Origin: Endozoicomonas arenosclerae
GTDB taxonomy: Bacteria > Pseudomonadota > Gammaproteobacteria > Pseudomonadales > Endozoicomonadaceae
Length of the DNA stretch: 44,889 nt
NCBI RefSeq assembly: GCF_001562015.1
Contig: NZ_LASA01000075.1
Coordinates: forward strand, 1 to 44,889
Direction: 5' to 3'
Under the pieces are notes generated by a model, which saw nothing but the letters and a program-made list of their open reading frames with translations, was not told the origin of the DNA and made no database searches. Positions 1-44,889 of this stretch are shown here, piece after piece. A program made the position numbers and the translations under genes. The stretch's first letter is position 1. Every line of letters begins with the position of its first letter.

Positions 1-159
1 GTAAATTTCATAACGCTCTGAGATAGCCAAGCATACCTCCTTCAACGTCTTGTCTACTTCATCGCTAAAGACCACTCTTCGATACTTTGCTGGACAGACC
101 AAGTGATACATAAGAACAGTGACATTGTGGGATTTGTGGATGAACCTACTTTTAGCCAT
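1..159 (-). CDS. tnpA: IS200/IS605 TnpA transposase, N-terminal part (cut by window edge)
   Basis: The minus strand encodes 53 residues beginning MAKSRFIHKSHNVTVLMYHL and continuing with VCPAKYRRVVF and a segment ending AISERYEI. The HLV-x-CPAKYRR pattern is typical of the N-terminal part of IS200/IS605 TnpA, the single-tyrosine (Y1) transposase that moves single-stranded DNA. The catalytic HUH motif and tyrosine would lie beyond the window edge, so activity cannot be judged. The ATG is at 157-159. No frameshift is seen in the visible part. Confidence 0.85.
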   Translation of the reverse strand, partial: MAKSRFIHKSHNVTVLMYHLVCPAKYRRVVFSDEVDKTLKEVCLAISERYEIY

Positions 160-185
160 CCACAAAATGTAGTCACAAGTTCATG

Positions 186-203
186 CTGCGGCTAATGCCG
201 CAG
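186..203. repeat. Subterminal hairpin of IS200/IS605 element
   Basis: CTGCGGC-TAAT-GCCGCAG forms a perfect 7-bp stem with a 4-nt loop, 27 bases upstream of the tnpA start. Its position and form match the imperfect palindromes bound by Y1 transposases. Confidence 0.6.
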
Positions 204-253
204 AAACGCAGCAAGCTGCGGGGAATATGACCCGTAGAGATTCAACACGAGAA

Positions 254-278
254 CTCAGGAACCCGACATGTTCCTGAG
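254..278. other. 8-bp inverted repeat overlapping the end of cpoB
   Basis: CTCAGGAA and TTCCTGAG are perfect 8-bp arms with a 9-nt loop. The arms include the last codons and the stop of cpoB. On the minus strand no T-run follows, so this is not a standard intrinsic terminator. It could protect the mRNA 3' end or end the tol-pal transcript in another way. Confidence 0.4.
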
Positions 279-1085
279 ATAGGTATCCGACAAACGTGCT
301 GCGGCACTGCCGGGATACTGGCTGATCACTGATTCAAGACGCTTCTTGGCTGCGGTTTTCTCACCCTGCAGATCAAGAATTCGGCCCAGCTTATAGGCCG
401 CATCCGGGACTTTAGGACTGTCCGGATAGCTGTCAATCAGAGTCTGGAAGTCACCCTGTGCTTCCTTATATTTACCCTGTGCCATCTGAACTTCACCCAG
501 CCAGTACTGGGCATTATCCGAGAACTGACCCCTTGGATAATCTTTCAGCAGTTTTTGCAAGGCTACAACCGCGTCATCAAAGCGCTTGTCCTTGATCAAT
601 GAGAAAGCAGCCTGATAGGCAGCTTCTTCACGAGCACCAGAGGATTTCACTGGAGGTTTGCTGCCAATGGCAGGCAATGTAACAGGTGAACCTGCAGAGC
701 GGCCTGCTGTTGCAGGAGTCGATCCTGAAGATTCACCCAGACGGGAAATACGCTGATCAAGATCGAGATAACGATCGCGATTTTCTTGTTGCAGCTGTTT
801 GATCTGGTAAGCCTGCTCTTCCACCTGTCCCCTGAGGGTCATGATTTCCTGACGAAGTTCATCCACCAGATTCAACATGTGGGCAGTGCCTCCGGTTGCA
901 GTCTGCTCAACGGGAGCCGATTCAACCTTGGGCTGTTCCTGCTGATTCTCGACAGAAGCATTACTTCCGGAAGGTTGAGAATCAACTACGGGCACCTGAG
1001 CTTGTGCAGAGGTAGCCATCAGACCGGCAATCACTATTGCCGGCAGCGAACAAAAAGCAGAGCAAACAGATCGTTTCAGACGCAT
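255..1085 (-). CDS. cpoB: Cell division coordinator CpoB (YbgF), Tol-Pal associated TPR protein
   Basis: Periplasmic protein that in E. coli links peptidoglycan synthesis (PBP1B) to Tol-driven outer-membrane constriction. The 276 residues show a basic n-region, a hydrophobic core and an AQA cleavage site near residue 29. A low-complexity Pro/Gln/Glu segment follows, then a coiled-coil trimerisation region (about 68-117, LVDELRQEIMTLRGQVEEQ), then three TPR-like repeats (about 155-270) with the typical DNAQYWLGEVQMAQGKYKEA and AAYKLG motifs. It is the last gene of the tol-pal run, 106 bases after pal. Length and order match the family. The 3' end overlaps an inverted repeat and abuts an IS element, but the reading frame looks complete. 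Confidence 0.95.
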   Translation of the reverse strand: MRLKRSVCSAFCSLPAIVIAGLMATSAQAQVPVVDSQPSGSNASVENQQEQPKVESAPVEQTATGGTAHMLNLVDELRQEIMTLRGQVEEQAYQIKQLQQENRDRYLDLDQRISRLGESSGSTPATAGRSAGSPVTLPAIGSKPPVKSSGAREEAAYQAAFSLIKDKRFDDAVVALQKLLKDYPRGQFSDNAQYWLGEVQMAQGKYKEAQGDFQTLIDSYPDSPKVPDAAYKLGRILDLQGEKTAAKKRLESVISQYPGSAAARLSDTYLRNMSGS

Positions 1086-1191
1086 TCAGTCTCTTTCCCT
1101 GTCAGGCAGCCATGAGCCTGAAATGCAGCCCACTCACAAACTCAAAAGGAGTGATAGAGCGGGTCATGGCTGCATTTTAAAGTCAGTGGTA

Positions 1192-1752
1192 TCAGTTGAT
1201 CACGATGTGAGCACGACGGTTCTTGGCCCATGCTTCAGCATTGTGTGCTGGATCCAGAGGCTTTTCAAAACCGAAGCTGATCACTTCGATGCGGCTTGGA
1301 GAAACACCCTTGGCAACCAGGTAGTTCTTCACGGCATTGGCACGACGCTCACCCAGAGCCAGGTTGTAGGTACGGGTACCACGCTCATCGGTGTGACCCT
1401 GAATGATGATATTCTTGCCACGACCTTCACGGGAGTTCAGGAAAGCAGCTTGCACGTCCAGAGCCTTATAGTCGTCTTCCTTCAGTTTTGAGCTGTCAAA
1501 GCCGAAGTGAAAAGTTTTCTGCTCCAGCATCTGTTCAATCTGCTCAGGGGAAGCCTGAACATCACCGCTGTCGATCACAGCCTGAACAGCTGGGTCCAGA
1601 ACAGGAGTGGTTTCAATAACAACTTCTTCTGTTACTGTTTCAGGTGCAGTATCAACATTAGAAGTGCTCTCACCGCCAGTAGAGGCACAACCTGCAAGCC
1701 AGAGTGCAGTAGCAGACAGTGCGGCGGCTTTGACAAAATTGACAAAACGCAT
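1192..1752 (-). CDS. pal: Peptidoglycan-associated lipoprotein Pal
   Basis: Outer-membrane lipoprotein that anchors the membrane to peptidoglycan and binds TolB. The start chosen is the ATG at 1750-1752, because GGAG lies 6 bases upstream and the protein then begins with a normal lipoprotein signal ending in lipobox LAGC (lipid Cys22). An in-frame start at 1797 would add 15 residues with no RBS advantage. The C-terminal OmpA-like domain carries the diaminopimelate-binding signature GHTDERGT and ALGERRANAV. The 186 aa are usual for Pal. The gene lies 228 bases after tolB, as in other tol-pal operons, and may have its own promoter there. Confidence 0.96.
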   Translation of the reverse strand: MRFVNFVKAAALSATALWLAGCASTGGESTSNVDTAPETVTEEVVIETTPVLDPAVQAVIDSGDVQASPEQIEQMLEQKTFHFGFDSSKLKEDDYKALDVQAAFLNSREGRGKNIIIQGHTDERGTRTYNLALGERRANAVKNYLVAKGVSPSRIEVISFGFEKPLDPAHNAEAWAKNRRAHIVIN

Positions 1753-1980
1753 GACAAGCTCCAATCGTTCGTTCAGTGTTGGTAAGTCAAAAATCAATGA
1801 TTTGATTGATGCAGTACAGTATCAGAACTGCAGACTCCGGACTAGCCCGAATACCAAGGGAGTCAGCCGAACTTGTGACTATTTCGCCCTAAAATTCATA
1901 AAGAGTGATCATCTCTTCAGAACTTAATGCTTGAAGTCACAAATTCGATCGACTTCCGGGTGAACCAGTCCTACCCGATT

Positions 1981-3426
1981 TTAGCGCTGTGCACCTAAAG
2001 ACGGTCCCCACACCGGCTCTCTGACATCACCCTCGGCAGATGGCAGGCGATATTTTACTCGACCATCGGCTGTAACAATGCCAAGTTCTCCATTCCTGCC
2101 TCCCTGAACCGCATAAATAAGACGACGGCCCCCCGGGGAAACACTGGGTGAATCTTCCAACCGGGCTGACGTCAACAAACGCAGTCGTCCGGTATCCAGA
2201 TCCAGAATCGCGATGTTAAATTCTGCGGCCCCCTGACCTTTATGAACCAGAGCCATCGATTTACCATCAGGGAATACTTTAGCACGGGCATTGAACTTGC
2301 CTGTGAATGTCAGCCGCTTGGGTTTCCCCTCGGCCACCACAGTACCGTTCGATAACCTGTTGACACCCACCTGATAAATCTGGGCACTGCCACCGCGGTT
2401 AGAAGTGAAAATCAGACTTTTGCCATCAGGCATCCAGTCCGGCTCCGTATCAATGGAAAAATGCGATGTAATCTGACTCAGTTTATTAGTGGCCAGATCC
2501 ATTACATAAATATCCGGGTTATCTCCCTTGGACAATACCAGGGCGACCTGCTTGCCATCCGGAGAGAATACCGGAGAACTGTTCAGCCCTTTGTAGCCTG
2601 TCAGCTTTTGACGCTTTCCAGTGGCCAGTTCCTGTACAAAAATAGCAGGACGACCGGATTCAAAAGAGACATAGGCAACACGACTACCGTCGGGTGACCA
2701 GCTCGGAGACAGTATAGGCTCTCTTGAGCGAAGTATCTCGCGCTGACGCTGACCGTCGGCATCAGCATAGTTCAGGCGGTAGTCAGTCCGCTCAACACTT
2801 TTACGGTCGGCGGTGACATACATGATACGTGTCGAGAAGTCGCCAGGGATGCCGGTAATCTTTTCATAAACCGCATCACTGATGTGATGAGCTAAACCAC
2901 GCAGCTGGCTTTCAACCCCACGCGCCTTGCCTTTGAGAATACTTTTCTGCCTGACAATATCAAACAGCTGGTAGTCCACCTCAAAGGTGGCTCCTTCCTG
3001 TTTGACCTGACCGGTCACCAGATAGGATGCCCCGAGGATATTCCAGTCACGATAGACGACATCTTTGGCACCGGAGGGAAAGCTGAGCATATCTTTTCTG
3101 GGCAGAGGTGCAAAAAGTCCACTCAGACGCAGGTCATTTTCGACCACCGAAGCCATATCTTCAGGCAGTATTTTTTTGCCGCTCCAACTAAAAGGAGAGA
3201 CGGCTACCTTGACCGCCTTATCATTACCCTGAGTCACCTCAATGGTAAGAATGGCCTGGGCATTCTGCATCGTCATCAGCAGAGCTGCCATCAGCATCCA
3301 CAGATTTACACGACGAAGAAAGCCTTCCCTGAACAAATGACCGGAAACGGCTTGCCCAGCTCTCGACCTGCTCGTCCTACTGACAGAAAACGATTGCCCT
3401 ATCACACTCATAAAAAGTCGCTTCAT
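1981..3426 (-). CDS. tolB: Tol-Pal system periplasmic beta-propeller protein TolB
   Basis: Periplasmic protein that shuttles between Pal and TolA. After a signal peptide ending NAQA (about residue 58) the mature part begins with the family's EVTQG segment. The N-terminal alpha/beta domain is followed by a C-terminal six-bladed propeller with repeated SPSWSPDGSRVAYVS, SPVFSPDGKQVAL and DTEPDWMPDGKSLIF type motifs. The gene overlaps tolA as ATGA, indicating translational coupling. At 481 aa it is longer than usual (about 430), because about 40 basic/Ser-rich residues precede the hydrophobic signal core. The only later ATG near the core (residue 44) would lack a basic n-region, so the coupled ATG is kept. 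The long n-region is unusual. Confidence 0.95.
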   Translation of the reverse strand: MKRLFMSVIGQSFSVSRTSRSRAGQAVSGHLFREGFLRRVNLWMLMAALLMTMQNAQAILTIEVTQGNDKAVKVAVSPFSWSGKKILPEDMASVVENDLRLSGLFAPLPRKDMLSFPSGAKDVVYRDWNILGASYLVTGQVKQEGATFEVDYQLFDIVRQKSILKGKARGVESQLRGLAHHISDAVYEKITGIPGDFSTRIMYVTADRKSVERTDYRLNYADADGQRQREILRSREPILSPSWSPDGSRVAYVSFESGRPAIFVQELATGKRQKLTGYKGLNSSPVFSPDGKQVALVLSKGDNPDIYVMDLATNKLSQITSHFSIDTEPDWMPDGKSLIFTSNRGGSAQIYQVGVNRLSNGTVVAEGKPKRLTFTGKFNARAKVFPDGKSMALVHKGQGAAEFNIAILDLDTGRLRLLTSARLEDSPSVSPGGRRLIYAVQGGRNGELGIVTADGRVKYRLPSAEGDVREPVWGPSLGAQR

Positions 3427-4247
3427 CTCACCAGATCCTCTGGCCTGAACCTAAAGTTAACGCGTTTGAAATTGTTATCGAACACACGCCGCTCCAGTTT
3501 TTTCAACTCGGGAAAGGGTGCCGCTCGCTGAATGGCCTGAATCACTGAACGATCATAGGCATCATTCCCGCTGCCTTCCAACAGCCTGACTTCCAGTAAA
3601 TCACCATAAGGAGAAAAACTCAGCTGCACCAGTGCCACCATATTATTACGGGCACTGGGCGGCCGGTTCCAGTTCTGGGCTATGAGGTTCTGAAGCAACT
3701 CGGAGTAATAAGCCACTTCACCTGCATCTTTTTCAGCCTGTTCGTCAGCTGCCGCCTGAGCCTGCTCACGGGCTACCCGTTCCTGTTCCAGCTGTCTGAG
3801 CAATTCTTCCTGCTGCTGTTTCTTCCTTTTCTGTTCCGCCGCCTGACGTTGTTTGCGTTCACGCTCTTTACGGGCAGCTTCTTCCTTCCTGGCTTTCTCT
3901 TTGGCAGCCTGTTCTTTTTTCAGAGCCAGTTCTTTCTGCTTCTTGATTTCTGCCTGACGACGAGCCTCTTGCTTACGCTTTTGCTCCGCGAGTTCGCGAG
4001 CTTTCTGGGCAGAGTTATCAACAACCGGCTTGGATGCTGGCGGCTTGGGTTTAGGCTGAGACACTTCGACGACACTGGCTTTGATACTTCTGGGTGGCAC
4101 CACCCTCAGTTCATCATCAGACGACCAGTTCCGTGACAGCAGCCCCAGTATCAGGATATGCAACAGCACCGAAATGATCACAGCAAACCCGTAACCCTGA
4201 AACAGCTTATGACTGAAAAAAGCACCGATCAATGGAATCTTCTTCAT
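3423..4247 (-). CDS. tolA: TolA, inner-membrane bridge protein of the Tol-Pal system
   Basis: TolA spans the periplasm and transmits the proton-motive-force-driven motion of TolQR to TolB and the outer membrane. The sequence has one N-terminal membrane helix (about 14-36, YGFAVIISVLLHILILGLL), a long Lys/Glu/Ala/Gln-rich helical domain II (about 80-190), and a C-terminal domain III (about 195-274) with NWNRPPSARN and a FRPEDL end, as in TonB/TolA proteins. The ATG at 4245-4247 is preferred because AGGG lies 5 bases upstream. An in-frame ATG at 4263-4265 would add six residues. Domain II is shorter than in E. coli (421 aa total) and of the length seen in other gammaproteobacteria. Confidence 0.93.
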   Translation of the reverse strand: MKKIPLIGAFFSHKLFQGYGFAVIISVLLHILILGLLSRNWSSDDELRVVPPRSIKASVVEVSQPKPKPPASKPVVDNSAQKARELAEQKRKQEARRQAEIKKQKELALKKEQAAKEKARKEEAARKERERKQRQAAEQKRKKQQQEELLRQLEQERVAREQAQAAADEQAEKDAGEVAYYSELLQNLIAQNWNRPPSARNNMVALVQLSFSPYGDLLEVRLLEGSGNDAYDRSVIQAIQRAAPFPELKKLERRVFDNNFKRVNFRFRPEDLVR

Positions 4248-4326
4248 TACCGCCCTGCGTTCCATAAAACCGTAGTGTTAGCCTGGTCAGTCTGACCGTT
4301 GTTATCCGGGTTATAGACTCCAGCCA

Positions 4327-4773
4327 TCAGCGCTTCGCCCCTTCATCAAGCGACGATGGATCTGTAATCAGTCCTACATCACTAACACCTGCGCCCTGAA
4401 GTTTGGCCATTAACTCAACCACTGAGCCATAATTGACCGTGCGATCCCCCTTGATTAACACCTGGGTTTGGGGGCTGGCCGAGATGACCTTACCGACTTT
4501 GTCGGTTATATCGTCCAGACCCTTTGCACTTTCCTGATTACCGCCCAGATCGATGAAATACTTTCCATCGGCCTGAATAGAAATAATCAGGGTCTTGGCA
4601 TCATCAGGCAGAGGCATAGGCTTACTGGTGGTTTTTGGCAACTCCACCTTGACCCCCTGGGTCAACATGGGTGCACTGACCATAAAGGCCACCAGCATCA
4701 CCATCATGATGTCGATAAACGGCACCATGTTAATTTCTGACATTGGCTTACGCCGGCTTCTGGTTCGAGCCAT
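4327..4773 (-). CDS. tolR: TolR, ExbD-type proton-channel subunit
   Basis: Inner-membrane protein that forms the energising complex with TolQ. It has a cytoplasmic basic tail (MARTRSRRKPMSEINMVPF), one membrane helix containing the essential aspartate (PFIDIMMVMLVAFMVSAPML, Asp near residue 21), and a periplasmic ExbD-fold domain with the conserved VLIKGDRTVNYGSVVELM segment. The 148 aa are normal. It lies 15 bases after tolQ and 79 bases before tolA. Nothing is missing. Confidence 0.96.
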   Translation of the reverse strand: MARTRSRRKPMSEINMVPFIDIMMVMLVAFMVSAPMLTQGVKVELPKTTSKPMPLPDDAKTLIISIQADGKYFIDLGGNQESAKGLDDITDKVGKVISASPQTQVLIKGDRTVNYGSVVELMAKLQGAGVSDVGLITDPSSLDEGAKR

Positions 4774-4788
4774 GATTTACTCGCTCCC

Positions 4789-5475
4789 TCAGCCCGCGCG
4801 ATGACGGCTGTGAACCTTGCGATGAAGAATACTGGAGAATTCATCGGCAAAGGTTTCGTAGTTGGCCAGCAAAGCTTCCACTCTTGAGGCATAACGGTTG
4901 TAGGCCACTACCGCTGGAATAGCTGCAACCAGACCTACTGCTGTGGTCATCAGCGCTTCAGCAATACCTGGTGCTACTGAGGCCAGTGTTGCCTGTTGAA
5001 CATTGGCCAGCCCCCGGAAAGAGTTCATGATCCCCACTACGGTGCCAAACAGGCCGACGTAGGGGCAGGTTGAACCGACACTGGCCAGAAAGGGCAGATG
5101 CGTTTCCAGTTTTTCCTGCTCGCGGGAAATGGCAACGCGCATGGCTCGCTGAGTCGCCTCCATAACAGCGTCTGCATCGTCTGTACCCTGGGAGCGCATT
5201 CTGGAAAACTCGTTAAAACCGGATCTGAAGATCTGCTCAAGCCCACCCAGATCGTCTTCTCCTTCCAGCTCTTTGTAGAGCTGTGTGAGATCCATTCCAG
5301 ACCAGAAGCGGTCTTCAAAAGCCAGCATATTCTGGTGAGCAGAACGAATCAGCATTCCTCGCTGGACGATCATCACCCAGGAAATCACCGATGCCAAGAT
5401 CAGGAGTATCAGTACCAACAGTACAATCCAGCTGGCATTACCCACCAGAGACCATATGGACATGCTTTCAGCCAC
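4789..5475 (-). CDS. tolQ: TolQ, MotA/TolQ/ExbB proton-channel subunit
   Basis: Inner-membrane channel protein that converts proton flow into movement of TolA. It has three membrane helices: about residues 12-34 (WIVLLVLILLILASVISWVM), about 130-152, and about 165-190 with the conserved VGLFGTVVGIMNSF and GIAEALMTTAVGLVAAIPAV motifs. The start is taken as GTG at 5473-5475, which has GAGG 6 bases upstream. A TTG 18 bases further up gives a longer frame but no better RBS, and an ATG four codons inside is also possible. The resulting 228 aa match the family. It lies 66 bases downstream of ybgC. Confidence 0.95.
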   Translation of the reverse strand: MAESMSIWSLVGNASWIVLLVLILLILASVISWVMIVQRGMLIRSAHQNMLAFEDRFWSGMDLTQLYKELEGEDDLGGLEQIFRSGFNEFSRMRSQGTDDADAVMEATQRAMRVAISREQEKLETHLPFLASVGSTCPYVGLFGTVVGIMNSFRGLANVQQATLASVAPGIAEALMTTAVGLVAAIPAVVAYNRYASRVEALLANYETFADEFSSILHRKVHSRHRAG

Positions 5476-5541
5476 CGAAAACCTCGCTCTCAAAAGATAT
5501 AAAGAATAAGAAAAAATTAATTATGGATAATACCACCAATC

Positions 5542-5955
5542 TCAGGACGAATTGGTGACAGGACTTAATTTATTCCGTAAGGATTCTGTAATCGCAGTGG
5601 GTCTTCGCGTATTACTGTCGAGACAAGCGACCACAAAATGACCGGTACAAAGCAATGTTTCTCCACGCCATACCTGTTGGACAAACACCATTTTAGCCCT
5701 GCCCATGCTTTCTATGGAGGCTGTGACGGTCAGAGCATCATCCAGCTGGGCAATTTGTTTGAATTGAACTGAAGCATCGACAACCACCAGCTGTTTGTGT
5801 TCCTGCAGCAATTTCTGATGGTCATAACCGGTACTGCGCAGAAACTCGGTTCTGGCACGTTCCATAAACTTCATATAGTTGACATGGTACACGATGCCGC
5901 CAGCATCGGTATCTTCATAATAAACGCGGACAGGTATAGAAAAAGAATCAGTCAC
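5542..5955 (-). CDS. ybgC: Tol-Pal associated acyl-CoA thioesterase YbgC
   Basis: Hotdog-fold thioesterase of the 4-hydroxybenzoyl-CoA thioesterase family. It hydrolyses acyl-CoAs and is the usual first gene of the tol-pal operon. The signature YYEDTDAGGIVYHVNYMKFM (residues about 12-31) contains the catalytic Asp. The remaining segments (ERARTEFLRSTGYD and RRPTAI) are also typical. The 137 aa match the family length. Its position directly upstream of tolQ supports the call. A role linked to phospholipid metabolism near the division site has been proposed, but its link to Tol function is loose. Confidence 0.95.
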   Translation of the reverse strand: MTDSFSIPVRVYYEDTDAGGIVYHVNYMKFMERARTEFLRSTGYDHQKLLQEHKQLVVVDASVQFKQIAQLDDALTVTASIESMGRAKMVFVQQVWRGETLLCTGHFVVACLDSNTRRPTAITESLRNKLSPVTNSS

Positions 5956-6019
5956 GGGGCGGGTTCACATAGCGTTAAGTCAAAGCAAAGACTGCCAGAG
6001 ACGTTAACGCCATTGCAAG

Positions 6020-6496
6020 TTAATAACACCAGGTACGACCACAATGATAGTGGTAATGGGGGGCTGGGTAAGAACCTCGACTTTTATAAACGTCTAATTT
6101 TTCTTTATCCAGTCGCTGTTTGTTCAACTGATTTTCCTGTTCGGTTCTGCGCTTTAACAGGTCAGCATCGGGAACCGGCTTATCCAGTCGCTTCAATGCC
6201 TGCATCGCTTCAGGAATACCCCAGCGGGCAGCCATGGTATAACTTTCTACGGCTTGGGCAGTCGATGCAGGAGTTCCTATCCCCTGCTCATAACAAACAC
6301 CGGCATGGTAGAGATCAATCGGTAACTGGCTGGAGCCATGAAGCACCTTGGAGCAACCCGCTGGGGAGAGGGAGAAAGGTGTAGAGTACAATCCTGGTCG
6401 CATAGGTGTTGCTTCCGTGGTCACAGTCTGACATCCGCTCAGGACGGTCACCACCAGGGCAGACAATAAAAAGATTCCTGTCATTCTCATACGCAT
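6020..6496 (-). CDS. Small outer-envelope lipoprotein with a Sel1-like repeat
   Basis: The 158-aa protein starts with a lipoprotein signal ending VLSGC (lipid Cys at about residue 22). The middle region (about 58-100) reads LYHAGVCYEQGIGTPASTAQ followed by AVESYTMAARWGIPEAMQAL, which is the Sel1-like repeat pattern (alpha-alpha hairpins used for protein contacts). A charged Lys/Arg/Gln helix and a His/Tyr-rich tail follow. GGAG lies 6 bases upstream of the ATG at 6494-6496. It sits between ybgC and the hybrid kinase on the same strand. Function is unknown; a periplasmic scaffold is the most one can infer. Confidence 0.7.
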   Translation of the reverse strand: MRMRMTGIFLLSALVVTVLSGCQTVTTEATPMRPGLYSTPFSLSPAGCSKVLHGSSQLPIDLYHAGVCYEQGIGTPASTAQAVESYTMAARWGIPEAMQALKRLDKPVPDADLLKRRTEQENQLNKQRLDKEKLDVYKSRGSYPAPHYHYHCGRTWCY

Positions 6497-6617
6497 ACCG
6501 GGCTCCTGTCCTGTTTAGAAAGTTTGTACGCCAGATCCTCTCATCATTCCATCGTTCACGACCAGGGCTTAACCCCACATGAACAACTGAATATCAGCGT
6601 CTTTGACCCCTTCAGGG

Positions 6618-9600
6618 TCAGTCAGTTCCATCTTTCATTCTTACGAGTTTCTCACAGACAAATTCGATTCCTGCCACATCGAGACTTCTGCACAGCCTAA
6701 CCAACTGACCTGGACAATCTCCATACCCTGTGATGTGCTGCCAGTTTTCTGCTCTCAACTTAAGGGCTTCAATATCCCCCACTTCCATGCTCTGCTCGAT
6801 CACCTCAATCATTTCTTCAAGCCTCTCTAGAGATATTCCTTCGGAAGAGGATTCATCACGTGTCTGCTGATATGAATGAGACAGCCAATAAGATACCTTG
6901 GCGAACAGTTCATCAAACCGCACCGGTTTGGCAATAAAGTCACAGAAGCCTGCTTCCAGTATGGTTTCCCGGGTGGTTTCGGAAACACTGGCCGAAACTG
7001 CAATCACATTCACACTTTCACGCCCTGGTAATCGGTGAATCCTTCGAGTCGCCGTAATGCCGTCCATCACAGGCATTTTCAGATCCATCAGCACCAGATC
7101 AAAAGGTTCTGACCCTGCTTTTCGAACAGCCTCTATCGACTGCTGACCATCCCCCACACTGATCACTTTCAGCCCTTCGGAAATCAAAGCTTCGGACAGC
7201 ATATTTCTGTTATCCGCATTATCATCCACTACCAGCAGCTTGCTACCTTCCTGCATAAGCAGGGAGTGGCTTTGATAGTCGATGGTTTCTGTATGGGATT
7301 CACCATTCGCCCCCCTGTCGTTAGCCGTTTCAAAGGGAATGGTAAAACTGAAACAGCTGCCTCTGTTCTGCTCACTCTCCATAACCAGCTCCCCTCCCAT
7401 AGCTTTTACCAGCCGATAGCTTATGGCCAGCCCAAGACCGGTACCACCTTGCTTCTGACCAGACTTCAATTGAGTAAAGGGTTTAAATAAGCGCTCTCTT
7501 TCATCCTCACGAATACCCACCCCGCTGTCTCGCACTGAAAATTGCAGGCGAGCGTTATTTTCCTTTGGGACAGTGACCAAAACTTTCACAAAACCTGTCT
7601 CTGTGAACTTCACGGCATTGCCCACCAGATTGATCAATACCTGACGAAGTTTGACGTTATCTCCTACAACTTCCAGCGGGATGCCTTCATCAACCTGCAA
7701 CTGAAGATTCAGTTTCTTGGTTCTGGCGACCTCTTTTACATTAGCGATCACCGTACCCAGTGTGGCTCTCAAATCGAAAGGATGCGCATCCAGCTCTACT
7801 CCACTGCTCTCTATTTTGGTGATATCCAGAATGTCATTGATCAGTGTCATCAAGTGGATACCACAATCTTCCAATGACCTGAGGTTATCCAGATAACGGG
7901 GTGGAATGTTTTTATCCGAGAGCAATAACTGGGCATAACCCAGAACACCGTTCAGAGGCGTACGCAGCTCATGGCTGATATTAGAGAGGAACATGGATTT
8001 GGCTCGACTGGCATGTTCGGCTTTTACTTTGGCTGACACCAGCTCCGTCTCAATCTTTTTCCGCTCGGTGACATTTCTGAGGACAATGGAAATCTGAATG
8101 CCATCGGCGGAATCAAGCACATTACTGGAAATCTCCATGGGAAAGGCATGCCCCAGTCGGTCCATGCCTTTAGATTCATAACTCTCCAGACAAAAACTGT
8201 TATGTAGCTCCTGACTGTAATGCCTCAACAAAGGATGACCCTCCCGGGAACCGGAATCGATCAATAGTGCCAGAGGCATATTAATCAGCTCTGACTCACT
8301 GAAACCAAACAGTTCAGAAACCTTCCGGTTGATGCGGCTGATGATGCCATCTTCATTGGTAATGACCGTGGCATCAGGGGCAGAGGCTATCAGCAGCTTG
8401 AATTTTTCAGTATCACGGGTCCGGTCGGTAATATCATTACCCATACCCTCAATAATTCGCCCCTGATCCGAGAACTCATCACTGGTGGTACAGAACAGTT
8501 CTATCAATCGAATACTGCCGTCCCGATGGCGCATCTCAACTTCAAAGGCTTCCTGCCACTCGCCACCCACCAGCCTTTTCATGACTTTGTTGAAAGGCTG
8601 ATTGAGCAATGAAGGGGTCAGGTAACCCTGCAAGTTGCCTGTAAACTCCTGATCCCTGTAACCCAATACTGCGGTAATGGAAGGACTGACATGAAGGATG
8701 CCCCCCTTCTGATCAAGGTTAAAATAGAAGTATCGCCCCCTGAGCTGTTGCACCAGGTGACCGATATTACTGGCTCGCGCCTGATGCAATGAAAGCTCTC
8801 GATCCCTTAACCGTTCCAGAAGCTGGCTAAAGCTCCGGTTAAGACTGGCCGCCTCATCGCGACTGTCATCATCCACCGGCGAACCGTATGAATCGGCCAC
8901 TTCATTCATTTGAAGCTTCAGTCTATTAAGTGGCCTGGTAATTCGTCCAGATACCGTCCAGAGGCAGAAAATAGTCAGTATCAACATCAGTAACACCACA
9001 CCAATACTGATGACCCCGTGTTCAATGACCGGCCCCAGCAACTCACTCTCGTGGATGCCAATGCTCATATACCAGCCAGTCGAAGGGATGGGGGTGGCGG
9101 TAACCCACTTTTTCTCGCCTCGAACCTGCACCCGGAAATTAACGGATTGCCCCCTGAGCGTCACACGCTCCAGAGCTTCCCGGTAAAGAAGACAAGGTTC
9201 TGTGATACTGCTGGGACGAATAGGACTGAACAGAAACTCTGAAATTTGTTGCCCCGAGCTTGAGTGTGTAACATTCAGCTTGCTGTTGCCCTCGCAGGGA
9301 CCGTGATGAACAAAATACTCAAGCAGTCGAAACTTGGGCATGGAGATCCCGTTGGCATACACCACCACACCTTCTTCATTAAGAATGATCAGGCGGGTAT
9401 TAGGGTTATACCACTGCATGGGCTCTCTGAGCCTTGCGGCATTAATATCCACCCTGAGCAGCATTTTTTTGCCCAGGCCGGTTTCCACTGGAATCACATA
9501 AGTAGAAGCGAATACTTTCAGGTCTTCCGGATTGGCTGATGTGTACCATTCACTCTGCTTTCGTCCTCCATACATCAATTCTCTGACCAATAATTGAGAA

Positions 9601-10001
9601 ACCGGAGGCACATTTTCTGTATCACTGGTGCGTACAAAGCCTGTTTGTGCATGCTCCCAATACTCTGAAAACTGCTCTCCCTCTTCTGAGATAATGCCTA
9701 CCCCGGTGACAACCCGGTTATTGGCGAAAAGGGTGTTGAGGGAATCTACAAAAAGATGACTCTTACCACTGCTCCAATACTTCAGATCCACCGACAGAGC
9801 CTTACTGCCGGTCATAATTTCCCGGAGACTGCCATCGATCACAGACGCATAATGCAGGCTTTGCTCCAGATGCCTTCGACTGATTTCTGAAGTGGCCGAA
9901 TGGAACGAAAAGTAGATATAAATGGCTGAAATCAGGCTATAAAAAATCACTGCGGGAAGCAGTGTAAATAAAGTAATCTTCTGCCTGATGGAAGTGGACA
10001 T
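6618..10001 (-). CDS. Hybrid sensor histidine kinase: Cache-type sensor, HAMP, two PAS, HisKA, HATPase, receiver
   Basis: Membrane-bound two-component kinase of 1127 aa from the ATG at 9999-10001 (a TTG 21 bases upstream gives a longer frame; no clear RBS favours either). In order: membrane helix (about 12-35), a periplasmic ligand-binding domain of double-Cache type (about 40-325), a second helix (about 330-352), HAMP (about 353-405), PAS domains near 430-530 and 535-650, HisKA with SHELRTPLNG (His near 677), an HATPase with N box LVGNAVKF and G boxes DSGVGI and GGTGLGLAI, and a receiver with VVDDN and LVLMDLKMPV (Asp near 972). A helical tail of about 90 residues follows, possibly a degenerate phosphotransfer domain. 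No response regulator gene is adjacent. The ligand is unknown. Confidence 0.93.
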   Translation of the reverse strand: MSTSIRQKITLFTLLPAVIFYSLISAIYIYFSFHSATSEISRRHLEQSLHYASVIDGSLREIMTGSKALSVDLKYWSSGKSHLFVDSLNTLFANNRVVTGVGIISEEGEQFSEYWEHAQTGFVRTSDTENVPPVSQLLVRELMYGGRKQSEWYTSANPEDLKVFASTYVIPVETGLGKKMLLRVDINAARLREPMQWYNPNTRLIILNEEGVVVYANGISMPKFRLLEYFVHHGPCEGNSKLNVTHSSSGQQISEFLFSPIRPSSITEPCLLYREALERVTLRGQSVNFRVQVRGEKKWVTATPIPSTGWYMSIGIHESELLGPVIEHGVISIGVVLLMLILTIFCLWTVSGRITRPLNRLKLQMNEVADSYGSPVDDDSRDEAASLNRSFSQLLERLRDRELSLHQARASNIGHLVQQLRGRYFYFNLDQKGGILHVSPSITAVLGYRDQEFTGNLQGYLTPSLLNQPFNKVMKRLVGGEWQEAFEVEMRHRDGSIRLIELFCTTSDEFSDQGRIIEGMGNDITDRTRDTEKFKLLIASAPDATVITNEDGIISRINRKVSELFGFSESELINMPLALLIDSGSREGHPLLRHYSQELHNSFCLESYESKGMDRLGHAFPMEISSNVLDSADGIQISIVLRNVTERKKIETELVSAKVKAEHASRAKSMFLSNISHELRTPLNGVLGYAQLLLSDKNIPPRYLDNLRSLEDCGIHLMTLINDILDITKIESSGVELDAHPFDLRATLGTVIANVKEVARTKKLNLQLQVDEGIPLEVVGDNVKLRQVLINLVGNAVKFTETGFVKVLVTVPKENNARLQFSVRDSGVGIREDERERLFKPFTQLKSGQKQGGTGLGLAISYRLVKAMGGELVMESEQNRGSCFSFTIPFETANDRGANGESHTETIDYQSHSLLMQEGSKLLVVDDNADNRNMLSEALISEGLKVISVGDGQQSIEAVRKAGSEPFDLVLMDLKMPVMDGITATRRIHRLPGRESVNVIAVSASVSETTRETILEAGFCDFIAKPVRFDELFAKVSYWLSHSYQQTRDESSSEGISLERLEEMIEVIEQSMEVGDIEALKLRAENWQHITGYGDCPGQLVRLCRSLDVAGIEFVCEKLVRMKDGTD

Positions 10002-10223
10002 AACAACTTGGAAAGAAGACAAGTCGCTTCAGACATGGAACAGCTACTTTGAATGTTCAGAGCTGACACAACATGCAGAGGCTCCCTGCGACCAGCGTGA
10101 CCTGTTTTTAATTGGAATGCCAACAAAAATAGACACTCATTCAGTCACTGGCCAATCTATTTATTAGAGTAACCCGTGACAGAATCAGACAGAAGACAGG
10201 AAGCAGCAGATAGGACAGGTCGA

Positions 10224-11240
10224 TTATTCGTCGACCTGGTAATCTAGTCCAAAGTGCAGGTAAGCATGTTTGGTAACCATTCGTCCTCTGGGGGTTCTCA
10301 TCATATAACCCTGCTGGATCAGATAAGGCTCCAGAACATCTTCAATGGTATCACGCTCTTCACTGATGGCAGCAGCCAGACTGTCTACCCCCACCGGACC
10401 ACCGTCGAACTTTTCAATCATGGCCAGCAGCAATCGTCTGTCCATATGATCAAAGCCACTGGCATCAACGTCTAACATATTCAGAGCGGCATCGGCCGTT
10501 TCTTTTTCGATCACACCATTGCCTTTCACTTCAGCAAAATCCCTGACCCTTCTCAAAAGGCGGTTGGCAATTCTGGGCGTCCCGCGGGATCGGCGGGCTA
10601 TCTCACCAGCCCCTTCCTTGTCGATGCCAACACCCAGAATACCTGCAGATCGCTTCACAATATGCGTAAGATCTTCAATGTTATAAAACTCAAGACGCTG
10701 GACAATACCAAAGCGATCCCTGAGTGGAGAAGTCAAAAGCCCAGCCCGGGTAGTGGCACCCACCAGAGTAAAAGGAGGCAGATCCAGTTTGATAGAACGA
10801 GCGGCCGGCCCTTCACCAATCATGATATCCAGCTGGTAATCCTCCATAGCTGGATACAGTACTTCTTCCACAACCGGGCTTAGCCGGTGAATCTCATCTA
10901 TGAAGAGGATGTCGTTAGGCTCAAGGTTGGTCAGCAGAGCAGCCAGATCACCCGCTTTCTCCAGAACGGGTCCCGACGTCGTGCGAATATTGCTCCCCAT
11001 TTCATTGGCCAGAATGTGCGAGAGCGTGGTTTTACCCAGCCCGGGGGGGCCGAAAATAAGCGTATGATCCAGGGCGTCGTTTCGCATTCTTGCCGCCTGG
11101 ATAAAGATCTCCATCTGCTCCCTGACTTTGGGCTGCCCCACATAATCAGCCAGCTTTACCGGGCGAATGGCCCGGTCCATGACCTCTTCAGAGGGTCGTT
11201 CGGAGGAGGAAATTAATCGATCTGCTTCTATCATGTTCAA
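10224..11240 (-). CDS. ruvB: Holliday junction branch-migration ATPase RuvB
   Basis: AAA+ motor that, loaded by RuvA, pumps DNA through the Holliday junction. The 338 aa show Walker [10 protein letters not shown] (about 62-70), Walker [11 protein letters not shown], sensor 1 [11 protein letters not shown], the arginine finger region SPLRDRFGI, and the C-terminal winged helix ending with PRGRM and LHFGL. Length is normal. In most relatives ruvB directly follows ruvA; here rarD on the opposite strand separates them, so ruvB must have its own promoter in 11241-11527 or depend on read-through across rarD. Confidence 0.97.
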
Positions 11241-11307
11241 GCTCGTTAACCAGTATTCTCAGCGTACCATCTCCAGCCTGTTAAAAAAATAACACCACCC
11301 CCGGGAG

Positions 11308-11329
11308 CCTGTCGGATTTGGAGCATAAA
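11308..11329. repeat. Degenerate copy of a dispersed palindromic repeat
   Basis: CCTGTCGGATTT followed by GAGCATAAA matches the left arm and part of the right arm of the palindrome at 32361-32400, with the centre deleted. It lies upstream of ruvB and rarD, in the gap between these divergent genes. Confidence 0.5.
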
Positions 11330-11527
11330 AATCATTTCATTCTGAAGAGCGGCAAACTTTCGAGAAAAAAATTTTGTTGCCTCGGGAACAAAACGCTATC
11401 TTTGATCGTCCAAGCAGCCGTGAGCATAAAGGTGCCCATGGATGCGACACCTTTCCGTTGCAGCAGCAATCAGCTGTTTCAACACCCTAAACCCTGTTTT
11501 TAATTCTGATTAAAGGAAGTACTCAGA

Positions 11528-12415
11528 ATGAATACTCAAGCTGTTTCTGTCAGAGGGCTGACCAATTCAGTTCTGGCCTCAATGATGTTCGGGTTACTGC
11601 CCGTCTATGTTCAGTTCACCGAATTGACCGGGAATACCCTGTTCTGGAACCGGATCATTTTCAGCGTGCTGTGCCTGGCCCTGGCCTGCTACAAAATGGA
11701 CAGACTGCAGAGCTTCAAGGCTATTTTCCTCTGCAGGAAAACCATGTTGATGTTGTCTCTGGGTGGACTGATTGTAGGCTTCCAGTGGTGGCTGTTTGTC
11801 TGGGCCCCTGTCAATGATAAAACCGAGGACCTGTCTCTGGGCTATTTCCTGTTGCCTTTAACGCTGGCTCTGGTGGGGAAACTGTTTTTTAACGAAAAGC
11901 TCAACAAAGCCCAGTATCTGGCCATTGCCCTGGCATTCTTTGGCGTTCTGATCATGCTCTGGCAGGAAGGTTCCTTGCCCTGGGTCAGTCTTGCCGTTGC
12001 CGGTCTTTACCCAGTGTATTTCATTATCCGAAAGCCTTTGAAGGTAGATACTCTACCCGCTTTGCTGTTTGAACATTTACTGTTTCTGCCAGCCAGTGTC
12101 TTTATTTTGATGAATGACCAGAGCTTTGTGCAGAACCTGACACACTCCAGTTCGCTCTGGTATCTGCTACCCGGACTGGGCTTGCTTTGCAGTCTGTCAC
12201 TGATTTGCTACCTGAATGCCTCACGGCATCTGTCTGTCAGCTTATTCGGATTGTTAAGCTATCTGGAGCCGGCACTGATTTTTATAGTGGCCATCACCAT
12301 TCTGGACGCTTCATTCTCCACCCAGCAATGGTTCAGCTACCTCTTTATCTGGCTGGCTACAGCTATCATCTGTGCCGACTCTGCCAAAAAGCTGGCTCAG
12401 CCCACTGCAACCTGA
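11528..12415 (+). CDS. rarD: EamA-family transporter RarD
   Basis: Inner-membrane protein of the drug/metabolite transporter superfamily, 295 aa with about ten hydrophobic helices. It has the RarD-specific early motif MFGLLPVYVQFTELTG and a helix-rich WWLFVWAPVND segment. E. coli RarD was named for chloramphenicol sensitivity, but its substrate is not established. The RBS AAAGGAAG lies about 10 bases before the ATG. The gene runs against its neighbours and ends in a strong hairpin shared with ruvA. Its position between ruvA and ruvB is unusual and suggests later insertion. Confidence 0.88.
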   Translation: MNTQAVSVRGLTNSVLASMMFGLLPVYVQFTELTGNTLFWNRIIFSVLCLALACYKMDRLQSFKAIFLCRKTMLMLSLGGLIVGFQWWLFVWAPVNDKTEDLSLGYFLLPLTLALVGKLFFNEKLNKAQYLAIALAFFGVLIMLWQEGSLPWVSLAVAGLYPVYFIIRKPLKVDTLPALLFEHLLFLPASVFILMNDQSFVQNLTHSSSLWYLLPGLGLLCSLSLICYLNASRHLSVSLFGLLSYLEPALIFIVAITILDASFSTQQWFSYLFIWLATAIICADSAKKLAQPTAT

Positions 12416-12416
12416 T

Positions 12417-12457
12417 TTCATAGAGGGTGAAACAAAACTTGTCTCACCCTCTATGAA
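12417..12457. terminator. Strong 14-bp hairpin between convergent rarD and ruvA
   Basis: TTCATAGAGGGTGA (12417-12430) and TCACCCTCTATGAA (12444-12457) are perfect 14-bp arms around a 13-nt loop. The hairpin begins 2 bases after the rarD stop and ends 8 bases before the ruvA stop. The T-runs are poor, so it is best read as a bidirectional terminator or a barrier to convergent transcription. Confidence 0.6.
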
Positions 12458-12465
12458 GTTCTGAG

Positions 12466-13077
12466 TCAGATCATGCTTTTCAGGGCCTGACGAATCAATT
12501 CTTCACTGCTCATGCCTTCCTTGAACAGCTTGCCAATAACCTTGCTGGCTTCCTGAGGCTTGTAACCCAGCGCCACCAGGGCACTGACCGCTTCCTGCTC
12601 AACGTCTTTGGCCGCTGCAGCCATCTCGCCACCAGCCACCAGCGGCTTACCATCCAGCAAGGGCGCAGACTGCCAGCGATCCAGCTTGTCCTTCATTTCC
12701 ACAATCAGGCGCTCTGCTGTCTTCTTACCCACGCCCGGCAATTTCACCAGAGTGGCACTGTCCCCCTCCTGAACACAGCGCACAAAAGCATCGGCTTCGA
12801 TTCCTGATAGCAGGGTCAGGCCGAGCTTGGGGCCAACACCGTTGACTTTAATCAGGGTTCTGAACAGTTCCCGCTCATCGCGGCTACTGAAACCATAAAG
12901 CAGTTGAGCATCTTCTCTCACTACAAAGTGGGTATAGAGCACCACCTCTTCACCGGTTTCAGGCAGCTTGTAAAAGACCGACATCGGGGCTTCCACCTCA
13001 TACCCGATACCTTGGGTCTCAATCAGTAAATGGGGGGGCTGCTTATCAACCAGAATGCCCCGAATTCTTCCAATCAT
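12466..13077 (-). CDS. ruvA: Holliday junction DNA helicase subunit RuvA
   Basis: Tetrameric junction-binding protein that recruits RuvB. The 203 aa comprise the OB-fold domain I ([20 protein letters not shown] start), domain II with two helix-hairpin-helix motifs ([10 protein letters not shown] and [20 protein letters not shown]), and the mobile domain III (about 155-203) ending [20 protein letters not shown], which contacts RuvB. Length is standard. It is separated from ruvC by a plus-strand gene and from ruvB by rarD. Confidence 0.97.
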
Positions 13078-13215
13078 CTTGCTTTCCAGATCTTTTAATT
13101 TCTGACCAGAGAGTCAGAACGCCTAACAATACGCCATGAGTCACGAACTCCTGCGGGTTGTCCCCCTCTAATCACTGAGAAAGACAATAAATCCGGCTGC
13201 CTGAAGGAGCTGCCC

Positions 13216-13761
13216 ATGAAAAAACTTCGCACATTTCTGGGATCTCTCTGGCAGATTCTGCCTGTGGCAGGTCTGGCCAGCGAATATCACCCCGCTATTG
13301 AGGGTGGTGCTATTCCAATCCCGTTTATACAGTCTCAGAAAATTCTGCTGGAGCCCGACTTTCCGGAACGACTTGCCCATTCTCCGGAACTGGAGCGCCC
13401 TGAGCGCAGCTTTACCAGTTACATGCAAGGCTATAGCAGCCTGCCTATGAGAGACAGGGCTCTGGTTGCGCTTCGCAGCGCTCACCTCTGCAATGCCCGA
13501 CACCTGATTCCGGATATTGCCCAATGCGCCCTGGATACCGGCCTGAAAGCCAGTGATATCCAGATGACCTCCCGGGGCCATCTCGCACCGGGCTGGAGTA
13601 ACCATCAGCGACTGATACTCCGAACAACTGAAGAGCTATACACAGATCAAGTGATTGGTACTGCCAACTGGAGAGCACTGAAAAAGATTTATACACCGCA
13701 ACAGATTCTCGACCTGGTGCTCTGTACCGCTTCATTTCACCTTTGTGTCTATCCCAACTAA
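13216..13761 (+). CDS. Carboxymuconolactone-decarboxylase-like (AhpD-fold) protein
   Basis: The 181-aa protein has a pattern typical of the carboxymuconolactone decarboxylase-like family: [18 protein letters not shown] (about 77-94), then a [19 protein letters not shown] segment, and a C-terminal WRALKKIY followed by [16 protein letters not shown]. The AhpD redox pair CxxC is absent (one Cys, in LCNARH), so peroxidase-type thiol chemistry is unlikely. Homologues are often annotated only by fold. The stop TAA (13759-13761) overlaps the stop of convergent ruvC (TAG read from 13760-13758). An RBS AAGGAG lies about 8 bases before the ATG. Function is unknown. Confidence 0.75.
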
Positions 13762-14285
13762 GGCTGACCGGTCAGACGCCGACGACGGGTGCCGGTAGCA
13801 CCCGCCATTCTGACAAGACTGGAACGGGTGTGAGAATGACAAAGCGCTACAGCCAGAGCATCCGCCGCATCAGCCTGAGGTGTGTCACTCAGCTCAAGAA
13901 TCGACTTCACCATGTGCTGAACCTGAAACTTGTCTGCCGAACCCTTGCCAACAACAGCCTGTTTTACCTGACGGGCTGAGTATTCCGAAACTTCAATATT
14001 TTGATTAACCACAGCAACAATAGCCGCTGCTCTGGCCTGTCCCAGTTTCAAAGCCGAGTCTGCATTTCTGGACATAAAGACTTGTTCTATCCCAACAGAC
14101 TGGGGAGCATATCGCTCGATCAGGGTACTGATACCATCATAAATCTGCTGCAATCTTTCAGGCAGGGACGCTTCCTGGATGCGTATACATCCGGAAGCCA
14201 CATAATGTGTTTTGTTACCTACTTCTTCAATTAATCCATAGCCGGTAATTCTTGATCCCGGATCTATGCCCATTAGGATGGCCAT
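13758..14285 (-). CDS. ruvC: Holliday junction resolvase RuvC
   Basis: Endonuclease that cuts Holliday junctions symmetrically. The 175 aa carry the acidic catalytic residues of the RNase H-like fold: Asp in [13 protein letters not shown], Glu in [11 protein letters not shown], and the C-terminal aspartates in [14 protein letters not shown]. The C-terminus ends in a short Arg-rich tail (TRRRRLTG). The gene's stop is interlocked with that of the convergent plus-strand neighbour. yebC, its usual upstream neighbour, is about 14.8 kb away here. Confidence 0.97.
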
Positions 14286-14653
14286 TCAGCATGTATTCTC
14301 AAGTCAGATATCACGATTTTCCATGACACGGCTTTACTGAAATCCGGCAGACTTCACTGACTGTTACCAACAGTGACAAGCCGATCTCGAACACCTGGCT
14401 ACGGTGTTATCCAGAATCATGGTGATATCAACAGGATACTGTACATCCATACAACATACCAGCAGCATCCCGGCGGTATCAGCGCAACAAACAAAACTTA
14501 CAATTCAAGAACACTGAATTACCAAACTCGCCTGTGAGTAACTGTGGAAGCAGCTTAGTATTCTCCGGGAAGCTTCTCATGGACTCTGTCCAAAGAGAGA
14601 AGGCTTCAATAGCTCCTGACTGATTTATTTCGTAAATGATCTGGAAACGATCA
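14286..14653. other. Gene-poor gap at the ruvC side of the 14-kb insert
   Basis: About 370 bases upstream of ruvC hold no convincing gene or strong hairpin. A minus-strand frame (14479-14748) reads through here but has no family features and faces a more plausible plus-strand membrane ORF. The junction of the large insert probably lies in this stretch; no direct repeat or integrase marks it. Confidence 0.4.
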
Positions 14654-14851
14654 ATGCCTGATCTAGTAAGAACATTAATGATTATCACTGGCATCATTGT
14701 TGTGCTGTTTATGCTTTTGGTAGGCTTCAATGTCTGGGCTTTTACCAATGTGCCTTCCAGGCTGGCTTCTCCGCCGGGAAAAGTAGCTATGGAGAGCCCG
14801 GCTGTATCTACTTTTAATGTTTGCTCTCACCCATTCAAGCTACCTTCCTGA
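14654..14851 (+). CDS. Possible small single-pass membrane protein
   Basis: From the ATG at 14654 (GGAA about 8 bases upstream) a 65-residue frame begins MPDLVRTLMIITGIIVVLFM, with one strong membrane helix (about 8-30) and a short Pro/Ser-rich tail with one Cys. No family is recognised. It is 193 bases upstream of the muramidase gene and on the same strand, so it could be an accessory to the holin/muramidase module (for example a small holin-like or antiholin-like protein), but this is only positional. It may be spurious. Confidence 0.4.
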   Translation: MPDLVRTLMIITGIIVVLFMLLVGFNVWAFTNVPSRLASPPGKVAMESPAVSTFNVCSHPFKLPS

Positions 14852-15044
14852 TACCATTAAACGTCAAATGACTTTTACCTGACTAATTAATACTTTAAAT
14901 ATCTAAAGCGCTCGTTATAAAATCAAAGAAGCCCTGGCCGATTCAAGTAAGTTCCAACTCTCACACTTGCAAAAAATATTGAATAAAACGTTAAGTGTTT
15001 GAAGAGATATCTGAACCATTGAACATTGGAAAAAGGATTTTTTC

Positions 15045-15578
15045 ATGGCTCTCTTTGATGCTGCGCTGGCGTCTACCCTCAAATCTGAGGGTGGCTATGT
15101 CAATGACCCTGCAGACCCAGGTGGCGAAACCTTTCAGGGAATCACTCGCACTCATTTTCCCAAATGGCAAGGCTGGGTTCGCATAGACCTGCTGAAAAAT
15201 GCCCAGAACTTCCCTGCCAACCTGAGTGACGATGACTCTTTAAAAAAACTGGTTCACGGTTTTTACCAGACCCATTTCTGGGACCGTATTCAAGGCGACG
15301 ACATTGAAAATCAAGAAGTTGCCGAGTCCATTTTTGACTTTGCCGTCAATGCTGGAACCCGAACCAGCAGCAAGTTAGCTCAAATTACTTGTGGTGAAAC
15401 CGCCGATGGTGTGATTGGTGATGCCACCCTGAGAAAACTGAATGCCGAAGACCCGAAAACATTTCTTGCCGTCTTTGCACTGAGCAAAATCAGCCGCTAC
15501 GTCAATATTTGTGAACAGCGTCAGGAAAGCAGGAAGTTTTTCTATGGCTGGGTGCGCAGAACTCTGGAGGGACTCTGA
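15045..15578 (+). CDS. GH108 muramidase (TtsA-like / phage-type endolysin)
   Basis: The 177-aa protein shows the glycoside hydrolase 108 signature SEGGYVNDPADPGGETFQGI, with catalytic Glu15. A C-terminal peptidoglycan-binding region (about 100-177, with DFAVNAGTRTSSKLAQ and ADGVIGDATLRKLN) follows, as in PG_binding_3 domains of this family. The family includes phage endolysins and TtsA, the muramidase that lets typhoid toxin cross the cell wall. There is no signal peptide, so a holin or similar is needed for access to the wall. AAGGA lies 7 bases before the ATG. The holin-like gene follows after 2 bases. Confidence 0.9.
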   Translation: MALFDAALASTLKSEGGYVNDPADPGGETFQGITRTHFPKWQGWVRIDLLKNAQNFPANLSDDDSLKKLVHGFYQTHFWDRIQGDDIENQEVAESIFDFAVNAGTRTSSKLAQITCGETADGVIGDATLRKLNAEDPKTFLAVFALSKISRYVNICEQRQESRKFFYGWVRRTLEGL

Positions 15579-15580
15579 TC

Positions 15581-16084
15581 ATGGCTAACTTCTTTACCCG
15601 TTTATTCAGCAAAAGTGCCAGCAGCCTGGTGGAAGCCGTAGGGGATGCGATTGATAAAAACTTCACCTCCGATGAAGAACGCAAGGAACTGGATCTGGAA
15701 TTAGCCAGAACCAGTATGAAGCACGAAGCCAGGTTGGCAACTTTGGGCTTACAGGAAAAACAGGCCTACCTGGCTGATACGGCAAGCGCAAGAACACACC
15801 AGAGTCGGGTACAGGAATCAGAGCACGGCAGCTGGCTGTCCAAGAATATTCAGCCTCTGCTGGCACTGTTTATTATTGGCGTCACTTTTTACATGTTCTG
15901 GTGGGTGATAGATCGTGGTGACGCCAAACTGGGCGAAGACAATGTCATGAAAGACATCATCATCTACATACTCGGCGCCCTCACCACGGTTTCCACTCAA
16001 GTGGCCTCCTACTTTTTTGGGTCCAGTCAGGGCAGTGCAGAGAAGCACAAGCAACTGGCCAAACTGACTCAGAAAAACCAGTAA
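15581..16084 (+). CDS. Holin-like protein (3TM/GTA-type holin family)
   Basis: The 167-aa protein has a charged helical N-terminus (1-85) and two clear membrane segments, about 91-110 (QPLLALFIIGVTFYMFWWVI) and about 125-147 (DIIIYILGALTTVSTQVASY), then FFGSSQGSAEKH and a Lys-rich tail. The NIQPLLALF and FFGSSQGSAEK features match the holin family described for gene-transfer-agent release. Such proteins form inner-membrane holes that pass a muramidase. It is 2 bases after the GH108 gene, with GGAGG 10 bases upstream of its ATG, and 10 bases before the pentapeptide gene, so all three are probably co-transcribed. Confidence 0.8.
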   Translation: MANFFTRLFSKSASSLVEAVGDAIDKNFTSDEERKELDLELARTSMKHEARLATLGLQEKQAYLADTASARTHQSRVQESEHGSWLSKNIQPLLALFIIGVTFYMFWWVIDRGDAKLGEDNVMKDIIIYILGALTTVSTQVASYFFGSSQGSAEKHKQLAKLTQKNQ

Positions 16085-16094
16085 GGATGTGGGT

Positions 16095-18083
16095 ATGCGA
16101 GTAGAGAAGAAATCTGCTGAAGAAAACAACGCATCGGACCAGCCCAGAGTCTTTAAGCACCGTTCCTATGTTGATCAGGACTATTCCAATCAGTCGTTGA
16201 TCGGTGCTGAGTTTGAAGAGGTCGATGTTCGATACAGCCGATTTAATAACAGCAATCTTGAGGGCGCTCGATTCAATTCCAGCAACAACCAGTATTGCGA
16301 CTTTAACCAGGCTAATCTGAAGAATGCCCGATTCCTCGATTGCGACCTTCAACATTGCGACTTCTCAACTTCAGAAAACCTGAATGAATTCCAGTTTTGC
16401 GGAAGTAATCTGTCGTATGCCGTGTTACCAGCCAACTTTTCCTTCGATTCTCTGGATTATATTCGTGACGGTGCCCGGCAAATCTGGGCGCTCTATCTGA
16501 CCATTCTGCTGGCCTGTCTTTATTCTCTTCTGGCCATTGGCTCTACCAACGACATAGACCTGTTGGGCAATGCCAAAGCGATCTTTTTCCCGATGCTGCA
16601 AATGTCCATTGCTACGGTGGGCTTTTATTATGTGGCACCAGTCCTTTTGATGTCGTTGATGGGGGCCTTTTATTACCAGCTGACCGTTTACTGGCACACT
16701 CTGAGAAAGCTGCCTGCTATTTTTCCTGATGGTTCACAGGTGACCATCAAAACCATGCCCAGTGTCATCGACACCGTGGTTGAAGCCTGCAGCCCTGTCT
16801 TGAAAGCCTCCCGACGTCATTCTGTTTTTGGTCTGATCAAGCTGGAACTGACTCTTGTCGCCCTGCTCTCGTCTATTCCTGTTACCTTACTGACCTACTG
16901 GATACGCTATTTGCCTCGCCAGGATATTGCCGGCTCTTCACTCCATGCTTTTCTATTTGCCATGTCGGTCTGTCTGGCCTGGCATACCTGGCTGGTGATT
17001 GGACGACAACTTCCAGAGCGACAACTGATTAACTCCAGCATTAAAACCTTCCTGTTCAGTGCCACGCTCATGGTAGGTAGCACTCTGTTTCTGCTTGAAG
17101 GCCCAAAACTGCCTTTCAGTTCGGTTTATATGGATGTCAGCAACCTGAACCTGACGCAACCGCCTGAAGTGAATGATGAAAAGAACAATCGTTATTCAGC
17201 CATGCTGGATGGTCGGAGTCTGAGATACGCACGAATGAATAAAGTGGATTTCCATCAGAGTTCTCTTCGTGGTGCTGACCTGACTGCAGCCTCCATTATG
17301 GAGTCCAACCTGTCAGATATGGTGATGAATCATATTGATGCCCGCTCCATTCGTCTCAGGTACTCCAATATTAAAGACAGCAAGCTCAGGCAGAGTAATT
17401 TTCAAAGGGCGGACTTTCATCAGACCGACCTTAGTGGTTCAGACTTTACCCAGAGCCAGTTGAATCATGCTGTATTCAGTAACAGCAAAATGGATCAAAG
17501 TATTTTTTCCAGAACTGACTTAACAGAATCCCGACTGGACAGAGTGAATGGCTCGAAAAGTAATTTTTCTATGGCAGTGCTGAACGGCACGACGTTTTTG
17601 CAAGCCAATCTTCCTGAGGCCATCTTTTACCTGGTAAATGTCACAGACGCTCACTTCTGGAAATCCAACCTCAGCAACAGCCAATGGGTCCTGGCCACTA
17701 TCCATGAGACGGATATGACCAAAGCCAGGCTTTATGCTGCCGATTTTTCACAGGCCGTGCTGGATAAAAGTCAGTTTGTTGATGCAGAAATGACCTCGGC
17801 ACTTTTTTTGTCTGCCAAGATCAGCCATGTCAGTTTTAAAGACAGTCAACTGGTCAATGCTGATTTCAGTGGAGCCCAGTTGAACAACGTCGATTTCAGC
17901 GGCAGTAATCTGAAAGGCGCCGATTTTACACATACCTGGTTTGAGGATGTCGATCTCTCTGGCAGCAACCTGAAACAAGTCATTGGGCTCAGGGAAGAAC
18001 AGTTAATGAATGCCAAGTTCGATGCCTCAACCCTTTTCCCCGCTTACATTAATCCGACACTGGTACAGAGTGAGGATCGCTGA
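16095..18083 (+). CDS. Membrane protein with pentapeptide-repeat domains on both sides of a multi-helix core
   Basis: The 662-aa protein (ATG at 16095, AAGGA 7 bases upstream) starts with about 15 pentapeptide repeats (about 33-110, such as SRFNNSNLEGARFNSSN). Five or so membrane helices follow (about 130-150, 165-198, 248-268, 282-302, 316-335), then a long C-terminal pentapeptide array (about 370-640, such as SDFTQSQLNHAVFSN and ADFSGAQLNNVDFSGSNLKG). Pentapeptide repeats fold as right-handed quadrilateral beta-helices. Function is not recognised; such proteins often act as scaffolds. The stop overlaps the next start by one base (TGATG), so it is coupled to the TorT-like lipoprotein and may act with it at the membrane. 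Confidence 0.85.
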   Translation: MRVEKKSAEENNASDQPRVFKHRSYVDQDYSNQSLIGAEFEEVDVRYSRFNNSNLEGARFNSSNNQYCDFNQANLKNARFLDCDLQHCDFSTSENLNEFQFCGSNLSYAVLPANFSFDSLDYIRDGARQIWALYLTILLACLYSLLAIGSTNDIDLLGNAKAIFFPMLQMSIATVGFYYVAPVLLMSLMGAFYYQLTVYWHTLRKLPAIFPDGSQVTIKTMPSVIDTVVEACSPVLKASRRHSVFGLIKLELTLVALLSSIPVTLLTYWIRYLPRQDIAGSSLHAFLFAMSVCLAWHTWLVIGRQLPERQLINSSIKTFLFSATLMVGSTLFLLEGPKLPFSSVYMDVSNLNLTQPPEVNDEKNNRYSAMLDGRSLRYARMNKVDFHQSSLRGADLTAASIMESNLSDMVMNHIDARSIRLRYSNIKDSKLRQSNFQRADFHQTDLSGSDFTQSQLNHAVFSNSKMDQSIFSRTDLTESRLDRVNGSKSNFSMAVLNGTTFLQANLPEAIFYLVNVTDAHFWKSNLSNSQWVLATIHETDMTKARLYAADFSQAVLDKSQFVDAEMTSALFLSAKISHVSFKDSQLVNADFSGAQLNNVDFSGSNLKGADFTHTWFEDVDLSGSNLKQVIGLREEQLMNAKFDASTLFPAYINPTLVQSEDR

Positions 18084-19165
18084 TGCTGCGCACATGGAAT
18101 GTACTCTGTTTATCTGTTCTGCTGGCAGCCTGCACTGACAGTGACATAAAAGAGCAAGATCAGGTGGCGATCAAAGGTTACTACGGTCAGTACGACGCCA
18201 GCCAGAAACTCTTCGCCCAACCTTCCCGATCCTTGTCTCTAAAGGAAGAAGACTTCTGGACTTTCTCAAAACCCGATGAAAAATCAGAAACACGCATAGG
18301 CATCCTGTTTCCCAACACCGAAAAAAATGATCCTTACTGGTCTGCTGTCAGAAGTGGCATTGAACAGGAAGCGAAGCGCTCCAATTTAAGTATTGAGCTT
18401 CTGGCCAGTGATAATTACAACAGCCTTGAGCAACACCGTAACCAATTTGAAACCCTGGCGAGCAGCGGTGTGGACGCTCTGATTTTAGGCTCCATGCATT
18501 ACCGGGCTATGGACAAACTGATCAACACAGCCAAACACGGTAAACAGGATAAACCTTTACCCATTGTTGGTATGATCAATGACCTTTACGCTCAGGAAGT
18601 GGACGGAAAAGTCATGGTCCCTTTCCTGGACATGGGTTATGAAGCCGGAGAATTTGTCAAACGCCACGCCAGGCATACAGGTCAGGAAAAAATCAGTGTT
18701 GCCTTTCTTCCCGGACCGATTAATGCAGGCTGGGCACCCGACAGTCTGCTCGGATTTGTGAATGCCATGCGAAGCTTTAATGGAGCCTTTGAGTTAAAAG
18801 GCCCATTTTGGGGCAGCGTGGATGGCGACCTGCAACAACTGCTGGTTGAAAAGGCCTTTGAAGGCAATCAGTCAATCGATTACCTTGTCGGCAATGCGGT
18901 CGCTGCAGTAAAAGCGGCAGAGCTGGTGAAAGTGATGGGACTGGAAAAGGACGTTTTTGTTGTCTCCACCTATTACAGCCCAGCATTAGAGCCGTACATT
19001 CAAGCCGGAGAAATTCTTGCCGCCCCTTCCGACCAAACAGAACTGCTTGGCAGAATAGCTGTAGATATGGCTCTTAAACTCATCGAAGGAGAAAAGTCCG
19101 GAACCGATTTTCCTTTTCGTGTATCACCCCACATTCCTATTATCACTGCTTACCAGTTTGAATAA
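18083..19165 (+). CDS. TorT-like periplasmic binding lipoprotein
   Basis: The 360-aa protein begins with a lipoprotein signal ending LLAAC (lipid Cys17). A type-I periplasmic binding fold of the Peripla_BP_4/TorT kind follows, with IGILFPNTEKNDPYWSAVRS, GVDALILGSMHYRAM and a C-terminal DMALKLIEGE segment. In TMAO respiration TorT binds the ligand and presents it to sensor kinase TorS. Here no torS, torR or torCAD lies nearby. Instead the gene is translationally coupled (TGATG) to the pentapeptide membrane protein, which could be its partner. The ligand is unknown. A 200-base gap without a clear terminator separates it from the next gene. Confidence 0.75.
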   Translation: MLRTWNVLCLSVLLAACTDSDIKEQDQVAIKGYYGQYDASQKLFAQPSRSLSLKEEDFWTFSKPDEKSETRIGILFPNTEKNDPYWSAVRSGIEQEAKRSNLSIELLASDNYNSLEQHRNQFETLASSGVDALILGSMHYRAMDKLINTAKHGKQDKPLPIVGMINDLYAQEVDGKVMVPFLDMGYEAGEFVKRHARHTGQEKISVAFLPGPINAGWAPDSLLGFVNAMRSFNGAFELKGPFWGSVDGDLQQLLVEKAFEGNQSIDYLVGNAVAAVKAAELVKVMGLEKDVFVVSTYYSPALEPYIQAGEILAAPSDQTELLGRIAVDMALKLIEGEKSGTDFPFRVSPHIPIITAYQFE

Positions 19166-19365
19166 TTTTGTGATTTCAAAACAAAGTCTAACAAGCTATT
19201 ACACGACATTTGACTTTAATAACCGCTTGTCAGAAAAGTAAAACATTCAATTTAATCCAGCCACCCCACTGTCGATAGCTTCCCTTACTGCCAAAAGCAG
19301 TCAGATGTATGCCCGATGACAAAATCAATTAAAAAACTCTTATCTAAATCAGGAAGCTTTCAACA

Positions 19366-20088
19366 ATGAGTGACCAAGACACGAGCAACTACGACAACCT
19401 AGTCTCTTTTTTGCAGGCAAAACAAGCTCTGGGTACCAGCATTAATGACTCAGTGACATTTCTTGTCGATAACACCGATCCTACCGTAAAAAATGTTGTA
19501 GATAGTGCCACTATCAATGACTGGGCCAAAGCCATTCATACCGTCTGGATCAAGACCATCACTCTTTCTCAACTGGTAGAAGGACTTGGAAAAGTAAACC
19601 GTTTCTCTTCGGAAGACATCAACACTACAGCCAATATTTACTTCCTGGAAATCCAGATTGAAGTGGACACCGCTAGCATTCTGAGCCAGCACAACAAGGA
19701 CGGAAGCAGTAATCCTATCTTTGTCGATTCTTACATCAAAATGACCAGTAACCATGTCAGTACCACCAGTGGTCAGGGCACCAACGAACTGGATACTGAA
19801 GAACTGGTTCCTAATGAAAGCATTGAATGGACTGCAGTTAGCAAAAACGGTTCTGACACCATTCAGCTGAAACGTTTTCATGCCAGTCCTATCAATCCAA
19901 ATGCCGACTTCAAAGCCATTATCAGTGATCCGGTTCCTGAGTCCGGCTCCTCCAACAAATACTCCAGCTATGTGATACAGCATCCGCAGCCTGACTTCCG
20001 CAAGGCTTACAGCTTTGACTTCACCATCAACAACGGTACCCAGCTGTTCACCTTTGATCCGTGGTTGGGTGATTTGAGCAAGCCATAA
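19366..20088 (+). CDS. PixA/AidA-like inclusion-body family protein (tentative)
   Basis: The 240-aa protein has no signal peptide. After an 85-residue helical lead, residues about 90-235 show the order of short motifs seen in the PixA/AidA family: a strand NIYFLEIQIEVDT, then SGQGTNELD (135-143), NESIEWTAVSKNGSDTIQL (about 150-168), a Pro-rich ISDPVPESG, and a final FDFTIN plus FTFDPWLGDL. PixA forms cytoplasmic protein inclusions in Xenorhabdus. The extra N-terminal helical domain is not usual. AGGAAG lies 9 bases before the ATG. It may begin a separate transcript and is followed by a 9-bp stem-loop. The family call rests on motif order only. Confidence 0.5.
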   Translation: MSDQDTSNYDNLVSFLQAKQALGTSINDSVTFLVDNTDPTVKNVVDSATINDWAKAIHTVWIKTITLSQLVEGLGKVNRFSSEDINTTANIYFLEIQIEVDTASILSQHNKDGSSNPIFVDSYIKMTSNHVSTTSGQGTNELDTEELVPNESIEWTAVSKNGSDTIQLKRFHASPINPNADFKAIISDPVPESGSSNKYSSYVIQHPQPDFRKAYSFDFTINNGTQLFTFDPWLGDLSKP

Positions 20089-20117
20089 CGCATCATCTTC
20101 CCAAGAGAAACCACAAG

Positions 20118-20137
20118 CCTTCCCTGCACAGGGAAGG
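20118..20137. other. Perfect 9-bp stem-loop between the PixA-like gene and the next gene
   Basis: CCTTCCCTG-CA-CAGGGAAGG is a perfect palindrome 30 bases after one stop and 32 bases before the next start. No T-run follows. It could be an mRNA-stabilising 3' structure that raises the level of the upstream gene relative to the downstream ones. Confidence 0.5.
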
Positions 20138-20169
20138 TGTTACTCAACTCATTTTCAAGAGACACAACC

Positions 20170-21618
20170 ATGTTCAGCTTTACAAATGCAGAACAGGAGG
20201 GTTTTCTGCCCTTCAGCAACACTGTGACCTATTTTGGTACAGGCAACCTCAAGCCCATTTCCAAAGCGTTTAAAGCCGTTACCCGTAACGCCGACGCACT
20301 GGCAACATTGTCTGACACTTATCCGGACATTCAAGCCAGCAATATTCCACTGGTCGGCTCTATTGATGTGGAGACGGGTATCTACATGAATGGCCAGGAT
20401 TCCAAGTGCGTTTATCAGGTCAACAATGTCAGTAACACCAACATCAAAACAGTTGAAGATTTCATTCAACTGTCCCCCATCGTTCAGGCCATGAAACTTC
20501 AGGTACCTACCACCCGGGTCATGCGCTTTCAGGAAAAGATGAGATTGGCCAGGCAGTCTTCCTACGCTATGGAAATCTCCATGATTCGTGGCTACAGACA
20601 AGCATCTGAAGCCATTCTGTCAGCCATCAACGAGAGCAATTCAGAAAAAGATTTCTATTACAGTGCCGGTAAAGCTCTGTTAAGTGCAGTTGCTGCTGCC
20701 GCAGTTATTGCAACAGCCGGAGCAGCTATTCCAGCCATTGCAGGAGCTATTGGCGTTCCATCTCTGGCTTTAACACTCTACGGGACCGAACTCAGCGAAT
20801 ACAAAACGGAAGCCACTATCAAGAGCTTTGTCGGAACCATTATCAATGCTGTAGTCAGTGCTAACTTGACCAGTACGACTGATGTCGGGCTTAGACTGGT
20901 TTACGAGAAAATGGAAATCTCGGAGCTTCTTAAAGATGTACTGTATGGATTCTTTGAATCTGAAATAGACAATCGTGTTGCTACTACTCGTGACAGTGTC
21001 TACCTGGCGGCACTGGCATATCAATTCAAGTATGCACCTGGCAATCAGGTGAGCCCTACTCCTATAAACACAACCAACGCTGATCGCTGCCTGAGTGATC
21101 TTTATACCTGCCTGAAAAACAATCTCGTAGCCAATCCAATCAATGAAAAAGCCTATCAAGTTTTAAACATGCCTGAGTTTGCCCAACTGATCAAAAAGCT
21201 GACTTGTCTGTCCTACGCAGCAGAAGCCAGCATCAGTGGAAAAACGACATTGCAGTCTCATATTCTGCAAAACGCAGGTATGATCAATCACAAGAAAAGC
21301 TTATTCGAGAAAGTGACCTTTAAGAAGCAGAAGGCTCCGGTGACATATAGCCGCCAAGGCGCACTGGGCGGGAGCCAGCTGGATATTCTCACCCTGCTGA
21401 ATTCACCACTCACCTCTGAGCAAAAAGCCAATATGCGCAGCTATGTCATAAAGCTCAACAGCAATATGCAGACCACCGAGACAACTCTGAGTTCTAACGA
21501 TCTGAACACACTGAAAACCCTGAAAGGTGCTGGCATAGCAGCAAAAATCAGTGAGATCCTGATCGCTCTCTTCCAGGGAGCGAACCAAACCTATGAGCCA
21601 AACAACAATCAGAATTGA
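20170..21618 (+). CDS. Unknown 482-aa mainly helical protein with a long hydrophobic Ala-rich segment
   Basis: No family is recognised. From the ATG at 20170 (AAGAGA about 8 bases upstream; a GTG 33 bases earlier is in frame inside a hairpin) the protein has no signal peptide. Residues about 120-165 are amphipathic helix. Residues about 167-204 form a hydrophobic stretch (SAVAAAAVIATAGAAIPAIA then GAIGVPSLALTLYG) long enough for a helical hairpin. The remainder is helical with a Gln/Asn-rich tail. A soluble protein with one buried hydrophobic hairpin recalls alpha-helical pore-forming toxins, but no signature proves this. The next gene starts 33 bases later. Confidence 0.75.
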   Translation: MFSFTNAEQEGFLPFSNTVTYFGTGNLKPISKAFKAVTRNADALATLSDTYPDIQASNIPLVGSIDVETGIYMNGQDSKCVYQVNNVSNTNIKTVEDFIQLSPIVQAMKLQVPTTRVMRFQEKMRLARQSSYAMEISMIRGYRQASEAILSAINESNSEKDFYYSAGKALLSAVAAAAVIATAGAAIPAIAGAIGVPSLALTLYGTELSEYKTEATIKSFVGTIINAVVSANLTSTTDVGLRLVYEKMEISELLKDVLYGFFESEIDNRVATTRDSVYLAALAYQFKYAPGNQVSPTPINTTNADRCLSDLYTCLKNNLVANPINEKAYQVLNMPEFAQLIKKLTCLSYAAEASISGKTTLQSHILQNAGMINHKKSLFEKVTFKKQKAPVTYSRQGALGGSQLDILTLLNSPLTSEQKANMRSYVIKLNSNMQTTETTLSSNDLNTLKTLKGAGIAAKISEILIALFQGANQTYEPNNNQN

Positions 21619-21651
21619 GCTGATTCATTCAAACGATAAAGGATTATCAAA

Positions 21652-22035
21652 ATGAGTGCAGGCAATATCAACACAGACATTGTAATCGGAGACGATACCT
21701 ACAATGTTGAAGTGAATATCCCTTCTGACAACAAGGCTCCTTATCTGTTTAAGGTGGCAGATAACAAAGTAAACCTGATTGGGCTTGCCATAAAGGGCGG
21801 TGAAACCGTCAATAATGTAGAGCAGCCTGATGATGTCTTTCTGACTGTAAGCCCTCCACCAACCATTCTCCCGGACATGATTAAAAACCTGAATGTCTCT
21901 TTCTATAACGGGAATTACACACCTGAAAGCAACCCTATTGGCGAACCAGATGGTAACAATACGCCTGTCGTTAACCCCACTTCCGATGAAGAGAAACTGA
22001 AGTTAATTAACGGGATTACAGACAACATTGGCTAA
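21652..22035 (+). CDS. Small protein of unknown function, first of two tandem paralogues
   Basis: The 127-aa protein begins MSAGNINTDIVIGDDTYNVE and contains VNIPSDNKAPYLFKVADNKV, LIGLAIKGG and VSPPPTILPDMIKNLNVSF, probably a beta-sandwich of about 85 residues, then a Pro/Asn/Gly-rich tail. It is clearly related to the next gene (22258-22656): the same NTD/QTE-IVIGD-YNV start, the same IPSDD, the same LSPP-x-LFP and the same position of a disordered tail. AAGGA lies 8 bases before the ATG in both genes. No known domain is recognised. Confidence 0.75.
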   Translation: MSAGNINTDIVIGDDTYNVEVNIPSDNKAPYLFKVADNKVNLIGLAIKGGETVNNVEQPDDVFLTVSPPPTILPDMIKNLNVSFYNGNYTPESNPIGEPDGNNTPVVNPTSDEEKLKLINGITDNIG

Positions 22036-22075
22036 GGATTTGTCTCGAAATAACTTCTCGGTTTACATAGGGATT

Positions 22076-22138
22076 CCGTTCACCCTGAGCTTGTCGAAGG
22101 GTCGTGGCATTGGGCTTCGACAGGCTCAGCCCGAACGG
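22076..22138. repeat. 63-bp REP-like palindromic element, copy 1
   Basis: CCGTTCACCCTGAGC and GCTCAGCCCGAACGG form the ends, with TTGTCGAAG and CTTCGACAG inside, giving an imperfect inverted repeat around a 15-nt centre. A second copy of the same length lies at 28868-28930. Elements with this CTGAGCTTGTCGAAG core are scattered in many bacterial genomes. It separates the two small paralogues. Confidence 0.85.
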
Positions 22139-22257
22139 GTTTGAGAAGGGTTCCACAAGGAAATTATTTCAGGACTATTCCTAAGTACTAACAGTGTCTC
22201 ATTCAAAGTGGAGATACATGGTGTTCTCCACCCTTTCAATCTTCAAGGATGAAAACG

Positions 22258-22656
22258 ATGGCTGAAGTCGATATTCAAACCGAACTGATGGTCGGCGACT
22301 CACAGTACAATGTTCAGGCAGATCTGCCCTCCGACGATATTACTGCTGAACATCCCTACAAGTTCCGTATCCAGGAAGAAGAGCAGGATCTGGTTGCCCT
22401 GGCTATGGGTGGTACAGATGCCCAGACTCAAAAAGAAAACCTGCTGCTTAAGCTCAGTCCTCCTGCATCACTGTTTCCCAAAACAGGAAAAATACAGCTG
22501 AAATCCCTGACCGTAAAAGTGGCTTCGGGACAGTTTAAAACCACTGACCCATTCAACCCTGACCCAGCTAACCCCGGCGGTGATAAACCTGCAGACCCGA
22601 CGAACAATGATGCAAATCAGGGTAACAACGACAACGGACAAAAAGATCCGAACTGA
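22258..22656 (+). CDS. Small protein of unknown function, second of two tandem paralogues
   Basis: The 132-aa protein (ATG at 22258 chosen because AAGGA then sits 8 bases upstream, exactly as in its paralogue; an ATG 9 bases earlier overlaps that RBS) begins MAEVDIQTELMVGDSQYNVQ. The core (about 1-92) has DLPSDD, YKFRIQEEEQDLVALAMGG and LKLSPPASLFPKTGK. The tail (about 95-132) is Pro/Asp/Asn-rich and probably disordered. The stop is 2 bases before the start of the 1077-aa gene, so the two are tightly coupled. Function is unknown. Confidence 0.75.
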   Translation: MAEVDIQTELMVGDSQYNVQADLPSDDITAEHPYKFRIQEEEQDLVALAMGGTDAQTQKENLLLKLSPPASLFPKTGKIQLKSLTVKVASGQFKTTDPFNPDPANPGGDKPADPTNNDANQGNNDNGQKDPN

Positions 22657-22658
22657 TT

Positions 22659-25600
22659 ATGACCAAGGTGCTGGAAGATTATCAGGTCAGCCTTGAAGGT
22701 CAGGCGCTGATCGAAAAACAACAGGTTGATTTCATCACCCGTTATGATGAAAGCACCCTGGTATTGGCTATTTCCAACGCAGAGCTGGATCTGCAATCCC
22801 TGCTCGACCAGAGAGTTCAGGATTTCAATCTGGTTCTGCCCGACAATGGCAACATGGGTCTGGCCAGTCTGCAAGGTCAGTTGATGTTAACTGAAGGTGA
22901 GCAAGCCTTTCGTTTTGACGCCCTGTTTTCTAACATCTGTCCACCCTTCCCCTACCTGAAAGATACTGTCCGCTGCACCTATGGACACATAGCTTTTCAA
23001 TACACCCCAGCACAACCGGATCAGCAGAAGGACAAAGAGCTCAGCCTGATAGCCGAGGCAGCTTTCACCTTCACAGGCACCCTGCAGGGCGTTCTGCCTG
23101 ACACTCAGGGTGCCTGGGTAATGACCAATAGCGCGTCCCTTGCCTTTGTTAATTTCACCGGTCAGCTGGATCTGGCAAAAATCATTAATGCCCTGTTTGC
23201 CACAGAATTGAACTGGGGAACGATCGATATTCATAAGGCAGGCATGCTGCAGATCAGCACCACCAGCAAGGGCTCTGAAGCTGTCAGCCAACTGAAGCAA
23301 GCGACAGATGATTCTGAAACCAGCTGGCCAAAAGAACTCCCTCCCCTGGAGTACACACCAACACAGGTCAACCTTCCTGAAATCTTGCCGCTGAACTTGC
23401 TAGGCAGTGACTTCCAACTGGTAAAAGGGAGCTGCTTCTGGTTTGACATCGCCTTTCAACAGTTCTCGCTGTTCAATAATCTGGTCAAAGTCGGATACAA
23501 CGACAGTGGACAAATAGTCTTCTATGGGTTGGTCGGCTTAACCCGAGACAGTCAGGGCAAAGAAGTTCAAAGCAAAATTCTATTTGCTCAACTGCCCCGG
23601 ATAACACTGCTCAATTTTCTGACTTTTCAAGGCTCCCAAGGGCGCAAGGGAATCCAGCTTCAGTATGAACTGGGTCAAAATAAACACTTCGCTCTGGATG
23701 GGCAGATTGCTCTGGACGTCTTCGATAAAGAGTATGCTTTCGACGGCGCTCTGGATGTCACGGATCAGGCCTATACAGGAGAATTGATTCTTGCCGGGGA
23801 CTCCCCCAACCAGAGCATCAGCCAGCCTTTCAGCGAACCTTCAGAAGATGAGAAAGGAGACCCGGTCGGGGGAATGCTGGGCATAGAGCTTTATCAGCTG
23901 GAGTTTAAGGTTGAGCATACCTTCGAAGTGGCTGACAAAGAGCAACCGGAAAACAACAAGCCAGCGAGCACCGATATCAGCCTGCAGTGCCATGTTGAAA
24001 TCCTTAAGATTAATTTTACCGGGGAATTAATCTACACCGACAACAGTCCGCAGCTGGCGGTGATCACACTGGATCAGGACAAGCCGCTCTCACTGACGGA
24101 TATGATCACGTCTGTCTTTGGACAAAGCTGGCATTGGATGGATGCGGTTACGGATAAGTTTGCCCTGTCCAATGGTCAAATGTATTACCTGAAAGCACCG
24201 GATAAAGCGCCGGACAATTACACGTTAACCCGGCAAAATATTGTCTATCACCCCGGCTATCATGTTTCAGCTCAACTGAAGATTTTCAGCTATCTGTTCA
24301 ACTTTGATCTGGCCGTCATTAAAAAGGGCATTCTGTTAAAAGCAGGCCTGGATGCATCCACCCCTCTGGATGTTTTATTCATTCATTTTGATCAGCCCAA
24401 TCTGACCATTGATACTACAGGATCGAATAAAACCTTCACCTTTGGTTCCAGAATTTATTTCTTCAGTGACGACAGCAATTACTTTCAACTGTCCACCACT
24501 TACAACGACGGCACTTTCACAGGTTTTGTGGAAGCACACCTTGGCACCGTTACTTTACCCGGTTCCGGAGAGCTGGCGGAAGAAACCGAAAAGTCAGGAG
24601 TTAACCTGACGGTCTACTTCAAATGGTCTGAAACATCCAATTTCGAAATCACCCGAATAGATGGCCTGCCCGTCGGCACTCTGAACCTGATTGAACAGAT
24701 GGCCAATAGACTGAATCAATTGTCGGGCAGTGGTTGCGAAAAAGTGGCCAAGGAGATGATGGGAGATTTATGCAAAACCCAAATATCCCCCTCACTGAGA
24801 GATGTTCCCAGTGAAGACGGCAGTAATATGGTATTTCCAGCGGTGCTGACCTACCAGATGTCACTGGCGGGCTATGATATTTCAGAACCCATTGATATTG
24901 ACCTGAAGTTCAAAACGCCTCACAGTCTTTCTGACCTGCCCGCCTCCCTGTTTCTGGGTATTTTCAGCAACGCCGCGTATGTTGCCGAACAAATGTTGAA
25001 AAATCCCAGAACTTACCAAGCCATCGCCATTGAAGCCGGTAAAAGAGGACTGATCAGCCTGGCTGCCAGAATGCTTTGCCGGGCTCTGAAGAATTTTGAA
25101 AGAGCTGTGGTTGATGCCATTGTTGATGGGCTCAGTGGTGTAGTCGCAGCTACACTGGCAGAAGCTATAGAACTGGCCGCTGTGATGACTACAGCGGTTC
25201 TAACCGGCATCAGTGTTGTGGTTGGGCTGTTGAAAAAGTTCTGGAACTGGCTGACGGGTAAAGACGACGACAAAAAGAAAGAAGCCGAACAAAAAATCCG
25301 AGCAGCTCGTACCAAGATTCAAAGCCAGCTCGATATCCTCTTCAGCAAAGTAAAAGTGATTCAGGATACTCAGCTTCAGTATCTTAAAGTGGGCATCAAT
25401 ACTCAAAACAACTTCACCGCCAACTGGGATCCGGCCACCGACCTTCTACAAAGTGGCCAGAGTAGCGATAACCTCAGTATTGATTACAATCTGACCCTGC
25501 TTTCTGGCCAACCGGGCGACACTCATGGTCAACCCTGGCAAAACAGCTCCAACATAACCCTTAAAGGTGTTCAGAGTACCCAGTATGAAAAGCCACTGTC

Positions 25601-25892
25601 GCAAATCCCGGATAGCAACAACTTCCATCTTAATGCCTCTGTTTTTTGTACATTAGAAGGCTTTGTATTTGCCAGTGACCAGACTCGCTCATCCATAGAA
25701 AGCAGTATCCAGAGCCTCAGAAAAGTCGATGACAGCCTGGCTAAAGAGTTTGCCAGTGAGCTGGAAGGAAACCTCCAGAGACTGGAAACACTGAACAAGG
25801 GCATCCAGTGTCAGCCCGTTTACGCATCTGTCGATGACAGCAATGCATTCACTGTAGGCTTGAGTCGCATCGGCTTGAACACCAGACTTTAA
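22659..25892 (+). CDS. Unknown 1077-aa protein, beta-rich with a hydrophobic segment and a charged linker
   Basis: No family is recognised and there is no signal peptide. Residues 1 to about 720 are rich in alternating beta-strand patterns with repeated units about a hundred residues long (for example FTGTLQGVLPD, FTGQLDLAKIINALF, FTGELIYTDN), suggesting a large multi-sheet protein. At about 815-858 a hydrophobic region (VVDAIVDGLSGVVAATLAEA then AVMTTAVLTGISVVVGLL) is long enough for a helical hairpin. A KFWNWLTGKDDDKKKEAEQK linker and a coiled coil (about 880-910) follow, then another beta-rich end. The layout is compatible with a membrane-inserting or toxin-like structural protein; this is inference. 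It is coupled to the upstream small paralogue and followed by the 577-aa gene after 23 bases. Confidence 0.8.
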   Translation: MTKVLEDYQVSLEGQALIEKQQVDFITRYDESTLVLAISNAELDLQSLLDQRVQDFNLVLPDNGNMGLASLQGQLMLTEGEQAFRFDALFSNICPPFPYLKDTVRCTYGHIAFQYTPAQPDQQKDKELSLIAEAAFTFTGTLQGVLPDTQGAWVMTNSASLAFVNFTGQLDLAKIINALFATELNWGTIDIHKAGMLQISTTSKGSEAVSQLKQATDDSETSWPKELPPLEYTPTQVNLPEILPLNLLGSDFQLVKGSCFWFDIAFQQFSLFNNLVKVGYNDSGQIVFYGLVGLTRDSQGKEVQSKILFAQLPRITLLNFLTFQGSQGRKGIQLQYELGQNKHFALDGQIALDVFDKEYAFDGALDVTDQAYTGELILAGDSPNQSISQPFSEPSEDEKGDPVGGMLGIELYQLEFKVEHTFEVADKEQPENNKPASTDISLQCHVEILKINFTGELIYTDNSPQLAVITLDQDKPLSLTDMITSVFGQSWHWMDAVTDKFALSNGQMYYLKAPDKAPDNYTLTRQNIVYHPGYHVSAQLKIFSYLFNFDLAVIKKGILLKAGLDASTPLDVLFIHFDQPNLTIDTTGSNKTFTFGSRIYFFSDDSNYFQLSTTYNDGTFTGFVEAHLGTVTLPGSGELAEETEKSGVNLTVYFKWSETSNFEITRIDGLPVGTLNLIEQMANRLNQLSGSGCEKVAKEMMGDLCKTQISPSLRDVPSEDGSNMVFPAVLTYQMSLAGYDISEPIDIDLKFKTPHSLSDLPASLFLGIFSNAAYVAEQMLKNPRTYQAIAIEAGKRGLISLAARMLCRALKNFERAVVDAIVDGLSGVVAATLAEAIELAAVMTTAVLTGISVVVGLLKKFWNWLTGKDDDKKKEAEQKIRAARTKIQSQLDILFSKVKVIQDTQLQYLKVGINTQNNFTANWDPATDLLQSGQSSDNLSIDYNLTLLSGQPGDTHGQPWQNSSNITLKGVQSTQYEKPLSQIPDSNNFHLNASVFCTLEGFVFASDQTRSSIESSIQSLRKVDDSLAKEFASELEGNLQRLETLNKGIQCQPVYASVDDSNAFTVGLSRIGLNTRL

Positions 25893-25915
25893 CTGCATGA
25901 TCCAGGGACAGGAAA

Positions 25916-27649
25916 ATGCCTGATTTAACCAATATCGTCAGAGAGAAGTACTACAACAATCAGCTGCTGGAAGTGGCGGACTTTGACCGTGAACAATCCT
26001 TCCATATACAGCACCGCCTGCTTCAAACTCGCTTGATGTACACACCGGGATTGCTTCAGGGAATAACTGTTGAAGCCCGTACAGCCGGAATTTCACTGAC
26101 TCCCGGCATTGCCCTGGACGCCAGTGGCCAGCAGATTTTACTGGTGAACAGCCTGCAACTGGATGGCAAAACCATCACTGCGTCCCAAGGACAGTTCACT
26201 CTTGATCTCAGCGCTCAAAACTATTTAAACAACAGTTTTTACCTGTTCCTGCAGTTCAACGAAGTTGATGTACCGAACACTTCCAATCAATTGATCAGCA
26301 GTCCAACTCTTTCTCTTCAAAGCCAGCAGGCGAATGGTTCTGGTATTGTCTTGGGTAAAGTCACCCTGGGTTCGGCTCAGGATAAAGTCTCCCTGGATAG
26401 CTCGATGAGAGTTCAGGCAAGGCTTCGTTCAGAGATGATGCCCAGCATCAGTGCTTCACAAATAATCAGTGGAACTCTGTCATCAGATCGCTTACCAGAA
26501 CTCTCTGCCGGTCTGATTACAAAAGGTGTTTTCAGTCTTGAGCAAATACCGGACATTCCTGCAGGCAAACTTCAGAAAAGCCTTTCACTGTCTTGTGAAA
26601 AAATGACTCTGGAGAATCAGGATACCGCTACGCTTCAGTGGCAGAGTCAGGGCATTGATCAGCTGGACATCGAATACGTTTCCGGGCTGAAGCTTGTAAC
26701 ATTGAGCAGTAAGGATCAATCCATTGCGTTGACTGGCAGTCATGAAGTAGAACCTTATGAAAACACAACTATTACTCTCAAAGGCAGTAAAGAGGGGAAA
26801 ACAGTGGTGACTGAGCAGCTCTATCTCAATGTTATTCCAACGGCTGGCCAGTTTATTAAACAGCTTATTGATCAGGGAGTGAGCCAGGGCCAACAAATAA
26901 CTCAATGCGCAAACCGCTTCAAACTCAGTACATTATCTGCCGAGAATGTGACCCAACTGGGTGAAGCCGTAAAGTTTGCAGGTTATGAATTCGAAAATGC
27001 CCTGTCTGCATTGAAAACCTTTTATCAATCCATAGGCGACAGTTGGTCTGACACATCAGACACCAAAATCATTCAGAACCTGTATGGCATTAAACCCGAA
27101 GCCAGCCTTGAGGAGTTCCTTCAACAACAGTTCAACCAACAGATCACATTGCCTGTTGCCATTACCAAGGCAAAACAACAATTCGATCTAAACCTGAACC
27201 AAACTACTGACCAGGAAAAGTTGGCTCAGGCATTGAAGAAGGTGGGCTATATCGATTGGCAGGTATTACAAGCTGTTATGAGTGCTTCAAATCAAGCAAG
27301 CCAATGGTCAAGCTATGTTCCGATTGCAACTTCACTTTCACTATTCACACCGGACTCAGTGGCACAATACATTCAGAACCTGAATCAATCCACACTGATT
27401 GCAAACAGCGGACAAATGTCACTGATTGATTTCCAGAAGCTGGTTTATCAAAAGATTTTCTTGCAGGTAGCTCAACAGTTTGCCCCCAACATCAAGGAAT
27501 ACTGGGTGTACTGCATGGCGATTGCGTTAAAGAAACAAGGCGTCAGCCAGGTAGTCACAGGCTACTGTCTGACCGAGTATTTCAAACTAAAAGGATGGAG
27601 TTACGGATTCAACTATTCGCTGATTCTTATTTCAGCCTATAAGAACTGA
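25916..27649 (+). CDS. 577-aa protein with a tail/baseplate-like N-terminal module and an alpha-helical C-terminus
   Basis: The N-terminal 70 residues read REKYYNNQLLEVADFDREQS, then HRLLQTRLMYTPGLLQGITV and LTPGIALDASGQQILL. This is the YY-x-LL-x-DF-x-EQ-x-H-x-R-x-N/T-R-x-GL-x-G-V pattern with a following PGxAxDxxGxxI, seen in a broad family of bacterial proteins, some associated with phage-tail-like or contractile structures. Next comes a strand-rich region with an Ig-like part (about 225-310, LENQDTATLQWQSQGIDQLD). Residues about 315-577 are helical with repeating FNQQITLPVAITKAKQQF-like units. No signal peptide. The function is inferred only weakly as structural or host-binding. The stop lies 10 bases from the convergent gene. 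Confidence 0.8.
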   Translation: MPDLTNIVREKYYNNQLLEVADFDREQSFHIQHRLLQTRLMYTPGLLQGITVEARTAGISLTPGIALDASGQQILLVNSLQLDGKTITASQGQFTLDLSAQNYLNNSFYLFLQFNEVDVPNTSNQLISSPTLSLQSQQANGSGIVLGKVTLGSAQDKVSLDSSMRVQARLRSEMMPSISASQIISGTLSSDRLPELSAGLITKGVFSLEQIPDIPAGKLQKSLSLSCEKMTLENQDTATLQWQSQGIDQLDIEYVSGLKLVTLSSKDQSIALTGSHEVEPYENTTITLKGSKEGKTVVTEQLYLNVIPTAGQFIKQLIDQGVSQGQQITQCANRFKLSTLSAENVTQLGEAVKFAGYEFENALSALKTFYQSIGDSWSDTSDTKIIQNLYGIKPEASLEEFLQQQFNQQITLPVAITKAKQQFDLNLNQTTDQEKLAQALKKVGYIDWQVLQAVMSASNQASQWSSYVPIATSLSLFTPDSVAQYIQNLNQSTLIANSGQMSLIDFQKLVYQKIFLQVAQQFAPNIKEYWVYCMAIALKKQGVSQVVTGYCLTEYFKLKGWSYGFNYSLILISAYKN

Positions 27650-27659
27650 GCTTAACCAC

Positions 27660-28760
27660 TCATAGGAGACCCAGAAAACCGGAACCAAACCCCTGCTCCC
27701 TTCGGGTAGGAATATCATCGCCTACTTGTACTTCTCTGGAATTACCTGATGATTCAGTATCGGGAAACTCCTCATCAGAGTCGAACATTTCAGACTCTGG
27801 TAGCCCATGACAGGGAACCTGGACAACAGGACCGGTCACCACGACAGCAGGCTGAGGAGCCGGCAACACCAGGGGATTTACCTGACAGTCAGCAAGAATA
27901 CTGGAGCTGGATATGGCAGACTCGCTGGTTACCGGCCACCAGGTAACCCTATAACCATTGAAATACAATACAATCCCCCGAACGACTCTCCAGGTGCCCG
28001 AACCAGTCACTTCTCGTCTGACAACCACCTTCCAGTTAAATGAGTACGCCATACCAAATATTCTATATAACCATCCATAGTCAGGTCGGATAGTGTGGCA
28101 TGCGTAGTGATCAGATTCTGAAATTTGAAGTTGTTCGGGCAAAGAACAACGCCTGAAGCTGGTTAACCTTACCCTGCTGCGATGTTGAGTATAAAAGTCA
28201 AAAAGAAAGTGAGGTTGTCGAATCTGGCTCATCATGAAAGCTTCTGACTGAGTACCAATCCATAGCCAGAAAGGAAGATAAGTGTTACTCAGAGTCACAG
28301 GGCTTTGAGCATACTTTCTTTCTGACTTATCCAGATAGCTGGCTGATACCTTCACCACCCCATTAGAGTAGATATAAGACGGATAATAAGTGGTGTATTC
28401 CTCTCTCCCCTTGCTTACCAGTAACTTAAAGCCTTCAGGCATTACAGACATTAAACCAGACACAATACTGTTCAAATCATGTTGCAGGGTGATTTTAACG
28501 TATTGTTCCTCTTTATTGACTGTATGGCCCTCTGTTCTCTCCAGCGTTGTAGTCCCCGATGCCATCAATACAGGACAGCCCCACAAAGAAGGCACTCTCT
28601 CGATATTAAAGGTGTATGTGTTCGTCAGTTGATCTGTAACCGTCACTTCACTGTGAACTGGAGTCGCTTGATCCCTGCTCTGCTTTGGGCCTTGAGCTAT
28701 AGCAGACAAGCTCAACAACAGAGACGTAAATATGACTGCTCCAGTATGAACAACTGTCAC
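27660..28760 (-). CDS. Secreted protein of unknown function with an acidic C-terminal tail
   Basis: The 366-aa frame starts at GTG 28758-28760 with AAGG 7 bases upstream. A signal peptide (MTVVHTGAVIFTSLLLSLSA, cleavage after AIA) is followed by a strand-rich region with many Tyr/Trp residues and about five cysteines (GCPVL, RRCSLP, YACHT, ADCQV, PCHGL), so disulfides are plausible. A Pro/Val linker and an acidic Ser/Glu/Asp tail (DSDEEFPDTESSG) lead to a short GFGSGFLGLL end. No known domain is recognised. It is convergent with the 577-aa gene and is the last gene of the insert before yebC; it may belong to a separate acquisition. Confidence 0.75.
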   Translation of the reverse strand: MTVVHTGAVIFTSLLLSLSAIAQGPKQSRDQATPVHSEVTVTDQLTNTYTFNIERVPSLWGCPVLMASGTTTLERTEGHTVNKEEQYVKITLQHDLNSIVSGLMSVMPEGFKLLVSKGREEYTTYYPSYIYSNGVVKVSASYLDKSERKYAQSPVTLSNTYLPFWLWIGTQSEAFMMSQIRQPHFLFDFYTQHRSRVRLTSFRRCSLPEQLQISESDHYACHTIRPDYGWLYRIFGMAYSFNWKVVVRREVTGSGTWRVVRGIVLYFNGYRVTWWPVTSESAISSSSILADCQVNPLVLPAPQPAVVVTGPVVQVPCHGLPESEMFDSDEEFPDTESSGNSREVQVGDDIPTRREQGFGSGFLGLL

Positions 28761-28867
28761 GTGATAGCCTTCGTAGCTCTGACGGGACGTTGAATTCTAG
28801 ACGATCTAAAGCTGACAGTTTGTTATCTTTGCACTAGTGCAGCCAAGCATTAATGCCAATACATACT

Positions 28868-28930
28868 CCGTTCATCCTGAGCTTGTCGAAGGATGCGGGT
28901 AGTGCACTTCGACAGGCTCAGTGCGAACGG
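28868..28930. repeat. 63-bp REP-like palindromic element, copy 2
   Basis: CCGTTCATCCTGAGC and GCTCAGTGCGAACGG form the ends, and the inner TTGTCGAAG and CTTCGACAG are identical to copy 1 at 22076-22138. The centre differs. It lies in the 358-base gap between the secreted-protein gene and yebC, near the right edge of the insert. Confidence 0.85.
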
Positions 28931-29064
28931 TATGGGGTTTAACGCTCAGCCGCTCTAGATTATTTTGAAGTTACTTTTATGTTTATTTCTCGGTGAGTTC
29001 CGCTTTGTCTGTATAGAATTTTCAGGGAGCGGTTAGATACTTAAGTAAGCAGGAAAAATCAGAA

Positions 29065-29100
29065 TAAAAAAAGCCCCGACACTTTCGTGATCAGGGCCAC
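29065..29100 (-). terminator. Intrinsic terminator of aspS-yebC
   Basis: Read on the minus strand, GCCCTGA and TCGGGGC pair (one G-T), then a single-base bulge, CAC-GTG and a GAAA tetraloop, followed directly by TTTTTTT. It starts 19 bases after the yebC stop, a standard rho-independent terminator. Confidence 0.85.
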
Positions 29101-29118
29101 TTTGAAGGAAGGAACAAC

Positions 29119-29865
29119 TTAATCCAGCTGTTCCATCACTTCGGCAGGGATATCTGCATTGGAGTAGACATTCTGAACGTCATCCAGATCTTCCAGACGA
29201 TCCACCAGCTTCATGATTTTCTCAGCGCCGTCTTTGTCCAGTTCAGTCTGGGTAGAAGCAATCATTGCTACTTCACCACCCGCTGGCGTCAGACCTGCCG
29301 CTTCAATGGCTTCTTTTACAGCCAGGAACTCAGTCCACTCTGTCACCACTTCGATTGAGCCATCGTCGTTAGTGACTACGTCTTCCGCACCGGCTTCCAG
29401 AGCGGCTTCCATCACCGTATCTTCATCAAGACCCGGCTCAAAGAAAATCTGGCCTTTACGCTCAAACAGATAAGCTACAGAACCGTCTGTACCGAGGTTA
29501 CCGCCGTGCTTGGAGAAAGCATGACGCACTTCAGCAACAGTACGATTACGGTTGTCGGTCAGACATTCAACCAGAACCGCAATACCGCCAGCACCGTAAC
29601 CTTCGTAAGTGACTTCTTCCATATTGGAATCATCATCACCACCGGCACCACGTGCAATGGCACGATTGATAGTGTCACGGGTCATGTTGGCACCCAACGC
29701 TTTGTCCACTACGGCACGAAGCTTGGGGTTGTCCTCAACGTTACCACCACCCTGTTTGGCAGCCACCACCAGTTCACGAATGATCTTGGTGAAGATCTTG
29801 CCCCGCTTGGCATCCTGAGCCGCCTTACGGTGCTTGATATTGGCCCATTTACTATGACCTGCCAT
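29119..29865 (-). CDS. yebC: YebC/PmpR-family regulatory protein
   Basis: Cytoplasmic protein of the YebC/TACO1 family, 248 aa. It begins [20 protein letters not shown], the family hallmark, followed by three domains with [36 protein letters not shown] and the [20 protein letters not shown] motifs. Members have been described as transcription regulators and as translation factors at proline-rich stretches. It follows aspS after 148 bases and ends in an intrinsic terminator. In relatives ruvC comes next; here the 14-kb insert begins. Confidence 0.97.
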
Positions 29866-29892
29866 AGAAAATACCCTTTATCTTTTCTTCAT

Positions 29893-29922
29893 CAGGAGGC
29901 CAGCTCTGAAACCGACCTCCTG
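29893..29922 (-). other. Inverted repeat in the aspS-yebC gap
   Basis: CAGGAGG and CCTCCTG are perfect 7-bp arms with a 16-nt loop, 28 bases upstream of the yebC start. On the transcript one arm contains a Shine-Dalgarno-like core, but it is too far from the start to be its RBS. It could slow read-through or process the transcript between the two genes. Confidence 0.35.
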
Positions 29923-30013
29923 GAGTTTATCTTGAACAATCTTTCCTCACCTGAGTTAAGAAAAATTGTTTCTGGAGGCTGTTAACAATGAGCTGTTAAC
30001 TAACCTCTGACGT

Positions 30014-31795
30014 TTAGTGACTGGTTGCAGACGCTGGATCACGACGAATGCGAATATTCAGATCGCGCAGCTGGGTTCCATCCACTTCACCCGGTGCCTG
30101 AGTCAGCAGACAGGCTGCAGACTGGGTTTTCGGGAATGCGATAACGTCACGGATGTTATCAGTGCCACACAACAGCATCACCAGACGATCCAGACCAAAT
30201 GCCAGACCACCATGAGGAGGTGCACCGTACTTCAGGGCGTCCAGCAGGAAGCCAAACTTCTCCTGCTGCTCTTCTTCCTGGATATCCAGAATACGGAATA
30301 CCGTCTGCTGCATCGCTTCACGGTGAATACGAACAGAACCACCACCCACTTCATAACCGTTGATGACCATGTCATAAGCACGGGACAGTGCTTCAGCTGG
30401 ATTAGCTTCCAGCTCTTCTGGTGAGCAGGTAGGTGCTGTGAATGGGTGATGCAGTGCAGTCAGCTTACCGTCGTCTGTTTCTTCAAACATCGGGAAGTCT
30501 ACTACCCACATTGGCGCCCAATCAGTGGTGTACAGGTTCAGGTCGGAGCCGATCTTGCAGCGCAATGCACCCAGAGCTTCGTTAACTACTTTCTCTTTAT
30601 CTGCACCGAAGAAGACGATATCGCCGTTCTTGGCATCCAGACGTTCCATGATCTTCATGGTCACGTCATCACCCAGGAACTTGATGATGGGCGACTGCAG
30701 GCCGTTAGCACCGTTCTCAATTTCGTTGACCTTGATCCAGGCCAGACCTTTGGCACCGTAGATGCTGACAAACTTGGTGTAGTCGTCAATCTGCTTACGA
30801 GACAGCTCAGCACCACCAGGCACTTTCAGAGCTGCTACACGACCTTTTGGATCTTCAGCCGGTCCCTTGAAGACCTTGAACTCAACACCGGCCATCAGAT
30901 CAGCAACGTCAACCAGTTCCAACGGGATACGCAGGTCCGGCTTGTCCGATCCGAAGCGGTTCATGGCTTCGGCAAAGGTCATGTGTGGGAACTCACCCAG
31001 TTCAATACCACCCACTTTCTGGAAAGTGGTCTTAACCAGATCTTCCGCCATGCCCATGATCTGTGACTCATCCATAAAGGAGGTCTCAATATCGATCTGG
31101 GTGAATTCTGGCTGACGATCAGCTCGCAGGTCTTCGTCACGGAAACACTTAACAACCTGGTAGTAACGGTCAAAGCCCGCCACCATCAGCATTTGCTTGA
31201 ACAGCTGTGGAGACTGAGGCAGAGCAAAGAACTTGCCTTCGTGAGTACGGCTAGGCACCAGGTAGTCACGAGCACCTTCAGGAGTGGCACGGGTCAGAAC
31301 GGGCGTTTCAACATCCAGATAGCCCTGAGCGTCCATGAAACTGCGAACAGCACTGGTCAGCTTGCTGCGCACAATCATTTTTTCCTGCATTTCCGGACGA
31401 CGCAGGTCAATGACACGGTTTTTCAGGCGAACTTCTTCGCCTACATCCGTGTAACCTTCAATCTGGAAAGGCGGTGTCTGGGCTTCGTTCAGGATTTCTA
31501 CCTGCTTGCCCAGCACTTCGATTTCACCGGTGCCCATGTTGGCGTTCACAGTCCCTTCCGGACGGGGACGAACAAAACCGGTAATTTTCAGCACGTATTC
31601 ACTGCGTGCTTTGTCGGCCAGGGCAAAGGCCTCTTCGGTGTCAGGATCGATAACTACCTGGGCAATGCCTTCACGGTCACGCATATCCAGGAAGATCACA
31701 CCACCATGGTCGCGACGGCGGTGTACCCATCCACACAGGGTAACCTCCTGCCCGTCATGGGAGAGATTCAGTTCGCCGCAATAATGGCTGCGCAT
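30014..31795 (-). CDS. aspS: Aspartyl-tRNA synthetase
   Basis: Class II synthetase that charges tRNA-Asp. The 593 aa contain an N-terminal OB-fold anticodon-binding domain (about 1-105, [20 protein letters not shown]), motif 2 with [19 protein letters not shown], the bacterial GAD insertion domain (about 285-415), and motif 3 [15 protein letters not shown] near residue 535. The length is that of bacterial-type AspRS. GAGG lies 8 bases before the ATG at 31793-31795. A strong stem-loop lies in the leader. The gene precedes yebC, the usual order. Confidence 0.98.
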
Positions 31796-31827
31796 AACAT
31801 ACCTCGAAACTGGGGGGGCTATTCAGG

Positions 31828-31862
31828 TTCAGCATAAAATCATCTGAAATTTTATGCCTGAA
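31828..31862 (-). promoter_or_regulatory. Stem-loop in the leader of aspS
   Basis: TTCA-GCATAAAAT and ATTTTATGC-C-TGAA form a 13-bp stem with a single bulged base and an 8-nt loop, 33 bases upstream of the aspS start and 54 bases after the FmdB-like gene. No T-run follows in the minus direction. It could be a weak terminator of the upstream gene or a leader control element of aspS; the sequence does not decide. Confidence 0.4.
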
Positions 31863-31915
31863 TTCATGGCTTTGAGACACTTCAGGTTAAAAACCCCCGT
31901 GCTCAAATGACCGAA

Positions 31916-32185
31916 TTATTCACTGGCGGCTGCAGAGCCGCTGGTATTATTCGCGCCCTTGGCAGGGCCCTGATTATCATTGGAGGACAGATTCTTCTTA
32001 TTGCCACTCTTGAAGTCTGTTTCGTACCAGCCACCGCCTTTCAATCTGAAGGCAGGGGCACTTAACAGTTTTTTCAACTCAGGTTCACCGCAGGCACCAC
32101 AGTCGGTCAGAGGCGCATCACTGAACTTCTGAATCACTTCCTGCACATCACCGCAACTTCCGCACTGATATTCGTAGATCGGCAT
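31916..32185 (-). CDS. FmdB-family zinc-ribbon protein
   Basis: The 89-aa protein starts MPIYEYQCGSCGDVQEVIQK and has a second pair DCGACGEPEL, giving the CxxC...CxxC zinc ribbon (about residues 8-38) of the FmdB/putative regulatory protein family. The segment LSAPAFRLKGGGWYETDFKS is also conserved in the family. The tail is Ser/Asn/Gly-rich. It commonly lies upstream of aspS in gammaproteobacteria, as here. Molecular function is not established. Confidence 0.92.
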   Translation of the reverse strand: MPIYEYQCGSCGDVQEVIQKFSDAPLTDCGACGEPELKKLLSAPAFRLKGGGWYETDFKSGNKKNLSSNDNQGPAKGANNTSGSAAASE

Positions 32186-32360
32186 TGAATCTGTCTATCC
32201 TTCGTTTGCCATTGTCAGAACTGGGGCATTATACCTGAACCCTTGATTTTCACCAGATAGTGTCAAGACCTATATGAAGGAAGTGGAAAGATTATGAGGG
32301 ATAATTGCAATAGCAATGGAAGACTAACCGAAGGAGAAGGGAGGATAACCCTCCCCAGAG

Positions 32361-32400
32361 GCCTGTCGGACTTATGCTTTTGAGCATAAATCCGACAGGC
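32361..32400. repeat. 40-bp palindrome, intact copy of a dispersed repeat
   Basis: GCCTGTCGGA and TCCGACAGGC are perfect 10-bp outer arms. CTTATGCT and AGCATAAA continue the stem with one mismatch around a TTTG loop. It lies 10 bases after the stop of the minus-strand coiled-coil gene and could form a 3' hairpin there. Half or degenerate copies occur at 11308-11329 and 44653-44669. Confidence 0.8.
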
Positions 32401-32410
32401 TGCTGGTGTA

Positions 32411-33907
32411 TTAAACCCTGCTATTCTTGCTGATCTGAACCGCTGCCTCCTGCTGCTTCTCCAATGATTCAGCAACCTCCAGGGGAATGGACTCAAAATC
32501 CTGAAGATTCTCAGCCACACTTTTTCGTTGGGTTTCGGTATTTTCAGCCACTTCATCGAGATGATCTTCTTTTACGCCCTGGGTTTCTTCACCTTCTTTG
32601 AGCTTGGCTTCTATCCAGAGACGGGCAAACACCTGGGGACTGCTGGCACCTTCAAAACTGAGGTTATCGCCCCGATGAGTTTCTGCAGCCGGGTTGGCTG
32701 CATCTTCCAGAGCCTTTTCTGAAGGAGAACTGTTGAGGGCAATAGCAAAGCCTTCTTCAGCTGCAGGAAAGTTTTCAGCTTCAGGTCTGGCATCAAGCCG
32801 CTGTGTTGCCCCTCTGAGCTCAGCAGGATCTGAAGGAGAAAAGACAAGGCGTAATGTTTCAAGCTCATCTGCGGTCAGGTACTGATCAATGCCCTCCAGA
32901 CGATCAATACGTTCGTCCTCTATCTGAAGTTCATCAGATCGATGTTCCTTATCCAGGGATTTCATTTCGTCTTTGTTCTGAACCCTTTTCCGGGACTCTC
33001 TGACTTGTTCCTTCTGCACCATTTGCTCAAGCTCTTTTACCGTCTGAACACCTTCTTCACCCGATTCCAGAGCCGCAGCATCATACCTTTGCCTGATTTT
33101 ACCCAGCAGACCATTAACCCGTACAAACTCTTCAGTGACTGAATTTAATTGCCTGTTAGCCTTACGCAAAGATGCAGTATCTGTGGCATTTGACGCCTCC
33201 AATGCCTGAATCTGCTGGCTCAGATTGCTTATTTCAGTGGTGATACCTGCAATTTCATGCTCCAACAACTGAATCTCTGTGGTAAGACGGGTAATCTCTT
33301 CGCTGTTATCGTTATCTGTGGAATGGCTGTCCCGAGCATTGGCCAGTTCATGCTCCTTTAGAGTCTTGGACAGGTTCTTATTGGCCAGATCGCCAGCACG
33401 ATTATCCCGCTCTGTTGTTTTCGTAGATATATCCTGAGTTCTGTTTCGAATGTCTCCCCTCAGGGTTCGGGCTTCAGAAGCACTATCCTGCCTCCTGCTC
33501 TGCTCATAGGCCCGGTTACTGAAGGTCTGATCGATAGATGCAGCACTGACCAGCGCCTGGGTGTCACTGATCATCCCCTTAACAATCAGAATGAGGGACT
33601 GGGTATCATTGATATCAATATCCTGAGCATTAAAACGGCGGTTAAATTCATGCACTGCAGCTCTGAAGCCGTCAAGCTTGGCATCAAAGGCTCTCTGGAG
33701 AAAATCTCGACTATCCGCATTAGTCGTGCCGGGCTGATCCGGGCTTACGGTAACTCCCTGCCCTTCTTCACTGACGCCAGAACTGGAGACAGAATTGCTG
33801 CTACTGAACCCCTGACTGACCTGATCCTGGGACTCTGTCTGGCTGACAGAACCACTTTGCTGGGCAGGTGTCTGGGATACACCGGAATTGGGATCGACTG
33901 AATCCAT
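32411..33907 (-). CDS. Coiled-coil protein, probable type III secretion substrate of the adjacent chaperone
   Basis: The 498-aa protein has no signal peptide. Its first 60 residues are Ser/Gln/Thr/Gly-rich and disordered, as in many type III secreted proteins. Residues about 65-120 are a helical region (LQRAFDAKLDGFRAAVHEFN). Residues about 140-340 are long coiled coils (EEITRLTTEIQLLEHEIAGI). The rest is acidic and helical. No membrane helix is evident, unlike YopB/IpaB translocators. It starts 2 bases after the stop of a SycD/LcrH-type chaperone gene, with GGAGG inside the chaperone's end, so the two are translationally coupled. Class II chaperones normally lie next to their cargo. Secretion is therefore inferred, not shown. 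Confidence 0.7.
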   Translation of the reverse strand: MDSVDPNSGVSQTPAQQSGSVSQTESQDQVSQGFSSSNSVSSSGVSEEGQGVTVSPDQPGTTNADSRDFLQRAFDAKLDGFRAAVHEFNRRFNAQDIDINDTQSLILIVKGMISDTQALVSAASIDQTFSNRAYEQSRRQDSASEARTLRGDIRNRTQDISTKTTERDNRAGDLANKNLSKTLKEHELANARDSHSTDNDNSEEITRLTTEIQLLEHEIAGITTEISNLSQQIQALEASNATDTASLRKANRQLNSVTEEFVRVNGLLGKIRQRYDAAALESGEEGVQTVKELEQMVQKEQVRESRKRVQNKDEMKSLDKEHRSDELQIEDERIDRLEGIDQYLTADELETLRLVFSPSDPAELRGATQRLDARPEAENFPAAEEGFAIALNSSPSEKALEDAANPAAETHRGDNLSFEGASSPQVFARLWIEAKLKEGEETQGVKEDHLDEVAENTETQRKSVAENLQDFESIPLEVAESLEKQQEAAVQISKNSRV

Positions 33908-33909
33908 GG

Positions 33910-34395
33910 TTACTTCCTCCCTGTAGAATCAATCAGATAATGTTTGAGCTGTCTAGCCTGTTTTTTCTCTTCTTCCCAGCCCTTGCTGGATTTAAGGATC
34001 TTTGCGGCATTACCCAGCGCTTTAACAGCCAGCTTGCGATTCTTTAATCGTATAAAGCACTCGGTCATGCAGATTGCAGGTCGGGGATCATTTTTATTGA
34101 GCTTCTCGGCATAATTAAGAGCTGGAATGGCAGCGGCGTCGTGATTCAAATGATGAAGCGCCAGAGCAATACCCAGGTAATAGCGTGGGTTATGATGATC
34201 CAGAAGTGCCAGATAACGAAAAACTTTCAGAGCATCTGAATAATGGCCAATGCTGTAATGGCTAAATCCTAGCTGGTAGATCGCTTCCATCTGATCCTGA
34301 TCCAACCCTCTGAGCTCCCGAATGGTCCCACCTTTATTGAGGTAGGCGAGCCAAAGATCTTTTCCTGCTTCAGCATCCGGCTGCAAGCTGCTCAT
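33910..34395 (-). CDS. SycD/LcrH-type (class II) type III secretion chaperone
   Basis: The 161-aa protein has three TPR units. Residues about 18-70 carry KGGTIRELRGLDQDQMEAIY and LGFSHYSIGHYSDALKVFRY, followed by LLDHHNPRYYLGIALALHHL, then an ALNYAEKLNKNDPRPAICMT unit. This order (GGTI..L.GL....EA.Y.LG...Y..G.Y..A...F..L..LD....RY.LG......L) is the hallmark of the LcrH/SycD/IpgC chaperones that keep translocators soluble. No secretion apparatus genes are in the window. A TATAAT-like box (34430-34435, minus strand) precedes it by about 35 bases. Together with the next gene it looks like an isolated or remote T3SS gene pair. Confidence 0.88.
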   Translation of the reverse strand: MSSLQPDAEAGKDLWLAYLNKGGTIRELRGLDQDQMEAIYQLGFSHYSIGHYSDALKVFRYLALLDHHNPRYYLGIALALHHLNHDAAAIPALNYAEKLNKNDPRPAICMTECFIRLKNRKLAVKALGNAAKILKSSKGWEEEKKQARQLKHYLIDSTGRK

Positions 34396-34696
34396 AGTTC
34401 ATCCCTGAATAATCAATTGATCTCAATTAATTATAAACACTGTTTTTTTTCTGCCATTCAATCATTAGTCTCGACTGCCTAATAAAAGTGAATTAATAAC
34501 TTGATTACTTATTCATTAAGGTAATTTGCAAAATAACAGATCACTGTTTTACTCAAAGACTCATGCAACCTAAACATTCAATTAAATAAACCGGGTTTAT
34601 TAGTACAAAGTTTCAACCACTTCTGGTGAGCTCAATAAAGCATGCTTCTATTGGTAAGAAACTGACAACACACCCGGACGCACAGGAGTCCACTCA
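34396..34696. other. AT-rich divergent intergenic region between chaperone and porin genes
   Basis: About 300 AT-rich bases with no ORF. On the minus strand a perfect TATAAT lies at 34435-34430 but without a good -35 box at the usual distance. On the plus strand the region must hold the porin promoter; no clear sigma-70 pair is visible. The run of eight T's at 34443-34450 has no hairpin next to it. Confidence 0.4.
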
Positions 34697-36172
34697 ATGA
34701 AACTTGCCGTTTTAACTGCGACAAGTACCGCTGTATTGATTGCTTCCGTCTCGACTGCCACTCTGGCAGATCAGCTTGAACAGTCAGAGCACCCCAGTGA
34801 CAATAGTCTGTCTCTGAAACTTCGCAATTATTACCAGGATCGCCAGCTCAAAGACTTTAAACAGTCGTACTATATAGAAACACTCCCAGACGGTACTCAG
34901 CGAAAGGTCAAGAACCATGACAAACAACAGGCATGGGGACAAGGCCTGGAAGTTAATTTTGAATCTGCTTATCTGGGATCACCTGAAGCAGGCATTGGGT
35001 TTGACTTTTCTTTATACGGTGGCCTGAAACTCCTGGGTGATAAAGATCGCTACGGCACCACAATATTGAAGCAGGATACACCTGAATACGATCCAGCCAA
35101 GCGTGAATACCTTGCCGATCAAAGCAGCTACGGAAAAGTGGGTCTGGCCAATATCAAAGGTTTTGCGGGTGACAACCATACCAATATCCATGCACATGCT
35201 GGATGGATATCTATTGAAAAGCCATTATTGAAGACTTACCACCGCCTGACCCCTACTAACTTCCAGGGTGCAAAAGCTGATGCCAAGCTGGGTGATTTTG
35301 ATCTTTATGGTGCCTGGACCAACAAGGTTTCCCTTTATAATCATGACAAAATGGAAGAATTTACCAGCAACAAGCCTGGTAAAGACGGGCGCTATAAGAA
35401 TCGAACCAAGATCGATTATATCTATACCGTGGGTGGCTCCTATGACCATGAATCTGGTTTTGGCGCTGACCTGGCTTACGCCGAAAGTGATTCTTACCTG
35501 AAGCTCTACCATGCCAACCTGAATTACACTTTCCTGCTGGCTGAAGAAACCTCCCTGTTTCTCGAAGGCCAGGTTTATCATGGCAAGGAAAACGGAGATA
35601 AATGGACGTCTGGCAACACCACTTTCGGTGGTTTCGATAAGGACGCCAACCTTTACAACCTGAATGCCAAGCTAACCTATGACATGTTGTCATTGAGTGC
35701 TTCCTACAGCCAGATCAAGGCAGAGAAAAACGATAGCCTGGGTTATTTTGACTACCACCTGGCCTATGAATCCGGTCATGATTATGACGATTTGGGTTAC
35801 TCCACAAAACGTCAGCTCTCAGATTTCAATTACAATGGCGAGCGGGTCTGGCAGGCTGGTGTTCAATACAGCTTTGACCAACTTGGCCTACCCGGGTTGA
35901 CCATGGGTTACACCTATACGCAGGGATCAGACATTGAGGCCACTAACATGGCAAGATTCCGTGATAAGTATAAGGAAACCGAGCATAACGTAGCCTTGGG
36001 TTACTCCTTCCAGCAAAAAGAGTTAAAAGGCTTAAGTGTTACCCTGCTTTATGCCCAGCACAAAGGGGATAAAGAGCTCAGCGAAATCAAGAATCAGGAC
36101 AAAGATGGCTATGAATATGAAGGTATGACCGACCTTCGCCTCTATGTTGATTATACTGTCAGCGTCTTTTAA
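34697..36172 (+). CDS. OprD-family outer-membrane porin (first of two)
   Basis: The 491-aa protein starts with a signal peptide (MKLAVLTATSTAVLIASVST, cleavage near ATLA-DQ) and ends YTVSVF, with the terminal Phe needed for outer-membrane insertion. The barrel shows alternating strands, and the HRLTPTNFQGAKADAKLGDF stretch (near 180-200) corresponds to the LLP/TPxxFxG motif of OprD porins, which is followed by the constriction loop. The family takes up amino acids, peptides or small carbon sources by 18-stranded monomeric barrels. The protein is longer than Pseudomonas OprD (about 420 mature) because of inserted loops. A paralogue follows 225 bases downstream. Confidence 0.75.
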   Translation: MKLAVLTATSTAVLIASVSTATLADQLEQSEHPSDNSLSLKLRNYYQDRQLKDFKQSYYIETLPDGTQRKVKNHDKQQAWGQGLEVNFESAYLGSPEAGIGFDFSLYGGLKLLGDKDRYGTTILKQDTPEYDPAKREYLADQSSYGKVGLANIKGFAGDNHTNIHAHAGWISIEKPLLKTYHRLTPTNFQGAKADAKLGDFDLYGAWTNKVSLYNHDKMEEFTSNKPGKDGRYKNRTKIDYIYTVGGSYDHESGFGADLAYAESDSYLKLYHANLNYTFLLAEETSLFLEGQVYHGKENGDKWTSGNTTFGGFDKDANLYNLNAKLTYDMLSLSASYSQIKAEKNDSLGYFDYHLAYESGHDYDDLGYSTKRQLSDFNYNGERVWQAGVQYSFDQLGLPGLTMGYTYTQGSDIEATNMARFRDKYKETEHNVALGYSFQQKELKGLSVTLLYAQHKGDKELSEIKNQDKDGYEYEGMTDLRLYVDYTVSVF

Positions 36173-36397
36173 AGCGCTTCTTGCCAGAAGTTCCTACGGG
36201 CATGGATGCCCCGCCCCCAGTTTCTTGCACCAAAAGATGTCATATTTCTGTAAACCCTGTTGCATCCTGTTCACGTTTGTATAAAAATCACCTTTAGCCC
36301 TATGGGGAGGTTTCGCAGTGCATTCCGTCCAAGCAGTACATGGATGATGAAACCAGGGCAAGAACACATATCTAAATACAGCAAGGAGCTGAAAATA

Positions 36398-37651
36398 ATG
36401 AAACTCGCACAGATCAGTGCACTGAGCGCTGCCATCTTTATGGCCACCTCTGCTCAGGCTAACGCCTTCCTGGACGACTCAAGCCTGAACCTGGAACTAG
36501 TTAATTACTCCCAGACCAAAACCGAAGATACAAGTAAGAAATACTCCACCTCTCAGTGGGCTCAGGGTATCAAGGCAGACTTCTCTTCTGGTTATTTCGA
36601 AAATATCGTAGGCCTGGATTTCAGTGCTTACTATTCTTTGAAACTGGGCGCTTCTCACGCTGACTTCGGCAACCCTGGACTGCTGAAAGTAGATAGCGAT
36701 GGTGAGTCGCACAGCTACGGTAAAACAGCTTACGCAATCAAGTTCAACCTGGCGGATATGGGTGAAGCGAAATACGGACGTATGTTTATCAGCACACCTT
36801 TATATGGCAACTCCTCAAGCCGGGTATTACCAGGCCTGAGTGAAGGGTTTTATGCCGACATTTCTGTTGCAGGACTGAGTGCACACACCGCCTGGATTCA
36901 AGAAATCAACAAAAGAGCTGAATCAGGGTTTGATGACTTTGAAGCCGATGGTGACAAGCAAGCCGTTAAGATTATAGGCGGCAGTTATGATTTCGGTAAC
37001 GGCTTACAACTCAGCGCCGACTATGGCACCCAGACCGACTTTGCGAAAAAGTATCTCACTGAAATCAGCTACTCCACCGAGCTGCAAGGTGTCGACTTGG
37101 GCGTTGCAGGTCAATATGCAAAATTCAGCTCTCAGGGGTATTTGCAAGATGCCCTTAAAGCTGATCCAGCTCAAGATACCAGCCAATACGCATACGGTCT
37201 GAAAGTGACAGCGGGCATTGCACAAGCAAATTTTGGTATTGCTTATACCAAAGTTGAAAGCTCTGATGCCACAGAGAACTTTATTGCAGGTTGGCAAGCC
37301 GGAACAACCCCTAAGGACATGGCTGCGGATGACAGCTACTTTGGCTATAACTCCATCCAGATTTCTGACTTCAACACCAGTGGTCAAAAAGCCTGGGGAT
37401 TCACAGCCGGTTACGATTTTGCAGAATTTGTTGACGGTCTGACTGTTGAAGGTATTTACGTCATAGGTGACACAAAGACTGCGGACGAAACCGAATACAA
37501 CATCGACGTAAACTATGCAATCCCGCAGGTTGAAGGTCTGACCGCTCGCCTGAGATACGCTAAAAATACTGTAGACCCATCAGGCAGCGGCGATGATACA
37601 GTAACAACTGACACCCGCATCATCCTTAAGTACAACATCGCTGTATTCTAA
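36398..37651 (+). CDS. OprD-family outer-membrane porin (second of two)
   Basis: The 417-aa protein starts at ATG 36398, with AAGGAG about 9 bases upstream. A longer in-frame frame from 36260 has no signal sequence and is rejected. The signal peptide ends SAQA-NA. The N-terminal strands (LNLELVNYSQTK, WAQGIKADFSSGYF, IVGLDFSAYYSLKLG) and the SSSRVLPGLSEGFYADISVA segment (near 143-162) match the OprD pattern SRLLPxxFxG, and the last residues YNIAVF end in Phe. It shares order of strands and the signal type with the upstream porin, so the two arose by duplication, though they differ much in loops. An intrinsic terminator follows. Confidence 0.82.
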   Translation: MKLAQISALSAAIFMATSAQANAFLDDSSLNLELVNYSQTKTEDTSKKYSTSQWAQGIKADFSSGYFENIVGLDFSAYYSLKLGASHADFGNPGLLKVDSDGESHSYGKTAYAIKFNLADMGEAKYGRMFISTPLYGNSSSRVLPGLSEGFYADISVAGLSAHTAWIQEINKRAESGFDDFEADGDKQAVKIIGGSYDFGNGLQLSADYGTQTDFAKKYLTEISYSTELQGVDLGVAGQYAKFSSQGYLQDALKADPAQDTSQYAYGLKVTAGIAQANFGIAYTKVESSDATENFIAGWQAGTTPKDMAADDSYFGYNSIQISDFNTSGQKAWGFTAGYDFAEFVDGLTVEGIYVIGDTKTADETEYNIDVNYAIPQVEGLTARLRYAKNTVDPSGSGDDTVTTDTRIILKYNIAVF

Positions 37652-37676
37652 TTTTGAAACCAGCGACTTGATGTGT

Positions 37677-37707
37677 AAAAGCCTCTGCCAATGCAGGGGC
37701 TTTTTTT
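37677..37707 (+). terminator. Intrinsic terminator of the second porin gene
   Basis: AAAGCCTCTGC-CAAT-GCAGGGGCTTT forms an 11-bp stem (one G-T) with a 4-nt loop, followed by seven T's, 26 bases after the porin stop. Confidence 0.92.
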
Positions 37708-37757
37708 ATGCTTTAGAAAAAAGCACTTTATCAACCATTAAAAAACACCCAAACACT

Positions 37758-37781
37758 AAAAAGGGAGGCTGAATGCCTCCC
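37758..37781 (-). terminator. Intrinsic terminator of the HU-like gene
   Basis: On the minus strand GGGAGGC-ATTCA-GCCTCCC is a perfect 7-bp GC-rich hairpin followed by TTTTT, 42 bases after the HU-like gene's stop. Together with the porin terminator it insulates the convergent pair. Confidence 0.88.
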
Positions 37782-37823
37782 CTGATGGACTTCGAAAACG
37801 CTAGAAATAAACGGCCAACCTCA

Positions 37824-38165
37824 TCAGGTGGTGGCATATTCCTTAAGCTTTTTCAACGGACGAACCTTAACCTGAATACTGGCAGGCTTGGCAGGCACAT
37901 CCATTAACTCGCCAGGCTTGAACGGATTAGGCACACCTTTTTTGGCTTTTTGAGCCGGTTTCTTTCTGGTTACAATCTTGAGCAGTCCCGGAAGAGTGAA
38001 CTCGCCACAACCCCGCTTTTTAATATGACGCTCAACCAGTATTCCCAATTCTTCCAGTACAGCGCCCACTTCTTTTCGACTCAAACCGGTATTTTCTGAA
38101 ATATCAGCAAGAATCTGGGTTTTACTGTACTTATCCTTGATAGCTGCGGCTTTCTTCGCTGCCAT
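37824..38165 (-). CDS. HU/IHF-family DNA-binding protein
   Basis: The 113-aa protein starts at ATG 38165, with AGGAG about 9 bases upstream; an in-frame start at 38249 would add 28 residues that do not look like HU. A Lys/Ala-rich lead (MAAKKAAAIKDKYSKTQILA) precedes the HU fold: helices DISENTGLSRKEVGAVLEEL and LGILVERHIKK, then a beta arm with GCGEFTLPGLLKIVTRKKPA and FKPGELMDVPAKPAS. The arm Pro and the GExxxxxAKP end are conserved. It is longer than HU (90 aa) and resembles a distinct HU-like subfamily in marine gammaproteobacteria. It probably shapes nucleoid DNA. Confidence 0.87.
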   Translation of the reverse strand: MAAKKAAAIKDKYSKTQILADISENTGLSRKEVGAVLEELGILVERHIKKRGCGEFTLPGLLKIVTRKKPAQKAKKGVPNPFKPGELMDVPAKPASIQVKVRPLKKLKEYATT

Positions 38166-38429
38166 ACTTTTACTCTCCTGATGGTTTTCCCTGTAAATTA
38201 CCTTCCGCACCTGCGGATTGTGATCTGCCACTTCACCAGGCTGATTCAATGTCTCATGAGGCGAGCCCGAAAAAATCGGACATTAAACTTCCCTGACCTC
38301 ACAAAGCCTGTAAAACAAGACTTTTGAAACATCTGAAATCACTATAACAAGTGATTTTTTCCAGTGGTAGTCTTTTTTTTCACCTTTTTTCATTGCTGCA
38401 GCCCTTTATATTCGGTGTATAGAAAGAGT
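38166..38429. other. AT-rich gap upstream of the HU-like gene
   Basis: These bases and the leader that follows hold no ORF with coding character. The region has several T-runs on the plus strand (38371-38378, 38384-38389) without GC-rich hairpins. It must carry the HU-like promoter on the minus strand; no convincing -35/-10 pair is visible. Confidence 0.35.
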
Positions 38430-38458
38430 TTGAGATAGAAGCTCAATGGCGTTACATT
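38430..38458 (+). promoter_or_regulatory. Candidate sigma-70 promoter of the cold-shock fusion gene
   Basis: TTGAGA (38430-38435), a 17-bp spacer and TACATT (38453-38458) match the consensus in spacing and in four to five of six bases each. Transcription from here would give a leader of about 230 bases before the TTG start at 38697. Long leaders are typical of cold-shock genes, where they fold differently at low temperature. Confidence 0.4.
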
Positions 38459-38696
38459 AACTCTTACAGCAGTGTTACGCTGTGGCTTTTTATGGCCCGG
38501 TTTTACCCACACTGAAATGACTGCAGTACAGATTTAACAGCATTCCCATTATTTCGGGAGGCAGTCTTTTCTTTAAGAGCCGACCATAAAAAGCTTTATT
38601 GATGTTTTACCAGGGTTAAGGCATTCGTTTGAGCCGTCAGGCCGGATACCCACGTATTTTTCAGTCACACTCATAACAACCAAAAGGACTCAGTAC

Positions 38697-39314
38697 TTGA
38701 AACATCTGAAATTTATCCACATGATCCTAGGCATCCTTTCACTGGCAGCATTAATTGTGGAAGGGTCCATCCTCAATGTGCTGCTGGGCGGTGCTTTGGC
38801 TATTGCCTCAGCCACCATGCTGTTATTGACAGCGGCATTGATCCACCTCTGCCTTGGCTGCTACCTGACTGTCTATCACTGCAAAAAGTCCTATGTGCAG
38901 ACTCTGGCTTCTGTGATGCTGATAGCCGCTACGGTATTAAGTGGCTGGGTGCTCTTCACACATCAGGTTCCTGCTATTGGCTTTGAGCCCGGACAGCTTT
39001 CTTCTCTGCTGCTTGTAGCGGGTGTATTGCTTCATGTAGCCATTAACCTGAAAGCACTGAATCCTGGCAGCACTGGACCTGTAGAAATCATTGACTCCGA
39101 CAGAGAGACCGGAACAGTAAAATGGTTCAATGTTTCAAAAGGGTTTGGCTTTATCACCAGAGATATTGGTGAGGATGTGTTTGTTCACTATCGCGCTATC
39201 CGCGGAGAAGGTCACCGCACCCTTTCTGAAGGTCAGCGTGTAGAGTTTATAGTGGTAGAAAAAGACAAAGGTCTTCAAGCAGAAGACGTCATTGCAGCGC
39301 CAAGGGGCCGCTAA
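38697..39314 (+). CDS. Membrane protein fused to a C-terminal cold-shock domain
   Basis: The 205-aa protein starts at TTG 38697 with AAGGA 8 bases upstream. Residues 1 to about 125 hold four hydrophobic helices (about 8-28, 30-58, 68-90, 97-120). Residues about 137-203 are a complete cold-shock domain: [20 protein letters not shown] with RNP1 KGFGFI, RNP2 DVFVHY, and a VIAAPRGR end. Cold-shock domains bind single-stranded RNA/DNA. The domain order (membrane part first) is opposite to the better known CSD-DUF1294 proteins. The protein should be anchored in the inner membrane with its nucleic-acid-binding domain in the cytoplasm. Confidence 0.87.
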
Positions 39315-39327
39315 CTTCCGCATATAT

Positions 39328-39348
39328 GAACGGGGCTTAGCCCCGTTC
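39328..39348. terminator. GC-rich hairpin between convergent cold-shock and slyX genes
   Basis: GAACGGGGC-TTA-GCCCCGTTC is a perfect 9-bp stem with a 3-nt loop, 13 bases after the cold-shock gene and 24 bases before the slyX stop. No T-run is present on either side, so it is a putative bidirectional stop or mRNA-end structure. Confidence 0.6.
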
Positions 39349-39372
39349 TACTTCACAGCCAGCTCCTCACAC

Positions 39373-39573
39373 TCAGTAATGAGGTGGCGCACTCTCTTCC
39401 TGTTCTTCCAGCTGTGAGCTGGCCATAGCCATTAGCTGCTTCTTCAACTGAGCCATTTCCTGCTTCAGATGATCCATTTCCTGCTGCTGGCGAGTCACCA
39501 CCTCATTGAGCTGGGCCACTGTATCTTCCTGAAAGCTGACCTGGGTTTGTAGCTCAATCAGTTCTTCATTCAT
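39373..39573 (-). CDS. slyX: SlyX-family protein
   Basis: The small protein (66 aa from the ATG at 39571-39573, with GGGG 8 bases upstream; an in-frame ATG six codons earlier overlaps the HIT stop region) is almost wholly a coiled coil: MNEELIELQTQVSFQEDTVA then QLNEVVTRQQQEMDHLKQEM, ending in PPHY, the SlyX C-terminal signature. Function is unknown. It lies 14 bases after the HIT-domain gene and forms an operon with it. Confidence 0.9.
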   Translation of the reverse strand: MNEELIELQTQVSFQEDTVAQLNEVVTRQQQEMDHLKQEMAQLKKQLMAMASSQLEEQEESAPPHY

Positions 39574-39587
39574 CGCAAGTACCCCAA

Positions 39588-40004
39588 TCATTCAAAACAG
39601 CTGAACAGTGTTTCCAGCTTTTTCTTGATCTCACTTACCTGAGCCTTGTCATAAGGCTTGGCTGGCTGCTGCCCCCAAACCGGATTTGGCCAGGCAACAT
39701 CATTTTCATAGCGCACAATATGATGGATATGCAGCTGTTTAACAACATTCCCAAGAGCCGCCACATTCATTTTGTCCGCTTCAAAAACATCATTAAGAAT
39801 GGCCGCGGTCAATGACGACTCACAGGCCAACTGGAGTTGCTGCTCTTCATCCAGGTGAAACACCTCATGCACACCCGCCACTCTGGGGACCAGAATAAAC
39901 CAGGGATACTGAGAGTCATTCATCAGCAAAACACGGCATAGAGGAAGATCCCCCATCACAAAGCAGTCCGTCTCCAGTCTGTCATCCAGCTGAAATTCGC
40001 CCAT
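39588..40004 (-). CDS. HIT-domain (histidine triad) protein
   Basis: The 138-aa protein belongs to the HIT superfamily of nucleotide hydrolases/transferases. The core shows LLMNDSQYPWFILVPR, the helix LTAAILNDVFEADKMNVAAL and the triad segment QLHIHHIVRY (about residues 90-99), followed by DVAWPNPVWG. The canonical HxHxH motif is changed to QLHIHH, a variant common in this gammaproteobacterial subgroup, with the central His pair kept. Substrate is unknown. It is divergent from proS and upstream of slyX. Confidence 0.9.
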   Translation of the reverse strand: MGEFQLDDRLETDCFVMGDLPLCRVLLMNDSQYPWFILVPRVAGVHEVFHLDEEQQLQLACESSLTAAILNDVFEADKMNVAALGNVVKQLHIHHIVRYENDVAWPNPVWGQQPAKPYDKAQVSEIKKKLETLFSCFE

Positions 40005-40026
40005 AATTTACTCCGATTTAGCCGAG

Positions 40027-40055
40027 TTGCCAGTAATAATTGCCAGCACTATATC
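40027..40055 (+). promoter_or_regulatory. Candidate sigma-70 promoter of proS
   Basis: TTGCCA (40027-40032), a 17-bp spacer and TATATC (40050-40055) lie in the divergent gap between the HIT gene and proS, about 108 bases before the proS ATG. Confidence 0.4.
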
Positions 40056-40162
40056 TAACCTGCTGACGAAATTCGACCGCGATTCGCTCAGTAGCCATGA
40101 CGTCTCTGCACAACCGTAGTAAAATGCCGCTTTTGCGTTTTGATAACCGGATAACTGAGCAC

Positions 40163-41878
40163 ATGCGTACTAGTCAATCCTTGATCTCAACCCTCAAGGA
40201 AACACCCTCCGACGCCGTAGTCGTCAGCCATCAGCTGATGCTGCGAGCAGGCATGATCCGAAAACTGGCTTCCGGTCTCTACAGCTGGATGCCCATGGGT
40301 CTGCGTGTTCTCCAGAAAGTAGAGAACATTGTTCGTCAAGAGATGAACCGCTCCGGCGCACAGGAAGTTCTGCTGCCGGCTGTGCAACCTGCGGAACTCT
40401 GGCAGGAGACCGGCCGCTGGGATAAGTTCGGTCCGGAGCTGCTCAGATTCAAGGATCGTCACCAGCGCGACTTTGTTCTTGGGCCAACCCATGAAGAAGT
40501 CATCACCGACATGGTTCGTGACACCGTGAACAGCTACAAGCAGCTGCCCATGAACCTGTATCAGATCCAGACCAAGTTCCGTGACGAAATCCGCCCTCGC
40601 TTTGGCTTGATGCGTGGTCGTGAGTTCATCATGAAGGACGCCTACTCATTCCACTCCAGCGACGAGTGCCTGAGTCGTGAATACCAGAATATGCACGACA
40701 CCTATAACCGCATCTTCACCCGCCTGGGTCTGAATTTCAGAGCCGTAGAAGCAGATACAGGCTCTATTGGTGGCAGTGCCTCCCATGAAATTCATGTTCT
40801 GGCGGATTCTGGTGAAGACGCTATCGTCTTCAGTGACCAGAGTGAATACGCAGCCAACATTGAGAAAGCAGAAGCCTTGGCACCTGCAAATGATCGTGCT
40901 GCGCCTGCTGAAGAAATGCGTGTTGTAGATACTCCAGATGCAAAAACCATTGCTGCACTGGTAGAACAGTTTGACCTTCCTGTTGAGAAAACTGTTAAAA
41001 CCCTGATTGTTGCCGCTGACGAAGAATCAGAAGCCGACTTTGTTGCCCTGATGGTCCGTGGCGATCACGAGCTGAACGAAATCAAAGCAGAAAAACTGCC
41101 CGAAGTTGCTGTTCCTCTGCGCTTTGCCACAGAAGATGAGATCAAAGCCATTATGGGAGCAGGTCCAGGCTCCCTCGGCCCTGTAGGCATCAAGATTCCC
41201 TGCATCGTTGACCACACTGTTGCTGTCATGTCTGACTTTGGTGCTGGCGCTAATATTGATGGCAAGCATCACTTCGGCATCAACTGGGAGCGTGACGCCT
41301 CCTTCGAACGAGCAGAAGATCTGAGAAATATCGTAGAAGGTGACCCAAGCCCATGCGGCAATGGCACTCTGGAAATCAAACGCGGCATTGAAGTCGGTCA
41401 TATCTTCCAGCTGGGTACGGTCTATGCCGAGTCTATGAATGCCTCTGTTCTTGATGAGAACGGCAAGTCAGTTACCATGGCTATGGGGTGCTATGGACTG
41501 GGTGTTTCTCGCGTTGTTGCAGCTGCGATTGAGCAAAATCACGACGACCGTGGCATCATCTGGCCAGAAAGCATTGCGCCTTTCCAGGTAGCCATTGTCG
41601 GCCTGAAGATTGAGAAGTCTGAAGCTGTACGCGAAGCCGCCGAAAAACTCTATAACGAGCTGACTGAAGCCGGTTACGATGTCCTTCTGGACGATCGCAA
41701 AGCCAGCCCGGGTGTAAAGTTTGCCGATATGGAACTGATCGGTATCCCACACCGGGTCGTGCTGAGCGATAGAGGACTGGCTAACGGTCAGGTAGAATAC
41801 AAATACCGCAAGGCAGCAGATCGCGAAGACGTGGCACTCAGTGAAATTTCGGACTTTCTTAAGGAACGTCTGGCCTGA
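40163..41878 (+). CDS. proS: Prolyl-tRNA synthetase
   Basis: Class II synthetase with editing function. The start at ATG 40163 gives [20 protein letters not shown], matching other bacterial ProRS; a longer frame from 40097 adds 22 unrelated residues. The 571 aa include motif 1 near [17 protein letters not shown], motif 2 with [20 protein letters not shown], the bacterial INS editing domain (about 230-390, with the [10 protein letters not shown] segment), motif 3 [14 protein letters not shown], and the anticodon-binding domain (about 470-571). Length equals that of E. coli ProS (572). It is followed by an overlapping lytic transglycosylase gene. Confidence 0.98.
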
Positions 41879-42482
41879 AGTAAATAGCAAACGGCCGTCG
41901 TTTTATAACAAAAACAACCTGATCAAAGGTTTGGCCTTTACCCTTCTGCTTTCTCCAGCACCCAGCTGGAGTCAGCAGAAAGTGGATGAAGGACTCAGGA
42001 TCTATCTGGAAGAAGCCCTCAGTACCACCGAGAGCTTCTCAGACCGTTTCGAAGCGGAAGTCTGGCTGGTCGACATGTCCAGCCGACTGAAGCCATTTAT
42101 GAAGCATCAAACTCAGCGACAACGTCTCGAGCTGCTCAAAAACATCCATAAAAAAGCGACTGACGCCAAGCTTTCTCCCGAATTAGTACTTGCTCTGATT
42201 CAGACAGAATCATCCTTTGACCGCTTTGCAGTGTCTTCTGCCGGCGCACAAGGCCTGATGCAGATCATGCCCTTCTGGAAAGACGTCATTGGCCGCCCAC
42301 AGGACAACCTCACTGACATTGAAACCAACCTGAAGTATGGCAGCCATATCCTCAGCTACTACCTGGAAAAAGAAAAAGGCAACCTGACCCGAGCTTTAGC
42401 TCGTTACAACGGCAGCCTGGGTAAAACCTGGTATCCAGAGAGAGTCTATAAAAACTGGGATCGCCATTGGCGGAATGATTGA
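41841..42482 (+). CDS. Lytic transglycosylase (SLT-type), periplasmic
   Basis: The frame overlaps proS by 38 bases from GTG 41841, the only start found that keeps the signal region; no good RBS is seen, so the exact start is uncertain. After about 25 polar residues comes a hydrophobic signal segment ([18 protein letters not shown]). The SLT domain (about 105-213) has [20 protein letters not shown] with catalytic Glu at about 123, then [23 protein letters not shown] and [10 protein letters not shown]. Such enzymes cleave peptidoglycan with formation of 1,6-anhydromuramic acid. Its location after proS is a conserved pairing in several gammaproteobacteria. Confidence 0.88.
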
Positions 42483-42491
42483 CCACTGAAT

Positions 42492-43373
42492 TCAAAGTTT
42501 CAGCTTTGGCTGGATGAAATTCAGAAAAGCAGAAACCCTACCGGAAACAGCTGACGATTTATAATAAACAGCATTCACCTGTTCACGAGCGGTATTTGCC
42601 AGCAAATCAGATTCCAAAAGTGACACCAGTCGTCCACTCTCAATATCACCATTGACCATAAAGCCCGACAGACAGGCTATTCCATTACCCGCCAATGCCA
42701 GCTGCCGGACAGCCTCGCCGTTACTGGAAGAGAGATCAGGTGAAATGCTCTCCATTCCTTTCAATGGCCATTCATTTAATACCTTGGCACCGGTAAAGCC
42801 GATTAAACAATGCTGACTCAGATCATTTACAGACTCTGGTCTACCACTAATCTCCAGATACTCTGGTGACGCCACAATATGAAGTGAGCTTCTGCCAAGA
42901 TGTCGTGCATGAAGGGTTGAGTCGTTTAGCTGGCCAATCCTGATGGCCACATCTGTTCGCTTCTCCAGAAGATCAACAAACCCCTCATTGGAAGTCATCT
43001 CTAACTTAATATCAGGGTATGCCCGCTTAAAAGGCTGAACCAGAGGTATCAGCTGATGCAATACAAAAGGGCTGACAGCATCTACCCGCAAGGTTCCTTT
43101 TGGTCTAGCCCCCTGCTCTACAATCTCTTCCTCAGCCTTTTCCACTGTGTACAGCCCGGATCGTACTGCATCAATGAAAACCTGACCTTCCTGTGTGATT
43201 GAAACTTGCCTGGTAGTTCGATTCAGCAAAGAAACGCCTAGTTGAGTTTCTACCCTTGAAACAGCCCTGGAAACTTTTGCTACCTGCACATCCAAAGTTT
43301 TTGCTGCTGCAGAAAAACCTCCGGTATCCACCACCGCCAACAGTATCTCCAAATCATCTGACCGAGTTCGCAT
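42492..43373 (-). CDS. LysR-family transcriptional regulator
   Basis: The 293-aa protein has the N-terminal winged helix (about 1-60: DDLEILLAVVDTGGFSAAAK, then VSRAVSRVETQLGVSLLNRT) and a C-terminal substrate-binding domain (about 88-293, with GTLRVDAVSPFVLHQLIPLV and an EMTSNEGFVDLLEKRTDVAI segment) of the CrgA-like class. It is divergent from the MFS transporter across 161 bases, an arrangement in which LysR proteins usually control the neighbour. The effector is unknown. Length is normal. Confidence 0.94.
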   Translation of the reverse strand: MRTRSDDLEILLAVVDTGGFSAAAKTLDVQVAKVSRAVSRVETQLGVSLLNRTTRQVSITQEGQVFIDAVRSGLYTVEKAEEEIVEQGARPKGTLRVDAVSPFVLHQLIPLVQPFKRAYPDIKLEMTSNEGFVDLLEKRTDVAIRIGQLNDSTLHARHLGRSSLHIVASPEYLEISGRPESVNDLSQHCLIGFTGAKVLNEWPLKGMESISPDLSSSNGEAVRQLALAGNGIACLSGFMVNGDIESGRLVSLLESDLLANTAREQVNAVYYKSSAVSGRVSAFLNFIQPKLKL

Positions 43374-43477
43374 ATTAAGCCCTGCACTAACACTGAATTA
43401 TTGCAGAATATAGAAAAATCATTTGCGATTTACACTGTTTTTCACAACGAATTTGTTCTCCAGAATGCTTGCCATCA

Positions 43478-43507
43478 AATCATGACTCGAACGATCCGGT
43501 CATGATT
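43478..43507. promoter_or_regulatory. Perfect 9-bp dyad, candidate operator of the LysR/MFS pair
   Basis: AATCATGAC (43478-43486) and GTCATGATT (43499-43507) are perfect inverted arms with a 12-base spacer, 27 bases upstream of the transporter ATG and 104 bases from the regulator start. The size and dyad symmetry suit a regulator dimer site. The T-N11-A LysR box is not unambiguous, so another regulator is possible. Confidence 0.5.
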
Positions 43508-43534
43508 CATGCTTGAAAATTGAGGACAAAATAC

Positions 43535-44671
43535 ATGCCTATTGCTCTTCTGGCGCTTACACTGAGCGCTTTTGCCATAGGAACCACTGAGTTCGTTATT
43601 GTTGGCCTGATACCCACCATGGCCAGTGACTTGAATGTGACCCTGCCTTCTGCAGGCCTGCTAGTAAGTCTCTATGCTGCAGGAGTCGCCATTGGCGCAC
43701 CGTTACTGACAGCACTCACTGGAAAGTGGCAACGAAAGCAGGTTCTGCTCGCTGTAATGACACTGTTCGTAGCAGGCAATCTTCTGGCCTGGCAAGCCCC
43801 CAATTACAATAGCCTGATCATTGCTCGTATCATTACCGGCCTGGCTCACGGGGTCTTTTTCTCAATAGGATCAACCATAGCAACCGGGCTAGTAACTAAA
43901 GAGAAGGCGGCTAGCGCCATTGCCATTATGTTTACCGGACTCACCGTTGCTCTGGTAACCGGAGTCCCCCTTGGGACGTACATTGGCCAGACAATGGGAT
44001 GGCAATCAACCTTTCTGGTCGTAGCCTTGCTGGGAATGATAGCGTTGATAGGCAGCGCCATCTGGGTACCAGGTAACCTGAAACAACCACCAGAAACCCG
44101 TTTAAGTGCTCAGTTCAAGGTTCTGACCCAACCTCGTTTAATTCTGGTTTATGCCATTACAGCCCTGGGATACGGCGGCACATTCACAGCTTTCACCTAT
44201 CTGGCTCCTATTTTAGAAAATGTCACAGGCTTCAGCGCTCACTGGATCAGCCTGATTCTATTGGTGTACGGAGTATCTGTTGCTATTGGCAATATATGGG
44301 GAGGGAAAATGGCCGACCGCATGGGTCCAGTCAATGCACTAAAGATTATTTTCACAGGACTTGCAGCTATTCTGTTCGTCTTCAATCTGACAGCTCACCA
44401 CCCTGTGGCAGCCGTCATTACTATTCTCGTATGGGGAGCATTCGCATTCGGAAATGTTCCTGGATTACAGGTCTATGTAGTTACTCTGGCAGAAAAATGC
44501 ACTCCCGATTCCGTTGATGTTGCTTCAGGACTAAACATTGCAGCCTTTAACATTGGGATCGCTTTTGGTTCCTGGGGTGGTGGCCAAATAGTAGCCCACT
44601 CGAATGTGATGAACACTCCCTGGGTGGGTGCCATCATTGTATTACTGGCTCTAGCAGCCTGTCGGACTTGA
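43535..44671 (+). CDS. MFS transporter, DHA1 family (AraJ/YdhP-like efflux)
   Basis: The 378-aa inner-membrane protein starts at ATG 43535, with GAGGA 8 bases upstream. It has about 12 hydrophobic helices and the DHA1 signatures FAIGTTEFVIVGLIPTMASD, RIITGLAHGVFFSIGST, IAIMFTGLTVALVTGVPLG and GNIWGGKMADRMGPVNALK. Relatives export sugars, nucleosides or drugs. The C-terminus ends abruptly LLALAACRT. The last codons and the stop lie in a copy of a dispersed repeat (44653-44669), so the final 15 or so residues of the family, normally a basic tail after helix 12, are missing. The protein may still work, since helix 12 seems mostly present. Confidence 0.9.
   Translation: MPIALLALTLSAFAIGTTEFVIVGLIPTMASDLNVTLPSAGLLVSLYAAGVAIGAPLLTALTGKWQRKQVLLAVMTLFVAGNLLAWQAPNYNSLIIARIITGLAHGVFFSIGSTIATGLVTKEKAASAIAIMFTGLTVALVTGVPLGTYIGQTMGWQSTFLVVALLGMIALIGSAIWVPGNLKQPPETRLSAQFKVLTQPRLILVYAITALGYGGTFTAFTYLAPILENVTGFSAHWISLILLVYGVSVAIGNIWGGKMADRMGPVNALKIIFTGLAAILFVFNLTAHHPVAAVITILVWGAFAFGNVPGLQVYVVTLAEKCTPDSVDVASGLNIAAFNIGIAFGSWGGGQIVAHSNVMNTPWVGAIIVLLALAACRT
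44653..44669. repeat. Half copy of the dispersed palindromic repeat, ending the MFS gene
   Basis: AGCAGCCTGTCGGACTT equals, apart from one base, the right arm of the palindrome at 32361-32405 read on its other strand (AGCAGCCTGTCGGATTT). The stop TGA of the transporter follows it in frame. Directly next to it CTTGAAC (44667-44673) and GTTCAAG (44685-44691) form a separate 7-bp hairpin that may act as a weak transcript end. Confidence 0.6.
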
Positions 44672-44753
44672 ACCCATAAACGCAGTTCAAGTAATTTCAG
44701 ACTCTGACTATTCCGGAGAGAACTTATAAAACCCTCTCCGGCGCATTACATTT

Positions 44754-44888
44754 TCAACTTGTCCTTATGATTTTTCTCACTCTTGGCCTCAGATCAGCCC
44801 AATAGTGCCACAGATAAGTCGCCAACAAGACCAGTTCCAACCACTGCTCTTCATTCACTTGTTTCAGGCTGAACATCCGCCTCAAGTT
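44754..44888 (-). CDS. Possible C-terminal part or small ORF, cut by window edge
   Basis: The minus strand is open from the window edge to a TGA at 44754. An ATG four codons in gives a 40-residue frame beginning MFSLKQVNEEQWLELVLLAT, then YLWHYWADLRPRVRKIIRTS. It has a short aromatic-rich hydrophobic helix and a basic end. A hairpin with CCGGAGAG/CTCTCCGG arms (44713-44741) lies downstream. No family is recognised, and it could be non-coding. Confidence 0.3.
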   Translation of the reverse strand, partial: NLRRMFSLKQVNEEQWLELVLLATYLWHYWADLRPRVRKIIRTS

Positions 44889-44889
44889 A

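Follow-up and report, generated by a model that had tools for sequence, protein, structure and literature searches.

A strain-specific gene block between ruvC and yebC of Endozoicomonas arenosclerae, with a lysis pair and a predicted fibre-like protein

The 14-kb block that lies between ruvC and yebC in Endozoicomonas arenosclerae is strain-specific. We tentatively read it as encoding a lysis-released, fibre-bearing protein complex without a needle, a reading that we consider a serious possibility although we stop short of calling it probable. The complex would be assembled in the cytoplasm and leave it when the producing cell lyses. In this mechanism g1 (muramidase) and g2 (holin) would act as the release pair, g3 and g4 may make release respond to an external signal, the orphan proteins g5–g9 would be organised by g10 or serve as its docking site, and the hydrophobic stretches of g6 and g9 would be suited to membrane entry. 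We infer the assembly, the release by lysis, the membrane action, the signal control and the joint work of the ten genes. The window, i.e. the whole stretch of DNA that was analysed, is 44,889 nucleotides long.

The ruvC–yebC site

Both flanking genes are on the minus strand, with ruvC ending at 14,285 and yebC starting at 29,119, a spacing of 14,833 bp. The initial annotation had described a 14-kb insertion of about ten plus-strand genes and one minus-strand gene, and this proved real: of the long ORFs in the interval, ten lie on the plus strand and a single convergent one on the minus strand. A comparison across relatives, which had also been proposed there, covered nine other genomes of the same genus, with interval lengths given as tblastn bounds. 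Five have just 0.39–0.68 kb between the two genes (about 393 bp in G002, 527 in G003, 653 in G004, 392 in G005 and 683 in G007). Since the other four hold different material (1.9 kb in G008, 5.75 kb in G001, 23.5 kb in G006 and 23.6 kb in G009), we regard the interval as a variable site. The block had been called settled; its codon use, which is like that of the flanks, agrees with this (GC is slightly lower), whereas the block genes occur at the site in none of the nine genomes.

The limits of the insert and its landmarks are as follows.

14766..29047, no strand: inserted block, bounds from the empty sites of G002, G003 and G004
14636..14851, plus strand: left-border small ORF, a peptide with one hydrophobic stretch, containing MPDLVRTLMIITGIIVVLFMLLVGFNVWAF
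22084..22129, no strand: first copy of a palindromic repeat element, between g7 and g8
28876..28921, no strand: second copy of this palindromic element, close to the block's right end

The insert of about 14.3 kb is flanked by the small conserved ORF beside ruvC and by the yebC terminator. Homology to these three closest empty sites breaks off at about 14,765, within the 3' end of the left-border ORF, and is back at about 29,048–29,057. Similar ORFs are present in six same-genus intervals, and the peptide has no Pfam match at E ≤ 0.01. The lack of an integrase, tRNA or direct repeat was confirmed: the ten plus-strand proteins include none of the prophage hallmarks integrase, capsid, terminase and portal (integrase, capsid and terminase families were sought in Pfam at E ≤ 1 and PHROGs at E ≤ 0.1), the window contains no tRNA, and no exact direct or inverted matches of at least 9 bp link 14,651–14,900 with 28,951–29,118. 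In the limited literature collection searched, we found no papers on an insertion or genomic island between ruvC and yebC.

Gene content of the block

The plus-strand genes fall into two groups, g1–g4 and g5–g10.

15045..15578, plus strand: g1, GH108 muramidase with PG_binding_3 (endolysin)
15581..16084, plus strand: g2, 3TM-type holin
16089..18083, plus strand: g3, membrane protein with five hydrophobic segments (132–336) flanked by N- and C-terminal pentapeptide-repeat regions
18083..19165, plus strand: g4, TorT-like periplasmic binding protein with a lipobox (LAAC), overlapping g3 by one base
19366..20088, plus strand: g5, 240 aa, no family above cut-off, no N-terminal hydrophobic segment
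20137..21618, plus strand: g6, 493 aa, Ala-rich hydrophobic stretch at 180–198
21652..22035, plus strand: g7, 127 aa, paralogous to g8 at 29% identity (E 3e-15)
22249..22656, plus strand: g8, 135 aa, paralogue of g7
22659..25892, plus strand: g9, 1,077 aa, with a pair of neighbouring hydrophobic segments at 816–857
25916..27649, plus strand: g10, CIS13-type N-terminal docking domain (about 1–120), fibre-type repeats and C-terminal region
27660..28760, minus strand: g11, 366 aa, signal-like hydrophobic segment at the N-terminus, convergent with g10

Spacing is tight within much of the array (2 bp for g1–g2, 4 bp for g2–g3, 2 bp for g8–g9 and 23 bp for g9–g10). At the wider gaps of 200 bp (g4–g5) and 213 bp (g7–g8) the array may be split into separate transcripts, which counts against a single complex. 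Promoter-like sites are fewer than in shuffled sequences (6 versus 18), and terminator-like sites show no excess (16 versus 14.7).

The muramidase/holin release module of the initial annotation was upheld, and it heads the tight array. g1 matches PF05838 above the cut-off (5.6e-23) and PF09374 (6.2e-11) in Pfam, as well as phrog_315, an endolysin family, in PHROGs (3.4e-35). g2 matches the holin family phrog_3427 (2.8e-11), falls below the cut-off of PF11351 (0.008; 17.1 of 24.8 bits), and has one hydrophobic segment above the scan threshold. Homologue searches with g1–g3 were confined to phages or plasmids. Proteins like g2 were found in phages and in the contractile injection system (CIS) clusters of G005, G010 and G035, where their genes follow the one for the CIS ATPase at a distance of 1–2 kb; a phage lysozyme gene precedes the ATPase gene in G005.

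The next two genes had been taken for a probable sensing pair. A true sensor-kinase pair is not supported: g4 is a TorT-like lipoprotein, with scores below the cut-offs of NCBIfam TorT models (188.8 of 200 bits for NF008185 and 153.3 of 310 for TIGR02955), and its partner g3 is a pentapeptide-repeat membrane protein without a kinase domain. Pentapeptide and TorT-like proteins belong to common families with many other roles, which also counts against one complex. g4 is the sole plus-strand lipobox ORF of at least 45 aa in the block, which leaves room for single-protein spanins.

None of g5–g10 has an N-terminal hydrophobic segment or a signal peptide. The description of large proteins without a signal peptide was upheld; g10, however, carries a recognised domain, CIS13_fam. 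For g5, neither the collections searched nor the nine other same-genus genomes yielded a significant relative. g6, which could also start at ATG 20,170 (482 aa, with a better ribosome site by eye), has only sub-threshold matches (DUF554, 0.0087; Phage_head_fibr, 0.034). g8 is probably 132 aa from ATG 22,258, again judged by eye. Searches for relatives returned only the query itself for g6 in 57 relatives and for g9 in 57 relatives and 369 class genomes; neither has any in plasmids, phages, IMG/VR or GTDB contigs (r220 for g9), the IMG/VR and GTDB contig scans using exact 8-residue peptides and so detecting close relatives only. With no significant relatives found for g5, g6 or g9 in these collections, there is no co-occurrence evidence that ties them to g1–g4 or g10.

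Structure was of little help here: the g9 model has a mean pLDDT of 33.5, unusable for a fold search, and PDB searches with g5, g6, g9, g10 and a g7/g8 profile gave nothing usable. In the PDB, g9 matched a designed repeat protein (0.018); this and its sub-threshold PHROG matches to holin (0.007) and tape-measure (0.014) families were judged compositional, on the same grounds as the LeoBC match below. We also rejected a defence system. PADLOC, run on the nine block proteins other than g7 and g8, gave a weak LeoBC match at 821–1029 (3.6e-5), in the hydrophobic/helical C-terminal part; it was taken as compositional because the P-loop motif looked for is missing from every block protein. The minus-strand g11 has no family in Pfam (E ≤ 0.01) or NCBIfam (E ≤ 0.1) and probably lies outside the gene array.

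The two groups of genes may instead be unrelated modules, with g1–g4 forming an envelope-stress or controlled-lysis unit and g5–g10 a separate cytoplasmic set that arrived at another time. We regard this as possible but doubtful. The 200-bp gap between g4 and g5 would fit it, and stacked insertions are plausible because the cargo between ruvC and yebC differs in G001, G008 and G006/G009. However, g1–g10 are all on one strand with similar composition throughout, a lysis pair of CIS/phage type together with a CIS-type fibre gene suits a single theme, and a g2-like gene also occurs in the CIS clusters of G005, G010 and G035.

The CIS13-type domain and the search for an injection machine

g10 is predicted from its sequence to be a tail-fibre-like protein with a CIS docking domain. 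Its N-terminal domain matches NCBIfam CIS13_fam (NF053767) at 5.6e-6; the full-length score, a point against our reading, lies far under the cut-off (25.8 of 370 bits), although so does that of L053 (107 bits), which is in a CIS locus. A profile built from the five other rows of alignment A2 gives g10 65.5 bits, where 1,000 shuffles reach 5.1 at most; the A2 rows were found using g10, so this test is partly circular, and the NCBIfam match is independent. With g10 included, profile A2 matches the Anabaena CIS protein All3314 (PDB 7b5h, 5.5e-5) and 9wt0 (0.0029). Behind the domain, at about residues 180–220, lie the fibre-type repeats ISGTLSSDRLPELSAGLITKGVF, which recur in a 736-aa protein encoded next to the G005 CIS cluster. 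The C-terminal region (226–577) is unmatched among the ORFs of CIS loci.

Elsewhere the domain keeps company with injection machines. It occurs in 10 other genomes among 369 of the class (E ≤ 1e-4), adjoining CIS genes (baseplate or ATPase) in nine; the tenth is on a 4-kb contig, too short to tell. Six plasmid records match g10, and all four of those opened are CIS loci (L051 and L052 by annotation, L053 by Pfam and L054 by seed proteins). No relatives of g10 were found in IMG/VR or phages, and a limited literature collection yielded no papers on an orphan tail fibre or baseplate.

In the window, 16 CIS seed proteins (sheath, tube, spike, baseplate, tape-measure and ATPase) match no ORF at E ≤ 0.01. 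The genome-wide CIS search consisted of the tube family PF06841 together with CIS13_fam and A2. This genome has no PF06841 match (4 of 57 genomes are positive), and CIS13_fam and A2 find g10 alone.

Phages or CISs contain kin of each of g1, g2 and g10, which raises the prospect of a CIS or phage remnant: having lost its contractile genes, it would retain a fibre, a lysis pair and part of its accessory or cargo proteins, all without a function. We consider this unlikely: every block ORF is open and closely packed, and the seed proteins match nothing in the window at E ≤ 0.01. Nor is the block just what is left of a CIS of the local type, because the two large fibre-like proteins seen at the G005 CIS cluster begin differently and CIS13_fam was found in none of the 56 other relatives searched.

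It would be more surprising still if the cell encoded a CIS at another locus, missed in the draft or of a type unseen by our searches, and the block supplied its cargo and an accessory fibre. The docking domain is CIS-linked in nearly the whole sample and the genome is a 327-contig draft, both of which would suit this explanation. It is nevertheless listed as 100% complete, PF06841 finds no tube here yet does in four relatives, and CIS13_fam and A2 reveal no second CIS13-type protein in the genome.

Comparison with known systems

A likeness of g5 to PixA/AidA inclusion body proteins (PF12306), which the initial annotation had seen, was rejected as unsupported, g5 giving no profile match at E ≤ 1. 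PF12306 is not found in this genome either, which is weak evidence because that search matched no genome at all and hence had no positive control. The TorT–TorS–TorR system resembles the block in the TorT-like binding protein g4; it differs in that g4 has a lipobox and stays under the TorT cut-offs, and that its partner is the pentapeptide-repeat protein g3 and no histidine kinase.

Type 10 secretion, e.g. of the Yersinia entomophaga Tc toxin, offers a closer parallel: muramidase and holin genes head an array of large signal-less proteins, and the block would likewise act by releasing assembled complexes. The block muramidase is of the GH108 type, whereas the archetypes have endolysins that cleave cross-links. 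Archetype cassettes comprise holin, endolysin and spanin, whereas the block has no spanin-like plus-strand lipobox ORF besides g4, and its cargo lacks Tc domains (no TcA, TcB or TcC family in g5–g10 in Pfam at E ≤ 1, or in g5, g6, g9 and g10 in NCBIfam at E ≤ 0.1). The Y. entomophaga lysis cassette is not near its Tc cluster, so a lysis cassette need not belong to the cargo beside it.

CISs share with the block the N-terminal domain of about 120 aa in g10, which is of CIS13 type like the N-terminus of All3314, the fibre-type repeats behind it and a nearby 3TM-type holin gene. The block differs in having no seed matches, no tube match in its genome and an unmatched C-terminal region in g10. A more specific form of our preferred reading, the lysis-released complex, is a needle-less CIS relative in which the docking/fibre part was cut loose and organises orphan membrane-active proteins into a particle, with release by holin and muramidase and control by the lipoprotein. 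This version is rather unlikely; if true, it would mean delivery without sheath or tube. The intact CIS13-type domain, the lack of any tube gene found, the lysis pair ahead and the proteins without detected relatives beside it suggest that CIS parts are reusable for other released complexes. Tailocins are lysis-released protein assemblies. The block would, if this holds, add one more class to the few such assemblies (Tc toxins, eCIS).

The ruvC-yebC interval as a variable site

The initial annotation had proposed that a cargo block was inserted between ruvC and yebC, and comparison of this interval in nine other genomes of the genus bears this out. In the window, which is the entire contig C231 (44,889 bp) of a 6.45-Mb genome in 327 contigs, 14,833 bp separate the two genes and contain ten long plus-strand ORFs, here called g1 to g10 in order, and one convergent minus-strand ORF, g11.

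13,758-14,285, minus strand: ruvC
29,119-29,865, minus strand: yebC

yebC was found in all 10 genus genomes searched, including our own, and the adjoining DNA was taken for the other nine. The interval is short in G002, G003, G004, G005 and G007 (about 393, 527, 653, 392 and 683 bp, respectively) and long in G008 (1.9 kb), G001 (5.75 kb), G006 (23.5 kb) and G009 (23.6 kb). No block gene has a match in the stretches compared from these nine genomes (tblastn E<=1e-3; E<=1e-5 for further stretches of G006 and G009). The window is homologous to the three closest empty sites as far as ~14,765 on the left and again from ~29,048-29,057 on the right, so the insert measures about 14.3 kb.

The left border falls within the 3' end of a small ORF (14636-14851), located upstream of ruvC on the opposite strand, which encodes a peptide with one hydrophobic stretch, has no Pfam match and has counterparts in all six same-genus intervals examined (L023, L024, L025, L027, L030 and L031). 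The right border lies just ahead of conserved sequence at the yebC 3' end that reads like a terminator. As the initial annotation stated, neither a tRNA nor a direct repeat marks the block: the window yielded no tRNA, and the borders have no common exact direct or inverted match of at least 9 bp.

Other occupied sites carry different cargo, which identifies the ruvC-yebC interval as a variable site. The G001 site holds an IpgD-domain protein and a partial second yebC:

L026 (stretch from G001), 1166-4261: 1,031-aa protein, IpgD domain (1.5e-10)

The G008 site encodes a secreted-looking protein with no Pfam match, and the intervals of about 23.5 kb in G006 and G009 (stretches L028, L029 and L108) consist mostly of giant DUF11-bearing proteins. 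In G009, about 9 kb separate ruvC from the gene normally next to it, with a 23-aa remnant of ruvC left at the old place (L108 4623-4691). The block resembles its flanking genes in codon use and is slightly lower in GC, and is therefore either old in the lineage or derived from a donor genome of similar composition.

Two further features of the window were observed. A palindromic repeat (CCTGAGCTTGTCGAAGG ... TTCGACAGGCTCAG) is present in two copies, at 22084-22129 in the g7-g8 gap and at 28876-28921, close to the block's right end. The right-hand core of the repeat was not seen in the other loci compared, save those overlapping the window. Between ruvB and the tol genes, the minus strand (6618-10022) encodes a hybrid histidine kinase of 1,134 aa with a PAS domain, an unusual member of this neighbourhood.

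Genes of the block

The muramidase/holin module recognized earlier is supported by family matches. g1 encodes a muramidase of family GH108 that carries a peptidoglycan-binding domain; the protein resembles phage endolysins (phrog_315), and 530 phage records match it at E<=1e-3. g2 has a hit to a PHROG holin family (2.8e-11) and one below the cut-off to the GTA family of 3TM holins; it also matches 16 phage records, some of which are annotated with holin and endolysin at that place. No spanin was recognized in the block. The first four genes are closely spaced (g1-g2 2 bp, g2-g3 4 bp, g3-g4 -1 bp). g4 encodes a lipobox-bearing TorT-like binding protein, and TorT-like relatives in G008, G010 and G027 adjoin sensor-kinase-like and response-regulator-like genes, as judged from ORF starts. 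Its partner g3, in which pentapeptide-repeat regions flank five hydrophobic segments, has no kinase domain, so that the sensing pair suggested previously is not supported as a true sensor-kinase pair.

None of the six proteins encoded by g5 to g10 has an N-terminal hydrophobic segment, in agreement with the earlier description of large proteins lacking a signal peptide. That they belong to no recognized family holds for g5 and g6, which match none above the cut-off (for g6, DUF554 at 0.0087 and Phage_head_fibr at 0.034 stay below threshold), but not for g10. g7 and g8 are mutual paralogues (E 3e-15). Hydrophobic stretches occur in g6 (Ala-rich, residues 180-198) and g9 (two, adjacent, residues 816-857). 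Among 57 related genomes g6 was detected in our own alone, and so was g9 among these and 369 genomes of the class; neither was found in plasmids, phages, IMG/VR or GTDB r220 contigs, the last two scanned by exact 8-residue peptide matching, which reaches close relatives only. g5 has one further match among the 57 relatives (E 0.05) and no plasmid match. For g9, a fold model computed from the one sequence alone was of unusable quality. The convergent g11 is probably separate from the array.

The g10 docking domain and contractile injection systems

Residues 6-91 of g10 match CIS13_fam, an NCBIfam model of a contractile injection system (CIS) protein (5.6e-6), with a score that falls far short of the full-length cut-off; among the 57 genomes, g10 alone matches this family. 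A translated plasmid search with g10 returned six records. Four of them were opened, and each is a CIS locus: those of Haloferax and Cereibacter are annotated as such, Pfam families identify that of Paenibacillus, and matches to gp25 and baseplate seed proteins identify that of Embleya. With 569.8 bits, the Haloferax protein qualifies as a full member of CIS13_fam. An alignment of this N-terminal domain, A2, hits PDB 7b5h (5.5e-5), at the N-terminus of All3314 from the Anabaena system, and PDB 9wt0 (0.0029), a protein with a PKD domain. PMC8894136 names All3315 as Cis12 and All3316 as Cis13, which makes All3314 Cis11 by order; the docking domain thus appears not to be confined to a single baseplate or fibre component of CIS. 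A profile from the five other A2 rows scores g10 at 65.5 bits, compared with 5.1 for the best of 1,000 shuffles. Since g10 itself led to these rows, the score is partly circular, but the NCBIfam match does not depend on them.

Searching the 369 class genomes with A2 gave 11 positives at E<=1e-4, including our own. CIS genes lie beside the domain in nine of the ten others (16 seed proteins, E<=1e-4), the ATPase being the sole CIS gene seen in one of these (L099), while the tenth stretch (L097), a 3,953-bp contig, has no CIS gene match. Three of the CIS loci (L100, L102 and L103) each have three neighbouring docking-domain matches, in ORFs that differ in length; it is as if one socket served several fibres or wedges. 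In the window, none of the 16 seed proteins matches any ORF at E<=0.01, and a search for the CIS tube family PF06841 came up empty in our genome but positive in 4 of the 57 genomes searched, among them G005 of the same genus. g10, whose domain is linked to CIS elsewhere, is therefore an open gene for a docking protein of CIS type, and no CIS tube was found in its genome.

The G005 cluster provides further links:

L066-L068 (G005, contig C1), about 129-164 kb: CIS cluster with two sheaths, three tubes, tape measure and ATPase
Same cluster, further members: phage lysozyme, holin-like gene, eCIS_core ORF, two large fibre-like proteins

Fibre-type repeats at residues ~170-220 of g10 are common with a 736-aa protein adjoining this cluster; the N-termini of this protein and of a 2,419-aa protein at the same place differ from that of g10. 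Proteins similar to g2 (E 6e-6 to 2e-4) are encoded 1-2 kb behind the CIS ATPase gene in G005, G010 and G035; the ORF next to the g2-like gene carries an eCIS_core domain (PF13699) in G005 and G035, and a phage lysozyme gene lies ahead of the ATPase in G005. Phage-type lysis genes thus occur beside CIS genes in this bacterial family. The stretch fetched from G016, the fourth CIS genome, matches neither g2, the ATPase nor the tape measure, and hence falls short of the ATPase part.

A putative released complex

The best-supported reading is that a complex would be put together in the cytoplasm and set free once g1 and g2 open the cell. g10 would act as the adaptor of the particle and the orphan proteins would form its body, while g6 and g9 may act on the membrane and g3/g4 may give signal control. 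The strongest rival is that two unlinked modules lie side by side. Two gaps of about 200 bp (g4-g5 and g7-g8) could separate transcripts, and promoter- and terminator-like sites are no commoner than in shuffles. The earlier observation of the block is confirmed, with its labels corrected, and the inserted genes make a good candidate for a released complex of undescribed kind that incorporates a CIS part. The most useful part of the observation is g10, whose domain had not been recognized from sequence alone. Among known systems, Y. entomophaga has Tc holotoxins whose assembly inside cells precedes release by a lysis cassette (PMC10847048), and the N-terminal domains of Anabaena Cis13 form a trimer bound to the baseplate (PMC8894136).
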